The notes beneath the pieces were generated by a model. That model had not been told where the DNA came from, searched no databases, and saw nothing but the letters and a program-made list of their open reading frames with translations. The position numbers and the translations under genes were made by a program. DNA of 64,000 nucleotides from Brotaphodocola catenula. GTDB taxonomy: Bacteria > Bacillota > Clostridia > Lachnospirales > Lachnospiraceae. The stretch is taken from positions 1-64,000 of the forward strand of contig JAJEPU010000011.1 in the NCBI GenBank assembly GCA_020686985.1, read 5' to 3'. This document shows positions 1 to 64,000 of this stretch, one piece after another; the first letter of the stretch is position 1, and the number at the start of each line of letters is the position of its first letter.

Positions 1-30
1 AACGCCGGGCTTTTCGAAGCTCGGCGTTTT
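1..30. terminator. Terminator-like hairpin at window edge
   Basis: A 10-bp stem (positions 1-10 with 19-28, one G-T pair) is followed by T residues on the + strand. It lies just past the stop codon of the minus-strand LysR gene, so it may end that gene as well as a gene to the left of the window. The left flank is cut by the window edge. Confidence 0.6.
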
Positions 31-51
31 GCGGTTGGTACAGAAAAGGAG

Positions 52-969
52 CTACCGCACGTTAGTGCGACAGCCCCTTGTCATTTCTATAAGGTCACGT
101 TCTGGCTGACCGAGATAAGCTCCTTTTCGAGTCCAGACCTGAACATCCCAGGTCACAGGTTCAGCACCGAGAGAGAAGAGTTCGACGGGTTCTTCTGACT
201 TTGTCAGGCAAATGATCTGGTAAGGCATGATTGCGACTCCCATGCCGGTTGTTGCCATCTGAAAACTTGTGACGTTGCTGGAAAATTCCATTTTGACCGG
301 CGGTCGGATGTGGCTTGCTTTAAACAATTCATTTGTGGCATAGCGAATTCGGTGCTGGGGATGAAGCAGGAAAAATGGAGTGTTTTTGAACGTGCGAAGA
401 TCCACGCTGGACGGATGACCGGGCAGACGCTGGCTATCAAGAACATAGCCTTTGCGGGCGACGAGGACAAGCTCCTCCTGATAGAGAGGTTGCATCTCGA
501 TTCCAGAAAAAGATTCTCTGCCGTATACCGGAAGAAAGACGAGATCGATCCGTCCCTCTCGCAGTGCTTCGGTCAGTTTGTATCCGCTGTCGGTCAGAAT
601 CGTCACTTCGATACCCGGATAACGCTCTGAAAACTGAGGAAGAAGACGCGGGATCATGTGGGATGCTCGTTCTCTGGAGGTTCCAATGCGAAGCGTTCCG
701 GTCATGTGATGCGTAATGTCGCGAAAGACTTTCATCAGCTGATCGTTTTCAAGCAGAATCCGACGTGCAATTTCGATATAGTGTTCCCCGGCAAGCGTTA
801 AAGTCAGCGGTGTCGTGGAGCGGTCAAAAAGCTGAATTCCAAGCTCTTTCTCAGCTTTTTGAATGTAATGGCTCAATGCGGACTGGGAGATAAAGAGTGC
901 GTCGGCAGCCTTGGTGATATTTCGATACTGTGCAACAGTGGTGATATATTGCAACTGTCTGAAGTCCAT
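52..969 (-). CDS. LysR-family transcriptional regulator
   Basis: This 305-aa protein has an N-terminal winged helix-turn-helix (about residues 1-60, with AADALFISQSALSHYIQKAE) and a C-terminal effector-binding domain, the standard LysR layout and length. The open frame extends further upstream, but the ATG at 969 has a strong ribosome site (GGGAAGGAG, 8-9 nt upstream), and the LysR domain begins exactly there, so that start was chosen. The gene is divergent from aconitase across about 600 bp that holds a promoter and a 6-bp palindrome. A LysR protein (CcpC) controls aconitase in Bacillus and Listeria. By position this gene is a candidate for the same job, but its sequence is not obviously CcpC and the effector is unknown. 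Confidence 0.9.
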   Translation of the reverse strand: MDFRQLQYITTVAQYRNITKAADALFISQSALSHYIQKAEKELGIQLFDRSTTPLTLTLAGEHYIEIARRILLENDQLMKVFRDITHHMTGTLRIGTSRERASHMIPRLLPQFSERYPGIEVTILTDSGYKLTEALREGRIDLVFLPVYGRESFSGIEMQPLYQEELVLVARKGYVLDSQRLPGHPSSVDLRTFKNTPFFLLHPQHRIRYATNELFKASHIRPPVKMEFSSNVTSFQMATTGMGVAIMPYQIICLTKSEEPVELFSLGAEPVTWDVQVWTRKGAYLGQPERDLIEMTRGCRTNVR

Positions 970-1138
970 AAAATTACATTTCTCCTTCCCTAAGTTTTCA
1001 TTTTCATAGAAATGTCTTAAAAAACAAAAATGCGTAGTCAAAGCATATTCTTTATTTTTTAAATACGATTTCGTTTTATAAAAGTGCCAGTGACATTTGT
1101 AAACTAAATTTGTTTCTTTAAAATTGAGAACTACTTGG

Positions 1139-1283
1139 GGCGCGACGGAGGCTGAGAAGATTACATGCAAACCCGTGTGAGACGTCGGTGTTTAGACTGC
1201 GTACTTTGCAGTCTTATGCACCGCTACGTCGAACTCGGAGTGAGAACGAGTTTGCATGAATTTTACTCAGCCGTAGGAGCGCC
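1139..1283 (+). repeat. Structured intergenic repeat A, copy 1
   Basis: First of three related elements (others at 12921-13059 and 27387-27524). Paired segments, from outside in: GGCGC/GCGCC (1139-1143/1279-1283), GGCTGAG/CTCAGCC (1150-1156/1266-1272), ATGCAAAC/GTTTGCAT (1165-1172/1250-1257), then an arm with GACGT/ACGTC (1181-1185/1226-1230), CGGTG/CACCG and AGACTGC/GCAGTCT (1194-1200/1208-1214), and a short CTCG/CGAG arm (1234-1250). Stem sequences change between copies while pairing is kept. It lies in the gap between the LysR gene and the aconitase promoter. No coding role is apparent. Confidence 0.8.
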
Positions 1284-1378
1284 ACTTGTGTATCGCCATC
1301 TTATTGACATCATTTTCCGATCTGATTTTATCTATAATTTCAGTGTATCACGAAGCCCTCACGTTTGCAAGAAAATAC

Positions 1379-1396
1379 CATGAGTAAAAGCTCATG
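1379..1396. promoter_or_regulatory. Palindrome upstream of the acnA promoter
   Basis: CATGAG-6 nt-CTCATG, a perfect 6-bp inverted repeat, ends 22 bp before the -35 box of the aconitase promoter. Its place in the LysR/acnA divergent gap makes it a candidate operator. This is inference; no binding data. Confidence 0.4.
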
Positions 1397-1418
1397 ACAA
1401 TCAAGAAAATAATGGCAT

Positions 1419-1447
1419 TTTACAACTGAATGCACACTTGCTATAAT
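1419..1447 (+). promoter_or_regulatory. Sigma-A-type promoter of acnA-icd
   Basis: TTTACA (1419-1424), 17-bp spacer, TATAAT (1442-1447). Transcription would start near 1454 and leave a leader of about 120 nt before acnA. No riboswitch was recognised in that leader. Confidence 0.75.
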
Positions 1448-1574
1448 CGAATTATCAAATGAGAAATATAAAACCTCGGAGATTTGAAAGTTGAGCGAAC
1501 ATAGCACGGCTGATAGCACATTTCATAGGGCTTTAGTCAGTACCATATTTCATATGTAAAGGAGAAGCGTTATC

Positions 1575-3545
1575 ATGGCTCAGAACTTAACGAGAAAGAT
1601 TCTTGCGGCGCACCTTGCAAAATCGTCTGATATGATTCCCGGCGAGGAAATCTATCTGAGGGTAGATCAGACTTTAACTCATGACATCAACGCGGTTATG
1701 ACCTATCTTGCATTTGAGGCGATCGGCATCGACCGCATCGGTGTAGAGAAGGCAGTCAGCTACCTCGATCACAACCTGCTGTATCTGGACTTCAAGACTC
1801 CGGATGACCACATCTATTTACAGTCGGCAGCAGAGCGTTTTGGTGTACATGTTTCCCATCCGGGTAACGGAATATGCCATGCCGTTCAGGTATCCCGTTT
1901 CGGCGCACCTGGCAAGCTTTCTATGGGTGGTGACAGCCATACTCCTCACGGCGGTGCAATTGGCATGCTGTGTATCGGTGTTGGTGGTATGGACATCGCG
2001 ACAGCAATGACCGGTGTCCCGATGAGACTGAAAATGCCGAGAGTTATCAAGGTAAACCTGACCGGAGAGCTTCGTCCGGGTGTGAACTCCAAGGAAGTCA
2101 TTTTTGAGATGCTTCGCCGTGTGACGATCAAGGGTGGTCTTGGAAATGTATATGAGTATGTAGGACCGGGTGCTAAGACTCTTGAAGTTTCCCAGCGTGT
2201 GACGATCACGAACATGGGCGCTGAGATGGGTGCAACGACCTCGATCTTCCCGGCAGATGAGCAGGTTCGTAAATTTATGAGATCTCAGGGACGTGAAGAT
2301 GAGTTCGTAGAGATGCTCCCGGATGAGGGCTGTGAGTACGACGGTGAGATGGAGATCAATTTGAGCGAGCTTGAGCCGTTGATCGCCTGCCCGCATCAGC
2401 CGGACAACGTTATCCCGATAAGCGAAGTCGAGAAGAAGCCGGTTCAGCAGGTATTCATCGGAAGCTGTACGAATGCAAGCTACTCCGATATCGCAAAGGC
2501 AGCCCTCGTGATGCAGGGTCATCATGTAGCAGAGAATGTAAGCTGTACCTGTGCCGTTTCCACCAAGCAGATCTATCGCAAGCTGATGGAAGACGGATAC
2601 GCAGAGATGCTTCTTGATGCAGGCGTTCGTTTCCTCGAGGTCGCATGTGGACCGTGCTGTGCAATCGGTCAGTCACCGGCTACGAAGGGCGTTGCAGTTC
2701 GTACCTCCAACAGAAACTTCAAGGGACGTGCAGGTAACCCGAACGCAGAGATCTATCTGGTAAGCCCGGAGAGTGCCGCTGCAACCGCAATCGTTGGAAC
2801 CTTTGCAACCGTAGAGGAAGTGATGGGCGAGGATGTGAAGAAACTCGCTGAGATCAAAGAGCCGGAGATGTTCAAGATCGACGATTCGATGATCATCAGA
2901 CCGCTTCCGCTTGAGGAGGCAAAGAAGGTTGAGATCAAGCGTGGACCGAACATCGCTCCGCTTCCGGTTCCGGATGCTCCGGAAGATCATCTTGAGGCAA
3001 AGATCAGCTTAAAGACCGTGGACAACATTTCAACCGATGACATCACCCCGGCAAGTGCAGAGTTTTCAAGCATGCGTTCCAATATCCCGCTGATGTCGAA
3101 GTACTGCTATCACCGTTACGATCCGGAGTTCTCCGAGAGAGCAAAGAGCCTTGGAAAGAGCATCATCGTCGGTGGTGAGAACTACGGTCAGGGTTCTTCG
3201 AGAGAGCATGCAGCGATCAACCCGATGTATCTCGGCGTAAAGGCTGTCATTGCAAAGAGCATTGCAAGAATCCACAAGGGTAACCTTGTCAACCACGGAA
3301 TCATCCCGATGCTGTTTGAAGACCCGGCAGATTACGACAAAATCGATCAGATGGATGAGCTTGAGATCGAGAACCTCAGAGAGCAGATCAAGACGAGAGA
3401 AGTTGTGATTAAGGATAAAGATAAAAATGTGACGTTCAAGGCAAAACTGGATCTGTCCGATAGTGAGCTGGAAGTTATCCTCTGCGGTGGTCAGTTAAGA
3501 TACTTAAAGCATCAGCTTGAAGAGATGAGGAAGGAAGCAAAGTAA
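1575..3545 (+). CDS. acnA: Aconitate hydratase (aconitase family)
   Basis: This 656-aa protein belongs to the aconitase/isopropylmalate isomerase superfamily and is predicted to interconvert citrate and isocitrate in the cytoplasm using a [4Fe-4S] cluster. The three cluster cysteines are visible: C298 in GSCTNAS and C358/C361 in CGPCC. The N-terminal half holds the cluster domains and the C-terminal swivel domain follows (GGENYGQGSSREHAA region). The length fits the shorter bacterial aconitases rather than the roughly 900-aa AcnA. The start follows AAAGGAG at 1558-1564. Isocitrate dehydrogenase follows 35 bp downstream, so the pair forms a citrate-to-2-oxoglutarate operon feeding glutamate synthesis. 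Homoaconitase is possible but less likely with this partner. Confidence 0.92.
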   Translation: MAQNLTRKILAAHLAKSSDMIPGEEIYLRVDQTLTHDINAVMTYLAFEAIGIDRIGVEKAVSYLDHNLLYLDFKTPDDHIYLQSAAERFGVHVSHPGNGICHAVQVSRFGAPGKLSMGGDSHTPHGGAIGMLCIGVGGMDIATAMTGVPMRLKMPRVIKVNLTGELRPGVNSKEVIFEMLRRVTIKGGLGNVYEYVGPGAKTLEVSQRVTITNMGAEMGATTSIFPADEQVRKFMRSQGREDEFVEMLPDEGCEYDGEMEINLSELEPLIACPHQPDNVIPISEVEKKPVQQVFIGSCTNASYSDIAKAALVMQGHHVAENVSCTCAVSTKQIYRKLMEDGYAEMLLDAGVRFLEVACGPCCAIGQSPATKGVAVRTSNRNFKGRAGNPNAEIYLVSPESAAATAIVGTFATVEEVMGEDVKKLAEIKEPEMFKIDDSMIIRPLPLEEAKKVEIKRGPNIAPLPVPDAPEDHLEAKISLKTVDNISTDDITPASAEFSSMRSNIPLMSKYCYHRYDPEFSERAKSLGKSIIVGGENYGQGSSREHAAINPMYLGVKAVIAKSIARIHKGNLVNHGIIPMLFEDPADYDKIDQMDELEIENLREQIKTREVVIKDKDKNVTFKAKLDLSDSELEVILCGGQLRYLKHQLEEMRKEAK

Positions 3546-3580
3546 TAAATTTAGATATAGAGAAGAAAGGGCTATTTACA

Positions 3581-4743
3581 ATGAGTGACAACACCAAGAA
3601 CATTGAAATAGCACAGGAAAAATTTACAGAGCTGATCAAGTCTGAATTTGAGCGTATCGAGCGCATGAAGCAGGACAACGAGATCAAGGATTTCTCCAAG
3701 CAGGAGAAGATCGTCATCGGCGTACTGCCTGGCGATGGCATTGGTCCGATCATCATGGCACAGGCACTCCGCGTTCTGAAGACTCTGATGAAGGATGAGC
3801 TGGAATCCGGAAAGGTGGAGATCCGTGAGATCGAAGGCATGACGATTGAGCACCGAGCAGAGACCCTTCAGAGCCTTCCGGATGAGGTTCTGGCAGAGGT
3901 TAAGAAGTGTGATGTTATCCTTAAGGGACCGATGGTAACTCCGAGAGCTGGCGATCTGTGGCCGAACCTGTTAAGCGCAAACAGTCTTCTGCGCCGTAAC
4001 CTGGAGCTGTTCGTCCGATCAGGATTCCGGAGAAGAACATCGACTGGACCTTCTTCCGCGAGAATATCGAGGGCGAGTACATCTGGGGCAACAAGGGTAT
4101 TCAGGTAAATGATGACCTCGCAGTTGATTTCAAGGTACAGACCCAGCAGGAAACTGAGAGAATCGCCCGTGCAGCCTTTGATTTCGCAAGAAAGAACGGC
4201 AAGAAGAACGTGACGATCGTTACCAAGGCAAACATTGTAAAGCTGGCTGATGGAAACTTCATCAAGGGTGTCCGCAAAGTCGGTGAGGAGTATCCGGAGA
4301 TCGAGATTCAGGAGCGTCTTGTCGATGCAATGTGCGCAAAGATGCTTGATCCGGAGTTCAATAAGGGGATCGAGGTAATCGTACTTCCGAACCTCTACGG
4401 AGATATCGTAACCGATGTGGCAGCAGAGCATCAGGGAGGCTTAGGAACTGCTTCCTCTTCCAACATCGGAAATAAGTATCCAATGTTCAAGGCAATTCAC
4501 GGAACCGCTCCGTTCCTGATCAGCCACGGAAGAGGTCAGTACGCAGATCCGTGTTCCCTGATCCGTGCAGTCGGCATGCTCGTTGCACATATCGGATACG
4601 GCGACAGAAAACAGCTTCTTGACCGCGCACTCGACATCTGCACCATCACCGAGCGCAAACTCGTTGTGACGACTGATAAGGACGGTGCAACCGCAGAAGA
4701 GTTCACGACTTATCTGGTAGATACGATCAACGGACTGAAATAA
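3581..4743 (+). pseudogene. icd: Isocitrate dehydrogenase, frameshifted
   Basis: Together two frames encode a member of the isocitrate/isopropylmalate dehydrogenase family that would oxidise isocitrate to 2-oxoglutarate. Frame 2 runs from ATG 3581 to about 4012 (VLPGDGIGPIIMAQ near the N-terminus; ends ...RRNLELF). The reading then continues in frame 1 from 4012 (RPIRIPEKNIDWTFFREN) to the stop at 4741-4743. The family has about three residues between ELF and RP, so a loss of about 10 nt at 4012 explains both the missing residues and the frame change. Repaired length would be about 390 aa. As written, translation ends after 175 codons at 4108. It may be a real null allele or a sequence error. 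It is the second gene of the acnA operon. Confidence 0.85.
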
Positions 4744-4831
4744 AAATCAGTAATTGTTTAAATGAATTTGCACTTTCCCTGAAAATTCCTACCCATGTAC
4801 AGGAATGAACTGTCTACATATGACCTACGCA

Positions 4832-4880
4832 AGAAAGACTGCCGTGAGACATCGCCCTGGTGTTTTCCGGCAGTCTTTCT
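4832..4880 (+). terminator. Terminator of acnA-icd
   Basis: A perfect 13-bp stem (AGAAAGACTGCCG at 4832-4844 with its complement at 4868-4880) surrounds a 23-nt loop. The T-rich 3 prime arm (TCTTTCT) stands in for a long T-run. Confidence 0.7.
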
Positions 4881-4933
4881 GCTTCTTCGGGGAAAACTTC
4901 GCCCGGAAAATGTCCGTCTGTGTACAAAAAATC

Positions 4934-4960
4934 AAATTCCTATAAAAATAGTAGGAATTT
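4934..4960. promoter_or_regulatory. 9-bp inverted repeat before the cysE promoter
   Basis: AAATTCCTA (4934-4942) and TAGGAATTT (4952-4960) are perfect inverted repeats 9 nt apart. They end 22 bp upstream of the cysE -35 box, the usual place for an operator. A relative of the 5 prime arm (AAATTCCTA) also occurs near 4784-4792. Confidence 0.4.
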
Positions 4961-4982
4961 TGACGAGACGACAGGTTTTCCA

Positions 4983-5011
4983 TTGACAATTTCTCATCAA
5001 AATTATATAGT
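4983..5011 (+). promoter_or_regulatory. Promoter of cysE
   Basis: TTGACA (4983-4988), 17-bp spacer, TATAGT (5006-5011). The leader to the cysE start is about 88 nt, too short for a T-box, and no T-box sequence is present. Confidence 0.8.
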
Positions 5012-5105
5012 GGGAGATAACAGCGCTGAATTATGAAAGGCGATAAGGAAGCCGTTTCGGAGCTTGAGTCATAAACTAGAAGGAAGAACAGGTGAGGTCG
5101 AAACA

Positions 5106-5753
5106 ATGATTTTAAAAGATATCTGGCAGGATGTGAAGGCAGTTCAGGAGAGAGATCCTGCGGCACGCAATGCGTTGGAGGTTTTGATTTTGTATCAGGG
5201 TGTTCATGCTCTGATCTGGCATCGATTTGCGCATTGGTTTTATAAGCACCACATGTTTTTCATCGCGCGAATGATTTCTCAGATTGCGCGTTTCTTTACG
5301 CTGATTGAGATCCATCCGGGAGCAAAGCTCGGACATGGAATCCTGATTGATCACGGTTGCGGGGTCGTGATCGGAGAGACGGCAGAGGTTGGAGATAACT
5401 GCACGATCTATCAGGGAGTAACCCTCGGTGGTGTTGGTCTGAACAAGGGCAAGCGTCATCCTACCCTTGGAAATAACGTCACAGTGGGAGCGGGAGCAAA
5501 GATTCTCGGAGCATTTGAGGTTGGAGACAACTGTAAGATTGCGGCAAATGCCGTACTCTTGAAACCGCTTGAAAACGATACGACGGCTGTGGGTGTTCCG
5601 GCGCGTCCGGTCAAGGTCGGAGGTGTTCCGGTCAGGAAAACAGAAAAGCATGTCTCTGTTGAGACTTACAATCGGATGGAGGAGCGTGTGATCGAGTTAG
5701 AACAGGAGCTCAGACGGCTTCAGGCAGAACTCGAGGCTTCTCATGAGCAGTGA
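5106..5753 (+). CDS. cysE: Serine O-acetyltransferase
   Basis: This 215-aa enzyme is predicted to make O-acetylserine from serine and acetyl-CoA, the first step of cysteine synthesis. It has a short helical N-terminus followed by left-handed beta-helix hexapeptide repeats (about residues 75-190: HPGAKLGHGILIDHGCGVVI and similar) with the family histidines (H in HPGAKLG, DHGCG). The length matches the short Bacillus-type enzyme. The frame is open upstream, but ATG 5106 has a GGTGAGG ribosome site 8 nt before it. The gene stands alone with its own promoter. No cysteine synthase is adjacent. Confidence 0.95.
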   Translation: MILKDIWQDVKAVQERDPAARNALEVLILYQGVHALIWHRFAHWFYKHHMFFIARMISQIARFFTLIEIHPGAKLGHGILIDHGCGVVIGETAEVGDNCTIYQGVTLGGVGLNKGKRHPTLGNNVTVGAGAKILGAFEVGDNCKIAANAVLLKPLENDTTAVGVPARPVKVGGVPVRKTEKHVSVETYNRMEERVIELEQELRRLQAELEASHEQ

Positions 5754-5816
5754 TAGCGGATTCATATTTCTCAGATTTTCGCATAAATTTATCACAGACA
5801 AAAAGGTGATGCAGGC

Positions 5817-5886
5817 ATTGCGATTTGCACAATATATTTGCACAATGTATTTACACGACGTATTTGCATGATGTGCGAATCGCAAT
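5817..5886. repeat. Hairpin enclosing degenerate 15-bp tandem repeats
   Basis: ATTGCGATT (5817-5825) pairs perfectly with AATCGCAAT (5878-5886). The 52-nt loop is built from about four degenerate copies of a 14-15 bp unit (TATTTGCACAATG-like). It lies between cysE and sipL. No T-run follows, so it is not a typical terminator. Confidence 0.55.
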
Positions 5887-5907
5887 CATCAGGCGGGGAG
5901 AGAGAAG

Positions 5908-7524
5908 ATGGAGATGTTGGAACTGGTAAGACAACAGATACAGATGAATCGATGGAAAAATCAGGTAGGCACGCAGGTGACGCTCGACGATGATTTTATC
6001 ATACCGGATACGATGAGCGATGCGGATCAGATGATTCTGAGCGCGGGAGAGATCCAGCTGGAACCGTTAAAAATTCAGGACGGAAGAGTCCTGGTGCGGG
6101 GAAAGCTGGATTTTCACGTCTTATACCGGAGAGAAGAGGGCGGAATGCAGACGCTCGGCGGTTCGATTCCATTTGAAGAGCCGGTCAATGTCCCGGATGT
6201 GAATGCACAGGATGATGTGAGCGCAGGAGGCTATCTTGAGGATCTGAATGCAGAACTGATTCACTCGAGAAAATTCGGAATCCGCGCAGTCGTCCGTCTT
6301 GAGATCAAGGCGGAGACGCGGATGGATACGGAGGTGACAGTTGATGTCGCAGACCGGGAGAATGAGGAGAGCGATGATCCGCCAAAACTTTTGATGCAAC
6401 ACAGAAAACTTGAGGTCGCAGGACTTGTGCTTCACAGAAAAGATACATGGCGGATGAAGGAGGAGCTGACGCTCTCACCGAGTAAACCGGCGATCGGGAG
6501 AATGCTCTGGACGCAGGTTGCTCTCGGAAACATGCAGGTTCGACCGGAAGACGGAAGGGCTCATCTCGAGGGTGTCTTGAATGTCTTTGTGATTTACGAG
6601 GGGGAAAGCGGAGAGGAGACGATCTCGTGGATGGAGGAGAGCATTCCGTTCTCTGGCGATCTTGAGATGCCGGGATGCAGACCGGATCTGATCCTTGCGG
6701 TCAGCCCGAAACTTATTCACCGCGGTGTTGAGGAAAAGCCGGATTACGATGGGGAAATGCGCCAGATCGAGGTCGATGCGATTGCGGAGCTCGATGTTCG
6801 TCTGTATGAGGAAAAAGAGCTGGAGCTTCTTGCGGATCTCTATTCGACAAATCGGGAGGTGACTTTAGAGATTGGAAAGGCCTGCTTTGATCAGATTTTG
6901 ACGCATAATGCGGGCAAATGTCGGGTCGCTGAGAAGCTTGATCTCGGAAAAATTGGAAAAGTGCTTCAAATCTGTCACAGCAGTGGAAGTGTGAAGCTCG
7001 ATGCCGTCGAGCCGGGCGAGGAGGTACTCTCGATTGATGGAGCACTTGAGGTTCAGCTCCTCTGTCTGACGGATGAGGACGACCGACCGATTCAGTCGGT
7101 GACGGAACTTTTTCCGTTCCACTACGATGCGTCTGCGCCGGGAATTCATCCCGACAGTATCTGGTATCTCGACAGCAATACCGAACAGCTGACCGCTGTG
7201 ATGAACGGGGGAAATCTTGCGGAAATCAAGGCGGTAGTAAATCTGGATGTTCTGATTCTTCAACCGGTGACCTGTCCGGTGATTGAGCGCGTGCAGGTGG
7301 AGGAGGCGGACCGCAAAAAAATGCGGGAACTTCCGGGAATCGTCGGTTATCTTGTTCAGGAGGGCGATACGCTCTGGGAGATCGCAAAACGCTTTCACAC
7401 GACACCGGAGAGCATTGTCGAGGGAAATGGATTAAACAGCGATGAGGTCAGGGCGGGAGACTGCCTGATTCTTGTCAAAGAGATTGATCGGCAGGCAGTC
7501 ACAACGGCGGGGCGTTCCTCATAG
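5908..7524 (+). CDS. sipL: SipL-like spore morphogenesis protein (SPOCS/DUF3794 plus LysM)
   Basis: This 538-aa soluble protein has repeated DUF3794/SPOCS regions (about residues 40-150, 190-300 and 340-460) and a C-terminal LysM domain (about 485-530, GYLVQEGDTLWEIAKRFHTT). This is the architecture and approximate length of SipL of Clostridioides difficile, which binds the coat ATPase SpoIVA through its LysM domain to localise the spore coat around the forespore. No signal peptide or membrane span is seen, consistent with action in the mother cell. The start has a GGGGAGAGAGAAG site. It indicates a spore-forming organism or lineage. Function by homology; the interaction itself is inferred. 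Confidence 0.88.
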   Translation: MEMLELVRQQIQMNRWKNQVGTQVTLDDDFIIPDTMSDADQMILSAGEIQLEPLKIQDGRVLVRGKLDFHVLYRREEGGMQTLGGSIPFEEPVNVPDVNAQDDVSAGGYLEDLNAELIHSRKFGIRAVVRLEIKAETRMDTEVTVDVADRENEESDDPPKLLMQHRKLEVAGLVLHRKDTWRMKEELTLSPSKPAIGRMLWTQVALGNMQVRPEDGRAHLEGVLNVFVIYEGESGEETISWMEESIPFSGDLEMPGCRPDLILAVSPKLIHRGVEEKPDYDGEMRQIEVDAIAELDVRLYEEKELELLADLYSTNREVTLEIGKACFDQILTHNAGKCRVAEKLDLGKIGKVLQICHSSGSVKLDAVEPGEEVLSIDGALEVQLLCLTDEDDRPIQSVTELFPFHYDASAPGIHPDSIWYLDSNTEQLTAVMNGGNLAEIKAVVNLDVLILQPVTCPVIERVQVEEADRKKMRELPGIVGYLVQEGDTLWEIAKRFHTTPESIVEGNGLNSDEVRAGDCLILVKEIDRQAVTTAGRSS

Positions 7525-7670
7525 AATGGAATAGGTTGCTGACCGTGCACAATGCGGGCAGGAATCAGAACCGGGCTCCGCATCCGGAGGATGCTTCTCA
7601 TAGATCAGGGAAACCTGGGGGATGGCAGAGGACTGCGCAGACAATGCCATCTCCTACATAGCCGGGTCCA

Positions 7671-7698
7671 TTGACTTTTTACCCTGCACTGGTATAAT
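7671..7698 (+). promoter_or_regulatory. Probable promoter of the acyltransferase gene
   Basis: TTGACT (7671-7676), 16-bp spacer, TATAAT (7693-7698). The 100 nt before it (7525-7670) contain a GATGGCA/TGCCATC inverted repeat near 7620-7652 and nothing else recognisable. Confidence 0.65.
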
Positions 7699-7820
7699 TT
7701 TCTTAGAATGTTTTTTTAGATATTTGCAGTCAGCCACATGGAAAATCGCATAAAAAAGGTGAGATTAAAGGTGAGATGGCTGTGAGGCAGGGAGGTCAGG
7801 GAACGGAGGGAGGCGACCGG

Positions 7821-8909
7821 ATGACGGAACCGCAGTTTCGCAATAAAGTGGTATGGTTTTCTTTTTTTTTCAGTCTTCTTGTCGTGTGGGTGCATTCCTA
7901 TAACGCGCAGATGTTTCTTGGAATCTGCGGAGAGACGGCGGAGGTCTATCTGACGGAGCACTGGATCGGAGACCGTTTCGGTCAGATTGCAGTGCCGGGA
8001 TTCTTTATGATATCGGGTTATCTGTTTTATCGGGATTTTGACTGGAATCTGCTTGCGGGCAAGTGGAAGCGCAGAATTTCCAGTGTTCTTGTCCCATACA
8101 TTCTCTGGAATTTTCTTTACTATATGGGATACGTTGTCGGGAGCCGTTTGACGGGAATTTCAACGATTGTCGGAAAAGGCGTTGTCCCGTTTTCTCTTCC
8201 GGCACTCACAGATGCGGTCATCAACTATACCTACAATTATGTGTTCTGGTATCTCTGTCAGCTGATCATGCTGATTTTGTTGGCACCGCTTCTCTATCCG
8301 GTTTTGAAATGTCTGTGGAGTCGGATTTTGTTGTTTGCAATTTTGTGGTATGCAGTCTGGAAAAATATTGACCTGATTCCACTGAACTCGGACGCTTTGA
8401 TTTACTATGCGTTTGCTGGTTCTCTTGCTCTGGATCGCCAGCGAAAGAAGAATCAGAAGAATCAAAAAAATCAAAAGAACGGGCAGAAGAGAGAACCTTT
8501 TGTCCCGATTCCTGAACGAAGCTGGAACATTCGGCGTGGGCTTGTCGGTGTGTTGTTTCTCTTCTGGGGAATCTGGTTTTACGGATTCGGACTCAGAACA
8601 GCATTTATTCCTGGTTTTGTGATCAGCCGTCTCTTTGCAGTCAGTGGTTTGTGGTTAATGGTTCCGGGCGAGTGGCTTCCGCCTGCCTATCTGTTTATGC
8701 ATTGCAATTTCTTTCTCTATGCAACGCATTTTGCAGTTGTGCGATTTATCAACAAGGCATCGGCGCTCATTCTTCCTGCGAGCAGGTGGACACCTCTTGT
8801 CTTGTATTTGATAATGCCGGTTATCGTGCTTGCGATCTGTGGAACAGCATCGTGGATACTCAAACGTTTTTCGCCTCTGCTGTGGAGAATGCTGAACGGG
8901 GGACGGTAG
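7821..8909 (+). CDS. Membrane acyltransferase (acyltransferase-3 family)
   Basis: This 362-aa polytopic membrane protein has about nine or ten hydrophobic segments and the early WVHSY motif, where the histidine is the catalytic residue typical of acyltransferase-3 (OafA/YiaH-like) proteins. Members transfer acetyl or other acyl groups to wall polymers, polysaccharides or lipids; the substrate here is not known. A cytoplasmic loop near residues 208-225 contains a short lysine/asparagine/glutamine repeat (NQKNQKNQKNGQK). ATG 7821 was preferred to 7776 because GGAGGGAGG lies 7 nt before it. Confidence 0.8.
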   Translation: MTEPQFRNKVVWFSFFFSLLVVWVHSYNAQMFLGICGETAEVYLTEHWIGDRFGQIAVPGFFMISGYLFYRDFDWNLLAGKWKRRISSVLVPYILWNFLYYMGYVVGSRLTGISTIVGKGVVPFSLPALTDAVINYTYNYVFWYLCQLIMLILLAPLLYPVLKCLWSRILLFAILWYAVWKNIDLIPLNSDALIYYAFAGSLALDRQRKKNQKNQKNQKNGQKREPFVPIPERSWNIRRGLVGVLFLFWGIWFYGFGLRTAFIPGFVISRLFAVSGLWLMVPGEWLPPAYLFMHCNFFLYATHFAVVRFINKASALILPASRWTPLVLYLIMPVIVLAICGTASWILKRFSPLLWRMLNGGR

Positions 8910-8935
8910 ACTTTTGATGGGCTTTTCGATATAAT
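8907..8935 (+). promoter_or_regulatory. Probable promoter of the HAD gene
   Basis: TAGACT (8907-8912), 17-bp spacer, TATAAT (8930-8935), overlapping the last codon of the acyltransferase gene. Confidence 0.5.
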
Positions 8936-8995
8936 AAAGAGCACGGATGAGAAGAAACATCATGAGAAGATGCGGAAAAATACTTGGAGGAAACT

Positions 8996-9628
8996 ATGAT
9001 TAAAAATTTCGTTTTTGATATGGGAAAAATCCTGATGGACTATGAGTCGATGCGTGCGTGCAAGGCTTATATCGAGGATGAGGCAGATCAGAAGGAAGTC
9101 TGCACGGCACTTTTTGTATCTCCGGAATGGGTACAGCTCGATATGGGAATTATTTCCGAGGAACAGGCTCTGCGCCAGGTGTGCAGTCGTCTGCCACAGC
9201 GTCTGCATGAGTCGGCGCGCCTCTGCCTCGAAAACTGGGACAAGAAATGCATGTGGCAGATTGAGGAGATGAAGCCGATTCTGCGCCGTCTGAAACAGGA
9301 GGGATTTGGACTCTATATCTGCTCGAATGCGAGTGTGCGTCTGCCTGCAAAGTGGAAGAGCCTGCTTCCGGAGGCAGAGCTTTTTGACGGAGCACTGTTT
9401 TCCGCTGAGGTTCTCTGCATGAAACCGCAGAAAGAGATGTATCAGCATTTCTTCTCCCGCTTTTCGCTCAAGCCGGATGAGTGCTTTTTCATCGACGATC
9501 TCCGCATAAATATTGAGGGCGCGCGTGCCTGCGGAATGGATGGCTACTGCCATGACGACGGGGATGTGAGCCACCTCGATGCCGTTCTTAAAGAGGTCGA
9601 GAAAGTGAACATGCCGGTGGAAAAATAG
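8996..9628 (+). CDS. HAD-superfamily hydrolase
   Basis: This 210-aa protein carries the four HAD motifs: FDMGKIL (nucleophile D8, with Gly at the position of the usual second Asp, as in YihX-like HAD-IA enzymes), ICSNAS (motif II), a lysine in MKPQKEMY (motif III) and FFIDD (motif IV). It is predicted to be a small cytoplasmic phosphatase of sugar phosphates or nucleotides; substrate unknown. The ATG at 8996 follows GGAGG by 5 nt, so the upstream in-frame TTG was not used. Confidence 0.85.
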   Translation: MIKNFVFDMGKILMDYESMRACKAYIEDEADQKEVCTALFVSPEWVQLDMGIISEEQALRQVCSRLPQRLHESARLCLENWDKKCMWQIEEMKPILRRLKQEGFGLYICSNASVRLPAKWKSLLPEAELFDGALFSAEVLCMKPQKEMYQHFFSRFSLKPDECFFIDDLRINIEGARACGMDGYCHDDGDVSHLDAVLKEVEKVNMPVEK

Positions 9629-9654
9629 GGACGGCGGAGAAATCAATCAAACAT

Positions 9655-9756
9655 GAACGGAATGAAAAATCAAAAGTAAAAGAAAAATGGAAACTGGAAA
9701 AGAAACAGAAAAAGAAACAAAAAACTGGAAAAGAAACTGGAAAGGAAACATGAAAC
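9655..9756. repeat. Purine-rich degenerate repeat leader
   Basis: About 100 bp consisting almost only of A and G, built from variants of GAAAC and AACTGGAAAAG. It forms the leader of the aminopeptidase gene and supplies its ribosome site. Similar tracts precede gltX (11280-11365), the DUF1700 gene (35440-35659) and aspA (53870-53970). Confidence 0.6.
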
Positions 9757-11094
9757 ATGGAATTTACAGAGTCTGTATTTCAGAAGACGACAGGAGAACT
9801 TCTGGAATTTTTAAATAACAGCCCGACGAGCTTTCAGGCAGCTGCAAACATGAAAAAAGAGCTGGAGGATGCCGGATGTAAGCGCCTTTTAGAGGGACAG
9901 CACTGGAATTTAGAGCCGGGAAAGGGTTACTATGTGACGAGAAATGACTCGGCGCTGATCGCATTTAAGATTCCGAAAAGGGATTTTGTCGGATTTCAGA
10001 TCATGGCGAGCCACAGCGATTCTCCGGCACTCAAGATCAAGGCGAATGCGGAGATTGAGGTGGACAAGACCTATGTAAAACTCAATGTGGAGAAATATGG
10101 TGGACTGCTTCTTGCGCCGTGGCTCGACAAACCGCTCTCTGTCGCAGGTCGAGTTGTCGTTCGCACTGAGCAGGGCGTTGCAAGCCGTCTCGTGAATGTG
10201 GACCGTGATCTGATGATCATTCCGAATCTCGCGATTCATATGAACCGCAAGGCAAATGACGGATATGAGTTCAATGCACAGAAGGATATGCTTCCTCTGC
10301 TCGCACAGAGCGATGCATCTAGCGCAAGAGAGAAGTTCTGTGCGCTCATCGCAGAATCCGCAGGAGTGAAGGTGGAGGATATTCTTGATATGGATCTCTT
10401 CCTCTACAACCGCACGAAGGGAACGGTTGTCGGTCTTGACGGAGAATTTATCTCTGCTCCGCGCCTTGATGATCTCCAGTGTGCATTTTCATCTCTGAAG
10501 GGATTTCTGATAGCAGAGCCGACCGAGAGCATTGCGGTGCACTGTGTTCTCGATAACGAGGAAGTCGGAAGCGGGACGAAGCAGGGGGCTGCCTCGACCT
10601 TCTTGAAGGATGTTCTGCACCGGATCAACAGTGCGCTTGGACACAGCGAGGAGGATTATCTGACGGCGCTTGCATCGAGCTTCATGGTCTCCGCGGACAA
10701 TGCGCACAGCGTGCATCCGAATCAGCCGGACAAGGCAGATCCGACGAATCGCCCGTATATGAACAAGGGAATCGTGATTAAGTACAGTGCAAACCAGAAG
10801 TACACGACAGATGCAGTATCCGGAGCAATTTTCCGCACGATGTGCAGTCACGCAGGAGTTCCGGTACAGATTTTCCACAACCGTTCCGATATTCTCGGCG
10901 GTTCGACACTCGGAAATATCTCCGGCAATCAGGTTGCACTGAATACCGTGGACATTGGACTGGCTCAGCTTGCAATGCATTCCAATTACGAGACGGCGGG
11001 AAGCAGGGACACCGCATATCTGATCGAGACGGCGAGAGTGCTGTTCTCCTCCTATATGAAGTCGGAGGGAGATCAGATTGCGATTCATCTGTAA
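9757..11094 (+). CDS. M18-family aminopeptidase
   Basis: This 445-aa cytoplasmic metallopeptidase matches family M18 (aspartyl aminopeptidase/ApeB type) in length and motifs. Zinc-site regions visible are MASHSDSPALKIK (His and Asp), CVLDNEEVGSGTKQGA (Glu-Glu) and, toward the C-terminus, SAHSVHPN-like (SADNAHSVHPNQPDK) and AMHSNYETAG. It removes N-terminal residues, often acidic ones, from peptides. ATG 9757 lies after a purine-rich leader with a weak GGAAAGG site. The gene appears to be transcribed alone. Confidence 0.9.
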   Translation: MEFTESVFQKTTGELLEFLNNSPTSFQAAANMKKELEDAGCKRLLEGQHWNLEPGKGYYVTRNDSALIAFKIPKRDFVGFQIMASHSDSPALKIKANAEIEVDKTYVKLNVEKYGGLLLAPWLDKPLSVAGRVVVRTEQGVASRLVNVDRDLMIIPNLAIHMNRKANDGYEFNAQKDMLPLLAQSDASSAREKFCALIAESAGVKVEDILDMDLFLYNRTKGTVVGLDGEFISAPRLDDLQCAFSSLKGFLIAEPTESIAVHCVLDNEEVGSGTKQGAASTFLKDVLHRINSALGHSEEDYLTALASSFMVSADNAHSVHPNQPDKADPTNRPYMNKGIVIKYSANQKYTTDAVSGAIFRTMCSHAGVPVQIFHNRSDILGGSTLGNISGNQVALNTVDIGLAQLAMHSNYETAGSRDTAYLIETARVLFSSYMKSEGDQIAIHL

Positions 11095-11121
11095 TCACAG
11101 GCAATCACAGGTAATCACAGA
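11092..11121. repeat. Three 10-bp tandem repeats
   Basis: Three near-identical units of TAATCACAGG (second unit begins with C, third ends with A) overlap the stop codon of the aminopeptidase gene. Confidence 0.7.
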
Positions 11122-11145
11122 TGGGAATTTTCTGACAGGCAGGAA

Positions 11146-11205
11146 GTTTCTGAACGGAAAATTCTGTGTGATACAGGAGTGGCGGAAGATTTTGCCGAAT
11201 AAAGG
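11146..11205 (+). repeat. Intergenic repeat C, partial copy
   Basis: The segment TTCTGAACGGAAAAT ... TGATACAG ... AGATTTTGCCGA matches 33354-33411 at roughly 80 percent over about 55 bp. It lacks the distal complementary half seen in the other copy. It lies upstream of gltX; a TATAAT at 11232-11237 just after it may be the gltX -10 box, with no convincing -35. Confidence 0.55.
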
Positions 11206-11374
11206 ACTTTCTTTTTAGGAAAGTCGGGTATATAATGACATTTGCGAAACAGGGCATGGAGAAGCAGTGACAGGAATAGAAGACGGAAACAGAAATGCTT
11301 CGACATGCTCAGAATAACAGAAACACAGGAAAAGAAAAAACAAAAAGAAGAACAGAAATACGAGGAGAATGGAT

Positions 11375-12829
11375 ATGACTAAGATTCGTACAAGATATGC
11401 ACCAAGCCCGACAGGACGTATGCATGTAGGAAATCTGCGTACCGCGCTGTATGCATATCTGATTGCAAAACATGAGGGAGGAGATTTCCTTCTGCGTATT
11501 GAGGATACCGACCAGGAGCGTTACGTTGAGGGCGCTACGGAGATCATTTACCGCACTCTGGAAGAGACCGGTCTGATCCATGATGAGGGTCCGGATAAGG
11601 ACGGCGGTTGCGGTCCGTATGTGCAGAGTGAGCGCCAGAAGTCCGGTATTTACATGGAGTATGCAAAGAAGCTGATCGAAAAAGGAGAGGCTTACTACTG
11701 CTTCTGCGATCAGGAGCGTCTGAACTCTTTGAAGCACGTTGTAAACGGCGAGGAGATCATGACCTATGATAAGCACTGCCTGCATCTGTCCAAAGAGGAG
11801 ATCGAGGCAAATCTGGCAGAGGGCAAGCCATTTGTTATCCGTCAGAACAACCCGACGGAGGGAACCACGACCTTCCACGATGAGATTTACGGAGACATCA
11901 CGGTTGACAACAGCGAGCTTGATGACATGGTTCTGATCAAGTCTGACGGTTATCCAACCTACAACTTCGCAAACGTTGTGGACGATCATCTGATGGGAAT
12001 CACCCATGTCGTTCGTGGAAATGAGTATCTGTCTTCTTCTCCGAAGTACAATCGTCTTTACGATGCATTCGGATGGGAAGTTCCGGTATATGTACACTGT
12101 CCGCTGATCACCGATGAGAATCACAAGAAGCTGAGCAAGAGAAGCGGTCATTCTTCTTTCGAGGATTTGATTGAGCAGGGATTCGTTGCAGAGGCAGTTG
12201 TCAACTATGTGGCACTGCTTGGCTGGTCTCCGGAAGACAATCGTGAGATCTTCTCTCTCGATGAGCTGGTACAGGCATTCAACTATCGCAATATCAGCAA
12301 GTCCCCGGCTGTGTTTGATATGACAAAGCTGAAATGGATGAATGGCGAGTACATCAAGGCAATGGATGCAGATCGTTTCTACAAGATGGCAGAGCCGTAT
12401 ATCAAGGCTGTGATCAGGAAGGATCTGGATCTGAAGAAGATTGCGGGAATGGTGAAGACGAGAATCGAGATCTTCCCGGATATCGCAGATCACATTGATT
12501 TCTTTGAGGAGCTTCCGGAGTATGATATTGCAATGTACACGCACAAGAAGATGAAGACAAATGCAGAGACTTCGCTGAAGGTTCTGAATGATGTTCTTCC
12601 GCTTCTTGAGGCACAGGAGGATTACAGCAACGACGCACTGTATGAGGCACTGTCCAAGTATGTGGCAGACACCGGTGTGAAGACAGGTTTTGTAATGTGG
12701 CCGATCCGTACCGCTGTTTCTGGAAAGCAGATGACACCGGCAGGCGCAACGGAGATCATGGAAGTACTCGGAAAAGAGGAGTCTCTGGCGCGTATCCGCA
12801 AGGGAATTGAGAAGCTGAGCAACCTGTAA
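11375..12829 (+). CDS. gltX: Glutamyl-tRNA synthetase
   Basis: This 484-aa class I aminoacyl-tRNA synthetase charges tRNA-Glu (and possibly tRNA-Gln in organisms that use the transamidation route). The HIGH-like motif is HVGN (17-20) after APSPTGRM and the KMSKS-like motif is KLSKR (252-256). Length is normal. Two ATGs lie 6 bp apart; the second (11375) is 7 nt from AGGAG, while the first is only 1 nt away, so the second was chosen. The preceding leader is purine-rich. Confidence 0.97.
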
Positions 12830-12920
12830 GAAGAGAAAGATTGCTGAATGACGGTGAGATTGTTTTTGGGCGACTGGTAGTATATCTGGATTCCTAGATT
12901 GGATTTAAGGTGTGTCTAAG

Positions 12921-13059
12921 GGCGACGACAGCGGAAGAAAGTCATGCAAACGCGCTCGCGCTCCGGGTTCAACGTAGCGGTGCATAAGGTTGCAAAATAC
13001 GCAACCTAAGCACCGACGTTTCACACGGGTTTGCCTGTACTTTCCCGCCTTACGTCGCC
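12921..13059 (-). repeat. Structured intergenic repeat A, copy 2 (inverted)
   Basis: On the minus strand this copy has the same branched fold as copies 1 and 3. Outer stem GGCGACG/CGTCGCC (13053-13059 with 12921-12927 in + coordinates), then GCGGGAAAG with CTTTC..CCGC, GCAAAC/GTTTGC, and an inner arm with AACGT/ACGTT, CGGTG/CACCG and AGGTTGC/GCAACCT. Every changed base in AACGT and AGGTTGC relative to copy 1 is matched by a change in its partner. It lies between gltX and the helicase gene, opposite in orientation to both. Confidence 0.8.
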
Positions 13060-13129
13060 GGCAATAAAACGGCTTCAGCAATGAAAAACCAAGGTGTTTT
13101 AGCAATACAAGTACATTTGTAAATTGGCG

Positions 13130-13183
13130 AGACTGCCATAAGACAGTGAGAAGAGAATATCCTGTTTTGTGGCAGTCTTTTTT
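13130..13183 (+). terminator. Rho-independent terminator after gltX
   Basis: AGACTGCCA (13130-13138) pairs with TGGCAGTCT (13170-13178), an inner GACAG/CTGT pair supports it, and six T residues follow. It would stop transcripts coming from gltX through repeat A. Confidence 0.85.
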
Positions 13184-13299
13184 CTTCTGTAAAAACCCTC
13201 CTTTGTTTTTTGGGGGTAGATGTTGACGAAAAGGACAACAGATAAGTAGAGTAGATACGTACAGAAAATTATTTCTAGGATTAAGAAAGGACAGCAGGA

Positions 13300-15264
13300 A
13301 TGGCATTTCACGAGTCACAGATCGAGGCGATTCATCACTTTGAGGGACCGATGATGGTGCTTGCAGGTCCGGGATCGGGCAAGACAACGGTGATCACGCA
13401 CCGGGTTCGCTGTCTGATTGAGGAGCATGGGGTGAATCCATCAAACATTCTGGTGATCACGTTTACGCGCTCGGCAGCGGAGGAGATGAAGCAGAGATTC
13501 TGGAAGTTGATGGAGACTTCATCGAAACAGGCAGAAGAAAACATGCAGGGGCGAAGAAGCGTTGAATGTGGAAGCGGGGGGCATCCTCCGGTAAATTTTG
13601 GCACGTTTCATGCTGTGTTTTTTAACATTCTTCGCCATGCTTATCGTTATGACGCCTCCTGTATTATACGGGAGGAGGAGCGGACGGAGATCCTCCGAAA
13701 AATGATTGAAAGACTGCACCTTGAGTTGGAGGATGAGAAAGAATTCATCTCCTCGATTTTGTCGGAGATCGGTGTTGTCAAAGGCGAGATGATGAGCCTT
13801 GATTATTATTACTCAAAAAACTGCTCGGAGGAGATTTTTCGCAGGCTTTATCAGGGATACCAGTCAGAGCTTGAGCGGAGTGGCAAAATTGATTTCGAGG
13901 ATATGCTTGTAATGTGCTATGAGCTGTTTACCCAGAGAAAGGATATTTTGAGTGCGTGGCAGAGAAAGTTTCAATTTATTCTGATCGATGAATTTCAGGA
14001 TATCAATCGGGTGCAGTATGAGATCGTGAAAATGCTTGCGCTTCCCCAGAATAATCTCTTTATTGTTGGAGATGATGATCAGTCAATCTATCGCTTTCGC
14101 GGGGCTAAGCCGGAGATCATGCTTGGATTTTGAAAGGACTATCCACAGTGCAGACAGGTACTTTTGGGGATTAATTATCGGTCAACGTCCGAGATTGTGG
14201 ATGCGTCGGAGAGGCTGATTTCTCATAATAAGACGCGTTTTCCGAAGGAGATTCATGCAAATCGTGGAGCGGGACATCCGGTGACGACAACAGGATGGTT
14301 GGATGCGCAGGCGGAGACGAGAGGAATTGTGCGGGAGATTCAGGATTATGTGCGGATGGGGTATCAGCTGTCGGATATTGCCGTGCTCTATCGGACGAGT
14401 ATGGAACCGCGTCTGCTGATGGAACGTCTGATGGAGTACAACATCCCATTTCAGATGCGGGATGCCCTGCCGAATTTGTATGAGCACTGGATTGCAAAAG
14501 ATATTCTTGCTTATCTGAGAATCGGGCACAGTGAACTCTGCGCGAGACGTCAGGCAAAGCGCGAGGATGCTTTGCGGATTGCGAATCGCCCGAAGCGTTA
14601 CATCAGTCGGGAAGCACTTGAGGGAGGTGTGATTTCGTGGGATCAGGTACAGTCCTGGTATCAGGATAAGGACTGGATGATGGATCGGATCGATGATCTT
14701 TGCAGTGACTTGAAAATGATTGGCAGGATGGCCCCGGCACCGGCGATCAATTACATCCGAAAGGCAGTCGGATACGATGAGTATCTCAGGGAGTATGCTG
14801 AGTTTCGCAGAATGAATCCGGAGGAACTTTTTGAGGTCGCGGATCAGATTCAGGAGAGTGCGAGTGGGTATCAGACGCTTGAGGCATGGGAGGAGCACCA
14901 GAGAGAGTATGCAGAAAAACTCAAAACACAGGCGCTGGCGCACGGAAGAGAGAATGGACAGAAAATGGACTGTGTGACCTTAATGACGATGCATAGTTCA
15001 AAAGGACTGGAATTTCCGATCGTGTACATTTTAGATGCAAATGAGAGAATTATACCCCATCACAAGGCAGTGCTTGAGGCAGATCTCGAGGAGGAACGGC
15101 GCATGTTCTATGTCGCAATGACAAGGGCGAAAGATCGACTTCACGTCTGCTTTGCAAGACAGCGATACGGGAAAATTCAGGAGCCGTCGCGTTTTCTTGC
15201 AGAGTACAGAAATGTAGAAACGGGAAAAACAGATAAGGGAAATAAGCAAAATACGATAAATTAG
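13300..15264 (+). pseudogene. UvrD/PcrA-like helicase with an in-frame stop
   Basis: A 654-codon superfamily 1A DNA helicase reading frame interrupted by TGA at 14131-14133 (codon 278). Both halves are in the same frame, so this is a nonsense change, not a frameshift. Motifs: Walker A AGPGSGKTT (22-30), Walker B region DEFQDINRVQYE, VGDDDQSIYRFRGA before the stop; LLGINYRST, TMHSSKGLEFP and the motif VI MFYVAMTRAKDRL after it. The stop falls where relatives have a charged residue before DYP. It is shorter than PcrA (about 730 aa) and resembles the compact UvrD-like helicases of Clostridia. It could be a real null allele, a strain polymorphism or a sequence error. Confidence 0.85.
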
Positions 15265-15283
15265 GACAGGAGGCTTTTGATTT

Positions 15284-15808
15284 ATGAGGGGATGCGTTCA
15301 CATTTATTGTGGGGATGGAAAAGGAAAGACATCATCGGCAGTCGGTCTTGCGGTTCGTGCATCGGGGCGTGGAAAAAAGGTTCTGATTGTGCGTTTCCTG
15401 AAAACAGAGGATTCCGGTGAGGTTGAGGTACTCAGAAAGATTCCGGGTATTACCGTCACACCGTGCGATCGGACATTTGGATTTGTATTTCGGATGAATG
15501 AGGAGCAGAAGCGCGAGGCGGGAGCGTATTTTCAGAGCCGGTTTGAGAACGCAGTGAAGACAGCCGTGGAGGATGGAGTTGATCTGCTCGTGCTCGATGA
15601 GATTCTGGCATCCTGCAATTATGGAATGGTCAGAGAGGACGATGTTGCAGAGTTTCTGAGAAATCGTCCGGCGGAGATGGAGGTGGTTTTGACCGGAAGA
15701 GATCCGTCAGATCGCCTGATCGCGCTTGCCGATTATGTGTCTGAGATCAAAATGGTCAAACATCCCTACACGCAGGGAATCGGGGCGCGCGAGGGGATTG
15801 AGTATTAG
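15284..15808 (+). CDS. cobO: Corrinoid adenosyltransferase (CobO/BtuR type)
   Basis: This 174-aa ATP-binding protein has the family P-loop GDGKGKTSS (10-18) at the N-terminus, a Walker B-like DLLVLDEI (about 105-112) and the C-terminal segment MVKHPYTQGIGAREGIEY typical of CobA/CobO/BtuR. It transfers the adenosyl group of ATP to cob(I)alamin or cobyrinate diamide. GGAGG lies 10 nt before the ATG. It follows the helicase by 19 bp and may share its transcript. No other cobalamin genes are in the window, so a salvage role is plausible. Confidence 0.92.
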   Translation: MRGCVHIYCGDGKGKTSSAVGLAVRASGRGKKVLIVRFLKTEDSGEVEVLRKIPGITVTPCDRTFGFVFRMNEEQKREAGAYFQSRFENAVKTAVEDGVDLLVLDEILASCNYGMVREDDVAEFLRNRPAEMEVVLTGRDPSDRLIALADYVSEIKMVKHPYTQGIGAREGIEY

Positions 15809-15935
15809 GTTATCATTTGGGACTCAAATACTGCTTGATTTTGGTGTCCCATTCTGATAAAGTGAAACTATAAAATAAAAAAGATGTTTCGGAGTATGTC
15901 AGATGCATATCCTGAAACAAAAGAGAGGAACAGAC

Positions 15936-16271
15936 ATGGCAAATAATCAGAACGATAACAACATGGATATGGAGCAGGAGGAGATGACTGTCACCCTGAC
16001 TCTGGACGACGGAAGTGAGCTGGAGTGTGTAGTACTCACCATCTTCGAGGCTGGAAACCGTGATTACATTGCACTTCTGCCGAGCGAGGGCATTGAGGCT
16101 GAGGAAGGCGAAGTATATCTGTACCGTTACAGCGAGGATGCAGACGGCAACCCGAATCTGGACAACATTGAGGACGACGAGGAGTACGAGATCGTTTCTG
16201 ACGCTTTCGATGAGCTGTTAGACGATCAGGAATTTGATGAACTCGTAAGCGAAGAGGATCTTGAGGACTAA
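15936..16271 (+). CDS. DUF1292 protein
   Basis: This 111-aa very acidic protein contains the DUF1292 core (VTLTLDDGSELECVVLTIFEAGNRDYIALLP). It is rich in Asp and Glu at both ends. Family members (YrzB in Bacillus) are small cytoplasmic proteins of unknown function, often near the Holliday junction resolvase homologue yrrK, which is not present here. The start at 15936 follows GAGAGG by 7 nt. A possible promoter (TTGATT, 17 bp, TAAAGT) lies near 15838-15866. Confidence 0.85.
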   Translation: MANNQNDNNMDMEQEEMTVTLTLDDGSELECVVLTIFEAGNRDYIALLPSEGIEAEEGEVYLYRYSEDADGNPNLDNIEDDEEYEIVSDAFDELLDDQEFDELVSEEDLED

Positions 16272-16421
16272 GATTTAGGACGCTTTTTGAGCGTTGATTG
16301 AAATGAGACTGCCGCAATCCCACTGGTTTCAGACAATGGGTAGTTCACATTTATTGATTTCCTGGAGTTACCAGAGCATTTTGGTGATTCTGAGATGGTA
16401 AGAGAGACATGACAGAATGAT

Positions 16422-16467
16422 CCGTCAGAGTACATTTTTCAGAGAGAGAATGTATTCTGGCGGTTTT
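16422..16467 (+). terminator. Rho-independent terminator
   Basis: A 15-bp stem with two G-T pairs (16422-16436 with 16449-16463) is followed by TTTT. It ends the DUF1292 transcript. The 150 bp between the gene and the hairpin show nothing else. Confidence 0.8.
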
Positions 16468-16575
16468 GTGTTGTTGTATATCTGTGTATATGAAGGAGAT
16501 AATCGTGCGCCTACTCCATTGATCTGTTTTGTCTGTGCAAGTGTGTATTTCAGAAAGGAATTGATTCAAATTATC

Positions 16576-17262
16576 ATGTGTTTTAAAAAGAAAATGATTG
16601 CGTTTATAAAAGAAAATCTGAGATTGATGTCGAAGGAGCTGACCTGGAGCAAGGTGATGGCGATTGTGGTCGGAACGGCGATTGCATCGTTTGGAATCTA
16701 CAACATTCACCGCCAGTCGGGAATCACTGAGGGCGGTGTGCTTGGAATGATTCTTGTGCTGAATCACTGGTTCGGTGTTTCCAACTCCATTCTGACTTCG
16801 CTTCTCGATCTGACCTGTTATGCGTTGGCGTTCAAATACCTGGGTGGAAAGTTCATCCGGATCTCGATTGTGTCAACATTCAGCATGTCTGCATTTTTCC
16901 GGCTCTGGGAACAGTTCCCACCGGTTCTACCGAATCTGAGCGAAAATCCGTTTCTCGCAAGTGTGCTCGGCGGAATTTTTGTCGGAATCGGAGTCGGGAT
17001 TGTCGTGCGTCAGGGAGGATCGAGCGGTGGCGATGATGCGCTTGCCTTAACGATTTCTCATCTGACCAAATGGAGACTTTCGAGAACGTATATGTTTACG
17101 GATTTTACTGTGCTTGCACTCTCACTGACCTACATTCCGGTGCATCGAATCCTGTTTTCCGTGATGACGACAATCATTTCTTCCAACCTGATTGACTGGA
17201 TCAAGGAACTTTCCGTTGCAGAACTTCCATTTGTCGGAGGTCTTGTGGAAGCGGAAAAATAA
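16576..17262 (+). CDS. YitT-family membrane protein
   Basis: This roughly 228-aa integral membrane protein has five or so hydrophobic segments and the YitT-family GGxxLGMILVLNHWFG and RQGGSSGGDDALAL signatures. Members are conserved in Firmicutes; function is not established. It seems to lack the cytoplasmic DUF2179 domain that most YitT proteins carry at the C-terminus, so it is a short form. The start is uncertain: the frame is open to 16417, and no ATG has an ideal ribosome site. 16576 was chosen as the first ATG after AGAAAGGA. Confidence 0.75.
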   Translation: MCFKKKMIAFIKENLRLMSKELTWSKVMAIVVGTAIASFGIYNIHRQSGITEGGVLGMILVLNHWFGVSNSILTSLLDLTCYALAFKYLGGKFIRISIVSTFSMSAFFRLWEQFPPVLPNLSENPFLASVLGGIFVGIGVGIVVRQGGSSGGDDALALTISHLTKWRLSRTYMFTDFTVLALSLTYIPVHRILFSVMTTIISSNLIDWIKELSVAELPFVGGLVEAEK

Positions 17263-17382
17263 ATTTGTCCAAGTGGGAATTTTGGGTCATTTAAACGAAA
17301 CAGAAATTGTACAAATTCACAAATTATGTCTACAATATAGAGAACCGAAAGAAAATCGTCAGAATGTGTAAGCAGAAATTCG

Positions 17383-17411
17383 TTGACGCTGTATCGGGCA
17401 GAACGTATAAT
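17383..17411 (+). promoter_or_regulatory. Promoter of the wall-binding protein pair
   Basis: TTGACG (17383-17388), 17-bp spacer, TATAAT (17406-17411), 72 bp before the first gene. Confidence 0.85.
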
Positions 17412-17483
17412 AAATCCAGAACAGATAACTCAAAACACGGAGTCGCTAATTGAGAAAGATCAGAATAAAAGGAGACGATAGAG

Positions 17484-18005
17484 ATGAAGAAATCATGGAT
17501 GAAAGTGGCAGTTCTGACACTTGCAATGTCCGCAATGTCTGTGACAGCAAGTTTTGCAGGAGAGTGGGGAAAAGTTGGTCAGAGATATTTTTACTATCAG
17601 GAGGACGGCACGGTTGCGAAGAACCAGTGGATCGAGTCTGCTGATGGAACTGGAAAATACTGGGTCGGTGTGGACGGTGTGATGGCAGCCGGTCAGTGGG
17701 TGAATACCGATGATGCCTGGTACTATGTGGGCGAGGATGGACTGTGTCTGACGAACCAGATGCTCAAGCAGAACTCCGACCTTTACTGGCTCAAGGAAGA
17801 TGGAAAGATGGCAGTTAACGAGTGGGTTCAGAATGAAGAAGGTAAGTGGTATTACATGCAGGCAAATGGTCGTGCGATCAAGAATGGCTGGAAGCTGATT
17901 GATGGAGATTATTATTATTTCCTGAAAAACGGAGTTATGGCAGTGGATGCACTTGTTCCGGGTGGTTACCGGGTTGGTGCAGATGGAAAATGGGTGCAGA
18001 ACTAA
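17484..18005 (+). CDS. Secreted protein with choline/glucan-binding-like repeats
   Basis: This 173-aa protein has a signal peptide (KKSWMKVAVLTLAMSAMSV, cleavage near ASFAG at about 25) followed only by repeats of the cell wall-binding type (pattern GxWYYxxxxGxxxxxxW, aromatic-rich): YFYYQEDGTVAKNQW, WYYVGEDGLCLTNQ, WYYMQANGRAIKNGW, YYYFLKNGVMAV. No catalytic domain is present. Such repeats attach proteins to choline-bearing or other glycopolymers of the wall. A clear AAGGAGACG ribosome site precedes the ATG. It is followed 76 bp later by a similar smaller gene, presumably a duplicate in one operon. Confidence 0.85.
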   Translation: MKKSWMKVAVLTLAMSAMSVTASFAGEWGKVGQRYFYYQEDGTVAKNQWIESADGTGKYWVGVDGVMAAGQWVNTDDAWYYVGEDGLCLTNQMLKQNSDLYWLKEDGKMAVNEWVQNEEGKWYYMQANGRAIKNGWKLIDGDYYYFLKNGVMAVDALVPGGYRVGADGKWVQN

Positions 18006-18081
18006 ATTCTTCTTGTTTGTATGACATTGATGAGTAAGAACAGCAACAGGAGAGCATGAAATCCGATAAAGAGGGATGTAG

Positions 18082-18471
18082 ATGAGAGGAAAGAGACGGT
18101 CAGCGGGACTGACAATACTGACGGTGGTATTTTTTCTTATAGTGACGGTTCCGGCATATGCGAAGACCGGCTGGGTCTATAATGGTTCTGCGTGGAATTA
18201 TTACAGCGCAGACGGGACACTTGCGCAGGATCAGTGGCTCAAGGATGGGGACTCCCTGTTCTGGATTCAGGGAGACGGGACAATGCTTGTCAGCGAGTGG
18301 CATCAGGATGGAAAGACCTGGTACTGGTTTGATGCGAGTGGCTGTGCAGTCACCGGTTGGCAGCAGATTAATGGAAAATGGTATTATTTTTTTGAGGATC
18401 ACACAATGGCAGTGAGCCAGTACATCAACAGCTACTATGTCGGCAAGGATGGTGCCTGGATTCAACAGTAA
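18082..18471 (+). CDS. Small secreted protein with wall-binding repeats
   Basis: A 129-aa protein with an N-terminal signal peptide (GLTILTVVFFLIVTVPAYA, cleavage near residue 27) and about four aromatic repeats (WNYYSADGTLAQDQW, WYWFDASGCAVTGW, WYYFFEDHTMAVSQY). It ends with YYVGKDGAWIQQ, much like the end of its neighbour (YRVGADGKWVQN), suggesting duplication. No enzyme domain. Same operon as the preceding gene, ended by the terminator at 18579. Confidence 0.82.
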   Translation: MRGKRRSAGLTILTVVFFLIVTVPAYAKTGWVYNGSAWNYYSADGTLAQDQWLKDGDSLFWIQGDGTMLVSEWHQDGKTWYWFDASGCAVTGWQQINGKWYYFFEDHTMAVSQYINSYYVGKDGAWIQQ

Positions 18472-18578
18472 GATTCAGCAGGAAAATTTAAAGGAACAGT
18501 AAATTTGCGGGTCGAGACACACAGAAATACAAAAAGAACTGCAAAAAGAATTACAAGAAGAATTGTGAGAAGAAAACC

Positions 18579-18624
18579 GGCAGGATTGTGGGGACAGAGA
18601 TCTCCACGGATCCTGCCTTTTTTT
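18579..18624 (+). terminator. Rho-independent terminator
   Basis: GGCAGGAT (18579-18586) pairs with ATCCTGCC (18610-18617), with an inner GTGG/CCAC pair, followed by seven T residues. It closes the wall-binding protein operon. Confidence 0.9.
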
Positions 18625-18653
18625 GTATGATAGGAAATTGCATTCTATCATAT
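18625..18653. repeat. Terminator-linked hairpin repeat B, copy 1
   Basis: Begins directly after the terminator T-run with GTATGATAGGAAATTGC and closes with TCTATCATA, giving a hairpin of 8-9 bp with a loop around AAATTGC. Related copies at 37349, 43859 and (half) 43984. The rest of the gap to leuB (18654-18900) holds a CGACGC/GCGTCG hairpin near 18828-18855 and no recognised riboswitch. Confidence 0.75.
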
Positions 18654-18900
18654 TATGGCAAATCAGATTGATCGGATCCTGTGAGATTTTGGGAAAATAG
18701 GACGTTTCTTGGCGCATTTCCATAACTTGAAATTATGCAGTCAATTCCAATCTCGTATGGATTTTCTGGAATAAATTCGGGGGAGAGAGTTGAAAAAAGC
18801 CATCAAATGCGTTAATATGGGAAGAAACGACGCAACTCAAATATCTGCTGGCGTCGACTTGAAAATAGTTCACAAACGGAGAAATAGAGGGAGAAAAGCC

Positions 18901-19989
18901 ATGGACTGTAAGATTGTAACGATTCCTGGAGATGGAATTGGACCGGAGATTGTTCGAGAGGCATGCAAGGTACTGGACCGTGTCGGCGAGGTATACGGAC
19001 ATAAATTTAATTATACAGAGATCCTGATGGGAGGCTGTTCCATTGATGCATATGGAGTTCCGCTGACCGAGGAGGCACTGAATACAGCAAAACAGAGCGA
19101 TGCAGTCCTGCTTGGAGCAGTTGGCGGTAACGTGGGAAATTCAAGATGGTACGATGTAGCACCGAATCTGAGACCGGAGGCCGGACTTCTGGCAATCCGT
19201 AAGGGGCTGAATCTGTTTGCAAACATTCGCCCGGCTTACCTCTATAAGGAGCTTGCAGAGGCATGTCCGTTGAAGAAAGAGATCATCGGAGACGGATTTG
19301 ATATGGTCATTATGAGAGAGCTGACCGGCGGTCTCTACTTCGGAGAGCGTCACACCGAGGAAGTAGACGGATGTCTTCAGGCAACCGATACCCTGACCTA
19401 CAATGAGAAGGAGATCCGTCGAATTGCAGTCAAGGCATTTGACATTGCCATGAAGCGCAGAAAGAGCGTAATCAGCGTAGATAAGGCAAACGTCTTAGAC
19501 TCTTCCAGACTTTGGAGAAAAGTTGTCGAGGAGGTTGCAAAGGATTATCCGGAAGTAACACTGAGCCATATGCTTGTCGACAACTGTGCAATGCAGCTTG
19601 TCATGAACCCGGGTCAGTTTGACGTAATTCTGACTGAGAACATGTTTGGAGACATCCTCTCTGATGAGGCGAGCATGATTACCGGTTCGATCGGAATGCT
19701 CTCTTCCGCAAGCCTGAATGAGACGAAGTTCGGTCTCTACGAGCCGAGCCACGGATCTGCACCGGATATCGCAGGAAAGGACATTGCAAACCCGATCGCG
19801 ACGATTCTCTCCGCAGCAATGATGCTGAGATATTCCTTCGATCTTGACGAGGAGGCGGATGCAATCGAGAAGGCAGTACAGAAGGTCCTGACAGACGGAT
19901 ACCGCACCGCTGACATTATGGCAGATGGATGCAAGAAAGTAGGAACTACCGAGATGGGCGATCTGGTAGCAGAAAATATCGAGAAATAA
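18901..19989 (+). CDS. leuB: 3-isopropylmalate dehydrogenase
   Basis: This 362-aa NAD-dependent beta-decarboxylating dehydrogenase acts in leucine synthesis. Signatures: [11 protein letters not shown] at the N-terminus, LLGAVGG, the [12 protein letters not shown] region, and the substrate/metal-site segment [24 protein letters not shown] 18901 has AGGGAG 8 nt upstream. The frame extends 37 codons further to a TTG at 18790 that also follows a GGGGGAG, but that part has no family counterpart. It heads a leuB-ilvD-ilvB operon; leuA, leuC and leuD are not in the window. Confidence 0.95.
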
Positions 19990-20068
19990 AAAGAGTGAAA
20001 GCTAATTGGGTTATTTGATTAGAAATCAGAAATTCAGAAATTCACATACAGTACAGGAGGAGTCAAAA

Positions 20069-21730
20069 ATGAGAAGTGATAACGCAAAAGCTGGAATGCA
20101 ACAGGCACCGGCACGTTCCCTGTTCCGCGCGTTGGGACTGACGGACGAAGAATTAGAGAGACCGTTAATCGGTATTGTGAGCTCCTACAATGAGATTGTA
20201 CCGGGACATATGAACCTGGATAAGATTGTAGACGCCGTTAAGCAGGGTGTGGCAATGGCAGGAGGCGTTCCGATCGTGTTCCCGGCAATCGCAGTATGTG
20301 ATGGTATTGCAATGGGACATGTGGGAATGAAGTACTCTCTGGTGACGAGAGATCTGATCGCAGATTCCACCGAGTGTATGGCAATGGCTCATCAGTTTGA
20401 TGCCCTTGTCATGGTTCCGAACTGTGATAAGAACGTTCCGGGACTTCTGATGGCAGCAGCTCGTTTAAACATCCCGACCGTATTTGTCAGTGGTGGTCCG
20501 ATGCTTGCAGGTCATGTGAAAGGACGCAAGCGCAGTCTTTCCAGCATGTTTGAGGCAGTTGGCTCCTACGCAGCAGGTACGATGACTGAGGAGGATGTAA
20601 AAGAGTACGAGTGCAAGGTTTGTCCGACCTGTGGTTCCTGCTCCGGTATGTACACCGCAAACAGCATGAACTGTCTGACAGAGGTTCTCGGAATGGGTCT
20701 TCGCGGAAACGGCACGATCCCGGCTGTATATTCCGAGCGTCTTGTTCTTGCAAAGCATGCCGGCATGGCAGTTATGGATATGCTCAAGAAGAATATCCGC
20801 CCGCGTGACATCATGACCGAGCAGGCGTTCCGCAATGCTCTGACGATGGATATGGCACTTGGATGCAGTACGAACAGCATGCTTCATCTGCCGGCAATCG
20901 CACACGAGGCTGGTGTTGAGCTGAACGTTGACATCGCAAACGAGATCAGTGCAAAGACCCCGAACCTGTGTCACCTTGCACCGGCAGGTCCGACCTACAT
21001 GGAGGATTTGAACGAGGCAGGCGGTATCTATGCCGTTATGAAAGAGATAAGCAAGCTCGGACTTCTGAACCTCGATTGTATGACCGTAACCGGAAAGACT
21101 GTTGGCGAGAACATCAAGAATGCTGTCAACCATAATCCGGAAGTCATCCGCACAATTGACAATCCGTATTCCAGGACCGGTGGTATCGCTGTTCTTCGCG
21201 GAAACCTTGCACCGGATTCCTGCGTGGTAAAACGTTCTGCTGTTGTTCCGGAGATGCTTGTGCATGAGGGACCGGCCCGCGTCTTCGACTGCGAGGATGA
21301 TGCGATTGTCGCAATCAAGAGCGGTAAGATCGTGGCTGGTGATGTCGTTGTCATCCGTTACGAGGGACCGAAGGGAGGCCCGGGAATGAGAGAGATGCTC
21401 AACCCGACTTCCGCAATCGCAGGAATGGGACTTGGCTCTTCCGTAGCACTGATCACAGACGGACGTTTCTCCGGAGCATCCAGAGGAGCATCCATCGGAC
21501 ATGTATGCCCGGAGGCGGCAGCAGGTGGTCCGATCGGTCTGGTAGAGGAAGGCGACATGATCGCAATCGACATCAATGCGAATACGATCACGCTGAAAGT
21601 ATCCGATGAGGAACTGGCAAGACGTCGTGCAAACTGGACTCCTAAGAAGAAAGAGGTTACCGGATATCTGAAGCGTTACGCACAGCTCGTGACAAGCGCA
21701 GACAAGGGAGCAGTATTGCAGGGAAATTAA
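20069..21730 (+). CDS. ilvD: Dihydroxy-acid dehydratase
   Basis: This 553-aa Fe-S enzyme dehydrates 2,3-dihydroxyisovalerate and its isoleucine analogue in valine/isoleucine synthesis. Cluster cysteines are visible in PNCDKNVPG and [19 protein letters not shown]. The family [15 protein letters not shown] segment is near the C-terminus. The start at 20069 follows AGGAGGAG; the frame is open further upstream. It lies 79 bp after leuB and 25 bp before ilvB. Confidence 0.96.
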
Positions 21731-21755
21731 TGTGAGATAAAGGGGAGTGTTTGCT

Positions 21756-23462
21756 ATGGCGGAGACGAGAGTACTCAATGGCTCGGAGATCGTGATTGAA
21801 TGCCTGAAGGAGCAGGGTGTCAAGACGGTATTCGGTTATCCGGGCGGAGCAATTTTAAATATTTATGATGCGCTTTACAAGCATCAGGATGAGATTCATC
21901 ACATTCTGACCTCACATGAGCAGGGCGCAGCACATGCAGCAGACGGCTATGCGCGTGCAACCGGAAAAGTCGGTGTCTGCTTTGCAACTTCCGGACCGGG
22001 TGCAACAAACCTGGTTACCGGTATTGCAACTGCATACATGGATTCTATCCCGATTGTTGCGATCACCTGTAACGTTGGTGTGAGCCTGCTTGGACGCGAC
22101 AGTTTTCAGGAGATCGACATCACCGGCGTGACGATGCCGATCACAAAATATAACTTCATCGTGAAGGATGTCAGCAAGCTCGCAGACGTTGTCCGCAGAG
22201 CATTCAAGATTGCTCAGAGCGGACGTCCGGGTCCGGTTCTGATCGATATCACGAAGGATGTGACCGCAGCAGAATATCCGTATGAGCCGAAGACTCCGGA
22301 GCCGATCGTTCCTCAGACAGACACGATCCGCGAGGAGGACATCGAGACTGCACTTGACCTGATTCGCAACGCAAAGAAGCCGTTTATCTTTGTCGGCGGT
22401 GGTGCAGTTCTGTCAAATGCATCCGAGGAGCTTCGCACTCTGGCACATCGGATTCAGGCTCCGGTTGCCGATTCCCTGATGGGAAAAGGCGCATTCGACG
22501 CAACTGACGAGCTCTACACTGGTATGGTCGGCATGCACGGAACAAAGACTTCCAACTTCGGAATCACCGAGTGTGATCTGCTGATTGTTGCGGGCGCACG
22601 TTTCAGTGACCGTGTAACCGGAAATGCATCCAAGTTCGCAAAGAATGCAAAGATTCTTCAGATCGATGTCGATGCGGCAGAGATCAACAAGAACATTCGC
22701 ACCCATGCGAGCGTTGTCGGAGATTTAAAGACGGTTCTGAGAAAACTCAATGCCCGTCTTGACCCGATCAACCATGAGGAGTGGCTTGCTCATATTGAGC
22801 GTCTGAAAGATATGTATCCGCTTCGCTACGACAAGAGCCAGCTGACCGGTCCGTTTATCATGGAGACGATCAGCGAGCTGACACAGGGAAATGCAATCAT
22901 CGCAACTGAGGTTGGCCAGCATCAGATGTGGGCTGCCCAGTATTACAAATACAGAAAACCGAGAACCCTTCTGACGTCCGGCGGTCTCGGCACGATGGGC
23001 TACGGCCTTGGTGCTGCGATGGGCGCGAAGATGGGATGTGGAGATATGGGATGTCCGGATACTCCGGTCTTCAATATTGCCGGTGACGGATGCTTCCGCA
23101 TGAACTTAAATGAGCTTGCGACGGCTTCCCGTTACAACATTCCGGTGATTGAAGTGGTCATCAACAACCACGTTCTCGGCATGGTGCGCCAGTGGCAGAC
23201 GCTGTTCTACGGAAAGCGTTATTCCGCGACGGTGCTTGACGATCAGGTTGACTTTGTGAAGACCGCAGAGGGACTTGGTGTCAAGGCATACCGCGTGACC
23301 GGAAAGGACGACTTAAAGGGCGTTCTTGAGGAAGCGATGGCTCATCAGGGTCCGGTTGTGATTGACTGTCAGATAAATTGTGACGACAAGGTATATCCGA
23401 TGGTATCCCCGGGCGCTCCGATTCAGGACGCCTTTGATGATACAGATTTAAAGATTAATTAG
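21756..23462 (+). CDS. ilvB: Acetolactate synthase, large subunit
   Basis: This 568-aa thiamine diphosphate enzyme condenses pyruvate to acetolactate (or with 2-oxobutyrate). The catalytic Glu lies in SHEQGAAHAADGYARATG and the ThDP/Mg motif is GDGCFRMNLNELATASRYNI...INN. AGGGGAG precedes the ATG at 21756 by 8 nt. A small regulatory subunit gene (ilvN) does not follow; it may be elsewhere or this may be a subunit-independent enzyme. Length and sequence fit the biosynthetic large subunit. Confidence 0.95.
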   Translation: MAETRVLNGSEIVIECLKEQGVKTVFGYPGGAILNIYDALYKHQDEIHHILTSHEQGAAHAADGYARATGKVGVCFATSGPGATNLVTGIATAYMDSIPIVAITCNVGVSLLGRDSFQEIDITGVTMPITKYNFIVKDVSKLADVVRRAFKIAQSGRPGPVLIDITKDVTAAEYPYEPKTPEPIVPQTDTIREEDIETALDLIRNAKKPFIFVGGGAVLSNASEELRTLAHRIQAPVADSLMGKGAFDATDELYTGMVGMHGTKTSNFGITECDLLIVAGARFSDRVTGNASKFAKNAKILQIDVDAAEINKNIRTHASVVGDLKTVLRKLNARLDPINHEEWLAHIERLKDMYPLRYDKSQLTGPFIMETISELTQGNAIIATEVGQHQMWAAQYYKYRKPRTLLTSGGLGTMGYGLGAAMGAKMGCGDMGCPDTPVFNIAGDGCFRMNLNELATASRYNIPVIEVVINNHVLGMVRQWQTLFYGKRYSATVLDDQVDFVKTAEGLGVKAYRVTGKDDLKGVLEEAMAHQGPVVIDCQINCDDKVYPMVSPGAPIQDAFDDTDLKIN

Positions 23463-23492
23463 TAACCAACAACCGAATAGCGAGAGAGTCCG

Positions 23493-23627
23493 TCTGAAAA
23501 ACATCAACAGGGTTTTTCAGATATACTCGGAAACATGTCAAACTGCATGCGGGAGTCTGCTCCCGCATATGTAGTGGTAGTGCTTCTATTTACAGAATGG
23601 TTTGTCATTTTATTTGCATCATTCTGT
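23493..23627 (+). other. Three hairpins between ilvB and serC
   Basis: Perfect stems TCTGAAAAAC/GTTTTTCAGA (23493-23502/23512-23521), ATGCGGGAG/CTCCCGCAT (23547-23555/23560-23568) and ACAGAATG/CATTCTGT (23592-23599/23620-23627). The first, with T5 in its 3 prime arm, may terminate ilvB. The others lie in what could be the serC leader. No T-box or known riboswitch sequence was found. Confidence 0.5.
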
Positions 23628-23681
23628 GGATGAAACATGAAGGAAAACTCCAAGAGAGAATAGAGAGAGGGAGGAACAAAC

Positions 23682-24767
23682 GTGGGAAGAGTGTATAATT
23701 TTTCGGCTGGCCCGGCTGTACTGCCGGAGGAAGTTCTGAGAGAGGCAGCAGAGGAGATGCTGGACTATAAGGGAACCGGTATGTCCGTGATGGAGATGAG
23801 TCATCGCTCCAAGGCGTTTGAGACGATCATTCAGGAGGCAGAGCAGGATCTGCGTGATCTGATGAACATTCCGGATAACTACAAGGTTCTGTTTTTACAG
23901 GGTGGTGCACATTTACAGTTTTCAGCGATTCCAATGAACCTGATGAAGAATCGCGTTGCTGACTACATCATCACGGGTCAGTGGGCGAAGAAGGCGTACA
24001 AAGAGGCTCAGAAATACGGAAAGGCAGTTGCGGTTGCGTCAAGTGAAGACAAGACGTTCAGCTACATTCCGGATTGCTCCGATCTGCCGATCGATGAAGA
24101 TGCCGATTACGTTTACATCTGTGAGAACAACACGATTTACGGAACGAAGTTCAAGACTTTGCCGAACACGAAAGGAAAACCGCTTGTATCTGATATCTCT
24201 TCCTGTTTCCTGTCTGAGCCGGTTGATGTGACGAAATACGGTCTGCTCTACGGTGGTGCTCAGAAAAATGTGGGACCGGCAGGTGTTGTCATTGTGATTG
24301 TCAGAGAGGATCTTGTGACCGAGGATGTGCTTGACGGAACTCCGACGATCTGCATGTACAAGACTCAGGCAGATGCAAAATCCCTTTACAATACTCCGCC
24401 GGCATATGGCATTTATATCTGCGGAAAGGTCTTCAAGTGGATCAAGAAGCAGGGTGGTCTTGAGGCGATGAAGGAGTACAACGAGAAAAAGGCAAAGATT
24501 CTCTACGATTTCCTTGACCAGAGCAAGCTGTTCCACGGAACGGTTGCAAAGGAAGATCGTTCTCTGATGAATGTTCCGTTTGTAACCGGTGATCCGGATC
24601 TTGATGCAGAGTTTGTAAAGGAGGCAGCTTCTGCTGGATTTGTGAACTTAAAGGGACATCGCACGGTTGGCGGTATGCGTGCAAGTATCTACAACGCAAT
24701 GCCGATCGAGGGCGTACAGAAACTGGTAGAATTCATGAAGAAGTTTGAGGAGGAACATCAGGCATGA
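23682..24767 (+). CDS. serC: Phosphoserine aminotransferase
   Basis: This 361-aa PLP enzyme makes phosphoserine from 3-phosphohydroxypyruvate and glutamate. Signatures: NFSAGPAVLPEEVL at the N-terminus, MEMSHRSK, LLYGGAQKNVGPAG containing the PLP lysine, and GHRTVGGMRASIYNAMP near the C-terminus. It starts with GTG 23682 after GAGGGAGG. Its last codons overlap serA by 4 bp (ATGA), so the two are translationally coupled. Confidence 0.97.
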   Translation: MGRVYNFSAGPAVLPEEVLREAAEEMLDYKGTGMSVMEMSHRSKAFETIIQEAEQDLRDLMNIPDNYKVLFLQGGAHLQFSAIPMNLMKNRVADYIITGQWAKKAYKEAQKYGKAVAVASSEDKTFSYIPDCSDLPIDEDADYVYICENNTIYGTKFKTLPNTKGKPLVSDISSCFLSEPVDVTKYGLLYGGAQKNVGPAGVVIVIVREDLVTEDVLDGTPTICMYKTQADAKSLYNTPPAYGIYICGKVFKWIKKQGGLEAMKEYNEKKAKILYDFLDQSKLFHGTVAKEDRSLMNVPFVTGDPDLDAEFVKEAASAGFVNLKGHRTVGGMRASIYNAMPIEGVQKLVEFMKKFEEEHQA

Positions 24768-25924
24768 GAAAAATTCACTGCTTAAATGCAATTTCCAAGC
24801 ATGGCACCGACCTGCTGACAGCTGACTATGAGCTGACTGACAATGTGAAGGAGGCAGAGGGCATTCTTGTCCGCAGTGCATCTCTTCATGAGATGGAGTT
24901 CCCGAACTCTCTGCTGGCAGTTGCCCGCGCCGGCGCAGGTGTCAACAACATCCCGCTTGACGCTTGTGCACAGGAAGGTATTGTTGTATTCAATACTCCG
25001 GGTGCAAATGCAAATGCAGTAAAAGAGCTGGTAATCGGCGCTTTGATGCTGGCTTCCCGCGATATTCTCGGAGGAATCAACTGGTGCATCGACAATGCAG
25101 AGGATGCAAATATTGCAAAGTCTGTTGAGAAAGCGAAGAAGGCCTTTGCCGGATGCGAGATCCGCGGAAAGAAACTAGGCGTGATCGGTCTTGGTGCGAT
25201 CGGTGCAGAGGTTGCAAATGCCTGCGCCGGTCTCGGCATGGAAGTATATGGCTACGATCCGTTTATCTCGGTTCAGGCAGCATGGATGCTTTCAAGAGAT
25301 GTCAAGCACACGACGAGCCTCGACACGATTTTCCAGGAGTGCGATTACATCACGCTTCATGTGCCGGCACTTGACAGCACAAAGGGTATGATCAACAAGA
25401 ATGCCCTTGAGCAGATGAAGGATGGCGTTGTCGTTCTGAATTTTGCTCGTGACCTTCTCGTTGACGAGGACGCAATGGCAGAGGCACTTGCATCTGGAAA
25501 AGTAAAGCACTACATGACCGATTTCCCGAACACGAAGTCTGTACATATGAAGGGAGCAATTGTTACCCCGCATATCGGTGCATCCACGGCAGAGTCTGAG
25601 GACAACTGTGCAAAGATGGCAGTGAAGGAGATCATGGACTATATCGAGAACGGAAATATCCGCAATTCCGTAAATTATCCGGCATGCGATATGGGTGTGA
25701 AGAAGACCGTTGCCCGTGTGGCAGTTCTGCATCTGAATATTCCGAACATGATCGGTCAGATTACCGGTGTCCTCGCAGGTGGCGGAATCAACATTTCCGA
25801 CATGACGAACAAGAGCCGTGATAAATATGCATACACGCTGATGGATCTCGAGTCCGTTCCGGATGACATTCTTGTTCAGAAGCTGAACGCCATTCAGGGG
25901 GTTCTGCGCGTGCGCGTTCTGTAA
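24764..25924 (+). CDS. serA: D-3-phosphoglycerate dehydrogenase
   Basis: This 386-aa enzyme oxidises 3-phosphoglycerate, the first step of serine synthesis. It has the D-isomer 2-hydroxyacid dehydrogenase fold with the NAD-binding GLGAIGAEVANACAGLG and the catalytic His region VTPHIGASTAESEDN, then a C-terminal ACT domain (about 315-386) of the kind used for serine feedback. Its start overlaps serC. The partner phosphatase serB is not adjacent. Confidence 0.96.
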   Translation: MRKIHCLNAISKHGTDLLTADYELTDNVKEAEGILVRSASLHEMEFPNSLLAVARAGAGVNNIPLDACAQEGIVVFNTPGANANAVKELVIGALMLASRDILGGINWCIDNAEDANIAKSVEKAKKAFAGCEIRGKKLGVIGLGAIGAEVANACAGLGMEVYGYDPFISVQAAWMLSRDVKHTTSLDTIFQECDYITLHVPALDSTKGMINKNALEQMKDGVVVLNFARDLLVDEDAMAEALASGKVKHYMTDFPNTKSVHMKGAIVTPHIGASTAESEDNCAKMAVKEIMDYIENGNIRNSVNYPACDMGVKKTVARVAVLHLNIPNMIGQITGVLAGGGINISDMTNKSRDKYAYTLMDLESVPDDILVQKLNAIQGVLRVRVL

Positions 25925-26013
25925 ATATAATGCGCAGTGATTCTGATTAGAAGATGTCAGCAGAGCTGACCAGAATTACGCGCCAAGTCGATGACTGCAT
26001 CGTCTTAAATCTA

Positions 26014-26922
26014 TTATTCCAAGAGCCGTTTGAGATCGAGTCTTCCCCAGCCCTGCTGGTTGTGGGAGAGCCCGAGATCGACGGCTCTTTCTCTTAGGCG
26101 GAGCTTTACATCGCGGTTTGACATTTCCGGATATTTTTCGAGAAGCAGGGCAATCGCGCCGGTGACGAGAGGGGTCGCCATGCTTGTTCCGCTCTTTGCA
26201 ATATATCCCTGTGACGAGGTGCAGCAGCTTGTGATCGAAGCGCCCGGGGCGATGATGTCCGGTTTGCAGATACAGGCACAGGTAGGTCCGCGTCCTGAGT
26301 AGTGAACCATGCGATTTCCCATAATCAGGATCTCTTTCTCATCATCGGAACAGCCAACCGTGATGACTTTTCGGCTGATCCCCGGAGTTGTGATCGAACT
26401 GCGTTCAGGTCCACGGTTTCCGGCGGCGACAACGACGACAAGTCCAGCATCCCAGGCGGTATCGACTCCGCGGACGAGGACGGAATTTTCGCCCATATTT
26501 CTTCGGGAAAACGAGCCGACAGAGATATTGACGATCCGAATGCCAAATTGTTTCTGATGCTGGCGAATCCAGCGCAGACCGGCGAGGACATCCGAGGCGC
26601 GACCGCTTCCCTGACGATCGAGCACTTTGACAGGAATCAGCGTGCATCCGGGGGCAATTCCGCGAAAACGCCCATCGGAAAGACTGCCATTTCCCGCAAT
26701 AATTCCGCAGACGTGGGTGCCATGTCCATTGTCGTCATAGGGCAGAACTCTGTGCCCTAGAATATCGCAGAAAGCCCCGATCTGACCGCTAAGATCCGGG
26801 TGGGGAGCACAGCCGGTATCAAGAACAGCGACTCCGATGCCGGCTCCGGTCAAATTACAGTCGTCATTTCCGTTTATGAGAAGTCTTGCATGATCCATGA
26901 GAATCCAATTTCCCGGACACAC
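26014..26922 (-). CDS. Subtilisin-like serine protease (S8)
   Basis: This protein of up to 302 aa has the S8 catalytic triad: D35 (VAVLDTG), H67 (NGHGTHVCG) and S247 (SGTSMATP). No signal peptide or propeptide is seen, so it resembles intracellular or minimal subtilases of Clostridia. Start is uncertain: GTG 26922 gives 302 aa and ATG 26898 gives 294 aa, and neither has a good ribosome site. An ACACAC/GTGTGT inverted repeat overlaps the GTG. It is a lone minus-strand gene between serA and recA. Confidence 0.88.
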   Translation of the reverse strand: MCPGNWILMDHARLLINGNDDCNLTGAGIGVAVLDTGCAPHPDLSGQIGAFCDILGHRVLPYDDNGHGTHVCGIIAGNGSLSDGRFRGIAPGCTLIPVKVLDRQGSGRASDVLAGLRWIRQHQKQFGIRIVNISVGSFSRRNMGENSVLVRGVDTAWDAGLVVVVAAGNRGPERSSITTPGISRKVITVGCSDDEKEILIMGNRMVHYSGRGPTCACICKPDIIAPGASITSCCTSSQGYIAKSGTSMATPLVTGAIALLLEKYPEMSNRDVKLRLRERAVDLGLSHNQQGWGRLDLKRLLE

Positions 26923-27093
26923 CTGAGCGTGTGTCTGAAATGCCTTTCGTTGTTATTATAGGATATTCAGAAAAAAGAGTCCTGACATCGAAAATTGATC
27001 GAGAGGATTACCGGAAATAATCTTAATAATTTCTTCAGAATCTATTTAAACAATATACATTTTTTTACGAAAATGATGTGTTATACTAAAGCC

Positions 27094-27189
27094 ATAATAA
27101 ATGCAGGAAACAATCCTTAGTCCTTTTGAAATCGGAATTCCTAACACGAACAAGCACCCTGTGTCCCCCATCACGACACAGGGTGTTTG
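27094..27189 (+). ncRNA. Candidate small RNA with its own terminator
   Basis: A TATACT -10-like box at 27082-27087 (no good -35, AT-rich upstream) is followed by about 60 nt and then a perfect 11-bp terminator stem, CACCCTGTGTC (27155-27165) with GACACAGGGTG (27175-27185), then TTTGT. No gene upstream on this strand needs this terminator: the neighbouring protease runs the other way, and serA ended 1.2 kb earlier. A 39-codon ORF from ATG 27101 runs through the terminator and has no ribosome site. The transcript is inferred. Confidence 0.4.
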
Positions 27190-27386
27190 TGACAGCAGGT
27201 TTTTAAATAAGTCTTTGTAAAGTTCATAAATTTTTATCTGTTTTACTCATGGCGCATCGCCGGAGATTCATAATTTATTATAAGTATTTCATTCATAAAG
27301 TTTTTTGTATACAAGATAATCGAATAATCCTTTTTTGCAATATAATTTTTATAAATGTATGAGAGAAGGTGAAAATAAAGAGAACA

Positions 27387-27524
27387 GGCTCTGACGGCGG
27401 GAAAGATTCTGCAAATCCGTGTGAGACGTTGGTGTTTAGACCGCGTAGTTTGCGGTCTTATGCACCATTACGTCGAACTCGGAGCGCGAGCGTATTTGCA
27501 GGACTTTATCCGCCGGACAGAGCC
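27387..27524 (+). repeat. Structured intergenic repeat A, copy 3
   Basis: Outer stem GGCTCTG/CAGAGCC (27387-27393/27518-27524), then CGGCGG with CCGCCG, GAAAG with CTTT, TGCAAAT/ATTTGCA, and an inner arm with GACGT/ACGTC, TGGTG/CACCA and AGACCGC/GCGGTCT, plus a CTCG/CGAG arm. TGCAAAT, TGGTG and AGACCGC each differ from copy 1 with a matching change in the partner strand. It lies upstream of the recA promoter; a TATAAT at 27341-27346 could transcribe through it. Confidence 0.8.
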
Positions 27525-27544
27525 GTAAGAAAAAGAAAAAACAG

Positions 27545-27573
27545 TTGACAGAATCTAAAGATTATACTATGAT
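27545..27573 (+). promoter_or_regulatory. recA promoter
   Basis: TTGACA (27545-27550), 17-bp spacer, TATGAT (27568-27573). Transcription would start near 27580, a few bases before the SOS box. Confidence 0.8.
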
Positions 27574-27586
27574 TATAAGCAAAGAA

Positions 27587-27600
27587 AGAACGTATGTTCG
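27587..27600. promoter_or_regulatory. LexA (SOS) box of recA
   Basis: AGAACGTATGTTCG contains the perfect palindrome GAACGTATGTTC and matches the Firmicutes LexA/DinR consensus CGAAC-N4-GTTCG except for the first base. It lies just downstream of the -10 box, where bound LexA would block RNA polymerase. Confidence 0.88.
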
Positions 27601-27613
27601 CATGGAGGAAGAC

Positions 27614-28672
27614 ATGAATAAAGATGATAAGCTGAAAGCATTGGATGCGGCGATTACACAGATTGAGAAGTCCTACGGCAAGGGATCGATCATGAAACTT
27701 GGAGATTCCGGAGCAAATATGAATATCGAGACGACTCCGACCGGCTCGATCAGTCTGGACATTGCACTCGGACTGGGCGGTGTGCCGAAGGGACGTGTGA
27801 TTGAGATTTACGGACCAGAGTCGAGTGGTAAGACGACGGTTGCACTTCATATGGTGGCAGAGGTACAGAAGAGAGGAGGAATTGCCGGATTCATCGATGC
27901 AGAGCATGCCCTTGATCCGGTTTACGCGAAGAACATCGGTGTCGACATTGACAATCTCTACATTTCCCAGCCGGACAACGGAGAACAGGGTCTTGAGATC
28001 ACCGAGACGATGGTGCGCTCCGGTGCAGTGGACATCGTGATTGTCGATTCCGTTGCAGCCCTTGTTCCGAAGGCGGAGATCGACGGCGAGATGGGTGACT
28101 CTCATGTAGGTCTTCAGGCACGTCTGATGTCTCAGGCTTTGCGTAAGCTGACCGGTATCATCAGCAAGTCGAACTGTTCCGTGATTTTTATCAATCAGCT
28201 CCGTGAGAAGGTTGGTATCATGTTCGGAAACCCGGAGACGACGACTGGTGGACGTGCGCTGAAGTTCTATTCTTCCGTTCGTCTGGATGTGCGCCGTGTC
28301 GAGGCAATCAAGCAGGGCGGTGAGGTTGTCGGAAACCATGTCCGCGTCAAGGTTGTCAAGAACAAGATCGCTCCGCCATTCCGTGAGGCAGAGTTTGACA
28401 TCATGTTTGGTCAGGGCATCTCGAGAGAGGGCGACATCATTGATCTGGCGGTGAAGGACAATGTAGTTGAGAAGAGCGGTGCCTGGTATGCCTACAATGG
28501 AGCAAAGATCGGTCAGGGTCGTGAGAACGCGAAGGCTTATTTGAAGGTGCATCCGGAAGTATTTGCGGAGGTCGAGCAGAAAGTCCGTGAGATCCACGGT
28601 CTTCAGGGAAGTCCGGTGATTGCAGAGTCTGCAAAGACCGCAGATGAGGCAGAGACTGACGGTGAGGAGTAG
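27614..28672 (+). CDS. recA: RecA recombinase
   Basis: This 352-aa ATP-dependent strand-exchange protein also stimulates LexA self-cleavage. The Walker A motif GPESSGKTT is at 67-75, and the polymerisation, L1 and L2 loop regions ([40 protein letters not shown]) are complete. The C-terminus is acidic. The ATG at 27614 follows GGAGG by 5 nt. recX follows 19 bp later. SOS control is shown by the LexA box. Confidence 0.98.
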
Positions 28673-28691
28673 GAATAGAGGCTGGAGCGGT

Positions 28692-29285
28692 GTGGGTCTC
28701 AAAGAGGATGTAAGCTCGGAATATGGTTTCAGTAACAGCAATAGTCTTAGCCCGAACGCAGGTGCAGGTACAGGTAACAGTACAAAAACAGATACCGGCA
28801 CGAAAGGTACAAGGTCACGCAGTCGCGAGAAGAGAAGTGCCAGAGAGAGCGCACTCGCTCTTCTCGAGTATCGGGATCGCACGGAGCAGGAGCTGAGACA
28901 GAAACTTTTAGATCGGGAATATTCGAAGGACGAGATCGAAGAGACCGTTCGCTTTTTGAGAGAATACCGTTATCTCGATGACGAAGCCTATGCGATGCGG
29001 TTTATCCGCTCCCAGTCCGGGAAAAAGAGCGCGCGTCAGATCCGTGCGGTCTTAGAGCGAAAAGGCGTGAGCCGGGAGATCATCGCCTCCTGTCTCGAGG
29101 AGGAGCCGGTTGATGAGGAGAGTCAGGTTCGTGTCTTCCTTGAGAAGAAGGGATACCGCGCAGGAGAGAAACTTGAGGCGGATGTCTATCGCAAACTGAC
29201 CGCATCGCTTGCAAGGCGTGGTTTTTCCTGGAATGTGATCCGCCGAACAATGGACGAGATGAAGGTGGATTTTGACGAGAAATAA
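28692..29285 (+). CDS. recX: RecX regulatory protein
   Basis: This roughly 197-aa protein has three-helix RecX repeats (about 50-197: ALALLEYRDRTEQELRQKL, FLREYRYLDDEAYAMRFI, ARQIRAVLERKGVSREII). RecX caps and inhibits RecA filaments. The GTG at 28692 follows GGAGCGG; the frame is open upstream into recA. The first 40 residues are a low-complexity Ser/Asn/Gly/Thr stretch (NAGAGTGNSTKTDTGTKGT) not typical of RecX, followed by a basic RSRSREKRS segment. Same operon as recA. Confidence 0.9.
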   Translation: MGLKEDVSSEYGFSNSNSLSPNAGAGTGNSTKTDTGTKGTRSRSREKRSARESALALLEYRDRTEQELRQKLLDREYSKDEIEETVRFLREYRYLDDEAYAMRFIRSQSGKKSARQIRAVLERKGVSREIIASCLEEEPVDEESQVRVFLEKKGYRAGEKLEADVYRKLTASLARRGFSWNVIRRTMDEMKVDFDEK

Positions 29286-29342
29286 GCGGATTTTTGCGGA
29301 AATAAAAGTTACATAGAGGGTTGGCGCAGACCCCTGTTACGC

Positions 29343-29371
29343 TTGACATAATGCATAAAACAGTTTAAAAT
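29343..29371 (+). promoter_or_regulatory. rny promoter
   Basis: TTGACA (29343-29348), 17-bp spacer, TAAAAT (29366-29371), about 55 bp before the start codon. Confidence 0.8.
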
Positions 29372-29407
29372 TGTAGTGTTGTATTGGTGTACAATGAAAA
29401 CTAAATA

Positions 29408-29420
29408 AGGAGGTGCTCCT
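29408..29420 (+). promoter_or_regulatory. Ribosome site of rny inside a small hairpin
   Basis: AGGAG (29408-29412) and CTCCT (29416-29420) are complementary across a 3-nt loop, so the AAGGAGGTG ribosome site can be hidden in a hairpin directly before the ATG at 29426. This could tune RNase Y synthesis; it is inference. Confidence 0.45.
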
Positions 29421-29425
29421 GTGTC

Positions 29426-30967
29426 ATGATAGTAATAGCGGTTATACTAACACTGTGTGTTGTGGCGCCTATTAGCTGGTTTTTGGCAGTTGCGAATCGG
29501 AAGAAGACTTACGAAGCAAAGATCGGGACTGCGGAAGAAAAAGCCAGAGAGATAATAGATGAAGCGTTAAAGACGGCAGAGACAAAGAAGCGAGAAGCTC
29601 TCCTGGAGGCGAAGGAAGAGTCTTTAAAGACGAAGAATGAGCTGGATAAAGAGACAAAGGAAAGAAGAGCGGAACTTCAGCGCTATGAGAGGCGTGTACT
29701 GAGCAAGGAAGAGAATCTGGACAAGAAATCAGAGAACATGGAGAAGCGGGAATCAGCCCTCGCAGCCCGTGAGGAGGCTTTAAACCGGCGCAACGCCGAG
29801 ACGGAAGCCCTCTATGAGAAGGGAATCGAGGAACTGGAGCGAATCTCTGGACTGACAACGGAGCAGGCAAAGGAATATCTTCTCCGATCTGTTGAGGCGG
29901 AGGTCAAGCATGACACTGCCAAGATGATTAAGGAGATGGAGAACAAGGCAAAGGAAGAAGCCGATAAGAAGGCCAAAGACTATGTGGTTACTGCAATTCA
30001 GAGATGTGCGGCAGATCATGTGGCTGAGAGCACGGTATCGGTGGTACAGCTTCCGAATGACGAGATGAAGGGCCGAATCATTGGACGTGAGGGTCGTAAT
30101 ATCCGTACCTTAGAGACCCTGACTGGCGTAGAGTTGATCATCGATGATACCCCGGAGGCAGTTGTTCTTTCTGGTTTTGATCCGATCCGCCGTGAGGTGG
30201 CAAGGATTGCTCTGGAACGCCTGATTGTGGATGGACGTATTCATCCGGCAAGAATCGAGGAGATGGTGGAGAAAGCACAGCGCGAAGTGGAGTCGAACAT
30301 GCGTGAGGACGGTGAGTCCGCTACGCTCGAAGTTGGAATCCATGGAATCCATCCGGAGCTCGTGAAACTGCTTGGAAAGATGAAATTCCGTACCAGTTAT
30401 GGACAGAACGCACTGAAACATTCTATCGAGGTCGCTCAGCTCTGCGGACTTCTTGCAGCCGAGGTCGGCGTGGACGTTCGTATGGCAAAGCGTGCAGGTC
30501 TTCTGCATGATATCGGCAAATCCGTCGATCACGAGATGGAAGGCTCTCATGTACAGCTTGGTGCAGAACTGTGCCGGAAGTATAAGGAGTCCCCGACTGT
30601 GATCAATGCGGTGGAGTCCCATCATGGAGATGTAGAACCTCAGAGCCTGATTGCATGTCTGGTACAGGCGGCAGATACGATTTCCGCTGCAAGACCGGGT
30701 GCAAGACGAGAGACTCTTGAGACGTATACAAACCGTCTGAAACAGCTTGAGGATATCACGAACTCTTTCAAGGGAGTAGACAAGTCTTTTGCGATTCAGG
30801 CAGGTCGTGAGGTGCGTATCATGGTTGTTCCGGAACAGGTTTCCGACGATGATATGGTGCTGATGGCACGCGAGATTTCCAAGCGCATCGAGGATGAGCT
30901 GGAATATCCGGGACAGATCAAGGTGAATGTGATCCGTGAGTCTCGTGCAACTGATTACGCGAAATAA
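29426..30967 (+). CDS. rny: Ribonuclease Y
   Basis: This 513-aa membrane-anchored endoribonuclease starts mRNA decay in Firmicutes. Layout: N-terminal transmembrane helix (about 1-22), long charged coiled coil (about 25-200), KH domain (about 205-270, [20 protein letters not shown]) and HD domain with the H361-D362 pair ([12 protein letters not shown]). The length is typical. It follows recX by 140 bp with its own promoter, and a terminator lies 50 bp after the stop. Confidence 0.97.
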
Positions 30968-31018
30968 ATGAGCTATAAAATGATAGATGATAGACAGAAT
31001 ATCACTATCATAGAGTAC

Positions 31019-31073
31019 AAAAAGATCGAGGATGTATGTGGCAGAAATGCCCGTACATCTCCGGTCTTTTTCA
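31019..31073 (+). terminator. Terminator of rny
   Basis: An imperfect stem (AAAAAGATCGAGGATGTA region with TACATCTCCGGTCTTTTT) around a 14-nt loop ends in a T-run. The remaining 240 bp to the next gene hold the promoter and the inverted repeat listed next. Confidence 0.8.
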
Positions 31074-31191
31074 TTTTATGGGCGATGGCGTCTGATTCAA
31101 TTTAAAGCTTTGCAGGGACAGGCTTATTGATCATAATACTTAGCTTTTTTCTTACGATTTTGCTTTAAAGTTTACGAATCAGGGAAGTCGC

Positions 31192-31261
31192 TTGACAGGA
31201 GAGTTTTCGTGTAATACAGTGAAGGCAAAAAAGGTGTTACTGTATACGTGTGAACAGTAAC
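31192..31261 (+). promoter_or_regulatory. Promoter and GTTACTGT inverted repeat
   Basis: TTGACA (31192-31197), 17-bp spacer, TACAGT (31215-31220). After the start site come GTTACTGT (31236-31243) and ACAGTAAC (31254-31261), a perfect 8-bp inverted repeat in the leader of the wall-binding protein. The same GTTACTGT/ACAGTAAC pair bounds repeat C at 33333-33465. Confidence 0.6.
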
Positions 31262-31314
31262 GAAGTGGTCTGAGAAATACCAGAAATCAGCATATGGAGA
31301 TGGAGGGGGAACAA

Positions 31315-32298
31315 GTGAGAAAGACAAAGACAGCCGCAAAAATCGCAGGATTGCTGACGCTCGGATGTCTGTTTGCAGGGCTGGTAGCGATGCCGGTTTT
31401 TGGAGCGAGCAGAAAGAGAATCAGTTCTGTGAATATTGAGGTGGAGGCAGAGATTCAGCCGGAGACGCGAATCGGAGAAGAGACCATTGATGTGAGCGTC
31501 AAGGGAGGAAAATACTACTACGATTACTACGATGTGGAGAATGACGGTTTCGAGTGGGAGGAAAATGACATCCCGAAGATCAGCATCTATCTGAGGGCTG
31601 AAGCCGGATACTATTTCTCACTGACAAAGGCAAGCTCTGTGAGGCTCTCCGGTGCAACCTATGTCAAGGCGACGAAGGAGGATTCCTCGGAGACGCTTAA
31701 GCTCACGGTGAAACTGCCGTCGCTCGCAGAGACGGTCGGAGATCAGTCAGATGTGATGCTGACAAATAATGGATATGCAATCTGGAAGGAAGTTCGAGGC
31801 GCAGGAAGTTATGAAGTGCGACTGTACCGGAATGGCGAGGGCGTTGGAGCGACGATGCTTACGACGACAGATTCTCATTACAATTTCCAGAGTGCAATGA
31901 CGAAACCGGGAGATTATCAGGTTAAGGTACGCCCGGTCAACAAGGTCAACCAGGACAACAAGGGAACCTGGAAGGAGTCTACCGTCATCACCCTGAGCTC
32001 TGAGGACGCCACAAGAATCCGAAATGGAGAAGGTGGAGGAATGCCAGTGACCGGAGAGTGGGTATCGGATCAGATCGGCTGGTGGTATAAGCACAGCGAT
32101 AAGACCTACACCAGGAATGGCTGGGAAGAAATTGATGGCAAGTGGTATTTCTTCGGTGAGGACGGTTACATGAAGACCGGATGGATCGATTGGAACGGAA
32201 AGAGATATTACTGCGACAAGAATGGTGTGATGCTTACGAATACGATGACACCGGATGGAACGATCCTCGGATATGATGGAACGCCGAAGACGGACTAA
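31315..32298 (+). CDS. Secreted wall-binding repeat protein
   Basis: This roughly 327-aa protein has a signal peptide (GLLTLGCLFAGLVAMPVFGA, cleavage near 30), an unrecognised middle region (about 35-240) whose second part (DVMLTNNGYAIWKEVRGAGSYEVRLYRNG) looks like a fibronectin/immunoglobulin-type beta domain, and C-terminal choline/glucan-binding-like repeats (IGWWYKHSDKTYTRNGW, KWYFFGEDGYMKTGW, KRYYCDKNGVMLTN). It is probably attached to the wall; no catalytic site was recognised. The GTG at 31315 was preferred because GGAGGGGG precedes it by 5 nt; upstream in-frame ATGs lack a site. Confidence 0.8.
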   Translation: MRKTKTAAKIAGLLTLGCLFAGLVAMPVFGASRKRISSVNIEVEAEIQPETRIGEETIDVSVKGGKYYYDYYDVENDGFEWEENDIPKISIYLRAEAGYYFSLTKASSVRLSGATYVKATKEDSSETLKLTVKLPSLAETVGDQSDVMLTNNGYAIWKEVRGAGSYEVRLYRNGEGVGATMLTTTDSHYNFQSAMTKPGDYQVKVRPVNKVNQDNKGTWKESTVITLSSEDATRIRNGEGGGMPVTGEWVSDQIGWWYKHSDKTYTRNGWEEIDGKWYFFGEDGYMKTGWIDWNGKRYYCDKNGVMLTNTMTPDGTILGYDGTPKTD

Positions 32299-32333
32299 GT
32301 TAATTGATCGGAGAGCGTATAATAACAAACAGC

Positions 32334-32375
32334 AAAAAAGATCTGGCTGAAGAATTTCAATAGCCAGATCTTTTT
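32334..32375. terminator. Bidirectional terminator
   Basis: A perfect 13-14 bp stem (AAAAAGATCTGGCT with its complement) has an A-run on the left and a T-run on the right, so it can end both the + strand wall-binding gene and the minus-strand MBL gene, which stops at 32378. Confidence 0.92.
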
Positions 32376-32377
32376 CT

Positions 32378-33181
32378 TTACAGATCCAGAATCTCCTCAT
32401 CGTTCGGTACATAGACATTTCCGTGGAAATATTTGCGGGCTTCGGCGGTGTAGAGCTCCTTGCGGGTGGCAAGGGTCTTGTCCTCCGTGTGCCACAGTAC
32501 AAGGTTTGCGACACCGAGACGTTCTGCCAGTTCGCTTGCATCTTTTGCGGTGCTGTGATGTTTCTCGTAGGGCTTGAATCGCTCGCGGTCCTCGTAGAGA
32601 CAGAATGCCTCATGGAGAAGCCAGTCACTGCCGGCGACGTATTTCTCACACAGATCATTGTACGGCTCGTCTCCGGCACAGGTCAAACGCTTTCTGTTCT
32701 TGAGTCTCATCGTGAATCCGTACTGCTTTGCCTTCGTGGAATGAATGTCGAAGAAAGTTACATCACTTTCAAGAATATGGAGGGTCTCACCATCGTGGAC
32801 AGCGGTCAGGTGAATCCGGTCACCGATTAGACGGTAAAGTTTGCCCTGAAGTGTCAGACGGCAGAATGTGTCGATCGTGGAGACGAGATCCTCGTGGCAG
32901 TAGATATGAAAATCGCCCTCATAGCTTCCGTTCAGGATGCGGGTTGCGACAAAGCGAACCATCCACACGACACCGAGAATGTGATCGGTGTGCTCGTGAG
33001 TCACGAAGAGATGATGGATCTGCTCGTAGCGGACATTCATATCTTCGAGAATGCGAAGAATTCCATTTCCGCCTCCGGCATCAACCATGAAGAACTGATC
33101 ATCCTGCCTGATCGCAAAACAGGTGTTGTAGCAACGGGTGACAGCGGCATTTCCGGTTCCAAAAACATATAATTGTTCCAT
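32378..33181 (-). CDS. MBL-fold metallo-hydrolase (RNase Z-like)
   Basis: This 267-aa protein has the metallo-beta-lactamase motif THEHTDH (zinc ligands) after FMVDAGGGNG, and later His/Asp ligands (LTCAGDEPYND, EAFCLYEDRERFKPYEKHHST, LWHTED). The order resembles RNase Z and related phosphodiesterases, but it is shorter than RNase Z and the exact substrate is unclear. ATG 33181 has GGAGG 7 nt upstream; the longer frame was rejected. It is a single gene on the minus strand. Confidence 0.85.
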   Translation of the reverse strand: MEQLYVFGTGNAAVTRCYNTCFAIRQDDQFFMVDAGGGNGILRILEDMNVRYEQIHHLFVTHEHTDHILGVVWMVRFVATRILNGSYEGDFHIYCHEDLVSTIDTFCRLTLQGKLYRLIGDRIHLTAVHDGETLHILESDVTFFDIHSTKAKQYGFTMRLKNRKRLTCAGDEPYNDLCEKYVAGSDWLLHEAFCLYEDRERFKPYEKHHSTAKDASELAERLGVANLVLWHTEDKTLATRKELYTAEARKYFHGNVYVPNDEEILDL

Positions 33182-33332
33182 GTGTATTCCTCCAGTTTTA
33201 ACAACCTGATACATAATTCAGAGTGACTTTCTCCTCAGTAAGGATTTGACCCCAACATTACTTTATGCTACTATAATTCTATAAAAAAAGCAATGTTTAC
33301 TGGCAGGGAAAGTTGTAGTTTTACAGTTTTGT

Positions 33333-33465
33333 GTTACTGTACACGGGTAGGCATCTTCTGAACGGAAAATGCCGAATGATACAGTGGTGGTAGCAGATTT
33401 TGCCGACTTAGAATGGAAAGCACCGGCAAAATCCGTTACTGTTTATGCAACACAGAAACAGTAAC
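33333..33465 (+). repeat. Intergenic repeat C, full copy
   Basis: Bounded by GTTACTGT (33333-33340) and ACAGTAAC (33458-33465). Inside are GGCAT/ATGCC (hairpin 1) and GATTTTGCCG/CGGCAAAATC (10-bp hairpin 2). The segment from TTCTGAACGGAAAAT to GATTTTGCCGA also occurs at 11146-11205. It lies between the MBL gene and fbp. A TATAAT at 33272-33277 upstream has no good -35. Confidence 0.6.
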
Positions 33466-33492
33466 ATGTTGCGGAGCGGGAGAAGATGTATT

Positions 33493-35430
33493 ATGAGAGA
33501 TTTGGAATATCTGAGGCTGTTGGCGAGAGAATATCCGAGTGTCAAGGCGGCTTCGAGTGAGATCATCAACTTAAAGGCAATCTGTGGTCTGCCGAAGGGA
33601 ACCGAGTATTTCTTCAGTGACCTTCACGGAGAGTATGAGGCATTCGTTTACCTGCTTCGGAGTGCGTCCGGAATTATCCGTGAGAAAATTCGTGAGACAT
33701 TTGGTCACATTATTCCGGAGGATGAGCAGGTTGAACTGGCGAATCTGATCTATTATCCGGACCGCAATCTGGCGCGTTTGATTGCGGAGGATCGATGCAC
33801 GGAGGATTGGCAGAGAATCACGATCTATCGTCTTGTGGAGATCTGCAAGGTCGTGGCATCAAAATACACCCGCTCCAAAGTCAGAAAAAAGATGCCGAAG
33901 GAGTTTGCCTACGTCATCGACGAATTGCTTCATGTGGATTATAATGATGAGAATAAACGGGTATATTATGGGGAAATCATTCGTGCGATCATTGACACGA
34001 AGGTTGCAGACAAGTTCATTTCTGCAATCTGTGAGCTGATCCAGAACCTGACGATTGACAATCTGCACATCATCGGAGACATCTTTGATCGAGGACCGCG
34101 CGCGGACATCATCATGAATGAGCTGATGCAGTTCCACGATGTCGACATTCAGTGGGGAAATCATGACATCTCCTGGATGGGTGCGGCAACCGGCAATCCG
34201 GCGTGTGTCTGCAACGTTCTGAGAATTGCGATCAGCTACAACAGCTTTGATGTGCTTGAGGATGGATATGGAATTAATCTGCGTCCGCTCTCGATGTTTG
34301 CGGCGAAGGTTTACCGTGATGATCCGTGTACCCGTTTTACGCCGAAGATTCTCGACCAGAACATTTACGATGCGGTTGATCCGGGACTTGCGGCAAAGAT
34401 GCACAAGGCGATTGCAGTGCTCCAGTTCAAGGTGGAGGGTCAGATTATCCGTCGTCATCCGGGATACAAGATGGATGATCGAATCTTGCTCGAGCAGGTG
34501 GATTACAATGCAGGAACCGTGACGATCGGCGGAAAGAGCTACCCGCTTCTTGACACGAATTTCCCGACAATCGATCCGGCACATCCGCTCAAGCTCTCGA
34601 AGGAGGAGGAAGAACTTCTCCACACGCTCGTGCTCTCATTTAAGCACAGTGAGCTTCTGCACCGCCACATCCGTTTCCTCTATGCGAGAGGAGAGCTTTA
34701 CAAGTGCTGTAATGGCAACCTGATGTATCACGGATGTATCCCGATGAAGGAGGATGGCAGTTTCGAGGAGATGATCTGCGACGGCGAACCGCTGTCCGGT
34801 CGTGCGCTGATGGATTATATCAGTGGTCAGATCCGTCAGGCTTACTTCCTGAACGATGGAGAGCCGGGCAAGGAGCGCGCGAAAGATTTCATGTGGTATC
34901 TGTGGTGCGGAGCGAAATCACCGGTATTTGGAAAAGATAAGATGACGACATTTGAGCATTACTTTGTTGCAGACAAGGCACTTCAGCGAGAACACATGAA
35001 TCCGTACTACAAGTTGAGTCAGAAAGAGGAGGTCTGCGACCGGATTTTTGAGGAATTCGGACTGTCGAAACAGGGCTCTCATATCATCAACGGTCATGTG
35101 CCGGTGAAGATCAAGGATGGAGAGACACCGGTGAAGGCAAACGGAAAACTCTTTGTCATTGATGGAGGTCTGTCAAAGGCTTATCAGAAATACACCGGAA
35201 TTGCGGGCTACACTCTGATTTACAATTCCAATCATCTGGCACTTGCGGAGCACAAGCCGTTTAATCCGGATGTGGAGAGCACTCCGCGCGTCTCCATCGT
35301 TGAGAAGATGAAGAGCAGGGTGATGGTTGGAAATACCGACAAGGGAAAAGAACTGAAGGCGATGATTGAGGATCTGACCGAGCTTGTGGCAGCATTTAGA
35401 AGAGGTGACATCAAGGAACAGAATGATTAA
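33493..35430 (+). CDS. fbp: Fructose-1,6-bisphosphatase, class III
   Basis: This 645-aa enzyme dephosphorylates fructose-1,6-bisphosphate in gluconeogenesis. It is the Firmicutes class III type, a metallophosphoesterase: FSDLHGEYEAF, GDIFDRGPRAD and WGNHDISWMGAATGN provide metal ligands, and the C-terminal HVPVKIKDGETPVKANGK and FVIDGGLSKAYQKYTGIAGY are family-specific. Length fits (about 650). ATG 33493 follows GGGAGAAG; the frame starts earlier at 33445, inside the repeat region. Confidence 0.95.
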   Translation: MRDLEYLRLLAREYPSVKAASSEIINLKAICGLPKGTEYFFSDLHGEYEAFVYLLRSASGIIREKIRETFGHIIPEDEQVELANLIYYPDRNLARLIAEDRCTEDWQRITIYRLVEICKVVASKYTRSKVRKKMPKEFAYVIDELLHVDYNDENKRVYYGEIIRAIIDTKVADKFISAICELIQNLTIDNLHIIGDIFDRGPRADIIMNELMQFHDVDIQWGNHDISWMGAATGNPACVCNVLRIAISYNSFDVLEDGYGINLRPLSMFAAKVYRDDPCTRFTPKILDQNIYDAVDPGLAAKMHKAIAVLQFKVEGQIIRRHPGYKMDDRILLEQVDYNAGTVTIGGKSYPLLDTNFPTIDPAHPLKLSKEEEELLHTLVLSFKHSELLHRHIRFLYARGELYKCCNGNLMYHGCIPMKEDGSFEEMICDGEPLSGRALMDYISGQIRQAYFLNDGEPGKERAKDFMWYLWCGAKSPVFGKDKMTTFEHYFVADKALQREHMNPYYKLSQKEEVCDRIFEEFGLSKQGSHIINGHVPVKIKDGETPVKANGKLFVIDGGLSKAYQKYTGIAGYTLIYNSNHLALAEHKPFNPDVESTPRVSIVEKMKSRVMVGNTDKGKELKAMIEDLTELVAAFRRGDIKEQND

Positions 35431-35659
35431 GAAATGAGAAAATAAAATTTGACAAGGACGGTCAGAAAAACAAAGTCATAGAGATTGGAATAAAGGCAGA
35501 AAAACAAAGCGAAAGAAATAACACCAGAGAAGTAAAGCTAAAGAAATACAGCCAGAGAAATAGAGGCAGAGAAATACAGCGAGAAAAACTGGGACAGACA
35601 AATGTAGACAGATATAGGAAGTCGGATGAGAACGGAATGAGAGGAAGACAGAGAAGACG
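35431..35659. repeat. Purine-rich degenerate repeat tract
   Basis: Over 200 bp consist of variants of AGAGAAATACAGC and GAAAAACAAAG, with few C or T. It forms the leader of the next gene. No hairpin or promoter stands out. Confidence 0.6.
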
Positions 35660-36166
35660 ATGAATAAGACAGAATTTTTACAGGGATTGCAGTCAGCTCT
35701 TTCTGGAAATGTACCACCTGAGACTGTGCGGGAAAATCTGCGCTATTACAGCGATTATATCCGCTCAGAGGTGCAGAAGGGGAGATCCGAGAGGGATGTG
35801 ATGGAAGAACTCGGAGATCCGCGTCTGATTGCGAGAACAATTATGGATGCAACGCCGGGAGCGGGAGAAGGAATGTTTGAGGAGTATCGCTCCTTCATTC
35901 CATTCGGATCTGCGGGTGCTGCGGATGGCGGATATGCAGGTGACGGCGAATCACAGGGACAGCAGGGAAATATTTTTACGGGCAATTCCAGTGTGCACTA
36001 TTACGATTTGAATAAGTGGTACTGGAAGCTCGGAGCAGTTCTTGTCGCTATCTTGGTGGTGACGCTGATCATCACGATTGTGGGAGGAATTTTGAGTGTT
36101 CTGATTCCGCTTCTTCCGATCATTTTCCTCGTGATGTTAGTGATGTGGTTTGTGAAGGGACGGTAG
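35660..36166 (+). CDS. DUF1700-like membrane protein
   Basis: A 168-aa protein whose N-terminal 70 residues (MNKTEFLQGLQSAL ... YYSDYIRSEVQKGRSERDVMEELGDPRLIARTI) match the DUF1700 (HAAS-like) helical pattern. A Gly/Ser/Gln-rich linker follows, then one or two transmembrane helices at 118-165. In other Firmicutes such proteins often accompany a PadR regulator, which is absent here. Function unknown; it is a membrane protein with a cytoplasmic helical domain. Confidence 0.75.
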   Translation: MNKTEFLQGLQSALSGNVPPETVRENLRYYSDYIRSEVQKGRSERDVMEELGDPRLIARTIMDATPGAGEGMFEEYRSFIPFGSAGAADGGYAGDGESQGQQGNIFTGNSSVHYYDLNKWYWKLGAVLVAILVVTLIITIVGGILSVLIPLLPIIFLVMLVMWFVKGR

Positions 36167-36331
36167 AGAGATAGCCGGCGGTGAAGAGGCGAAGCCAATT
36201 GCGCCTTAGCTTGATTGCTATGAGAGTCGAATGGGAGAATCGAATAAGTCAATAGTGACAAAAAAACAGAGAAAACTGCGCAGGAAACCGTCACAAAATA
36301 TTAATAAAATGTAAACAATGGTCCAAAAAAC

Positions 36332-36360
36332 TTGACGCGCCCAATCTGAATATGTATAAT
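36332..36360 (+). promoter_or_regulatory. Promoter of the NlpC/P60 gene
   Basis: TTGACG (36332-36337), 17-bp spacer, TATAAT (36355-36360). The roughly 150-nt leader carries two direct copies of TAATAATTA (36377-36385, 36388-36396) and a hairpin TGCCGGA/TCCGGCA (36400-36406/36442-36448) extended by GAG/CTC. The c-di-AMP riboswitch often found before such genes was not recognised. The stretch 36167-36331 shows nothing else. Confidence 0.82.
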
Positions 36361-36515
36361 AACGATGTAACATATTTAATAATTATGTAATAATTACGGT
36401 GCCGGAAGAGAGCTGGAAGCTGTAAAACGGTGGAAGCCCTCTCCGGCATCGGTTTGAGAACATAGAAATAACAAACAACGTAAATACAAATTCTGGATTG
36501 GAGTGGATGTAGGAA

Positions 36516-37211
36516 ATGAATAAATCGGTACTTTATATAGCCACAGCAGTGCTGGCAACGGGTTCTGTATTCTGGACAAGCCCTATGGTATCCCGCGCAG
36601 AGACCTCAACAAAGGCAATTAAAATCTCTGAGGCATTGAATCTCCCAGAGCTTGAGATTCCGGAAATCGAGAACGTGGCAGGGGTTGTCGAGGAAGCCGT
36701 TCAGATTGAGGAAGAAGAGGTAGCAGATGCCGAGGCAGAGGTTATCGATATGCAGGCTGGTCCGGATATCGCTGTTCAGAAAGCTCTCGCAGAGAAGAAG
36801 GCAGCTGAGGAAACAAAGGCAGCCGAGGAAGCAGCAGTTCAGGCAAAGGCAGATGCTCGCCAGAATGTTGTAGCTTACGCACTTCAGTTTGTAGGCGGAA
36901 AGTACCGTGCAGGTGGAAATGACCCACATACCGGAGCTGATTGTTCCGGATTTGTAAAATATGTTATGGAGCATGCAGCAGGAATCTCCATGAATCGTTC
37001 TTCAAGCTCTCAGGCAACACAGGGACACAAGATTAGTTCAAATGATATGCAGCCGGGAGATCTGATCTTCTACGGAAGTGGCTCCAGCATCAGCCATGTA
37101 GCGATGTACATTGGAGATGGCAAGATCGTTCACGCATCCACAGAGCGTACCGGTATCAAAGTTTCCAAGTGGAACTACCGCACACCGATCAAGATTGTCA
37201 GTGTATTCTAA
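36516..37211 (+). CDS. NlpC/P60 cell-wall hydrolase
   Basis: This 231-aa secreted protein has a signal peptide (VLYIATAVLATGSVFW, cleavage near SRA at about 28), an acidic then Ala/Glu/Lys-rich helical linker (about 35-115, AEKKAAEETKAAEEAAVQAK) and a C-terminal NlpC/P60 domain with C143 (GADCSGFV), H194 (SISHVAMYIG) and H206 (VHAST). It is predicted to cut peptide stems of peptidoglycan, probably in cell separation. It has its own promoter and terminator. Confidence 0.93.
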   Translation: MNKSVLYIATAVLATGSVFWTSPMVSRAETSTKAIKISEALNLPELEIPEIENVAGVVEEAVQIEEEEVADAEAEVIDMQAGPDIAVQKALAEKKAAEETKAAEEAAVQAKADARQNVVAYALQFVGGKYRAGGNDPHTGADCSGFVKYVMEHAAGISMNRSSSSQATQGHKISSNDMQPGDLIFYGSGSSISHVAMYIGDGKIVHASTERTGIKVSKWNYRTPIKIVSVF

Positions 37212-37303
37212 TCGATTCTGATTTTCACTTATCTGTCAGACCAGAATCAGTTAAAAATGAGAAATAGAGAAATTGAATAGGACAGCAGGAAAATACATAA
37301 AAT

Positions 37304-37348
37304 AAAAAGACGGGATGAGGCGTTGTATGGCCTTTTGCCGTCTTTTTT
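37304..37348 (+). terminator. Terminator of the NlpC/P60 gene
   Basis: AAAAAGACGG (37304-37313) pairs with CCGTCTTTTT (37338-37347), ending in a T-run. Confidence 0.88.
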
Positions 37349-37377
37349 GTATGATAGAAAATTGTGTCCTATCATAT
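37349..37377. repeat. Terminator-linked hairpin repeat B, copy 2
   Basis: Directly after the T-run: GTATGATAG, then AAAATTGTGT, then CCTATCATA; an 8-bp stem of the same family as 18625 and 43859. Confidence 0.78.
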
Positions 37378-37451
37378 AAAAAAACTTTGATAGAATGCGC
37401 CAAGGCATATTTTTTTATCTTCAAAATTATCTCCTCAAAAATGGAAAATGG

Positions 37452-37554
37452 AGAAAGAGCCGGGACAGGGGAGCTGTTCCGACTCTTTCTGAGGGGAGTA
37501 TAAAATAATTAATAAGGCTGAAGAAAATGATTTTAAGGGAAATCGATTTTCTTC
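37452..37554 (+). other. Two further hairpins before the Asn-rich gene
   Basis: AGAAAGAG (37452-37459) pairs with CTCTTTCT (37483-37490), with an inner CGG/CCG; GAAGAAAAT (37520-37528) pairs with ATTTTCTTC (37546-37554). The first resembles a terminator. The remaining sequence to 37688 holds no recognised promoter. Confidence 0.5.
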
Positions 37555-37688
37555 GAGTTTATTATACGTTATACGTCAAAAAATTGCAAGAGATTAACTG
37601 GAAACCAGAATCTTCCGGTATGGATTCGACAGGGAAGGATCATACTAATCCTGCATCAAAAAATTAGGATGTTCAGGAGGAAAATCAC

Positions 37689-37961
37689 ATGAGAGATTCT
37701 TACAGCGACAACCAGAATAACAGTCAGAACAACAGACAGAACAGCAATCAGAACAGCATGAGAAACAACAGTAAAAACAGCACCAGAAACGAGAATAACA
37801 GCAGAAACAATGCGAGAAATTACAGCCGTGATTCCTACTCGAACCGCAGTGAGAACAACACCGGGGATTATGAGGATTACCAGAATTACCGCGAGAAAAA
37901 TTATGAGAGAAATTCCTCTCGCAACAAGATGAACAACCAGAGCAACCGGCACGAGCAGTAA
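37689..37961 (+). CDS. Small asparagine-rich hydrophilic protein
   Basis: A 90-aa protein made almost only of Asn, Ser, Arg, Gln, Tyr, Asp and Glu (for example NQNSMRNNSKNSTRNENN), without a signal peptide, membrane helix or cysteine, and with almost no hydrophobic residues. It should be disordered. GGAGG lies 7 nt before the ATG and an inverted repeat follows the stop, which supports a real gene. The family was not recognised. In a sporulating organism, a spore-coat or spore-core role is one guess and an RNA-binding disordered protein another; neither is shown. Confidence 0.65.
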   Translation: MRDSYSDNQNNSQNNRQNSNQNSMRNNSKNSTRNENNSRNNARNYSRDSYSNRSENNTGDYEDYQNYREKNYERNSSRNKMNNQSNRHEQ

Positions 37962-37997
37962 AAACTCTGGAAATTCTCAGAGGGTCTCCGCTTTGTT

Positions 37998-38040
37998 TCC
38001 CAGTTTCTTTTGAAGGTTTTGGGACAAAGTGGGAGACCGT
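37998..38040 (+). terminator. Hairpin after the Asn-rich gene
   Basis: GGTCTCC-CTTTGT pairs with ACAAAG-GGGAGACC around a roughly 25-nt loop. There is no T-run after it, so its terminator role is uncertain. Confidence 0.45.
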
Positions 38041-38079
38041 TACATATGCTGATAAAAAGAGGACAATAGAGGGTTTTGC

Positions 38080-38385
38080 ATGTGGTGTCTGATCGGAAGT
38101 AGAGATCTGGAACGCTATCTTGACGAAGGAAGAGAGATCTTTTTGGCAGATCTGCGGGAGCGCCGGGATTATGAGATGGGTCATATTTGCGGGGCGATCA
38201 ATTTTCCAGGAGATTCCTGGCGTCTGCGGATCTCAGAGTTTCCAGGAGACCGTCTGATTGTTCTTTACTGTTATCATGGTCCGAACAGCCTTCTGGTGGC
38301 AAGAGCGTTGTCTGCGATGGGATTTCAGACAGCGGATCTGTATGGAGGAATCGAGGGATACCGCGGAAAGTATCTCACTGGGTAG
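38080..38385 (+). CDS. Rhodanese-like protein
   Basis: A 101-aa single rhodanese domain: the substrate-site region AINFPGDSW and the active-site loop LYCYHGPNSLLVARAL with Cys in YCYHG. Such proteins carry sulfane sulfur for thiosulfate or polysulfide metabolism; the partner is unknown. No signal peptide. Ribosome site GAGGG lies about 7 nt before the ATG. Single gene. Confidence 0.85.
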   Translation: MWCLIGSRDLERYLDEGREIFLADLRERRDYEMGHICGAINFPGDSWRLRISEFPGDRLIVLYCYHGPNSLLVARALSAMGFQTADLYGGIEGYRGKYLTG

Positions 38386-38439
38386 GGGCTCATGGGTCTT
38401 TCAGTTATTTGCGCAACGCGTGAACAGTGACGTCTTTCG

Positions 38440-38468
38440 TTGACAACTATCTGGTGAGGTTATAAAAT
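38440..38468 (+). promoter_or_regulatory. Promoter of the YfcE-like gene
   Basis: TTGACA (38440-38445), 17-bp spacer, TAAAAT (38463-38468). The leader of about 200 nt has a GGGG/CCCC hairpin near 38485-38500 and is otherwise purine-rich. Confidence 0.75.
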
Positions 38469-38675
38469 ATTATGTAACAATCAGGGGACGAGATGCCCCG
38501 AAAACAAGGGAAGGAGAATGGTTGACTTTTTCTGACATTTTCTGACAGAGAAGTTTGCGAAAGCGACAAGAGCGCGGAAGGCGTGAACAAAACGCAAGGA
38601 TAAAACGCGAGAACAAAAGAAAAATATGAGAATAAAACACTCTGGATGGAAAAGGGCAACTGTGAGGAGAAAACG

Positions 38676-39224
38676 ATGATGAAGAAATATATGTTTGCAT
38701 CAGATGTTCATGGATCTGCGTGGTATTGCAGAAAGATGCTGGAGGCTTATGACCGTTCCGGCGCAGAGCGTCTGATTTTGCTTGGTGATCTTTTGTATCA
38801 CGGACCGAGAAATGATCTTCCGAAGGAGTATGCGCCGAAGGAAGTGATTGCAATGCTCAATGAGCGCAAGAATGAGATCTGTACCGTCCGCGGAAACTGT
38901 GAGGCGGAGGTCGACCAGATGGTTTTGAATTTCCCGGTGATGGCAGATTATGCTCTGCTTGAGCTCAACGATCTCACTTTTTTTGCGACACATGGACATA
39001 TTTTCAATGAGGAGCATATGCCACCGTTAAAGGCAGGAGATATCCTTGTTCACGGTCACACCCATCTGCTTCGTGCGGACAAGGTAGGGGAGAACTACAT
39101 CCTCAATCCGGGTTCCGTGTCAATTCCGAAGGGCGGAAATCCGGCAACTTATGCGATTTTGGATGGAAAGACGTTCCGGATCATTGATTTTGACGGCAAT
39201 ATCGTGAAAGGGATCACCTTTTAA
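38676..39224 (+). CDS. YfcE-like metallophosphodiesterase
   Basis: This 182-aa calcineurin-like phosphoesterase has all metal motifs: ASDVHGS, GDLLYHGPRN, VRGNCEAEVD, THGH and HGHTH. It belongs to the YfcE/MJ0936 group of small phosphodiesterases. Natural substrate unknown. Two adjacent ATGs (38676, 38679) follow AGGAG; the first, 6 nt away, was used. A second member of the same superfamily lies at 42687. Confidence 0.9.
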   Translation: MMKKYMFASDVHGSAWYCRKMLEAYDRSGAERLILLGDLLYHGPRNDLPKEYAPKEVIAMLNERKNEICTVRGNCEAEVDQMVLNFPVMADYALLELNDLTFFATHGHIFNEEHMPPLKAGDILVHGHTHLLRADKVGENYILNPGSVSIPKGGNPATYAILDGKTFRIIDFDGNIVKGITF

Positions 39225-39296
39225 AAAAACTTAAAAAGAACTTAGAAAGAACAGCGATCATCGAAGATGATGATCGAGCAGGAGAAAAGAAAACAT

Positions 39297-40466
39297 ATGG
39301 CGATAAAAACCTACGAACTGATTGCACCTTGCCACTTTGGACTGGAAGCGGTGCTCAAGAGAGAGATTCTGGATCTGGGATATGAGATTTCCCGAGTGGA
39401 AGATGGAAAGGTGACATTCATCGGAGACGCAGAGGCGATATGCAGAGCAAACGTCTTTCTGCGGACAGCGGAGAGAGTGCTGTTGAAAGTCGGAGAATTC
39501 CGGGCGGTGACGTTTGATGAGCTGTTTGAGAAGACGAAGGCACTTCCGTGGGAGGAGTACATTCCGGTAGACGGAAAATTCTGGGTCAAGAAGGCAAACT
39601 CGATCAAGAGTAAGCTGTTCAGCCCGTCCGATATCCAGTCGATTATGAAAAAGGCGATGGTCGACCGCATGAAGCGCGCATACGGCGTGGATGTGATTCC
39701 GGAGACCGGTGCTTCCTATCCGATCCGTGTGGCATTTTACAAGGATGTGATCACCGTGGCACTCGATACGACCGGAGAGTCCCTGCACAAGCGCGGATAC
39801 CGCAAACTGACGAGCAAGGCACCGATCTCGGAGACCCTTGCAGCGGCATTGATTATGCTGACTCCGTGGAACAAGGACAGAATCCTCGTTGACCCGTTCT
39901 GCGGAAGTGGAACGTTTCCGATTGAGGCGGCAATGATCGCTGCCAACATCGCACCGGGAATGAATCGTTCCTTCCTTTCAGAGGACTGGAAGAACCTGAT
40001 TCCGCGCAAGTGCTGGTATGAGGCGATGGACGAGGCCGAAGAGCTTGTCGATGACAGTGTGAGCGTTGACATTCAGGGATACGATGTGGATGGTGACATC
40101 ATCAAGTTCGCAAGAGCAAATGCGGAATCCGCGGGTGTGGCGCACCTGATTCATTTCCAACAGCGCCCGGTGAGTCAGCTCAGCCACCCGAAGAAATACG
40201 GTTTTCTGATCACGAACCCGCCTTACGGAGAGCGTATTGAGGACAAGAAGAATCTTCCGGAACTGTACAGCCAGATCGGAGAGCGTTTTGCATCTCTTGA
40301 CAGCTGGTCAGCATTTATCATCACCTCGTATGAGGAGGTCGAGCGATATATGGGACGAAAGGCAGACCGCAACCGTAAGATCTACAACGGCATGATGAAG
40401 ACGTATTTCTATCAGTTCCTCGGGCCGAAGCCACCGAAGCGCAAACCGGAGCATGAGGAGAAGTAG
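39297..40466 (+). CDS. THUMP-domain rRNA methyltransferase (RlmL/YpsC type)
   Basis: This 389-aa protein has an N-terminal THUMP RNA-binding domain (about 45-155) and a C-terminal Rossmann methyltransferase with DPFCGSGTFPIEAAM (SAM site) and the N6/N2-type catalytic motif ITNPPYGER. It matches the single-domain RlmL homologue YpsC of Bacillus, which is expected to make m2G in 23S rRNA. ATG 39297 was preferred over 39267 because the protein family begins at this point; GGAG is about 12 nt upstream. It overlaps the next gene by 14 bp. Confidence 0.9.
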   Translation: MAIKTYELIAPCHFGLEAVLKREILDLGYEISRVEDGKVTFIGDAEAICRANVFLRTAERVLLKVGEFRAVTFDELFEKTKALPWEEYIPVDGKFWVKKANSIKSKLFSPSDIQSIMKKAMVDRMKRAYGVDVIPETGASYPIRVAFYKDVITVALDTTGESLHKRGYRKLTSKAPISETLAAALIMLTPWNKDRILVDPFCGSGTFPIEAAMIAANIAPGMNRSFLSEDWKNLIPRKCWYEAMDEAEELVDDSVSVDIQGYDVDGDIIKFARANAESAGVAHLIHFQQRPVSQLSHPKKYGFLITNPPYGERIEDKKNLPELYSQIGERFASLDSWSAFIITSYEEVERYMGRKADRNRKIYNGMMKTYFYQFLGPKPPKRKPEHEEK

Positions 40467-41940
40467 AAGCAGAGCAGGACTTGGGAAGAGCAGACGGGGG
40501 TGTTGTTTTTTCATCGTTTTGATGGTAGTTTCCCTGACTTCCGGCTGTGGGAGATTCCGGTGGGAGAGCGAAGACTCAAACGTAAATTCAAAAGGGAATC
40601 GTCAGACTACAGAGCAGGAAGAGCTTGCAGATCAAGAAAACACCACAGAGCAGGAAAGTACAGCGGATCAGGGACAGGCTCAGAGTGAGTCAAAAGGTGC
40701 GGAAAGCATGAAAGAGCCTCTTCCGAGATTCTATGATGCGAGACAGGACGGCAGAACATCTATGGTCAAGGATCAGGGAGAGAAGGGAACCTGTTGGGCG
40801 TTTGCGTCGATGCAGGCGCTTGAAAGCTCTCTGCTTCCGGAGGAGTCCTATGATTTCTCGGAGGACCATATGGTGCACGATCCGGACTTTATTCTGAACT
40901 CGGAAGAAGGCGGGGACTACGTGATGGCGATGGCGTATCTTCTGTCATGGCGGGGTCCGGTATTGGAGTCTCAGGACCCTTATGGAGATGGGATCTCGCC
41001 GGACGGACTCTTACCGGTAAAACACGTTCAGGAGATCCGTCTCTTGCCTGAGGGAGACCGTGAGGCGATCAAGCGCGCGGTCTATACGACCGGAGGTGTG
41101 CAGAGTTCGCTTTACACGGCACTTCAGAAGGCAGGGGCGGATACTGCCTATTACAATCAGGAGACTCAGGCTTACTGTTATCAGGGAGAGGAGGTTCCAA
41201 ACCACGATGTCGTGATTGTGGGCTGGGACGATGATTTTCCGGCAGAGAACTTCACAACGAAGGTTCCGGGAAATGGGGCGTATCTCTGTGAGAACAGTTG
41301 GGGAACTCAGTTTGGAGAGGCGGGATACTTTTATGTATCCTATTATGACCGGAATCTCGGAAAGACAAACCTGGTCTATTCGCGGACAGAGGACCCGGAC
41401 AATTACAGCCGGATTTATCAGAGTGATCTGTGTGGATGGCTCGGCCAGATTGGCTACGGGGAGGAGACGGTCTGGGCGACAAATGTGTATCGTTCCGGGG
41501 AGAGCGCGGAGACACTCTGCGCGGTTGGATTTTATGCGACAGACCGGGACACAGAGTATGAGGTCTATGTGATTCCGAAGGTTCCGGAAAATCAGGAGTC
41601 GGTGATCGCGAAACTCTCTGCGGGGGGAGCAAAGAAGACAAAGCTGTCCCGCGCAAAAGGGAAACTTGAGGATGCCGGTTATTATACGATTTCTCTTGAC
41701 CAGTCGGTGCGCATCCCGCCTCAGACACGATTTGCGGTCATGGTGCGATTGAAGACACTGGGGGCAGTTCATCCCGCCGCAGTCGAGTATGACACCGGAG
41801 ACGGGCGTTTCCGCGTGGATTTGAGCGATGGAGAGGGATATGTGAGCCCGGATGGAGGCCAGTGGGAGCGGACGGAGGAAGCTCAGAACTGCAATCTGTG
41901 TCTGAAAGCATATACGAGGATTGAAAAAAAGAGCGGGTGA
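40453..41940 (+). CDS. Papain-family (C1) protease, probable lipoprotein
   Basis: This 495-aa protein has a basic N-terminus and hydrophobic helix ending in a lipobox-like SLTSGC (C32), a Glu/Gln/Ser/Thr-rich linker (33-88) and a C1A protease domain with C114 (GTCWAFAS), H251 (VPNHDVVIVGWDD) and N281 (CENSWGTQFGEAGYFYVSYYD). A roughly 170-residue C-terminal domain follows, beta-rich and seen in other clostridial C1 proteins. It should act outside the membrane. Its start lies inside the end of the methyltransferase gene, so the two are translated together. Confidence 0.88.
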   Translation: MRRSRSRAGLGKSRRGCCFFIVLMVVSLTSGCGRFRWESEDSNVNSKGNRQTTEQEELADQENTTEQESTADQGQAQSESKGAESMKEPLPRFYDARQDGRTSMVKDQGEKGTCWAFASMQALESSLLPEESYDFSEDHMVHDPDFILNSEEGGDYVMAMAYLLSWRGPVLESQDPYGDGISPDGLLPVKHVQEIRLLPEGDREAIKRAVYTTGGVQSSLYTALQKAGADTAYYNQETQAYCYQGEEVPNHDVVIVGWDDDFPAENFTTKVPGNGAYLCENSWGTQFGEAGYFYVSYYDRNLGKTNLVYSRTEDPDNYSRIYQSDLCGWLGQIGYGEETVWATNVYRSGESAETLCAVGFYATDRDTEYEVYVIPKVPENQESVIAKLSAGGAKKTKLSRAKGKLEDAGYYTISLDQSVRIPPQTRFAVMVRLKTLGAVHPAAVEYDTGDGRFRVDLSDGEGYVSPDGGQWERTEEAQNCNLCLKAYTRIEKKSG

Positions 41941-42074
41941 GCGAGCCTGAGCCTTGGCTTGAATTCAAGGAATCAATTGCAGGTTGTAATGGAATAGAAA
42001 TGAGATAGCGCTGTGATTGAAATGAGATAGAGAAAAAATATTTGACAGGGAGAAAAAGAGGGAGAGAGAAATAA

Positions 42075-42686
42075 ATGAAACACAGAATTGTATTTGCAAC
42101 CGGAAATGCCGGAAAAATGAGGGAGATTCGGGAGATTCTCGGGGATCTCGGCTGTGAGATTTTATCGATGAAGGAAGCGGGAGCAACACCGGAAATCGAG
42201 GAAAATGGAAAGAGCTTTGCTGAAAATGCAGAGATCAAGGCGCGCGCAGTCTGGAACTGCACGGGGGGCATCGTCCTTGCGGATGATTCCGGACTTGTCG
42301 TGGATTATATTGGAGGAGAGCCGGGAATTCTTTCCGCGCGCTATCTCGGTGAGGATACCTCCTATGAGATCAAGAATCAGGCGATCATTGACCGTCTCAA
42401 AGATGCGGAGGACGGGGAGCGTTCTGCGCGTTTTGTCTGCAACATTGCAGGTGTGCTTCCGGATGGTCGTGTGATTCACACGGAGGCGACGATGGAAGGT
42501 CTGATCGCCAAAGAACCGGCAGGCTGTGGTGGATTCGGTTACGATCCGATTCTGTATCTTCCTGAATTTGGAAAGACATCCGCAGAGATCACGATGGAGC
42601 AGAAAAATCAGATCAGCCATCGGGGAAAAGCGCTCTCAGCGATGAAGGAAGAATTGCGAAAAGTTCTCGGGGAGGAAAATAAATAG
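42075..42686 (+). CDS. rdgB: XTP/dITP diphosphatase
   Basis: This 203-aa nucleotide-sanitising enzyme (RdgB/HAM1/Ham1-like) removes non-canonical purine triphosphates. Signatures: FATGNAGKMREI at the N-terminus, LADDSGLVVDYIGGEPGILSARYLG split over about residues 72-95, and GGFGYDPILYLPEFGKTSAEI. AGAGGGAGAG precedes the ATG. The next gene begins at the base after its stop, so they form one unit. Confidence 0.95.
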   Translation: MKHRIVFATGNAGKMREIREILGDLGCEILSMKEAGATPEIEENGKSFAENAEIKARAVWNCTGGIVLADDSGLVVDYIGGEPGILSARYLGEDTSYEIKNQAIIDRLKDAEDGERSARFVCNIAGVLPDGRVIHTEATMEGLIAKEPAGCGGFGYDPILYLPEFGKTSAEITMEQKNQISHRGKALSAMKEELRKVLGEENK

Positions 42687-43172
42687 ATGAAAATTCTGAT
42701 TGTGAGTGATACGCATCGGAAGGATGAAAATCTGAAGTGGGTTCTGAAGGAAGAAGCTCCGCTCGATATGCTGATCCATCTCGGGGACTCGGAGGGAAGC
42801 GAAGTGGAGATTCCGAAGTGGGTCAACGAGGGCTGTGAGATCGTCATGGTTCGCGGAAACAACGACTTTTTCTCATCACTTGAACGGGAGATCGAGCTTG
42901 AGCTTGGACCGCACCGGATTCTCCTGACCCACGGTCACTACTACAACGTTTCTCTCGGTGTTGAGACACTTGAGCAGGAGGCGATCGAGCGAGGCTGTGA
43001 CATCGCAATGTACGGTCATACGCACCGCCCTTATCTGGAGATCGGCGATCAGGTGACGATTCTGAATCCGGGCAGTCTTTCTTACCCGAGACAGGAGGGA
43101 CGCCGTCCGTCCTACATGATTATGGATATGGAGGACGATGGTCGCGTGCATTTCCACACGTACTACCTGTAA
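42687..43172 (+). CDS. MJ0936-like metallophosphodiesterase
   Basis: A 161-aa calcineurin-like phosphoesterase with VSDTHRKDEN, HLGDSEGS, VRGNNDFF, LTHGHYY and YGHTHRP. rdgB-phosphodiesterase pairs are common in Clostridia (ysnA-ysnB order in Bacillus). The start abuts the rdgB stop with GGGGAGG inside rdgB as ribosome site. Substrate unknown. The 43173-43338 stretch after it shows only a weak hairpin near 43250. Confidence 0.92.
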   Translation: MKILIVSDTHRKDENLKWVLKEEAPLDMLIHLGDSEGSEVEIPKWVNEGCEIVMVRGNNDFFSSLEREIELELGPHRILLTHGHYYNVSLGVETLEQEAIERGCDIAMYGHTHRPYLEIGDQVTILNPGSLSYPRQEGRRPSYMIMDMEDDGRVHFHTYYL

Positions 43173-43338
43173 GAGATTATCTGAATTTTCCTGTTTTTGA
43201 TAGATAGGAGGATAGGTGGGAGATTCGGAAAATTACAAGATTTCGCAGAGGGGTGCTAATACCCTTCTAAGAGATCTGCTCTGATTTTCCTTGGAAAAAC
43301 GGGCAAAATAAAAAAATAAAAAAGTTTTGCAAAAAGTG

Positions 43339-43367
43339 TTGACAAATACCGATGTGTGTTTTATAAT
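43339..43367 (+). promoter_or_regulatory. Promoter of the tRNA operon
   Basis: TTGACA (43339-43344), 17-bp spacer, TATAAT (43362-43367); a consensus-perfect promoter 68 bp before the first tRNA. Confidence 0.92.
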
Positions 43368-43434
43368 GATACTCGCGTTGTTCGACAGCGGTTGGAACGA
43401 AAACAGAGCTGGAACAAGCGATTTCAAAAACATC

Positions 43435-43509
43435 CGGGGTGTGGCTCAGCTTGGCTAGAGCGCCTGGTTTGGGACCAGGAAGTCGCAGGTTCGAATCCTG
43501 TCACCCCGA
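43435..43509 (+). tRNA. tRNA-Pro (anticodon TGG)
   Basis: Acceptor CGGGGTG/CACCCCG, anticodon stem CCTGG/CCAGG with loop TTTGGGA, T-loop GTTCGAATC. CCA is not encoded. Confidence 0.95.
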
Positions 43510-43549
43510 CTGTATGAGACAACACATAAAAAGTAGATTGTAATGATCT

Positions 43550-43620
43550 GCGGGCGTAGTTCAATGGTAGAACACCAGCCTTCCAAGCTGGATACGTGGG
43601 TTCGATTCCCATCGCCCGCT
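43550..43620 (+). tRNA. tRNA-Gly (anticodon TCC)
   Basis: Acceptor GCGGGCG/CGCCCGC, loop CTTCCAA, T-loop GTTCGATTC. Confidence 0.95.
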
Positions 43621-43647
43621 TCCGAAAAACTTTTGTTTTTCGAGAAT

Positions 43648-43721
<74 letters not shown>

Positions 43722-43754
43722 TTACATACCGAAAGGTATGGAAAAATGATATAT

Positions 43755-43829
43755 GGTGGGTATAGCGCAGTTGGTTAGCGCGCCAGATTGTGGCTCTGGA
43801 GGCCAAGGGTTCGAATCCCTTTATCCACC
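43755..43829 (+). tRNA. tRNA-His (anticodon GTG)
   Basis: The G at 43755 is the extra G(-1) of tRNA-His, paired with C73; acceptor GTGGGTA/TATCCAC; loop TTGTGGC. Confidence 0.95.
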
Positions 43830-43834
43830 CTGAG

Positions 43835-43858
43835 AAATCCCTTCACGGGATTTTTTTT
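43835..43858 (+). terminator. Terminator after the four-tRNA unit
   Basis: AATCCC/GGGATT stem with loop TTCAC and an eight-T run. Confidence 0.85.
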
Positions 43859-43887
43859 GTATGACAGGAAATTGCGTCCTATCATAC
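43859..43887. repeat. Terminator-linked hairpin repeat B, copy 3
   Basis: Directly after the T-run: GTATGACAGG, AAATTGCGT, CCTATCATAC, giving a 10-bp stem with one mismatch (C-A). Confidence 0.8.
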
Positions 43888-43929
43888 AAAAACGCTCCGC
43901 GAGGATGCGCACTCGGCGCAGAGGAAGAG

Positions 43930-43983
43930 GGTTGCTGAAGCAACCGCGCCTCGGCGCGAGAATGTGCCAGGGCACATTCTTTA
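43930..43983. other. Three adjacent perfect hairpins
   Basis: GGTTGCT/AGCAACC (43930-43945, loop GA), CGCGCC/GGCGCG (43945-43958, loop TC) and GAATGTGCC/GGCACATTC (43960-43979, 2-nt loop), the last followed by TTT. The last can act as a terminator; all lie between the His and Leu tRNA genes. Confidence 0.7.
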
Positions 43984-44000
43984 TATGACAGGAAATTGCG
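43984..44000. repeat. Half copy of hairpin repeat B
   Basis: TATGACAGGAAATTGCG is identical to the first half of the 43859 copy. It again follows a hairpin plus T residues. The second half is missing; the Leu tRNA begins 4 bp later. Confidence 0.7.
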
Positions 44001-44003
44001 AAA

Positions 44004-44082
44004 GCGGGCGTGGCGGAATGGCAGACGCACCAGCCTTAGGAGCTGGCGGGTAACCGTGCAGGTTCAAGTCCTGTCGCCCGCA
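44004..44082 (+). tRNA. tRNA-Leu (anticodon TAG)
   Basis: Acceptor GCGGGCG/CGCCCGC, loop CTTAGGA, small variable arm CGG/CCG, T-loop GTTCAAGTC. Confidence 0.93.
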
Positions 44083-44135
44083 TTGAAAAAATGGCTTAAA
44101 ATCAAGGATTTTCAGAAGTCGAGTTGCATTTTGTG

Positions 44136-44164
44136 TTGCAAATTCCTTGATTATAAGGTATAAT
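44136..44164 (+). promoter_or_regulatory. Promoter of tRNA-Gln
   Basis: TTGCAA (44136-44141), 17-bp spacer, TATAAT (44159-44164). Confidence 0.75.
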
Positions 44165-44194
44165 TACCTCCTATGGTAAAAATGATATGATTAT

Positions 44195-44266
44195 TGGGCT
44201 ATCGCCAAGCGGTAAGGCACAGGACTTTGACTCCTGCACTCGCGGGTTCGAATCCCGCTGGCCCAG
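44195..44266 (+). tRNA. tRNA-Gln (anticodon TTG)
   Basis: Acceptor TGGGCTA/TGGCCCA, loop CTTTGAC, T-loop GTTCGAATC. Confidence 0.94.
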
Positions 44267-44317
44267 CTAAATAATGAAAGATAGTATAGTATGATTGATG
44301 CCATATGGAGAATGAGA

Positions 44318-44350
44318 GAGTACAGGAATCAGCTTTCCTGTGCTCTTTTT
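44318..44350 (+). terminator. Terminator of tRNA-Gln
   Basis: An 11-bp stem GAGTACAGGAA with TTCCTGTGCTC (one G-T) followed by TTTTT. Confidence 0.85.
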
Positions 44351-44402
44351 CTCTTTATAGGTTTAAGTCTCCGCGAGCGTCGACTTGAATGTTGCTTCCT
44401 TT

Positions 44403-44428
44403 ATGTATGGCTATGATGTATGGCTATG
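44403..44428. repeat. Perfect 13-bp tandem duplication
   Basis: ATGTATGGCTATG occurs twice in direct succession and is followed by a partial third copy (CATGG). Lies in the gap between convergent tRNA units; the rest of 44351-44520 shows nothing recognisable. Confidence 0.75.
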
Positions 44429-44522
44429 CATGGCATGAGATATTTTGTGTGAAGGAGATGCGTTATAGTTCGTTGTAAGACCTGAGGGATTTAGAGATTC
44501 AGTTAGAGGATGTTTAGATAAC

Positions 44523-44556
44523 AAAAAAGCTGATACAGAACTCTGTACCAGCTTTT
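44523..44556. terminator. Bidirectional terminator of the minus-strand tRNAs
   Basis: AAAAGCTG-TACAG pairs with CTGTA-CAGCTTTT, with A-run and T-run on either side. It lies just after the tRNA-Glu 3 prime end. Confidence 0.82.
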
Positions 44557-44566
44557 CTCACTTTGA

Positions 44567-44638
44567 TGACCTCATCGGGAATCGAACCCGAGTTTACGCC
44601 GTGAGAGGGCGTCGTCTTAACCGCTTGACCATGAGGCC
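44567..44638 (-). tRNA. tRNA-Glu (anticodon CTC)
   Basis: On the minus strand: acceptor GGCCTCA/TGAGGTC (with a G-T pair), loop CTCTCAC, T-loop GTTCGATTC, discriminator A. Confidence 0.92.
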
Positions 44639-44642
44639 GAAG

Positions 44643-44716
44643 TCGAGGCGACAAGATTTGAACTTGCGACCTCTGCGTCCCGAACGCAGCGCTCTACCAA
44701 ACTGAGCCACGCCTCG
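44643..44716 (-). tRNA. tRNA-Pro (anticodon CGG)
   Basis: On the minus strand: acceptor CGAGGCG/CGCCTCG, loop TTCGGGA, T-loop GTTCAAATC. It lies only 4 bp before tRNA-Glu in the same transcript. Confidence 0.93.
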
Positions 44717-44768
44717 ATTTCTCTTCGTTTCTGAGCTTTTGTTTTGTGCTCTCGAATCGAACTCCTAT

Positions 44769-44797
44769 ATACTATCATGGATTTCGCCTTTCGTCAA
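44769..44797 (-). promoter_or_regulatory. Promoter of the minus-strand tRNA pair
   Basis: On the minus strand: TTGACG (44797-44792), 17-bp spacer, TAGTAT (44774-44769). The 44800-44960 stretch behind it is A/T-rich with two AATTCCCGAAAAA copies. Confidence 0.75.
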
Positions 44798-44963
44798 GCA
44801 AAAAAATAAAAAAAATTAAAAAAATTTCAAAATTCCCGAAAAACCTTGAAAAACCGTTGTTTTTCGCAGGAGTTTCCTGCTTAAAAACCTTGAAATCTTT
44901 AGGAATCTCTGGAAATCCCCCAAAAATTCCCGAAAAAAATTAAAAATCGGTTCGTATAAATAA

Positions 44964-46574
44964 TTATAAATGAATCACAGTTGCGCCGAGTGCTTCTGCA
45001 TCTTCTGCCTGATGGGTGGAGATCAGGAGCACTTTTTGTTTTGCAAAAGGTTTCAGAAATTCGATTACTTCCAATCGGGTCTTTTCATCGAGTCCGGTGA
45101 ATGGCTCGTCCATTAAAAGAATCGACGACGGGGCGAGAAGTGCCCGACAGAGCGCAACACGCCGTTTCTGACCGCCACTTAGTGTCGAGATGGGGCGAAG
45201 TATTGCTTCTGGCGGAAGAAGGGCACAGAGCGCCGTATACGCGTTCTGATAGGAAAAGGTGTTGTGGGAGACAAGCATCACGTTGTCGAGAGCACAAAAT
45301 TCCTCGCAGAGTCGATCTTCCTGAAAGACAGCGGAGAAGCGGGGCAGAGCATCGGAATGGGATCGTGTTTTTCTTGTTTCAAGCTGTGTGTCTGAGGCTT
45401 TTATTGGTATGCCTGGGATTTGTGTGCCTATTGTTTGCATATCCAAGGTTTGTGTATCTGTGATTTGTGTGTGCAGGTTCACATTTCCACTGTCAGCAGA
45501 GTCAAGACCGAGAAGAATCCGAAACAGAGTTGTTTTTCCACTTCCCGATGGAGCCATGAGACAGAAAATATTTCCCGATCGGAGATTCAGCGAGAGATTT
45601 GAGAGAATCGTCTGATCCCCGAAGGATTTGCAGAGATTCTGAATCTCAAGAGAAAATGCCTCGTTTTGGAATGAGTCATTTTGAAATAAGTCGTTTTGGA
45701 TTGCAGATATTGCAGAAGTTGTGAATCTGCGGGCAGTGAGCTTGTGGAGATCATGAAGATTGTGAACCCTGCGAAAATCATGAAGCCCATGAAGTTTGTG
45801 AAGCTCGTGGAGATTGCGATGGTGACAGTGCCGATTGATTTTTTCCGTAAGACCCAGGATCCCTAAAAAAATCTGTTCCGTCAGGAGACAGATCAGGATG
45901 ATCATCAGCGTCCATGCAAAGAGATCTGCAGTTGCCAGATAAATCTTTGACATGTAGAGGTGCTCGCCGACGGTGTGGGAGGGAACTCCGATGACTTCTC
46001 CTGCAATTCCGGATTTCCAGCCCATTCCAAGTGCAATCCGGCAACCATTTGAAAGATATGGGAAGAGTGCCGGAAGGTAGAGAAAACGGATGCGGTTCGG
46101 GAGAGAGAGGTGAAAGACCTTCGCCATCTCAAGCAGTTTTGGATTGGTACTTGCAAGACCGGAGCGTGTATTGACATAAATGATCGGAAACACAACAAAA
46201 AAGGAGATAAAAATCGAAAGATTTTCCGAGCCTGCCCAGATCAGTGCAAGAATCACAAATGATGCAACCGGCACGGATTTCATCAGTAAGAGCGGGGGAT
46301 CGAGGATCTCGCCAAGAAGCGGGAAGCGGAAGGAGAGACTTCCGAGCAAGATTCCCGCAAAAAAGGCGAGTAGAAATCCGCCCATGATTTTTGAGAAGGA
46401 CATCGCGATCGAAAGCCAGAAGTCCGAGGTGAAAATTTGCATAAAAAGGGAGCGGATCACGTCCGCCGGCCCCGCAAGAAGAATGTCGTTTGCGACGATG
46501 GCTGCTGTGATCTGCCAGATGGCAAGCCACGCGAGCACAATCGCCAAAGTTCTCAGAGATAACCGGTGATGCAT
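44964..46574 (-). CDS. ABC transporter permease-ATPase fusion (SsuC/SsuB-like)
   Basis: This 536-aa protein joins two subunits that are normally separate. Residues 1-245 are a BPD-type permease with six or so helices and the coupling segment (GMGWKSGIAGEVIG, 183-196). Residues 308-536 are an ATPase with Walker A APSGSGKTT (341-349), Q418, LSGGQ (465-469), Walker B ILLMDEP (485-491) and H521. The linker (250-307) is made of short repeats: HELHKLHGLHD, NLHDLHKL, and QNDLF/QNDSF/QNEAF. A second repeat insertion (370-400, rich in TQ and DTQ) lies between Walker A and the Q-loop. The substrate-binding lipoprotein is 68 bp upstream. Sulfonate, taurine, nitrate or thiamine-precursor uptake are family possibilities; the substrate is unknown. 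Confidence 0.88.
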   Translation of the reverse strand: MHHRLSLRTLAIVLAWLAIWQITAAIVANDILLAGPADVIRSLFMQIFTSDFWLSIAMSFSKIMGGFLLAFFAGILLGSLSFRFPLLGEILDPPLLLMKSVPVASFVILALIWAGSENLSIFISFFVVFPIIYVNTRSGLASTNPKLLEMAKVFHLSLPNRIRFLYLPALFPYLSNGCRIALGMGWKSGIAGEVIGVPSHTVGEHLYMSKIYLATADLFAWTLMIILICLLTEQIFLGILGLTEKINRHCHHRNLHELHKLHGLHDFRRVHNLHDLHKLTARRFTTSAISAIQNDLFQNDSFQNEAFSLEIQNLCKSFGDQTILSNLSLNLRSGNIFCLMAPSGSGKTTLFRILLGLDSADSGNVNLHTQITDTQTLDMQTIGTQIPGIPIKASDTQLETRKTRSHSDALPRFSAVFQEDRLCEEFCALDNVMLVSHNTFSYQNAYTALCALLPPEAILRPISTLSGGQKRRVALCRALLAPSSILLMDEPFTGLDEKTRLEVIEFLKPFAKQKVLLISTHQAEDAEALGATVIHL

Positions 46575-46642
46575 GAAAACCGCTCCTTTTGTTTGAAATT
46601 TTTTCTGTGATTGTCTACGGCTCTGCGACCGTTTGGTTTGTT

Positions 46643-47749
46643 TTAGTTCTGCTTGGACAGATAGTAAAAATCATCTGCCGGAAGTGCTCCTCCTACGGAA
46701 GTCGGGTCCTGATCATACAGAACCTCAAGATAACCGCTCAGTGCAGTCTTCATCTCCTCGCCGGTGAGACAGGTGATGTTGCAGAACGGAAGTGCTTTCT
46801 GTGCGACCGGTGCTTTCTCGATGATGCCTGCATTTACGATCAGATCTGCGGTCTCATCCGGATTCTCATTTGCAAATGCAGCGGAAGCACTGTGATCATT
46901 TAAGAAAGTTTCAACCTCTTCCGGATGCTCCTCGAGGAACGGGGTGCGGACAACGGTGACACCGGTTACAAGCTGGCTTCCGTTTTCACCCTGGACATTC
47001 TGCCACTGCTCCGTCAGATCGAGAACGATCTTTAAGGCCTCATTCTGCATACAGGTTGCGGTGACAAACGGCTGAGGAAGGACGCCTATTGCGTCTGCAT
47101 TCTCTTTCAGAACAGCGGAAACCTCAGCAGGCTCAGACTTGAATTCGAGGGTGACATCGCTGTCGCTGAGTCCATTTGCGCTCAGCAGGTAATGAAAAAC
47201 GTAGTCCGGGGTCGTTCCCTTTCCGGTCATGTAGATCGTCTTGCCCTTTAAGTCCGCGATTGACTGGATCGAATCGTCGGAAGCAACGACGTCGAGGACA
47301 CCAAGGGTATTGATGTCAATGACGGAGATACCGCCCTTTGTCTTGTTGTAGAGAACGCTTGCGGTGTTTGCCGGAATCAGGGCGATGTCGAGATCGCCGG
47401 AAGCAATCTTGCCGAGAAGCTCATCGGCTGCGGTGACCATTGTGAACTCGTAATTTCTGCCGGCTTCTCCGTTCTCATTCTCATCCATCAGATGAACAAG
47501 ACCCATAGAGGTCGGTCCTTTCAAAGAGCCGACGCGGACAATACCGTCTGCGCTGTCGGTCGTTTCTGCGGATTCCTGAGATTCGGACTCAGAGGCAGAT
47601 TCTGCGGACTCAGAAGTCTCGGAAGCAGATGCTGCGCTGGATTCTACTGCCTCGGAAGGTGCGGTCGTCTCAGCAGTCTTCTGACCGGAACATCCGGCAA
47701 GGACTGCTCCTGTTGCCAATGCCAAAAGAAATGGTGCGTATTTTTTCAT
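46643..47749 (-). CDS. ABC transporter substrate-binding lipoprotein
   Basis: This 368-aa protein has a lipoprotein signal (lipobox LAGC, C20), a Ser/Glu/Ala-rich repeat linker (about 25-68, SASETSESAESASESES) and a periplasmic-binding fold of the NMT1/THI5-SsuA type (VRVGSLKGPTSMGLVHLMD, DIALIPANTASVLYNK, GKTIYMTGKGTTPDYVFHYLL). It delivers a ligand to the fused permease-ATPase encoded next. GGAGGAG precedes its start. The ligand cannot be told from sequence. Confidence 0.9.
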   Translation of the reverse strand: MKKYAPFLLALATGAVLAGCSGQKTAETTAPSEAVESSAASASETSESAESASESESQESAETTDSADGIVRVGSLKGPTSMGLVHLMDENENGEAGRNYEFTMVTAADELLGKIASGDLDIALIPANTASVLYNKTKGGISVIDINTLGVLDVVASDDSIQSIADLKGKTIYMTGKGTTPDYVFHYLLSANGLSDSDVTLEFKSEPAEVSAVLKENADAIGVLPQPFVTATCMQNEALKIVLDLTEQWQNVQGENGSQLVTGVTVVRTPFLEEHPEEVETFLNDHSASAAFANENPDETADLIVNAGIIEKAPVAQKALPFCNITCLTGEEMKTALSGYLEVLYDQDPTSVGGALPADDFYYLSKQN

Positions 47750-47780
47750 AATGTTTCTCCTCCTTGTAGAAAATGTACTT

Positions 47781-47886
47781 GCGAAATCTCTCTTGCACTT
47801 GCCTTAAAAGCAGGAACAAAGAGATTTCGCGAGCACATAAAACAAATATCTGCGCCCATTATAGCATTTTTTAAAATGTGTGTACA
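47781..47886 (-). promoter_or_regulatory. Promoter and leader hairpin of the ABC operon
   Basis: Minus-strand promoter: TGTACA (47886-47881), 17-bp spacer, TATAAT (47863-47858). The leader then folds through GCGAAATCTCT/AGAGATTTCGC (47830-47820 with 47791-47781), a perfect 11-bp stem with a 28-nt loop, ending about 30 nt before the start codon. It does not match the TPP or SAM riboswitch sequences. Confidence 0.55.
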
Positions 47887-47939
47887 GAATACAGGATCGA
47901 AAAACATGAGAAAAAATGATTATTGGTTATATAAATATC

Positions 47940-48521
47940 TTAAGAATGTCTCCGATCGTGGAGTTTTTCGGCCGGAAGGTTTTCACTCAAAAACTCCCAG
48001 AGTGCATCCGCCGACACAGTTGCCTGACTGTCCGGGAGCAGAAATGCCTGACGCTCGGAGGAATAAAAATAGATCGCTCCTTTTACCCGCCATGCGCCTG
48101 AGAGGTTGCTCCAGTTCAAGCGGAGTGTGCCCTCGGAAGTGTTTGGGGAGGTCACTGTGATGCCGTCCTCTGCACGGGTGAAATTCAGTGTGTAGACGAG
48201 GCGAGGCGGGTCGAGTTTCAGTTTTTTTGCCTGTGCCCGCACAGAGAGATAGAAGTTGAGCAGGTATCCGACGGGGAGCAGAATGCCGATGCCAAGAAGG
48301 ACATTTCCCATGAGAACCGCCTGATCGGCGTGAGCACGAAAGACGTAGCAGATCAGAGCAAAAAATCCCATGATACAGAAAAAGATGATCGGTGAGCGGA
48401 GCCGTTTCTGGCGGATCAGGGTGTCAAACATTGCAAAGTCGCGAAACATCGTCGGTCCGACGCGACAGGGGATTGTGATGATTTCTTCGGATTGATCCGG
48501 GGTGGAAGTGTTTTTGTTCAT
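47940..48521 (-). CDS. YcxB-like membrane protein
   Basis: A 193-aa protein with two adjacent transmembrane helices (about 45-62 and 70-90) and a C-terminal beta-rich cytoplasmic domain (TLNFTRAEDGITVTSPNTSEGTLRLNWSNLSGAWRVKGAIYFY) resembling YcxB-like proteins. Function unknown. AAAGGA precedes the ATG. It is upstream of the ABC operon on the same strand, but about 190 bp and a promoter lie between them, so co-transcription is not clear. Confidence 0.7.
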   Translation of the reverse strand: MNKNTSTPDQSEEIITIPCRVGPTMFRDFAMFDTLIRQKRLRSPIIFFCIMGFFALICYVFRAHADQAVLMGNVLLGIGILLPVGYLLNFYLSVRAQAKKLKLDPPRLVYTLNFTRAEDGITVTSPNTSEGTLRLNWSNLSGAWRVKGAIYFYSSERQAFLLPDSQATVSADALWEFLSENLPAEKLHDRRHS

Positions 48522-48721
48522 AATAAAAAGTCCTTTCTTCTGAAAATTTTGAAATCTTTAAATCTCTGAAATTGGAGTCTGCAACTCAAATGACAGTTTA
48601 TGTATGACACAAACGATGCCCAAATTTGACTTGCGTTTTTCATTTCTTTCCCATCATATCGCAAAGTGTAGAAAACAACAATGAAAATAGAAAAAATATT
48701 CGTCATAAATACAAAATAAAT

Positions 48722-48763
48722 ACTAATATATTAGTTGACCAATGCCAAAAACCATAGTATAAT
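48722..48763 (+). promoter_or_regulatory. uxuA promoter with overlapping palindrome
   Basis: TTGACC (48735-48740), 17-bp spacer, TATAAT (48758-48763). The perfect 14-bp palindrome ACTAATATATTAGT (48722-48735) ends on the first base of the -35 box, where a repressor such as the GntR protein at 50026 could block transcription. Confidence 0.7.
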
Positions 48764-48883
48764 AGGGCTAACAAAAGAAAAGACACACATAAACGAACAA
48801 AACAAGAAACATGTACCACGCAATACAGGATATGCAACAAACAACAAAGAAATCTATAAGAATGTGTAAGGAGGAAATGAACA

Positions 48884-49972
48884 ATGAAGATGACATTTCG
48901 CTGGTATGGAGAAGGCAATGACCCGATCTCTTTAAAGCAGATCAAACAGATCCCGGGAATGAGCGGTCTGATGGGACTGCTTGACTACAAGGCAGCAGGT
49001 GAGGTTTGGACCGAGGAGGAGATCAAGCCGTACATGGAGTACGTTCATGAGGCTGGTCTTGAGTGTGAGGTTATCGAGAGTGTGAATGTCCATGAGGACA
49101 TCAAGATGGGACTGCCGACCCGTGACGAGTACATCGCAAACTACATCACCACGATCCGCAATCTGGCAAAGTATGGCGTAAAGGTTATTGTATACAACTT
49201 CATGCCGGTATTTGACTGGCTTCGTACCGATCTGGCTCGCCTGATTCCGGAGGATGGTTCTAACAGCCTGTACTTCGATGAGAAAGAGCTTGGAGAGATG
49301 ACTCCGCTTGATCTGGTAAAGAAGACCGCTGAGGACAGCAACGGCTTTACTCTTCCGGGCTGGGAGCCGGAGCGTCTGGCTGAGCTTGAGAAGACCTTAA
49401 AGCAGTATGAGAGCATCACTCCGGACGATCTGCGTGCAAACTACAAGTATTTCCTGGATGCGATCATCCCGGTATGTGAGGAAGTTGGCGTGAAGATGGC
49501 TTGTCATCCGGATGATCCGGCATGGTCGATCTTTGGTCTTCCGCGTATCGCACACAGCCAGGAGGACTACGACAAGATCTGTGCTCTTCATGAGTCTCCG
49601 GCAAACGGACTGTGCCTGTGCACCGGTTCCTTAGGTTCTAACCCGGACAACGATATTCCGGCAATCATCCGTCACTTCGGTGAGAAGAACCGCATCAATG
49701 CAATGCATGTCCGCAACGTAAAATACCTTGGTTATCATAAGTTCCGTGAGGCAAGCCACCTGTCTTCTGACGGCGATCTGGATATGTTTGCAATCATGAA
49801 GGCAATCTATGACACCTGCCCGGATACCTACATTCGTCCGGACCACGGAAGAATGATCTGGGATGAGGTTGGTCGTCCGGGATATGGTCTGTATGACCGT
49901 GCACTCGGAGCAACCTATCTGAATGGCCTGTGGGAAGCCATTGACAAGATGAGCAAAAACGGAGACAAGTAA
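48884..49972 (+). CDS. uxuA: D-mannonate dehydratase
   Basis: This 362-aa metal-dependent enzyme dehydrates D-mannonate to 2-keto-3-deoxygluconate in glucuronate catabolism. Signatures: [36 protein letters not shown] (metal ligands) and [25 protein letters not shown] near the C-terminus. TAAGGAGG lies 7 nt before the ATG. A GntR regulator and mannonate oxidoreductase follow, forming a glucuronate-pathway operon. Confidence 0.96.
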
Positions 49973-50025
49973 TAAGTAAGAGAAAAACAAACGCAGACTG
50001 CTGTCAGGAAAAGGGGGAGTTCGGT

Positions 50026-50700
50026 ATGAAGATTGTAGACCGCCATCCAAGGGAAAATGGAAGAGATTATGCGATGCGAGTCATTCGTGACGGCATTATC
50101 AGTCTGGAATTGGAGCCGGGATCTGTGATCAGTGACAGGGAACTCGCGACCGAGATGAACCTTTCCCGGACTCCGGTCCGCGAGGCACTTCTTGAGCTGG
50201 CGAAGGTCAAGATCGTGGAGATTTATCCGCAGAGGGGAAGCATTGTGGCGCTGATCGATTACAATCTAGTTGAGGAGGCGCAGTTTATCAGGAGCGTGCT
50301 GGAGACGGCGGTGGTACCGCTTGTCTGCCAGAAAGCGACTCCGGATGACATGAAGGCACTTCAGGAAAATATGGATCTTCAGGATTTTTATCATGAGCAC
50401 AACGGCGAGGAGAAACTTCTTGAGCTTGACAACGAGTTTCACCGGATGCTGTTTCAGATTGCAGGGCGGATGCAGGCATACGAGATGATGCAGAGCATGA
50501 CGGTTCATTTTGACCGTGTGCGCAGTATGGCAGTTGCCTCTGTGAAGGAACAGCACTGGATTGAGGATCATCGCCAGATCTTAAAGGAGATTCGGGAGAA
50601 TCATCCGGAGAAAGCGAAAAAGTGGATGGAAAAGCATCTGAGTCGTTATCAGGTTGATGAGACAGATGTGCGGGCAAAATATCCGCAGTTTTTCAAATAG
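50026..50700 (+). CDS. GntR/FCD-family regulator
   Basis: This 224-aa protein has an N-terminal winged helix (about 10-75, ISDRELATEMNLSRTPVREAL) and a C-terminal FCD effector domain with its metal-binding His and Asp residues (ELDNEFHRML, EDHRQILKEI). The best inference is a repressor of the surrounding hexuronate genes (UxuR/ExuR-like). GGGGGAG precedes the ATG. It lies 53 bp after uxuA and 82 bp before uxuB. Confidence 0.9.
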   Translation: MKIVDRHPRENGRDYAMRVIRDGIISLELEPGSVISDRELATEMNLSRTPVREALLELAKVKIVEIYPQRGSIVALIDYNLVEEAQFIRSVLETAVVPLVCQKATPDDMKALQENMDLQDFYHEHNGEEKLLELDNEFHRMLFQIAGRMQAYEMMQSMTVHFDRVRSMAVASVKEQHWIEDHRQILKEIRENHPEKAKKWMEKHLSRYQVDETDVRAKYPQFFK

Positions 50701-50782
50701 TTTTGAAATGGGTTTCAAACAAATAGGTTTTAAATAAATTTCAAACAGGTTTCGAGTATTCTATTTAGAGGAGAAGTAAGAA

Positions 50783-52393
50783 ATGAAACTGACACTGGAA
50801 GGATTAAAAGAGAAGAGCAGTTGGGAAGCAGTCGGTGTGGCACTCCCATCCTATGATGTAGCATCTGTTGCAGAAGAGACAAAGAAAGCGCCAGTATGGG
50901 TACATTTTGGAGCAGGAAATATTTTCCGTATCTTCATTGGCGGACTGGCTGACAAGCTGATCTCCGAGGGCGAGATGAACAAGGGAATTACCTGCGTGGA
51001 GACCTTTGACTTTGACGTGATTGACAAGATTTATCGTCCATATGACAACCTGGTTCTCGGTGTTACGTTGAAGGCAGACGGTTCTACCGACAAACAGGTG
51101 ATCGGTTCTCTGACTGAGGCAATCAAGGCACAGGCTTCTGACGAGGCTGAGTGGAATCGCCTGAAAGAGATTTTTGTAAACCCGGTTCTTCAGATGATTT
51201 CCTTCACAATCACAGAGAAGGGTTATGCGCTGAAGAATGCAGAAGGTCAGTACTTCCCGTTCATTCAGGCTGATATTGACAACGGTCCGCAGAAGCCGGG
51301 CTCTGCAATGGCAGTTGTATGTGCCCTGCTGTTTGAGCGTTACAAGGCAGGAAAGTATCCGTTAGCAGTCGTATCGATGGATAACTGCTCTCACAACGGT
51401 GAGAAGCTGATGAGCTCGATTCTGACGATGGCAAACGAGTGGGAGAAGAAGGGCTTTGTCGATGCAGGTTTCGTAGCATATCTGTCCGATGAGAAGCAGG
51501 TTGCATTCCCGTGGAGCATGATCGACAAGATCACCCCACGTCCGGCTGAGTCTGTATGTGAGGAGCTTAAGAAGGCCGGCATCGAGGACATGGACCCGGT
51601 GATCACCTCCAAGCGCACCTACATCGCTCCGTTTGTAAATGCAGAGGGACCGCAGTACCTTGTCATTGAGGATAAGTTCCCGAACGGTCGTCCGGCACTG
51701 GAGAAGGCTGGCGTGTACATGACCGATCGTGACACCGTAAACAAGGTAGAGCGCATGAAGGTAACGACCTGCTTAAATCCGCTTCATACCGCTCTGGCAG
51801 TATACGGCTGTGTTCTCGGTTACACCCTGATTGCAGACGAGATGAAGGATGCAGAGCTGAACCGCCTTGTTCATGAGATCGGACCAGTTGAGGGAATGCC
51901 GGTTGTAACAGACCCGGGTATCCTCTCCCCGAAGGATTTCGTTGATGAGGTTATCAATATCCGTATCCCGAACCCGTTCATGCCGGATACGCCACAGCGT
52001 ATCGCAACAGATACATCCCAGAAGGTAGGCATCCGTTACGGCGAGACAATCAAGTCCTATGTTGCAAAATACGGCGATGCAAAGAAGCTGACTGCAATCC
52101 CGTTAGCAATTGCTGGTTGGTGCCGTTACCTGCTCGGTGTTCAGGATGATGGCGAGAAGTTTGAGCTGTCCGCAGATCCGATGGCAGGAGATCTGACCGC
52201 AGAGCTGGCAGGCATCGAGGTAGGAAAGCCGGAGACCTATACCGGTCAGCTGAAGGCAATCCTCTCCAACGCAAACATCTTTGGAATTGATCTGTATGAG
52301 GCTGGAATCGGTGAGAAGATTGAGGAGATGTTCAAAGAGGAGATCGCAGGAACTGGTGCAGTTCGTGCAACTCTGAAGAAGTATCTGGCGTAA
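50783..52393 (+). CDS. uxuB: D-mannonate oxidoreductase (fructuronate reductase)
   Basis: This 536-aa member of the mannitol dehydrogenase family has the N-terminal NAD-binding VHFGAGNIFRIFIGG and the family VSMDNCSHNGEKL and KVTTCLNPLHTALAVYG segments, the last containing part of the catalytic site. It would reduce fructuronate to mannonate, the substrate of UxuA. AGAGGAGAAG precedes the ATG. A 19-bp perfect terminator lies 70 bp after the stop. Confidence 0.93.
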   Translation: MKLTLEGLKEKSSWEAVGVALPSYDVASVAEETKKAPVWVHFGAGNIFRIFIGGLADKLISEGEMNKGITCVETFDFDVIDKIYRPYDNLVLGVTLKADGSTDKQVIGSLTEAIKAQASDEAEWNRLKEIFVNPVLQMISFTITEKGYALKNAEGQYFPFIQADIDNGPQKPGSAMAVVCALLFERYKAGKYPLAVVSMDNCSHNGEKLMSSILTMANEWEKKGFVDAGFVAYLSDEKQVAFPWSMIDKITPRPAESVCEELKKAGIEDMDPVITSKRTYIAPFVNAEGPQYLVIEDKFPNGRPALEKAGVYMTDRDTVNKVERMKVTTCLNPLHTALAVYGCVLGYTLIADEMKDAELNRLVHEIGPVEGMPVVTDPGILSPKDFVDEVINIRIPNPFMPDTPQRIATDTSQKVGIRYGETIKSYVAKYGDAKKLTAIPLAIAGWCRYLLGVQDDGEKFELSADPMAGDLTAELAGIEVGKPETYTGQLKAILSNANIFGIDLYEAGIGEKIEEMFKEEIAGTGAVRATLKKYLA

Positions 52394-52461
52394 AGCGTGC
52401 AGAGGTTTGAGTGGAATGATAGAATGAGTGAAACAGTTCTTTGAGTTTCTGTTTTTATGTT

Positions 52462-52509
52462 AAAAAAGTCGGGATAAAATCTATTGTGTGGATTTTATCC
52501 CGACTTTTT
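52462..52509. terminator. Very strong bidirectional terminator
   Basis: A 19-bp perfect stem (52463-52481 with 52491-52509) with a 9-nt loop, with A-run and T-run ends. The 250 bp to its right are AT-rich with an AGTCAT/ATGACT-like inverted repeat near 52638-52657 and no gene. Confidence 0.95.
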
Positions 52510-52759
52510 GCTGTACCATAATAAGGAAATGGTGTTATCGCTGAATATATTGTTCGTTGCATCGATAAATTTTTGCACAAAAATAACCGCCATGGCAAGT
52601 AGCGATTACTTTTGTTAATTTCCATACAGGGACAAGATATAGTCATTTATCTATGACATATATAGTTATATAAAATATATGATTATATGTTAAGTGTTCC
52701 CTGAGCATATGAATCTCGCTTTGTTAGTTAAAAATAAATCCGCATGGTTCATCACAGGT

Positions 52760-53713
52760 TTATTTCTGCTCTGTCTGCGGGACGATTTTCAGGAATTCCC
52801 GAACGGCAAGTGGCTGGTAGCGGTTTCGGCGGTAATAGAAATAGACGTCGCGGGAAGCATTCTGATTGTCGAGTTTGTAGAAAAGAAGAGACTCCTCTTC
52901 TGGTACATGGTGGATCAGAATGTCACCACAGAAGGAGACGCCCATCCCGTAGCGGGAGAGGTTGTAGGCAGTGATCTGCTGTTCGGCCTCCAGCTTGATT
53001 TTCGGGATGAAATGACCGCTGTTTAAGCAGATTTTTTCGGCGCGGGTGCGGGTGTCATTTCCGCTCTTTAGAAGGAGAAACGGGGCATCCTCAAACGTCT
53101 TCAGCGGAACCGGAGGAATCCGGGAACTCAAATGGCGATTTTCCCGAATATCCGAGGCGGTCAGAGCATAATTGCGGACATGCTCGTTTTGCGGGAAACG
53201 GGCGGGAACGGCGAGAAGCAGATGCTCCTCACAGAAAAATTCACTTCCGTAGATGGAGGCATCAAGTGCCTGATTGTCGATCAGCAGATCAAGCGTTCCG
53301 GTATAGAGTTTCTCTGTCAGCTCCGCGGTAGATGCCTCAACGAGATCAATGTGAATCGCCGGAAATTTCTCGGTAAATCGGGACAGAATCGGCGGAAGTA
53401 CATAGGAGGCAAAGAGATTTGTACCTCCGATTGAGAGAGAACCGCTCTTTAATTCCTGCATGTCATTGATATAATTTTGAAATCCGTTTTCCACATCCAT
53501 AATTGTCTCGACTGCGCGGATGTATTCCCGACCGAGTTCAGTCAGCTGGATCGGATTGCAACTCCGGTCAAAGATCGGAAATCCAATCTGTTTTTCTTCT
53601 TTTTTGACAGCCGCGCTCAGTGAGGGTTGGCTAATATAAAGGTTTCGTGCCGCTTTTGAAAAATTCATTTCTTTGTATACTTCGTAAACATATCGCATTC
53701 CGAGAAAAGTCAT
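52760..53713 (-). CDS. LysR-family regulator
   Basis: This 317-aa protein has the LysR helix-turn-helix (about 1-60, NFSKAARNLYISQPSLSAAV) and an effector domain with two lobes. GGGAG lies 7 nt before the ATG at 53713, so the longer frame from 53770 was not used. It is divergent from aspA across 258 bp that carry an inverted repeat, so aspA is its most likely target. The inducer is unknown. Confidence 0.9.
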   Translation of the reverse strand: MTFLGMRYVYEVYKEMNFSKAARNLYISQPSLSAAVKKEEKQIGFPIFDRSCNPIQLTELGREYIRAVETIMDVENGFQNYINDMQELKSGSLSIGGTNLFASYVLPPILSRFTEKFPAIHIDLVEASTAELTEKLYTGTLDLLIDNQALDASIYGSEFFCEEHLLLAVPARFPQNEHVRNYALTASDIRENRHLSSRIPPVPLKTFEDAPFLLLKSGNDTRTRAEKICLNSGHFIPKIKLEAEQQITAYNLSRYGMGVSFCGDILIHHVPEEESLLFYKLDNQNASRDVYFYYRRNRYQPLAVREFLKIVPQTEQK

Positions 53714-53761
53714 AAAAGTCTCCCAATATCCATGATGTACAAATTTTATAGATGAATATAT

Positions 53762-53830
53762 TATAGACAAATATCTATATAAATTATCCTATTATAAGTA
53801 TTTGAAAATATTGTAAGCAGATTTTATACT
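53762..53830 (+). promoter_or_regulatory. aspA promoter and LysR-type inverted repeat
   Basis: TATAGA-6 nt-TCTATA (53762-53779) is a LysR-type dyad. The promoter TTGAAA (53802-53807), 17-bp spacer, TATACT (53825-53830) follows it. The leader to aspA is purine-rich with AAGAAATTAAAA-type repeats (53870-53950). Confidence 0.65.
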
Positions 53831-53971
53831 GATGTCAAGGGCAGAGGTAAAATGGGGATCTCTGGTCAGATAGAAAAAAGACAGAGAAGAAATTAAAAAA
53901 GAAATTAAAAAGAAGATTAAAAAGGAAATTAAAGAAGACAGACAAGAAGAGAGATAAGGGAGAGACATAAG

Positions 53972-55408
53972 ATGAAAGACGAGCAGATCAAATATAGATT
54001 GGAGCATGATTCGATCGGAGAAAAGGAAGTTCCGGAGAATGCGTATTATGGCGTGCAGACGCTCCGCGCCCATGAAAACTTTTCAATCACGGGACTTAAA
54101 ATGCATCCGGAACTGATCAACAGTGTGGCGCAGATCAAGAAGGCGGCAGCGATCACAAATTTTGAGGTTGGGGAGCTGGACAAGAAACGCGCAAATGCGA
54201 TTGTGCAGGCATGTGATGAAATCATTGCGGGAAAACTGCATGATCAGTTTATCGTAGATCCGATTCAGGGCGGTGCGGGAACTTCCCTGAATATGAATGC
54301 GAATGAGGTGATTGCAAACAGAGCGATTGAGATTCTCGGTGGAAAGAAGGGCGATTATTCGATCGTCAATCCGAATGATCATGTCAACTTCGGTCAGTCG
54401 ACGAACGATGTCTTCCCGTCCTGTGGAAAGATGGCAGCGCTCAAGCTGATTACGAATGCACAGGAACAGCTCAAGCGTCTTGATGAGGCACTGACGGCGA
54501 AATCCAAGGAATTTGACTCAGTGATTAAGATGGGAAGAACTCAGCTTCAGGATGCCGTTCCGATCCGTCTCGGTCAGGAGTTTCACGCATATGCATCCGC
54601 AATCAAGAGAGACATCCGACGGTTTGAGAATGCGAAAGAAGAGATCCGTTGCCTGAATCTTGGCGGTACGGCAATCGGAACCGGACTCAACGCAGATGTG
54701 CAGTATTATCGCCGTGTCGTAAAAAATATGTCGGCACTGACTGGAGAGGATCTCGTGCAGTCCTATGATATGATTGATGCGACCCAGAATCTTGACAGCT
54801 ATGCATCGGTGTCCGGAATCGTGAAGAACTGTGCAGTCAACCTCTCGAAGATGTGCAACGATCTGCGCCTGATGTCGTCCGGTCCGCGCACCGGATTTGG
54901 AGAGATCAACTTGCCGGCAAGACAGAATGGATCGTCAATCATGCCGGGAAAGATCAATCCGGTTATCCCAGAAGTTGTAAACCAGGTTGCATTTAACATT
55001 ATCGGAAATGATATGACAATCACGATGGCAGCGGAGGCAGGACAGCTCGAGTTGAACGCATTTGAGCCGATCATTTTCTATAACCTGTTCCAGTCGATTG
55101 AGACGCTGACATCCGCAGTCAGAACGCTTGTGGACAACTGCATTGTGGGAATCACGGCAAACCGGGAGCACTGCAAGGAGATGGTGGAAAACAGCATCGG
55201 AATTATCACGGCAATCTGCCCGTATGTGGGATATGAGACGGCAGCCAATATCGCAAAAGAGGCGCTGAGAACGAATCAGTCGGTCAAGAAACTGATTCTT
55301 GAGAGGGGACTCATGGATGAAGATCAGTTGAAGACAGTTCTCGATCCGTTCACGATGACGGAGCCGGGAATCTCTGGAAAAGATCCTCTTGAGCAGTTGA
55401 AAAATTAA
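53972..55408 (+). CDS. aspA: Aspartate ammonia-lyase
   Basis: This 478-aa member of the fumarase/aspartase superfamily has the signature GSSIMPGKINP at about 320-330 and GRTQLQDAVP-like (MGRTQLQDAVPIRLGQE) and NFGQSTNDVFP segments. It reversibly converts aspartate to fumarate and ammonia. Fumarase class II is the alternative; the SSTNDV/QDAVP context fits aspartase. AGGGAGAG lies before the ATG. Probably controlled by the divergent LysR protein. Confidence 0.93.
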   Translation: MKDEQIKYRLEHDSIGEKEVPENAYYGVQTLRAHENFSITGLKMHPELINSVAQIKKAAAITNFEVGELDKKRANAIVQACDEIIAGKLHDQFIVDPIQGGAGTSLNMNANEVIANRAIEILGGKKGDYSIVNPNDHVNFGQSTNDVFPSCGKMAALKLITNAQEQLKRLDEALTAKSKEFDSVIKMGRTQLQDAVPIRLGQEFHAYASAIKRDIRRFENAKEEIRCLNLGGTAIGTGLNADVQYYRRVVKNMSALTGEDLVQSYDMIDATQNLDSYASVSGIVKNCAVNLSKMCNDLRLMSSGPRTGFGEINLPARQNGSSIMPGKINPVIPEVVNQVAFNIIGNDMTITMAAEAGQLELNAFEPIIFYNLFQSIETLTSAVRTLVDNCIVGITANREHCKEMVENSIGIITAICPYVGYETAANIAKEALRTNQSVKKLILERGLMDEDQLKTVLDPFTMTEPGISGKDPLEQLKN

Positions 55409-55519
55409 AAATCAGGATGTTGAGAGTAAAATAAAAAGATTGATTGCGAATGATGAAATCAGAACCACAGTCATAAAAAGCAATGAAATCTGAATCGAAT
55501 CATAAAAAATAGTTCCATA

Positions 55520-55570
55520 AAAATGGTCATGGGAGCGAAAATTTCGTATTTTCCATGACCATTTCTTTTT
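55520..55570. terminator. Bidirectional terminator between aspA and aro gene
   Basis: AAATGGTCATGG (55521-55532) pairs perfectly with CCATGACCATTT (55553-55564), with an A-run on the left and T residues on the right. Nothing else was seen from 55571 to 55666. Confidence 0.85.
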
Positions 55571-55666
55571 ATCTTATTGCGTTGTGAATGGATCAGTCAG
55601 AATTACTTAGAGGCTGATCGGTTGAAGCAATTAATAATCGAGTAATCAACTGAATAATTGGACTTA

Positions 55667-56695
55667 TTATACGGTCTCAGCGATCTCGTACAGCAGACGC
55701 TCAGAATCATCCCAACCTAAGCACGGGTCGGTGATGGACTTGCCGTAGCAGTGCTCACCAATCTTCTGGTTGCCCGGCTCGATGTAGCTCTCGATCATAA
55801 CGCCCTTTACGAAGTTTGCCAGATCCTCGGAGTGACGACGGCTGTGCATAACTTCTTTGACGATTCTGATCTGTTCCTTGTACTGCTTGTTGGAGTTGGA
55901 GTGGTTGGCATCGACGATGCATGCCGGATTCTGTAAGTTACGCTCCATGTAGAGCTTGTGCAGAAGAATCAGATCCTCATAGTGATAGTTTGGCAGGCAC
56001 TGACCATGCTTGTTGACAGCACCGCGCAGGATTGTGTGAGTCCATGGGTTTCCGTCGGTCTTTACTTCCCAGTCGCGCATGATGAACTCGTGACCGTGCT
56101 GAGCTGCCTGAACGGAGTTGAGCATAACGGAGAGGTCTCCACTTGTCGGGTTCTTCATTCCTACCGGAACGTGGCAGCCACTGGAAACAAGACGATGCTG
56201 CTGGTTCTCAACGGAACGTGCGCCCACTGCGATATAGGACATGATGTCGTCGAGGTAGGAAACGTTATCCGGGTAGAGCATCTCATCTGCGGTGGAGAAT
56301 CCGGTCTCTTTCAGGACACGCATGTGAAGGTGACGGATCGCATGAAGACCGTCAGCCATGCTCGGGCGCTTCTCCGGGTCTGGCTGATGAAGCATGCCCT
56401 TGTAGCCCTCACCGGTGGTTCTGGGCTTGTTGGTGTAAACGCGCGGAACAATCAGCAGTTTGTCCTTGGTTGCTTCCTGAACTTTCACAAGACGGTTGGT
56501 GTAGTCGAGCACAGATTCCTCGTTGTCAGCGGAACACGGTCCGATAATGACAAGAAACTTGTCGCTTTTTCCTGCAATGATATTTTTTACTTCCTCATCG
56601 CGCTGTGCCTTGGTGGCAATGCAGGACGCCGGTAATGGGAACTGCTCTTTGATTTCTGCCGGAGTCGGCAGTTTGTTGATGAATTCGAATGCCAT
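55667..56695 (-). CDS. 3-deoxy-7-phosphoheptulonate synthase (DAHP synthase, class I)
   Basis: This 342-aa enzyme starts the shikimate pathway by joining phosphoenolpyruvate and erythrose 4-phosphate. It is of the AroF/AroG/AroH type: VIIGPCSADNEESV, PRVYTNKPRTTGEGYKG, VGARSVENQQHR, PVGMKNPTSGD and IVDANHSNSNKQYK. No chorismate mutase domain is fused. The ATG at 56695 follows GAGGAG by 7 nt; the frame is open for 55 more codons with no homology. Which amino acid feeds back on it cannot be told. Confidence 0.94.
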   Translation of the reverse strand: MAFEFINKLPTPAEIKEQFPLPASCIATKAQRDEEVKNIIAGKSDKFLVIIGPCSADNEESVLDYTNRLVKVQEATKDKLLIVPRVYTNKPRTTGEGYKGMLHQPDPEKRPSMADGLHAIRHLHMRVLKETGFSTADEMLYPDNVSYLDDIMSYIAVGARSVENQQHRLVSSGCHVPVGMKNPTSGDLSVMLNSVQAAQHGHEFIMRDWEVKTDGNPWTHTILRGAVNKHGQCLPNYHYEDLILLHKLYMERNLQNPACIVDANHSNSNKQYKEQIRIVKEVMHSRRHSEDLANFVKGVMIESYIEPGNQKIGEHCYGKSITDPCLGWDDSERLLYEIAETV

Positions 56696-56839
56696 AATTT
56701 TCTCCTCGTCTTCCGATACATTTTCGCGAAAAGTGTCGCGCTTGTGTTTCATTATAATATGCAGAAAATGAAAATGCAATGAAAAGCGAAAAAAGCCGAC
56801 AATTTTCGCAAATCTCTCGTTCCTGTATCGAATATACAA

Positions 56840-56904
56840 AAGCAGGTATTTGATAAACAAGTATTGGATAAATAAATATCTGAAGCAAGCATCTGAAACA
56901 AATA
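56840..56904. repeat. Degenerate tandem repeats after the MATE gene
   Basis: About four variants of a 15-17 bp unit related to AAGTATTTGATAAACA and AGCATCTGAAACAA lie between the MATE stop and the DAHP synthase promoter region. Confidence 0.45.
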
Positions 56905-56905
56905 T

Positions 56906-58324
56906 CTAGGAAACGCGTGCTCTCTGTTTTTTTTTGCGTCCGAGAGGGCTGAACACCAGATAATAGATCAAAAACAGGATCGTGGTGCACACCCAGGTCA
57001 GCGGATAGCTGAACATGATGGTGTATATATTCCTGTGAATCGGGACGATTGCAATGATCCAGAAGACGCGCAGAACGCAGACTCCGAAGGCGCACAGAAC
57101 CATAGGGATGAAACTGTCGCCGACACCGCGCAGGGCACCGGAGAGGATCTCAATCGCGACGTAAGTCGTATAGAACGGGGAGAGATAGCGCATCATGCGA
57201 ATTCCGATCTCGATAACCTCCTGATCGGTTGTGAAGAGTGCGTAAGCGTAAATTCCAAGGAAGTACACGAGGGCAGAGATCATGATGGAGGAAATGATTG
57301 TCATTCCCATGCAGACGCGCACTCCGCGGTGGATGCGTTCATGTTTGTCTGCACCGTAATTCTGACCGACGAATGTCGTGATTGCGATTCCGAAAGAGTT
57401 GATGATCATCCAGAAAATCGAGTCGATCTTTCCGTAGGCAGCCCAGGAGGCGACGGTGTTTGTACCGAGCGAATTGATGCCTGCCTGAATGATGACGTTT
57501 GACAGACCGTACATCACGGATTGGAGTCCGGCGGGGAGACCGATGCGGATCATGCGCCTGAGCATCCGCGTGTCAATGCCGATCTGGGTAATATGGACGC
57601 GGTACATATCTGAGCTTCGGCAGAGACACGAGAGGACGAGGAGGGCGCTGAGAATCTGGGAGCAGACCGTTGCGATTCCGGCTCCGCGGACTCCAAGTCG
57701 GAGAATGACGACAAAGAGCAGGTCAAGCACGATGTTCGTCATACAGCTGACAATCAGGAAATACAGCGGTCGGCGGGAGTCTCCAACTGCGCGTAGAATT
57801 GACGATCCCGTGTTGTACAGCAGGTTGGGGATCATGCCGAGAAAATAGATTCTCAGGTATAAAATTGAGAGATCCATGATATCCTCCGGTGTGCTCATTG
57901 CACCGAGCATCCGCGGTGCGAGAATAATTCCGATGATCATAATAAAGGCACCGGAGAGCAGGCTGAATGCGACCGAGGTGTGGACGGCGTAACCGACCAT
58001 CTCAGGGCGTTTTGCACCGTAATATTGGGAGATGATAACTCCACATCCGGCGGAAAGACCGACGAAGAAGCCGACGATCATCTGGGTCAGCATACCGGCA
58101 GATCCGCTGACGGCTGACAGAGCTTCTTTTCCGACAAACCGACCGACGATCATCGCGTCAGCCGTGTTGTAGAGTTGTTGAAAAAAGGTTCCCATCAGGA
58201 TCGGGAAAAAGAAGAGAAGGAGTTGTTCCCAGATCACGCCCTCGGTGATCCGATTGGTTGTTTTTTGTGTCGAGGAGGTGCTAGTGGAGTTTCCGCCAGG
58301 TTGTGTTTTTTTCAAGGTTTGCAT
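56906..58324 (-). CDS. MATE-family efflux transporter
   Basis: A 472-aa inner-membrane protein with 12 predicted helices in two homologous halves and the MATE features LFFFPILMGTFFQQLYNTAD and GFFVGLSAGCGVIISQYYGA. It exports drugs or metabolites in exchange for sodium or protons; substrate unknown. The first 25 residues are a Ser/Thr/Asn-rich cytoplasmic tail. GGAGACC precedes the ATG. Single gene; the 58325-58564 gap to the right is AT-rich and shows nothing on this strand that I would call a promoter. Confidence 0.93.
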   Translation of the reverse strand: MQTLKKTQPGGNSTSTSSTQKTTNRITEGVIWEQLLLFFFPILMGTFFQQLYNTADAMIVGRFVGKEALSAVSGSAGMLTQMIVGFFVGLSAGCGVIISQYYGAKRPEMVGYAVHTSVAFSLLSGAFIMIIGIILAPRMLGAMSTPEDIMDLSILYLRIYFLGMIPNLLYNTGSSILRAVGDSRRPLYFLIVSCMTNIVLDLLFVVILRLGVRGAGIATVCSQILSALLVLSCLCRSSDMYRVHITQIGIDTRMLRRMIRIGLPAGLQSVMYGLSNVIIQAGINSLGTNTVASWAAYGKIDSIFWMIINSFGIAITTFVGQNYGADKHERIHRGVRVCMGMTIISSIMISALVYFLGIYAYALFTTDQEVIEIGIRMMRYLSPFYTTYVAIEILSGALRGVGDSFIPMVLCAFGVCVLRVFWIIAIVPIHRNIYTIMFSYPLTWVCTTILFLIYYLVFSPLGRKKKQRARVS

Positions 58325-58564
58325 GTGAGGTCTCCTTTGTTTTAGTTGTTTTAAGTTTCTGTATTGTTGTTTTATGGATGTATTTAAAAATATAATTTTA
58401 CTTTTTTACTTTGGATTTTGAGGTTATTTTAGGTTTAGTTTATATCATGATTATAGCACAGGAAATGGGGTGGGCGAAAGGGGAACGCTGAAATCGTAAA
58501 GGGGGCATTACAGCAGAATTTGGAATGGCGTGTAATTGGAATAGATGCTTGGAGAAAGATTGAC

Positions 58565-58593
58565 ATGACAGAGAACGAAAGTTGCGCTATACT
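58565..58593 (+). promoter_or_regulatory. Promoter of the C_GCAxxG gene
   Basis: ATGACA (58565-58570), 17-bp spacer, TATACT (58588-58593); a TTGACA at 58560 is also present, but 22 bp from the -10. Confidence 0.6.
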
Positions 58594-58668
58594 GAAACAA
58601 GAAATCCCTTCCTGAAAATAATTTTTTAGGAGTGGATAAAAATTGATTCAAACAAGGAGACGAGAAGG

Positions 58669-59088
58669 ATGAAAACACGGGTTGAAGAAACGATTGGTCG
58701 TCATGACAAGGGATATAACTGTGCACAGGCAGTTGCATGTACCTACTGTGATCTGGTAGGAGTCGATGAGGAGACGATGTTCAAGATGACGGAAGCTCTT
58801 GGACTTGGAATGGGCGGTATGGAAGGAACCTGCGGCGCAATTACAGGCGCTTGTGTGCTTGCCGGAATGAAGAACAGCACAGGCAATCTTGAGAAGCCGA
58901 ACAGCAAGGGTGCTTCCTATAAATTGTCCCGTCAGATTGTGGAGGAATTCAAGAATCAGAACGGAGCGACTCAGTGCCGGGAACTCAAGGGTGTGGATAC
59001 CGGGAAAGTTCTGCGTGCCTGCCCGGATTGTATTCGAGATGCAGCTCGCATTGCGGAGAGTGTGCTGTTTGCAGATCAGGAGAAATAA
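58669..59088 (+). CDS. C_GCAxxG_C_C-family redox protein
   Basis: This 139-aa protein carries the family cysteines: GYNCAQAV, GTCGAITGAC (the GCAxxG-like segment), TQCRELK and RACPDC. Members are small proteins of anaerobes believed to bind a metal or take part in redox reactions; their exact role is unknown. AAGGAGACGAGAAGG precedes the ATG. The gene stands alone, next to the flavin-transfer operon on the other strand. Confidence 0.88.
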   Translation: MKTRVEETIGRHDKGYNCAQAVACTYCDLVGVDEETMFKMTEALGLGMGGMEGTCGAITGACVLAGMKNSTGNLEKPNSKGASYKLSRQIVEEFKNQNGATQCRELKGVDTGKVLRACPDCIRDAARIAESVLFADQEK

Positions 59089-59143
59089 GACAAAAGAGTG
59101 CGCTGTTGTGACAGGACGCAGATTTCTATAAGTATAAAATAGT

Positions 59144-59197
59144 AAAAAAGCTGGGAGAAGAAGACGTTTAAAAACGTCCGCCTCGTCCCAGCTTTTT
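59144..59197. terminator. Bidirectional terminator overlapping the Gx gene end
   Basis: AAAAAAGCTGGGA (59144-59156) pairs with TCCCAGCTTTTT (59186-59197), with an inner GACGTTT/AAACGTC. Its right arm and loop lie inside the last codons of the minus-strand Gx gene (stop at 59168). Confidence 0.82.
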
Positions 59198-59692
59198 CAT
59201 ATGTGTGAGAAGGTACTGCGCGCAGTGACCGGTAAAGAATCCGCTGATAATGCCGGAGACCATCAGAACCGGAAGATACCAGAGAATTTCCGGGGTTCCG
59301 GTGATCGCGATGGCAATGCCGATCTGCCCGATGTTGTGGAAAATTGCTCCGATCACGCTCAGAAGCCAGAGCCGTTTTAACGGAAACAGCGGGAAGAGCA
59401 GGGCACAGACCAGAAAGCAGAGAAGACCTCCGCTTAAGCTGTATGGAAGTGTCATGATCTGACCGCTTGCGAAGGCACCGAGTACGACACGGGTGAGAAG
59501 AACCATCAGGGCATCTTTTCGCCCATACAGGTAAAAAACAGAGAGGGTGACGATGTTGGCAAGTCCCATTTTCACTCCGGGAACGGAGGTCAGAGGCGGG
59601 ATGTTTGCCTCGATCACAAAGATGATGAGGGCGACCGTTGTCAGGAGTGCAAGCTGAGTCAGACGGGTCGTTGCCGAACTGCGCCCGCTCAT
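59168..59692 (-). CDS. Gx transporter-family membrane protein
   Basis: A 174-aa membrane protein with five or so helices of the family annotated as Gx transporter or heptaprenyl diphosphate synthase component I (IEANIPPLTSVPGVKMGLANIVTL, LVSGIISGFFTGHCAQYL). Members resemble ECF S components and probably carry a small molecule, perhaps an isoprenoid or flavin precursor; substrate unproven. Its start overlaps the end of the NusG-II gene by 4 bp, and that gene overlaps apbE, so the three are one operon. Confidence 0.85.
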   Translation of the reverse strand: MSGRSSATTRLTQLALLTTVALIIFVIEANIPPLTSVPGVKMGLANIVTLSVFYLYGRKDALMVLLTRVVLGAFASGQIMTLPYSLSGGLLCFLVCALLFPLFPLKRLWLLSVIGAIFHNIGQIGIAIAITGTPEILWYLPVLMVSGIISGFFTGHCAQYLLTHMKKLGRGGRF

Positions 59693-60108
59693 CGTCCGGT
59701 CACCGCATCCAGTGCCTGATTGTCATCAGTCCCTTCCGATCTGTCCGAGGACTCTGTGGAGTCTTTGAAACGGATACTCAATTTGTGTGGAAGACAGACG
59801 ATCGGTTCCGGTCCGTGGGAGCGGATGCCCTGTTTGACACAGATCTGATCGCGACAGTCTGCTTCGATAACTCCGATGCCGTCCGGGGAAATCTGAATCG
59901 TGTTCTGCGCCCCGGGTTCGCCGACAGTGAACGTTTCCGTCTCCTTAACCGAAGAGAGGTCAACCGTGCGGATCAGTTCACCCTGATAAACGATTTCCGC
60001 AAGGTTCTGGGAGTTGCCTTTCTGGCGCAGAATCATCCATGCGCCGAGGAGTCCGATGCAGAGAACGGCAAGGGCGAGGGTGATCAGGAGGTTTGTCTTT
60101 TTTCTCAA
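59689..60108 (-). CDS. NusG domain II-containing membrane-anchored protein
   Basis: A 139-aa protein with one N-terminal membrane anchor (NLLITLALAVLCIGLLGAW) and an outside-facing NusG domain II (about 35-115) containing paired cysteines (DCRDQICVKQG, IVCLPHKL). It is not the transcription factor NusG. Such proteins occur with ApbE and Gx-transporter genes in Firmicutes flavinylation and electron-transfer loci. The tail is Ser/Asp/Glu-rich. Overlaps both neighbours by 4 bp. Confidence 0.85.
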   Translation of the reverse strand: MRKKTNLLITLALAVLCIGLLGAWMILRQKGNSQNLAEIVYQGELIRTVDLSSVKETETFTVGEPGAQNTIQISPDGIGVIEADCRDQICVKQGIRSHGPEPIVCLPHKLSIRFKDSTESSDRSEGTDDNQALDAVTGR

Positions 60109-61313
60109 GAAATCACCCGAACCTTTCCGCCATTTGTGACTTTACAGCGGTCTGCAAGTCCGGAAGTCACAAGAACCTCGCCGTTTTCTGTCATCATGAT
60201 CGCTTCAAACTTGTCACGATGATTCTGCCAGAAAGCGGAGGCATCATCCGGTCCCATGATGAAGAGAGAGGTTGAAAGTGCATCTGCGAGTGTGCCGTCC
60301 GGGCTGATGATCGTCACGGAAGTCAGTCCGCTCTCTGCCGGGTAGCCGGTGCGTGGATCGATGATGTGGTGATAGTGAACTCCATTTTCTTCAAAGTAAC
60401 GCTGATAAGCGCCGGAGGTGATGACTGCCTCGTCGGAGACTTCCACGACGGCAAACATTGCGTTTAAGTCATTCGGATCCTGAATGCCGACGCGCCAGAG
60501 CTTTTCGTCCGGTTTGGTTCCGAGTGTCTGGACATTTCCACCGAGGGAGATGATGCCGGAAGTCACACCGCTGTTTTTGAAGACTTCCATCACGCGCGCG
60601 GAGGTGAAGCCCTTTGCGATACCGCCAAGGTCGAGCTTGACATCTTCGGGAAGCGTGACGTGATTGCCGGATAAGGTCACAGTTGAGGCATCGACATGGG
60701 AGAGAAGTTCCGCAAGTTCAGAGTCAGACGGAATGCGGTAATTCTTTGTGGTAAATCCCCAGGCTTCCATGACCGGTTCGATCGTGCAGTCAAAAATGCC
60801 GTTGGTGTCTTTTCCGTACTCGAGTGCACTTGCGAGAAGACTTCTCGTGTCCTCGGAGAGATCTCCCTCACCATCTCTGTTTACACGGTAAATATCGCCG
60901 GTCTCGCTCGAGATCGAGAACAGCTTGTCGAGGCGCTGAATCTCAGCACTTGCAGAGTCGAGTGCCTCGCGGGCGTGAGAGCCGTAGGCAGTCAGGGACA
61001 TTACCGTATCCATTGCGTAGAGTTCACTGCTCTCGCTCTCATTTGCCTTTGGATCAGGAGTTTCATTATTGCTGTTTTCTGAAACAGACTGGTCGGATTC
61101 CTGAGAATTTTGAGAATCTGATGAAGTGTTCTCTGTGACAGCATGATTTTCTGCTTGGCTGGAATCCGCAGATTCAGAGGCGGATACGGTGGACTCAGAA
61201 GCAGAGACGGCAGAAGTGTCTGCGGTCTGATTTTTGGAATCTCCTGCACAGCCGGATGAGAGAAGGGCGGTGCAGAGTAAGGTTGCAGTAAGTGTTTTTC
61301 TTATGATTTTCAC
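60105..61313 (-). CDS. apbE: FAD:protein FMN transferase lipoprotein
   Basis: This roughly 402-aa ApbE-family enzyme attaches FMN from FAD to a threonine of extracytoplasmic proteins. It has a lipoprotein signal (TALLSSGC), a long Ser/Glu/Asn-rich linker (about 25-95) and an ApbE domain with SELYAMDTVMSLTAYG, LDLGGIAKGF, GIISLGGNVQTLG, HHIIDPRTGYPAESG and the metal-binding aspartate in SPDGTLADALSTSLF. The GTG at 61313 follows CGAGG by 8 nt and puts the signal peptide at the N-terminus; the frame runs on to a TTG at 61349. A likely target is the FMN-bind protein divergently encoded at 61782. Confidence 0.93.
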   Translation of the reverse strand: MKIIRKTLTATLLCTALLSSGCAGDSKNQTADTSAVSASESTVSASESADSSQAENHAVTENTSSDSQNSQESDQSVSENSNNETPDPKANESESSELYAMDTVMSLTAYGSHAREALDSASAEIQRLDKLFSISSETGDIYRVNRDGEGDLSEDTRSLLASALEYGKDTNGIFDCTIEPVMEAWGFTTKNYRIPSDSELAELLSHVDASTVTLSGNHVTLPEDVKLDLGGIAKGFTSARVMEVFKNSGVTSGIISLGGNVQTLGTKPDEKLWRVGIQDPNDLNAMFAVVEVSDEAVITSGAYQRYFEENGVHYHHIIDPRTGYPAESGLTSVTIISPDGTLADALSTSLFIMGPDDASAFWQNHRDKFEAIMMTENGEVLVTSGLADRCKVTNGGKVRVIS

Positions 61314-61445
61314 AAAATTAATCCTCGGTTTCTTTCGCGTATCACTCAAAGTGGATGTCGCCCTCTTCTATAAGTGGGGGATTGCAAACTTTTTCAGAAG
61401 GTGAATATCCGCTTTTGAGTCATACGATTTGTAATCATACGGTTC

Positions 61446-61474
61446 ATATTAACATCGGCTAACTGGCTTGTCAA
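61446..61474 (-). promoter_or_regulatory. Promoter of the apbE operon
   Basis: On the minus strand: TTGACA (61474-61469), 17-bp spacer, TAATAT (61451-61446). Confidence 0.8.
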
Positions 61475-61580
61475 GCGCGAGAAATCAGTCAAAATCAGTA
61501 AAAAAAGAGAAAAAAATGATAAAGAAAGCCATGAAAAAAATTAATGAGAAAAATAGACGAATAGGCATGATTGGTATTCG

Positions 61581-61609
61581 TTGACAGAAGAGTTTGCTAT
61601 TGCTAACAT
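61581..61609 (+). promoter_or_regulatory. Promoter candidate for the FMN-bind protein
   Basis: TTGACA (61581-61586), 17-bp spacer, TAACAT (61604-61609). If used, transcription starts around 61616, only about 5 nt before ATG 61621, and would leave out its GGGAG site. Confidence 0.6.
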
Positions 61610-61620
61610 GGGAGATACAA

Positions 61621-61785
61621 ATGCAGTTAGATACAACTAACTACTTAGTGGCTATTTTAAGCTATTTTAATAGTTATCTGACTGCATCACGACGCAGGGA
61701 TAAGCAATTGAGAACCGTGACTGGGAATGGGATTTGGACACGTTTCAAACTGTGGATGGACAATAGACAAAGGAGGGCGACATGA
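61621..61785 (+). CDS. Small upstream ORF coupled to the FMN-bind protein
   Basis: A 54-codon ORF (MQLDTTNYLVAILSYFNSYL, then a basic Arg/Lys-rich half ending RRAT) whose TGA overlaps the ATG of the next gene in ATGA. GGGAG lies 6 nt before its ATG, although the nearby promoter may start too late to include it. No homologue was recognised. It may be a leader peptide that couples translation, or chance. An ATGCAGT/ACTGCAT pair encloses its first 65 nt. Confidence 0.45.
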   Translation: MQLDTTNYLVAILSYFNSYLTASRRRDKQLRTVTGNGIWTRFKLWMDNRQRRAT

Positions 61786-64000
61786 AAAAAGCACTGAAAA
61801 AGCAGGCGGTATTTATGATGCTTTCGACGGCGGTTGCAGTACAGACCGGATTTCCGGGATATGCACAGACGGCTGTCACAGGAAACTGGGCAAACGAAGA
61901 TGGTGGATGGAAGTTTTACAATTCCGATCATCAGGCATATACGGGTTGGGTAAAGACCGAGAGCGGATGGTATTATCTGAATCCGGCGGATGGAAAAATG
62001 GTGACCGGATGGCAGAAGATTGATGGTTTTTGGTACTATTTTGAGACTGCACAGGAAGGCATTGAGGGACGGATGCATACCGGATGGTACAAGTCCGCAG
62101 AAAATACCTGGTATTTCTTTGAGAATGGCGCAAGAACGGCAACGGAGGGTCATATGGTGACCGGATGGCAGTGGATTGATGGATACTGCTACTATTTCTC
62201 CGCAGAATCTTCCGATCAGCCGGGCGTTCAGGGATCAATGTATGCAGGACGGCGCACGCCGGATGATTATCCGACAAATGCAGATGGTCAGTGGACGCAG
62301 GAAGATCAGGCAGTTTATCGTCCGGGTCTCGGATTCGGCACAAAGACGAGTTCTTCCTCTGGAAGCAGCGCCAATCCGAGTCATTCAGGCGGTGGAAGCA
62401 GTTCCGGTGGAAGTTCCAGTGGTGGCAGTAGTTCAGGTGGAAGCTCCAACGGTGGCTCAAATAGTGGTTCTGACAACAATGGCTCGAATAATGGCAATAA
62501 TGGTTCTAATTCCGGCGACAATGGATCAAATGAGAATCCAAGCACTCCGGACAAACCGAGCACGCCAGATACTCCGGACAAACCGGATCAGCCAGACAAA
62601 CCAGATACTCCAGATCAGCCGGATACCCCGGATCAGGAGGAGTACCAGTACCTGCTGATGAATATTCCGTATGAGGCATTCTACGAGGCGGAGATCGAGG
62701 AAAATGAGATGCCGGTCGATAGTGTTTCCTCTGCGACGAAGACAAAGACGAGAACAGGAAGCCTTGTAGGTGGTTCTTACCATGTAAACAGCGATGGAAC
62801 AGACATCAGCGGTGTGATCTTCCCGGTTAAGGTTGCAAAGAATGCAGATCTGAGCAAATTTAAGCAGATCACGGATAGCGATTCTGTGAGCATCACGGTA
62901 ACGAACCGCGGACAGACAAACACGACGGAGTACAAGGGCAAGGATGCATTGTTTGAGAACTCAGATTACTCCTACTATGTTCTTTCTGAGACTCCGGATT
63001 ATTACAAAGAGCTGACGATTGACGAGAATGGAAGTCTTTCGTTCGGCGAGGTTCAGGGCGAGAAGAAGAGCGTTTCAAGTGGTGTGAGTGCAACCCTTTC
63101 TACCGAGAGCAACTACGGTGACTATCAGCTGAGCTTTACCGGACTTCCGTCCGCAATCAACAATGACACGACCGTTTACGGTGTCGTTCTTCACACCGAT
63201 AAGGGGGAGGACTACGGTCTGCGTCATCTTGAGAACATTTGGCTGAGAACAAACCTTGCATGGTCCGCAGGTGTTGTGACGACGACACATGGAAATACGC
63301 TTGCACCGGAGCATTACAAGTCGATGATGGGTAAGACAATCACCGGACTGACCTACTACACAAGCAATGGAATTTTGGAGATCACACTTGACGATGAGCT
63401 CTATGTACCGTTCAAGTTTGCTCATGCGGAGTTTGGCGTTGCAGGTGCGACCGTTGACGCTGGAAAGACGGCGATCACCGGACTTGACGCAATTCCGGAG
63501 GACTATGAGGCAGAGTACACGATCACCGATCCGAACGGAAACATCGCAGATGGATTTACGGTTGAAAACGGCGAGCTTGTGTGGAGCGGAAACGCAGTCG
63601 CAGGAACTTACAAGCTGACCGCAAAGGACAAGAGTGGCAAATATGCAGACCTGACTGCAAGTTTTGTTCTGACCGAAAGCGAAGTTCCGAAGCCGGAGGG
63701 AACGGTCGTTGAGGGATCGGCAACCGTAGAGACGTTCGGATACGAGGCGAAGGTAAAAGTAACCTATGATTCCGAGTCCGGCAAGATCATCAAGGTAGAG
63801 GACAATGGAACCGATCCGGGTAATTCGATGAACGAATCGTTCTGGAAGAATGCAATCAACGGAATTCTCTCGAGATTTATCGGAAGAACGAGAGACGAAG
63901 TTGGAAGCGTCGATAAGGTTTCCGGTGCAACCCTCTCCTCCAATGCAATCAAGAAAGCCGTTCAGAATGCTCTGCCGGAGCCAGAGAAGCCGGAAGACAC
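61782..64000 (+). CDS. Secreted wall-binding protein with FMN-attachment motif (partial)
   Basis: At least 739 residues, open at the window end. Order: signal peptide (about 1-29, cleavage near GYAQT); four aromatic choline/glucan-binding-like repeats (33-155, GWYYLNPADGKMVTGW type); a Ser/Gly/Asn-rich linker and a Pro/Asp/Lys-rich stretch of about 30 residues (PDKPDQPDKPDTP); an unrecognised domain (about 285-545, FEVGGSYH-like VGGSYHVN region); and a further region ending in SVDKVSGATLSSNAI, the FMN_bind motif SGAT with predicted FMN attachment at Thr717. ApbE is encoded divergently. A role in extracellular electron transfer is inferred. Strong GGAGGG site. Confidence 0.85.
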   Translation, partial: MKKALKKQAVFMMLSTAVAVQTGFPGYAQTAVTGNWANEDGGWKFYNSDHQAYTGWVKTESGWYYLNPADGKMVTGWQKIDGFWYYFETAQEGIEGRMHTGWYKSAENTWYFFENGARTATEGHMVTGWQWIDGYCYYFSAESSDQPGVQGSMYAGRRTPDDYPTNADGQWTQEDQAVYRPGLGFGTKTSSSSGSSANPSHSGGGSSSGGSSSGGSSSGGSSNGGSNSGSDNNGSNNGNNGSNSGDNGSNENPSTPDKPSTPDTPDKPDQPDKPDTPDQPDTPDQEEYQYLLMNIPYEAFYEAEIEENEMPVDSVSSATKTKTRTGSLVGGSYHVNSDGTDISGVIFPVKVAKNADLSKFKQITDSDSVSITVTNRGQTNTTEYKGKDALFENSDYSYYVLSETPDYYKELTIDENGSLSFGEVQGEKKSVSSGVSATLSTESNYGDYQLSFTGLPSAINNDTTVYGVVLHTDKGEDYGLRHLENIWLRTNLAWSAGVVTTTHGNTLAPEHYKSMMGKTITGLTYYTSNGILEITLDDELYVPFKFAHAEFGVAGATVDAGKTAITGLDAIPEDYEAEYTITDPNGNIADGFTVENGELVWSGNAVAGTYKLTAKDKSGKYADLTASFVLTESEVPKPEGTVVEGSATVETFGYEAKVKVTYDSESGKIIKVEDNGTDPGNSMNESFWKNAINGILSRFIGRTRDEVGSVDKVSGATLSSNAIKKAVQNALPEPEKPED

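Follow-up and report, generated by a model that had tools for sequence, protein, structure and literature searches.

A dispersed intergenic repeat with a branched, GNRA-capped arm in Brotaphodocola catenula and other Lachnospiraceae

Described repeats and three copies in the window

The enterobacterial ERIC sequence is a simple and mostly intergenic repeat, and integron attC sites are recognised by conserved R''/R' core sites and stand in cassette arrays. The element reported here differs from attC sites in that its outer helix varies in sequence across genera and its copies are dispersed, with no arrays. REP/REPIN sequences and BIMEs (PMC3116915, PMC3733652) are dispersed intergenic palindromes, single or in inverted doublets, for which single-stranded hairpin processing is implicated. 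REPs are given a size of 20-40 bp and a GTAG or CGTC tag, and tagged REPs are listed for other phyla, the word "Firmicutes" being absent from the available text (PMC3733652). Like REP, REPIN and BIME sequences, our element is intergenic and dispersed and occurs both as single arms and as inverted doublets. Its arms measure about 120-140 nt, contain a three-way junction and have variable ends, and so differ from REPs in size and tag as defined in that text. Unlike in REP/REPIN systems, the presence of a Y1 (RAYT-type) transposase does not follow the element.

The pneumococcal BOX, RUP and SPRITE repeats are also small, structured and intergenic, with 107 bp for RUP. In the accessible part of PMC3049150, trans-mobilisation by IS elements is suggested for BOX and RUP. 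The repeats are described there in S. pneumoniae and S. suis and are over-represented between convergent genes. As RUP and SPRITE are portrayed in that part, they share with our element, in its own genome and in relatives, a preference that leaves few copies between divergent genes. No sequence link to BOX, RUP or SPRITE was seen within the same text, and the element is set apart from them by its occurrence in 104 of 249 genera of one family, its two-sided covariation and its GNRA three-way junction. ERIC, with 127 bp (PMC3049150, available part), is similar in length and likewise mostly intergenic, a comparison made by description only. In layout and placement the element resembles REPIN/BIME or BOX-type repeats, and we class it among the dispersed structured repeats. 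Unusually, a branched, GNRA-capped arm is retained across much of one bacterial family, and the ends of the element change around it. In the accessible text found by a literature search on the topic and on known repeat families (including PMC3733652, PMC3049150, PMC8040213 and PMC12306157) the element was undescribed; the 3161 candidates of PMC8040213 may include it.

The window is a stretch of 64,000 nucleotides from Brotaphodocola catenula (assembly GCA_020686985.1, contig JAJEPU010000011.1, positions 1 to 64,000). A sequence-only reading had reported three copies of one nested hairpin fold in it. Copies 1 and 3 were confirmed on the plus strand at the coordinates given in that reading. Copy 2 was confirmed as an element and lies on the minus strand, which the reading had left unmentioned. 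The copies and their parts are as follows.

1139..1283, plus strand: copy 1, full length, outer stem GGCGC/GCGCC; cmsearch core 1150-1271, 126.2 bits; fold energy -75.8 kcal/mol, z -9.4
1173..1238, plus strand: copy 1, long inner arm (P4), which has a tandem G-A mismatch, an internal loop UUUA/UUAUG and an apical stem that varies; from structure counts and sequence
1240..1247, plus strand: copy 1, short side hairpin GU-GAGA-AC (GNRA tetraloop); from sequence and the family tetraloop census
12921..13060, minus strand: copy 2, full length, outer stem GGCGACG/CGTCGCC; cmsearch core 12930-13050 minus, 129.5 bits; fold energy -71.5 kcal/mol, z -6.5
12963..13028, minus strand: copy 2, long inner arm (P4); from structure counts and sequence
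12954..12961, minus strand: copy 2, short side hairpin GC-GCGA-GC (GNRA tetraloop); from sequence and the family tetraloop census
27386..27525, plus strand: copy 3, full length, outer stem GGCTCTG/CAGAGCC; cmsearch core 27395-27514, 131.2 bits; fold energy -78.5 kcal/mol, z -9.5
27417..27482, plus strand: copy 3, long inner arm (P4); from structure counts and sequence
27484..27491, plus strand: copy 3, short side hairpin GC-GCGA-GC (GNRA tetraloop); from sequence and the family tetraloop census

As had been proposed, the three copies share the same nested fold, with the outer, GGCGG, GCAAA, inner and short-arm stems all present. The short arm, previously named after a CTCG motif, is real; a 2-bp hairpin closed by a GNRA loop describes it more accurately. 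For each copy, 0 of 200 shuffles matched its stability. The covariance model R1 (see below), run on the window, returned the three copies at E < 1e-33 together with three weak shadows on the opposite strand.

According to Pfam, the genes next to copy 1 encode a LysR-type regulator and a member of the aconitase family, those next to copy 2 a class I Glu/Gln-type tRNA synthetase and a UvrD-type helicase; copy 3 is flanked by recA and a gene for an S8 peptidase. Since it adjoins recA and the Glu/Gln-tRNA synthetase gene here, the element may affect transcripts of core genes. The UvrD-type helicase itself may be split across consecutive ORFs (window 13300-14133 and 14164-15264); a Pfam search of the first of these, 277 aa long, matched the N-terminal helicase domain. 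Elsewhere in the window, eight tRNA genes are clustered on both strands at 43435-44716.

Fold of the arm and covariation

The outer stem is of the GGCKMCG type; it often contains a tandem G-A step, in place of which other copies have Watson-Crick pairs. Inward of it follow GGCGRG/CYCGCC with AAAG/CTTT, then TGCAAAC/GTTTGCA, and then a three-way junction. One branch of the junction is the 2-bp hairpin capped by a tetraloop. The other is the inner arm, which is built from CCG/CGG, a tandem G-A mismatch, GACG/CGTC, a two-base bulge and YRGTG/CACYR, with the UUUA/UUAUG loop and the variable apical stem in its distal part. Outer stems differ among copies and mostly still pair, which agrees with the earlier remark that the ends vary while pairing holds. 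Unpaired positions and GNRA loops are conserved at fixed places while the stems change. Among 73 copies the tetraloop was GAGA in 31, GAAA in 21, GCGA in 7, GGGA in 7, GCAA in 5, GGAA in 1 and AAGA in 1. Hence 72 of 73 are GNRA loops; the third base is a purine in all 72, and GNYA was not seen. RNAalifold on the MAFFT alignment suggested an alternative junction pairing near the side hairpin. This alternative varies on one side only and was rejected in favour of the GNRA hairpin, because the second pair of the latter shows two-sided changes.

The compensating base changes noticed in the three window copies were then evaluated in larger sets and exceeded chance. In an alignment of 28 copies from the same genome (A3), 95.2% of the cells pair and two-sided changes occur in 24 of 46 pairs; these values for pairing and two-sided change were reached by 0 of 500 shuffles and 0 of six slid controls. 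Among 53 matches in relatives, 49 of them distinct (A4), 91.5% pair, with two-sided changes at 42 of 46 pairs, and in 74 copies from 47 genome records (A6), a set including one fragment and the three window copies, 91.4% pair, with two-sided changes at all 46 pairs, both alignments having been fitted to the model and being biased towards its structure. The number of further pair types was a weaker measure: among 500 shuffles, 34 on A3, 27 on A4 and 1 on A6 reached its value.

Covariation was tested with our own tree-aware script, which is similar to R-scape and is not R-scape itself. It uses a G statistic with average-product correction, and its null columns are simulated along a FastTree tree with as many changes as were observed. 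In the model-fitted alignment of 73 sequences, 34 of the 46 pairs were significant; the total was 36 significant column pairs, each within or adjoining the fold. A structure-blind MAFFT alignment of the same copies gave 13 significant column pairs, of which 12 lie in the fold, and the MAFFT alignment of the own-genome copies gave six, all in the fold. The covariation check that had been put forward with the first reading therefore gave a positive result, and its proposal of selection on a folded single strand, RNA or single-strand DNA, is backed by the two-sided changes together with these tests. The element also supplies a large natural set of compensatory changes and a covariance model that can be used for annotation.

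Wobbles are few overall, apart from one near-constant G-U pair. In the outer helix of the modelled strand we counted 54 G-U against 14 A-C, and in the inner P4 helix 24 A-C against 15 G-U. Taken with the tetraloops, the wobble pattern leans towards selection on the modelled strand as RNA; single-stranded DNA would also be compatible with it.

Copies, gene context and distribution

A blastn search gave 34 matches across the 3.32-Mb draft of the window genome. Thirty were aligned as loci, and model R1 was built from 28 of them, two insertion-bearing copies being excluded. The expectation that the genome holds more copies was borne out with this covariance model. It returned 57 matches at E <= 0.1. 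By our own count these are 42 full-length copies, 8 arm-less copies, 5 shadows on the opposite strand and 2 weaker, short matches of 61 and 47 nt. Of the full-length copies, 37 have a core of 120-123 nt and five are 162-163 nt long with an extra hairpin. The arm-less copies measure 57-58 nt and are without the inner arm. The five long copies exceed the other full-length ones by about 42 nt, and the two that were aligned, L027 and L029 (G000:C54 and C68, G000 being the window genome), carry an identical extra hairpin beside the junction despite differing stems.

Genes of the window genome were called with a dicodon caller, as longest-ORF calls were wrong near recA, and genes of relatives by longest ORFs. 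We placed 48 of the 50 listed own copies among genes (40 full-length, 8 arm-less). Among the 48, overlap with a called gene never exceeds 30 bases; four lie between divergent genes. The 3'-side gene is convergent on the element in 38 of 48, and with co-directional neighbours the antisense orientation prevails over sense, 24 to 4 (p 0.0002). Among 58 copies in relatives, 19 were antisense, 18 sense, 15 convergent and 4 divergent, and long ORFs are overlapped by 3. In relatives, too, copies between divergent genes are scarce; antisense orientation as a family rule was rejected, since it holds in the window genome only. ORF clusters at 131 loci were viewed by size and position for a common neighbouring gene, and no transposase was recognised. 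At least one position is apparently common to two species (G005 and G034), so that some copies may be old and static.

These data bear on the view that the element is a functional structured RNA, a 3'-UTR element or a small RNA, which was multiplied through its usefulness and for which mobility is incidental. We consider this unlikely, while it is the alternative that survives best. The G-U excess of the outer helix (54 to 14) and the GNRA tetraloops (72 of 73) are what such an RNA would lead one to expect, but in the inner P4 helix A-C exceeds G-U (24 to 15). It would likewise fit the window genome, where 38 of 48 copies have a convergent gene on the 3' side and antisense outnumbers sense 24 to 4; however, by longest-ORF calls orientation is unbiased in the 58 relative copies (19 antisense, 18 sense), and the neighbouring genes appear unrelated by eye. 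Moreover, the double-arm units described below oppose their arms, so only one arm per transcript is in the GNRA sense.

Relatives elsewhere in Lachnospiraceae, also sought by covariance model, were readily found. With R1, 17 of 61 genomes were positive, the own genome included, and none of 24 same-order genomes outside the family gave a match. With model R2 at E <= 1e-6 and at most 14 candidates scored per genome, 104 of 250 Lachnospiraceae genomes were positive, so that about two in five sampled family genomes carry the element; in 45 of the 104, at least 10 of the scored candidates were matches. By genus, the arm core is present in 104 of the 249 sampled. A phylum sample of 299 genomes, with 12 candidates per genome scored, gave 4 matches (own included), all in the same family; the 295 negatives are counted for the phylum sample as a whole. 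A pattern scan of genome contigs matched one named record, Candidatus Mediterraneibacter merdavium, a Lachnospiraceae species. Plasmids and phages gave no match to blastn with one copy as query, nor did viral contigs in two IMG/VR pattern scans.

In line with the first impression that no known family could be recognised, Rfam 15 gave no match to the element at the gathering threshold for the window, for copy 3 with flanks or for 19 relative loci. The window scan found tRNAs only, copy 3 with its flanks gave 2 chance matches up to E 10, and the 19 relative loci gave 5 sub-threshold matches. The best of the latter, at 33 bits with a threshold of 100 and E 0.0043, aligned the L064 copy to a miRNA model of animal type. 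A clostridial RNA family, Clostridiales-1 RNA (RF01699), matched weakly beside a single copy, L179, on the opposite strand and overlapping one end of the copy (24 bits against a threshold of 48, E 0.48). Being below threshold and restricted to L179, this match was taken as chance.

Units, termini and the mobile reading

Taken together, we hold it somewhat probable that the three elements are members of a dispersed, non-autonomous mobile repeat family whose conserved part is the folded arm and which, in the searches made, was seen only in Lachnospiraceae. This reading is drawn from the 42 full-length copies dispersed in one genome, the intergenic placement, the modular units and the conserved fold. 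The conserved unit is a long helix leading to a three-way junction, from which branch a short GNRA-capped hairpin and a longer inner arm bearing fixed mismatches and internal loops. Such units may spread by an enzyme acting in trans and encoded away from the copies, with target duplication at insertion. The arm would be retained through recognition of its folded single strand, whether by the mobilising enzyme in the course of mobility or by a host factor through which insertions become tolerable. Termini differ between genomes, whereas the folded arm persists. The element offers a case in which to ask whether the shape of a folded strand can maintain a mobile repeat.

Arrangement of the arms was compared in relatives. 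Of 15 pairs of neighbouring arms, 12 face outward, 0 inward and 3 are direct; six of the 12 outward loci were fetched as pairs, and without them 6 of 9 are outward and 0 inward. G157 also carries direct runs of arms. In G035 we found closely similar units in which two different arms, opposed and outward-facing, are combined with a linker hairpin and an outer inverted repeat; the one measured (L147) has 461 bp. These units are bounded by an inverted repeat of the type TATACCTTGTCGTGC, and their ends are commonly TATACC...GGTATA. The units of G084 measure about 220 and 500 bp and are bounded by TAAACTG[TC]AGNTTAAA. With up to 2 mismatches allowed, the motif at the G084 termini, TAAACTGTAGNTTAAA, was counted 145 times and its reversed control 13 times; some sites are counted on both strands because the motif is near-palindromic. 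TA stands at both outermost ends in 14 of 20 fetched G084 stretches, the searched motif itself beginning with TA. Copies in G153 have the common right end AATTTA. In the window genome, inspection by eye revealed neither common termini beyond the variable outer stem nor TA-ended termini, and for its own copies no empty site or clear target duplication; the nearest relative among 24 genus genomes has a recA that is 82% identical.

The element had at first been called unlike a usual MITE. This holds in the window genome and fails in G035 and G084, where MITE-like units that have conserved terminal inverted repeats enclose the arm. Because of this location of the arm, the mobile-repeat reading fits better than a plain RNA gene. 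Compared with MITEs feature by feature, terminal inverted repeats are seen in G035 and G084, whereas the window genome shows only the variable outer stem. The TA...TA ends of G084 (14 of 20), common also in G035, are compatible with target-site duplication, and none was seen in G000. For an autonomous partner, no unit of transposase length was present among the G084 terminal motif matches listed.

Two candidate movers were rejected. Y1 transposase (PF01797) is absent from the element-bearing genomes G004, G005, G014, G018, G037 and G046, and the presence of Y1/RAYT does not track the element. An IS630-type DDE_3 transposase was found as genes or remnants in 2 of 12 positive genomes (G000 and G035), and is absent from G084 and G153; viewed by eye, the inverted repeats that flank it in G000 differ from the element. 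The mobile reading has its counterpoints: no Y1 or DDE_3 is linked to the element, empty sites were not seen, G005 and G034 appear to have a position in common, and neither blastn of plasmids and phages with one copy nor the two viral-contig scans found the element, unlike many mobile elements.

A bolder version of the mobile reading is a family-wide mobile element that is identified by its folded RNA arm, a GNRA-capped three-way junction with fixed non-canonical pairs, and read by a trans-acting factor while the termini are replaced between genera. We regard this as speculative and unlikely. If true, the element would correspond in bacteria to the short interspersed elements that are recognised by their structure.

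That the element is an ordinary MITE from a known family of insertion sequences, with the arms as mere cargo palindromes, seems decidedly improbable. The terminal inverted repeats and TA ends of G035 and G084 would suit it, and DDE_3 genes or remnants exist in G000 and G035, but this transposase is absent from 10 of the 12 positive genomes tested and the inverted repeats at the G000 gene look unlike the element by eye. Furthermore, the arm core is found in 104 of 249 genera while the termini of G000, G035, G084 and G153 differ, which is the reverse of what is expected of cargo.

Changes within copies were also recorded. Seven of the eight arm-less copies have lost P4 between AACCCG repeats at the arm base, and the eighth at another short repeat. 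The pattern of arm loss suggests hairpin slippage during replication, across an extruded hairpin. Short tandem duplications occur just outside the right end in 13 of 50 own copies (L046, L060 and L054 are examples) and outside the left end in 1 of 50. The background was 26 of 665 intergenic 45-mers, giving p 4e-7 for the right flank against these 45-mers. In relatives, scanned with slightly different settings, 1 of 63 had a flank tandem duplication on either side, and as a feature of the own genome only it was rejected as a clue to mechanism. The arm loss between repeats (7 of 8) and the right-flank duplications (13 of 50 vs 1 of 50) would agree with long palindromes being kept matching by template-switch (quasi-palindrome) mutation and no selection on the fold, but we consider this very unlikely, because it would also erase the fixed mismatches, bulges and internal loops, which are among the most conserved positions across genera, and because G-U and A-C intermediates both occur.

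Several relatives contain further palindromes in or beside the arms. In L165, L166, L167 and L172 (G035), a long palindrome of about 150 nt is nested in arm A, with about 6 arm bases on both sides, and is perhaps a second small palindromic element inserted near the arm tip. Hairpins such as CCCGAAAAGGTATACCTTTTCGGG overlap or abut unit ends in L119 and L151 (G035), resulting in mosaic palindrome clusters. In L111 (G034:C3), an unrelated long inverted repeat lies between two arms at 1830-2025; its arms read TAGTATAACCCGTTTTAAATA..., and it is perhaps another MITE.
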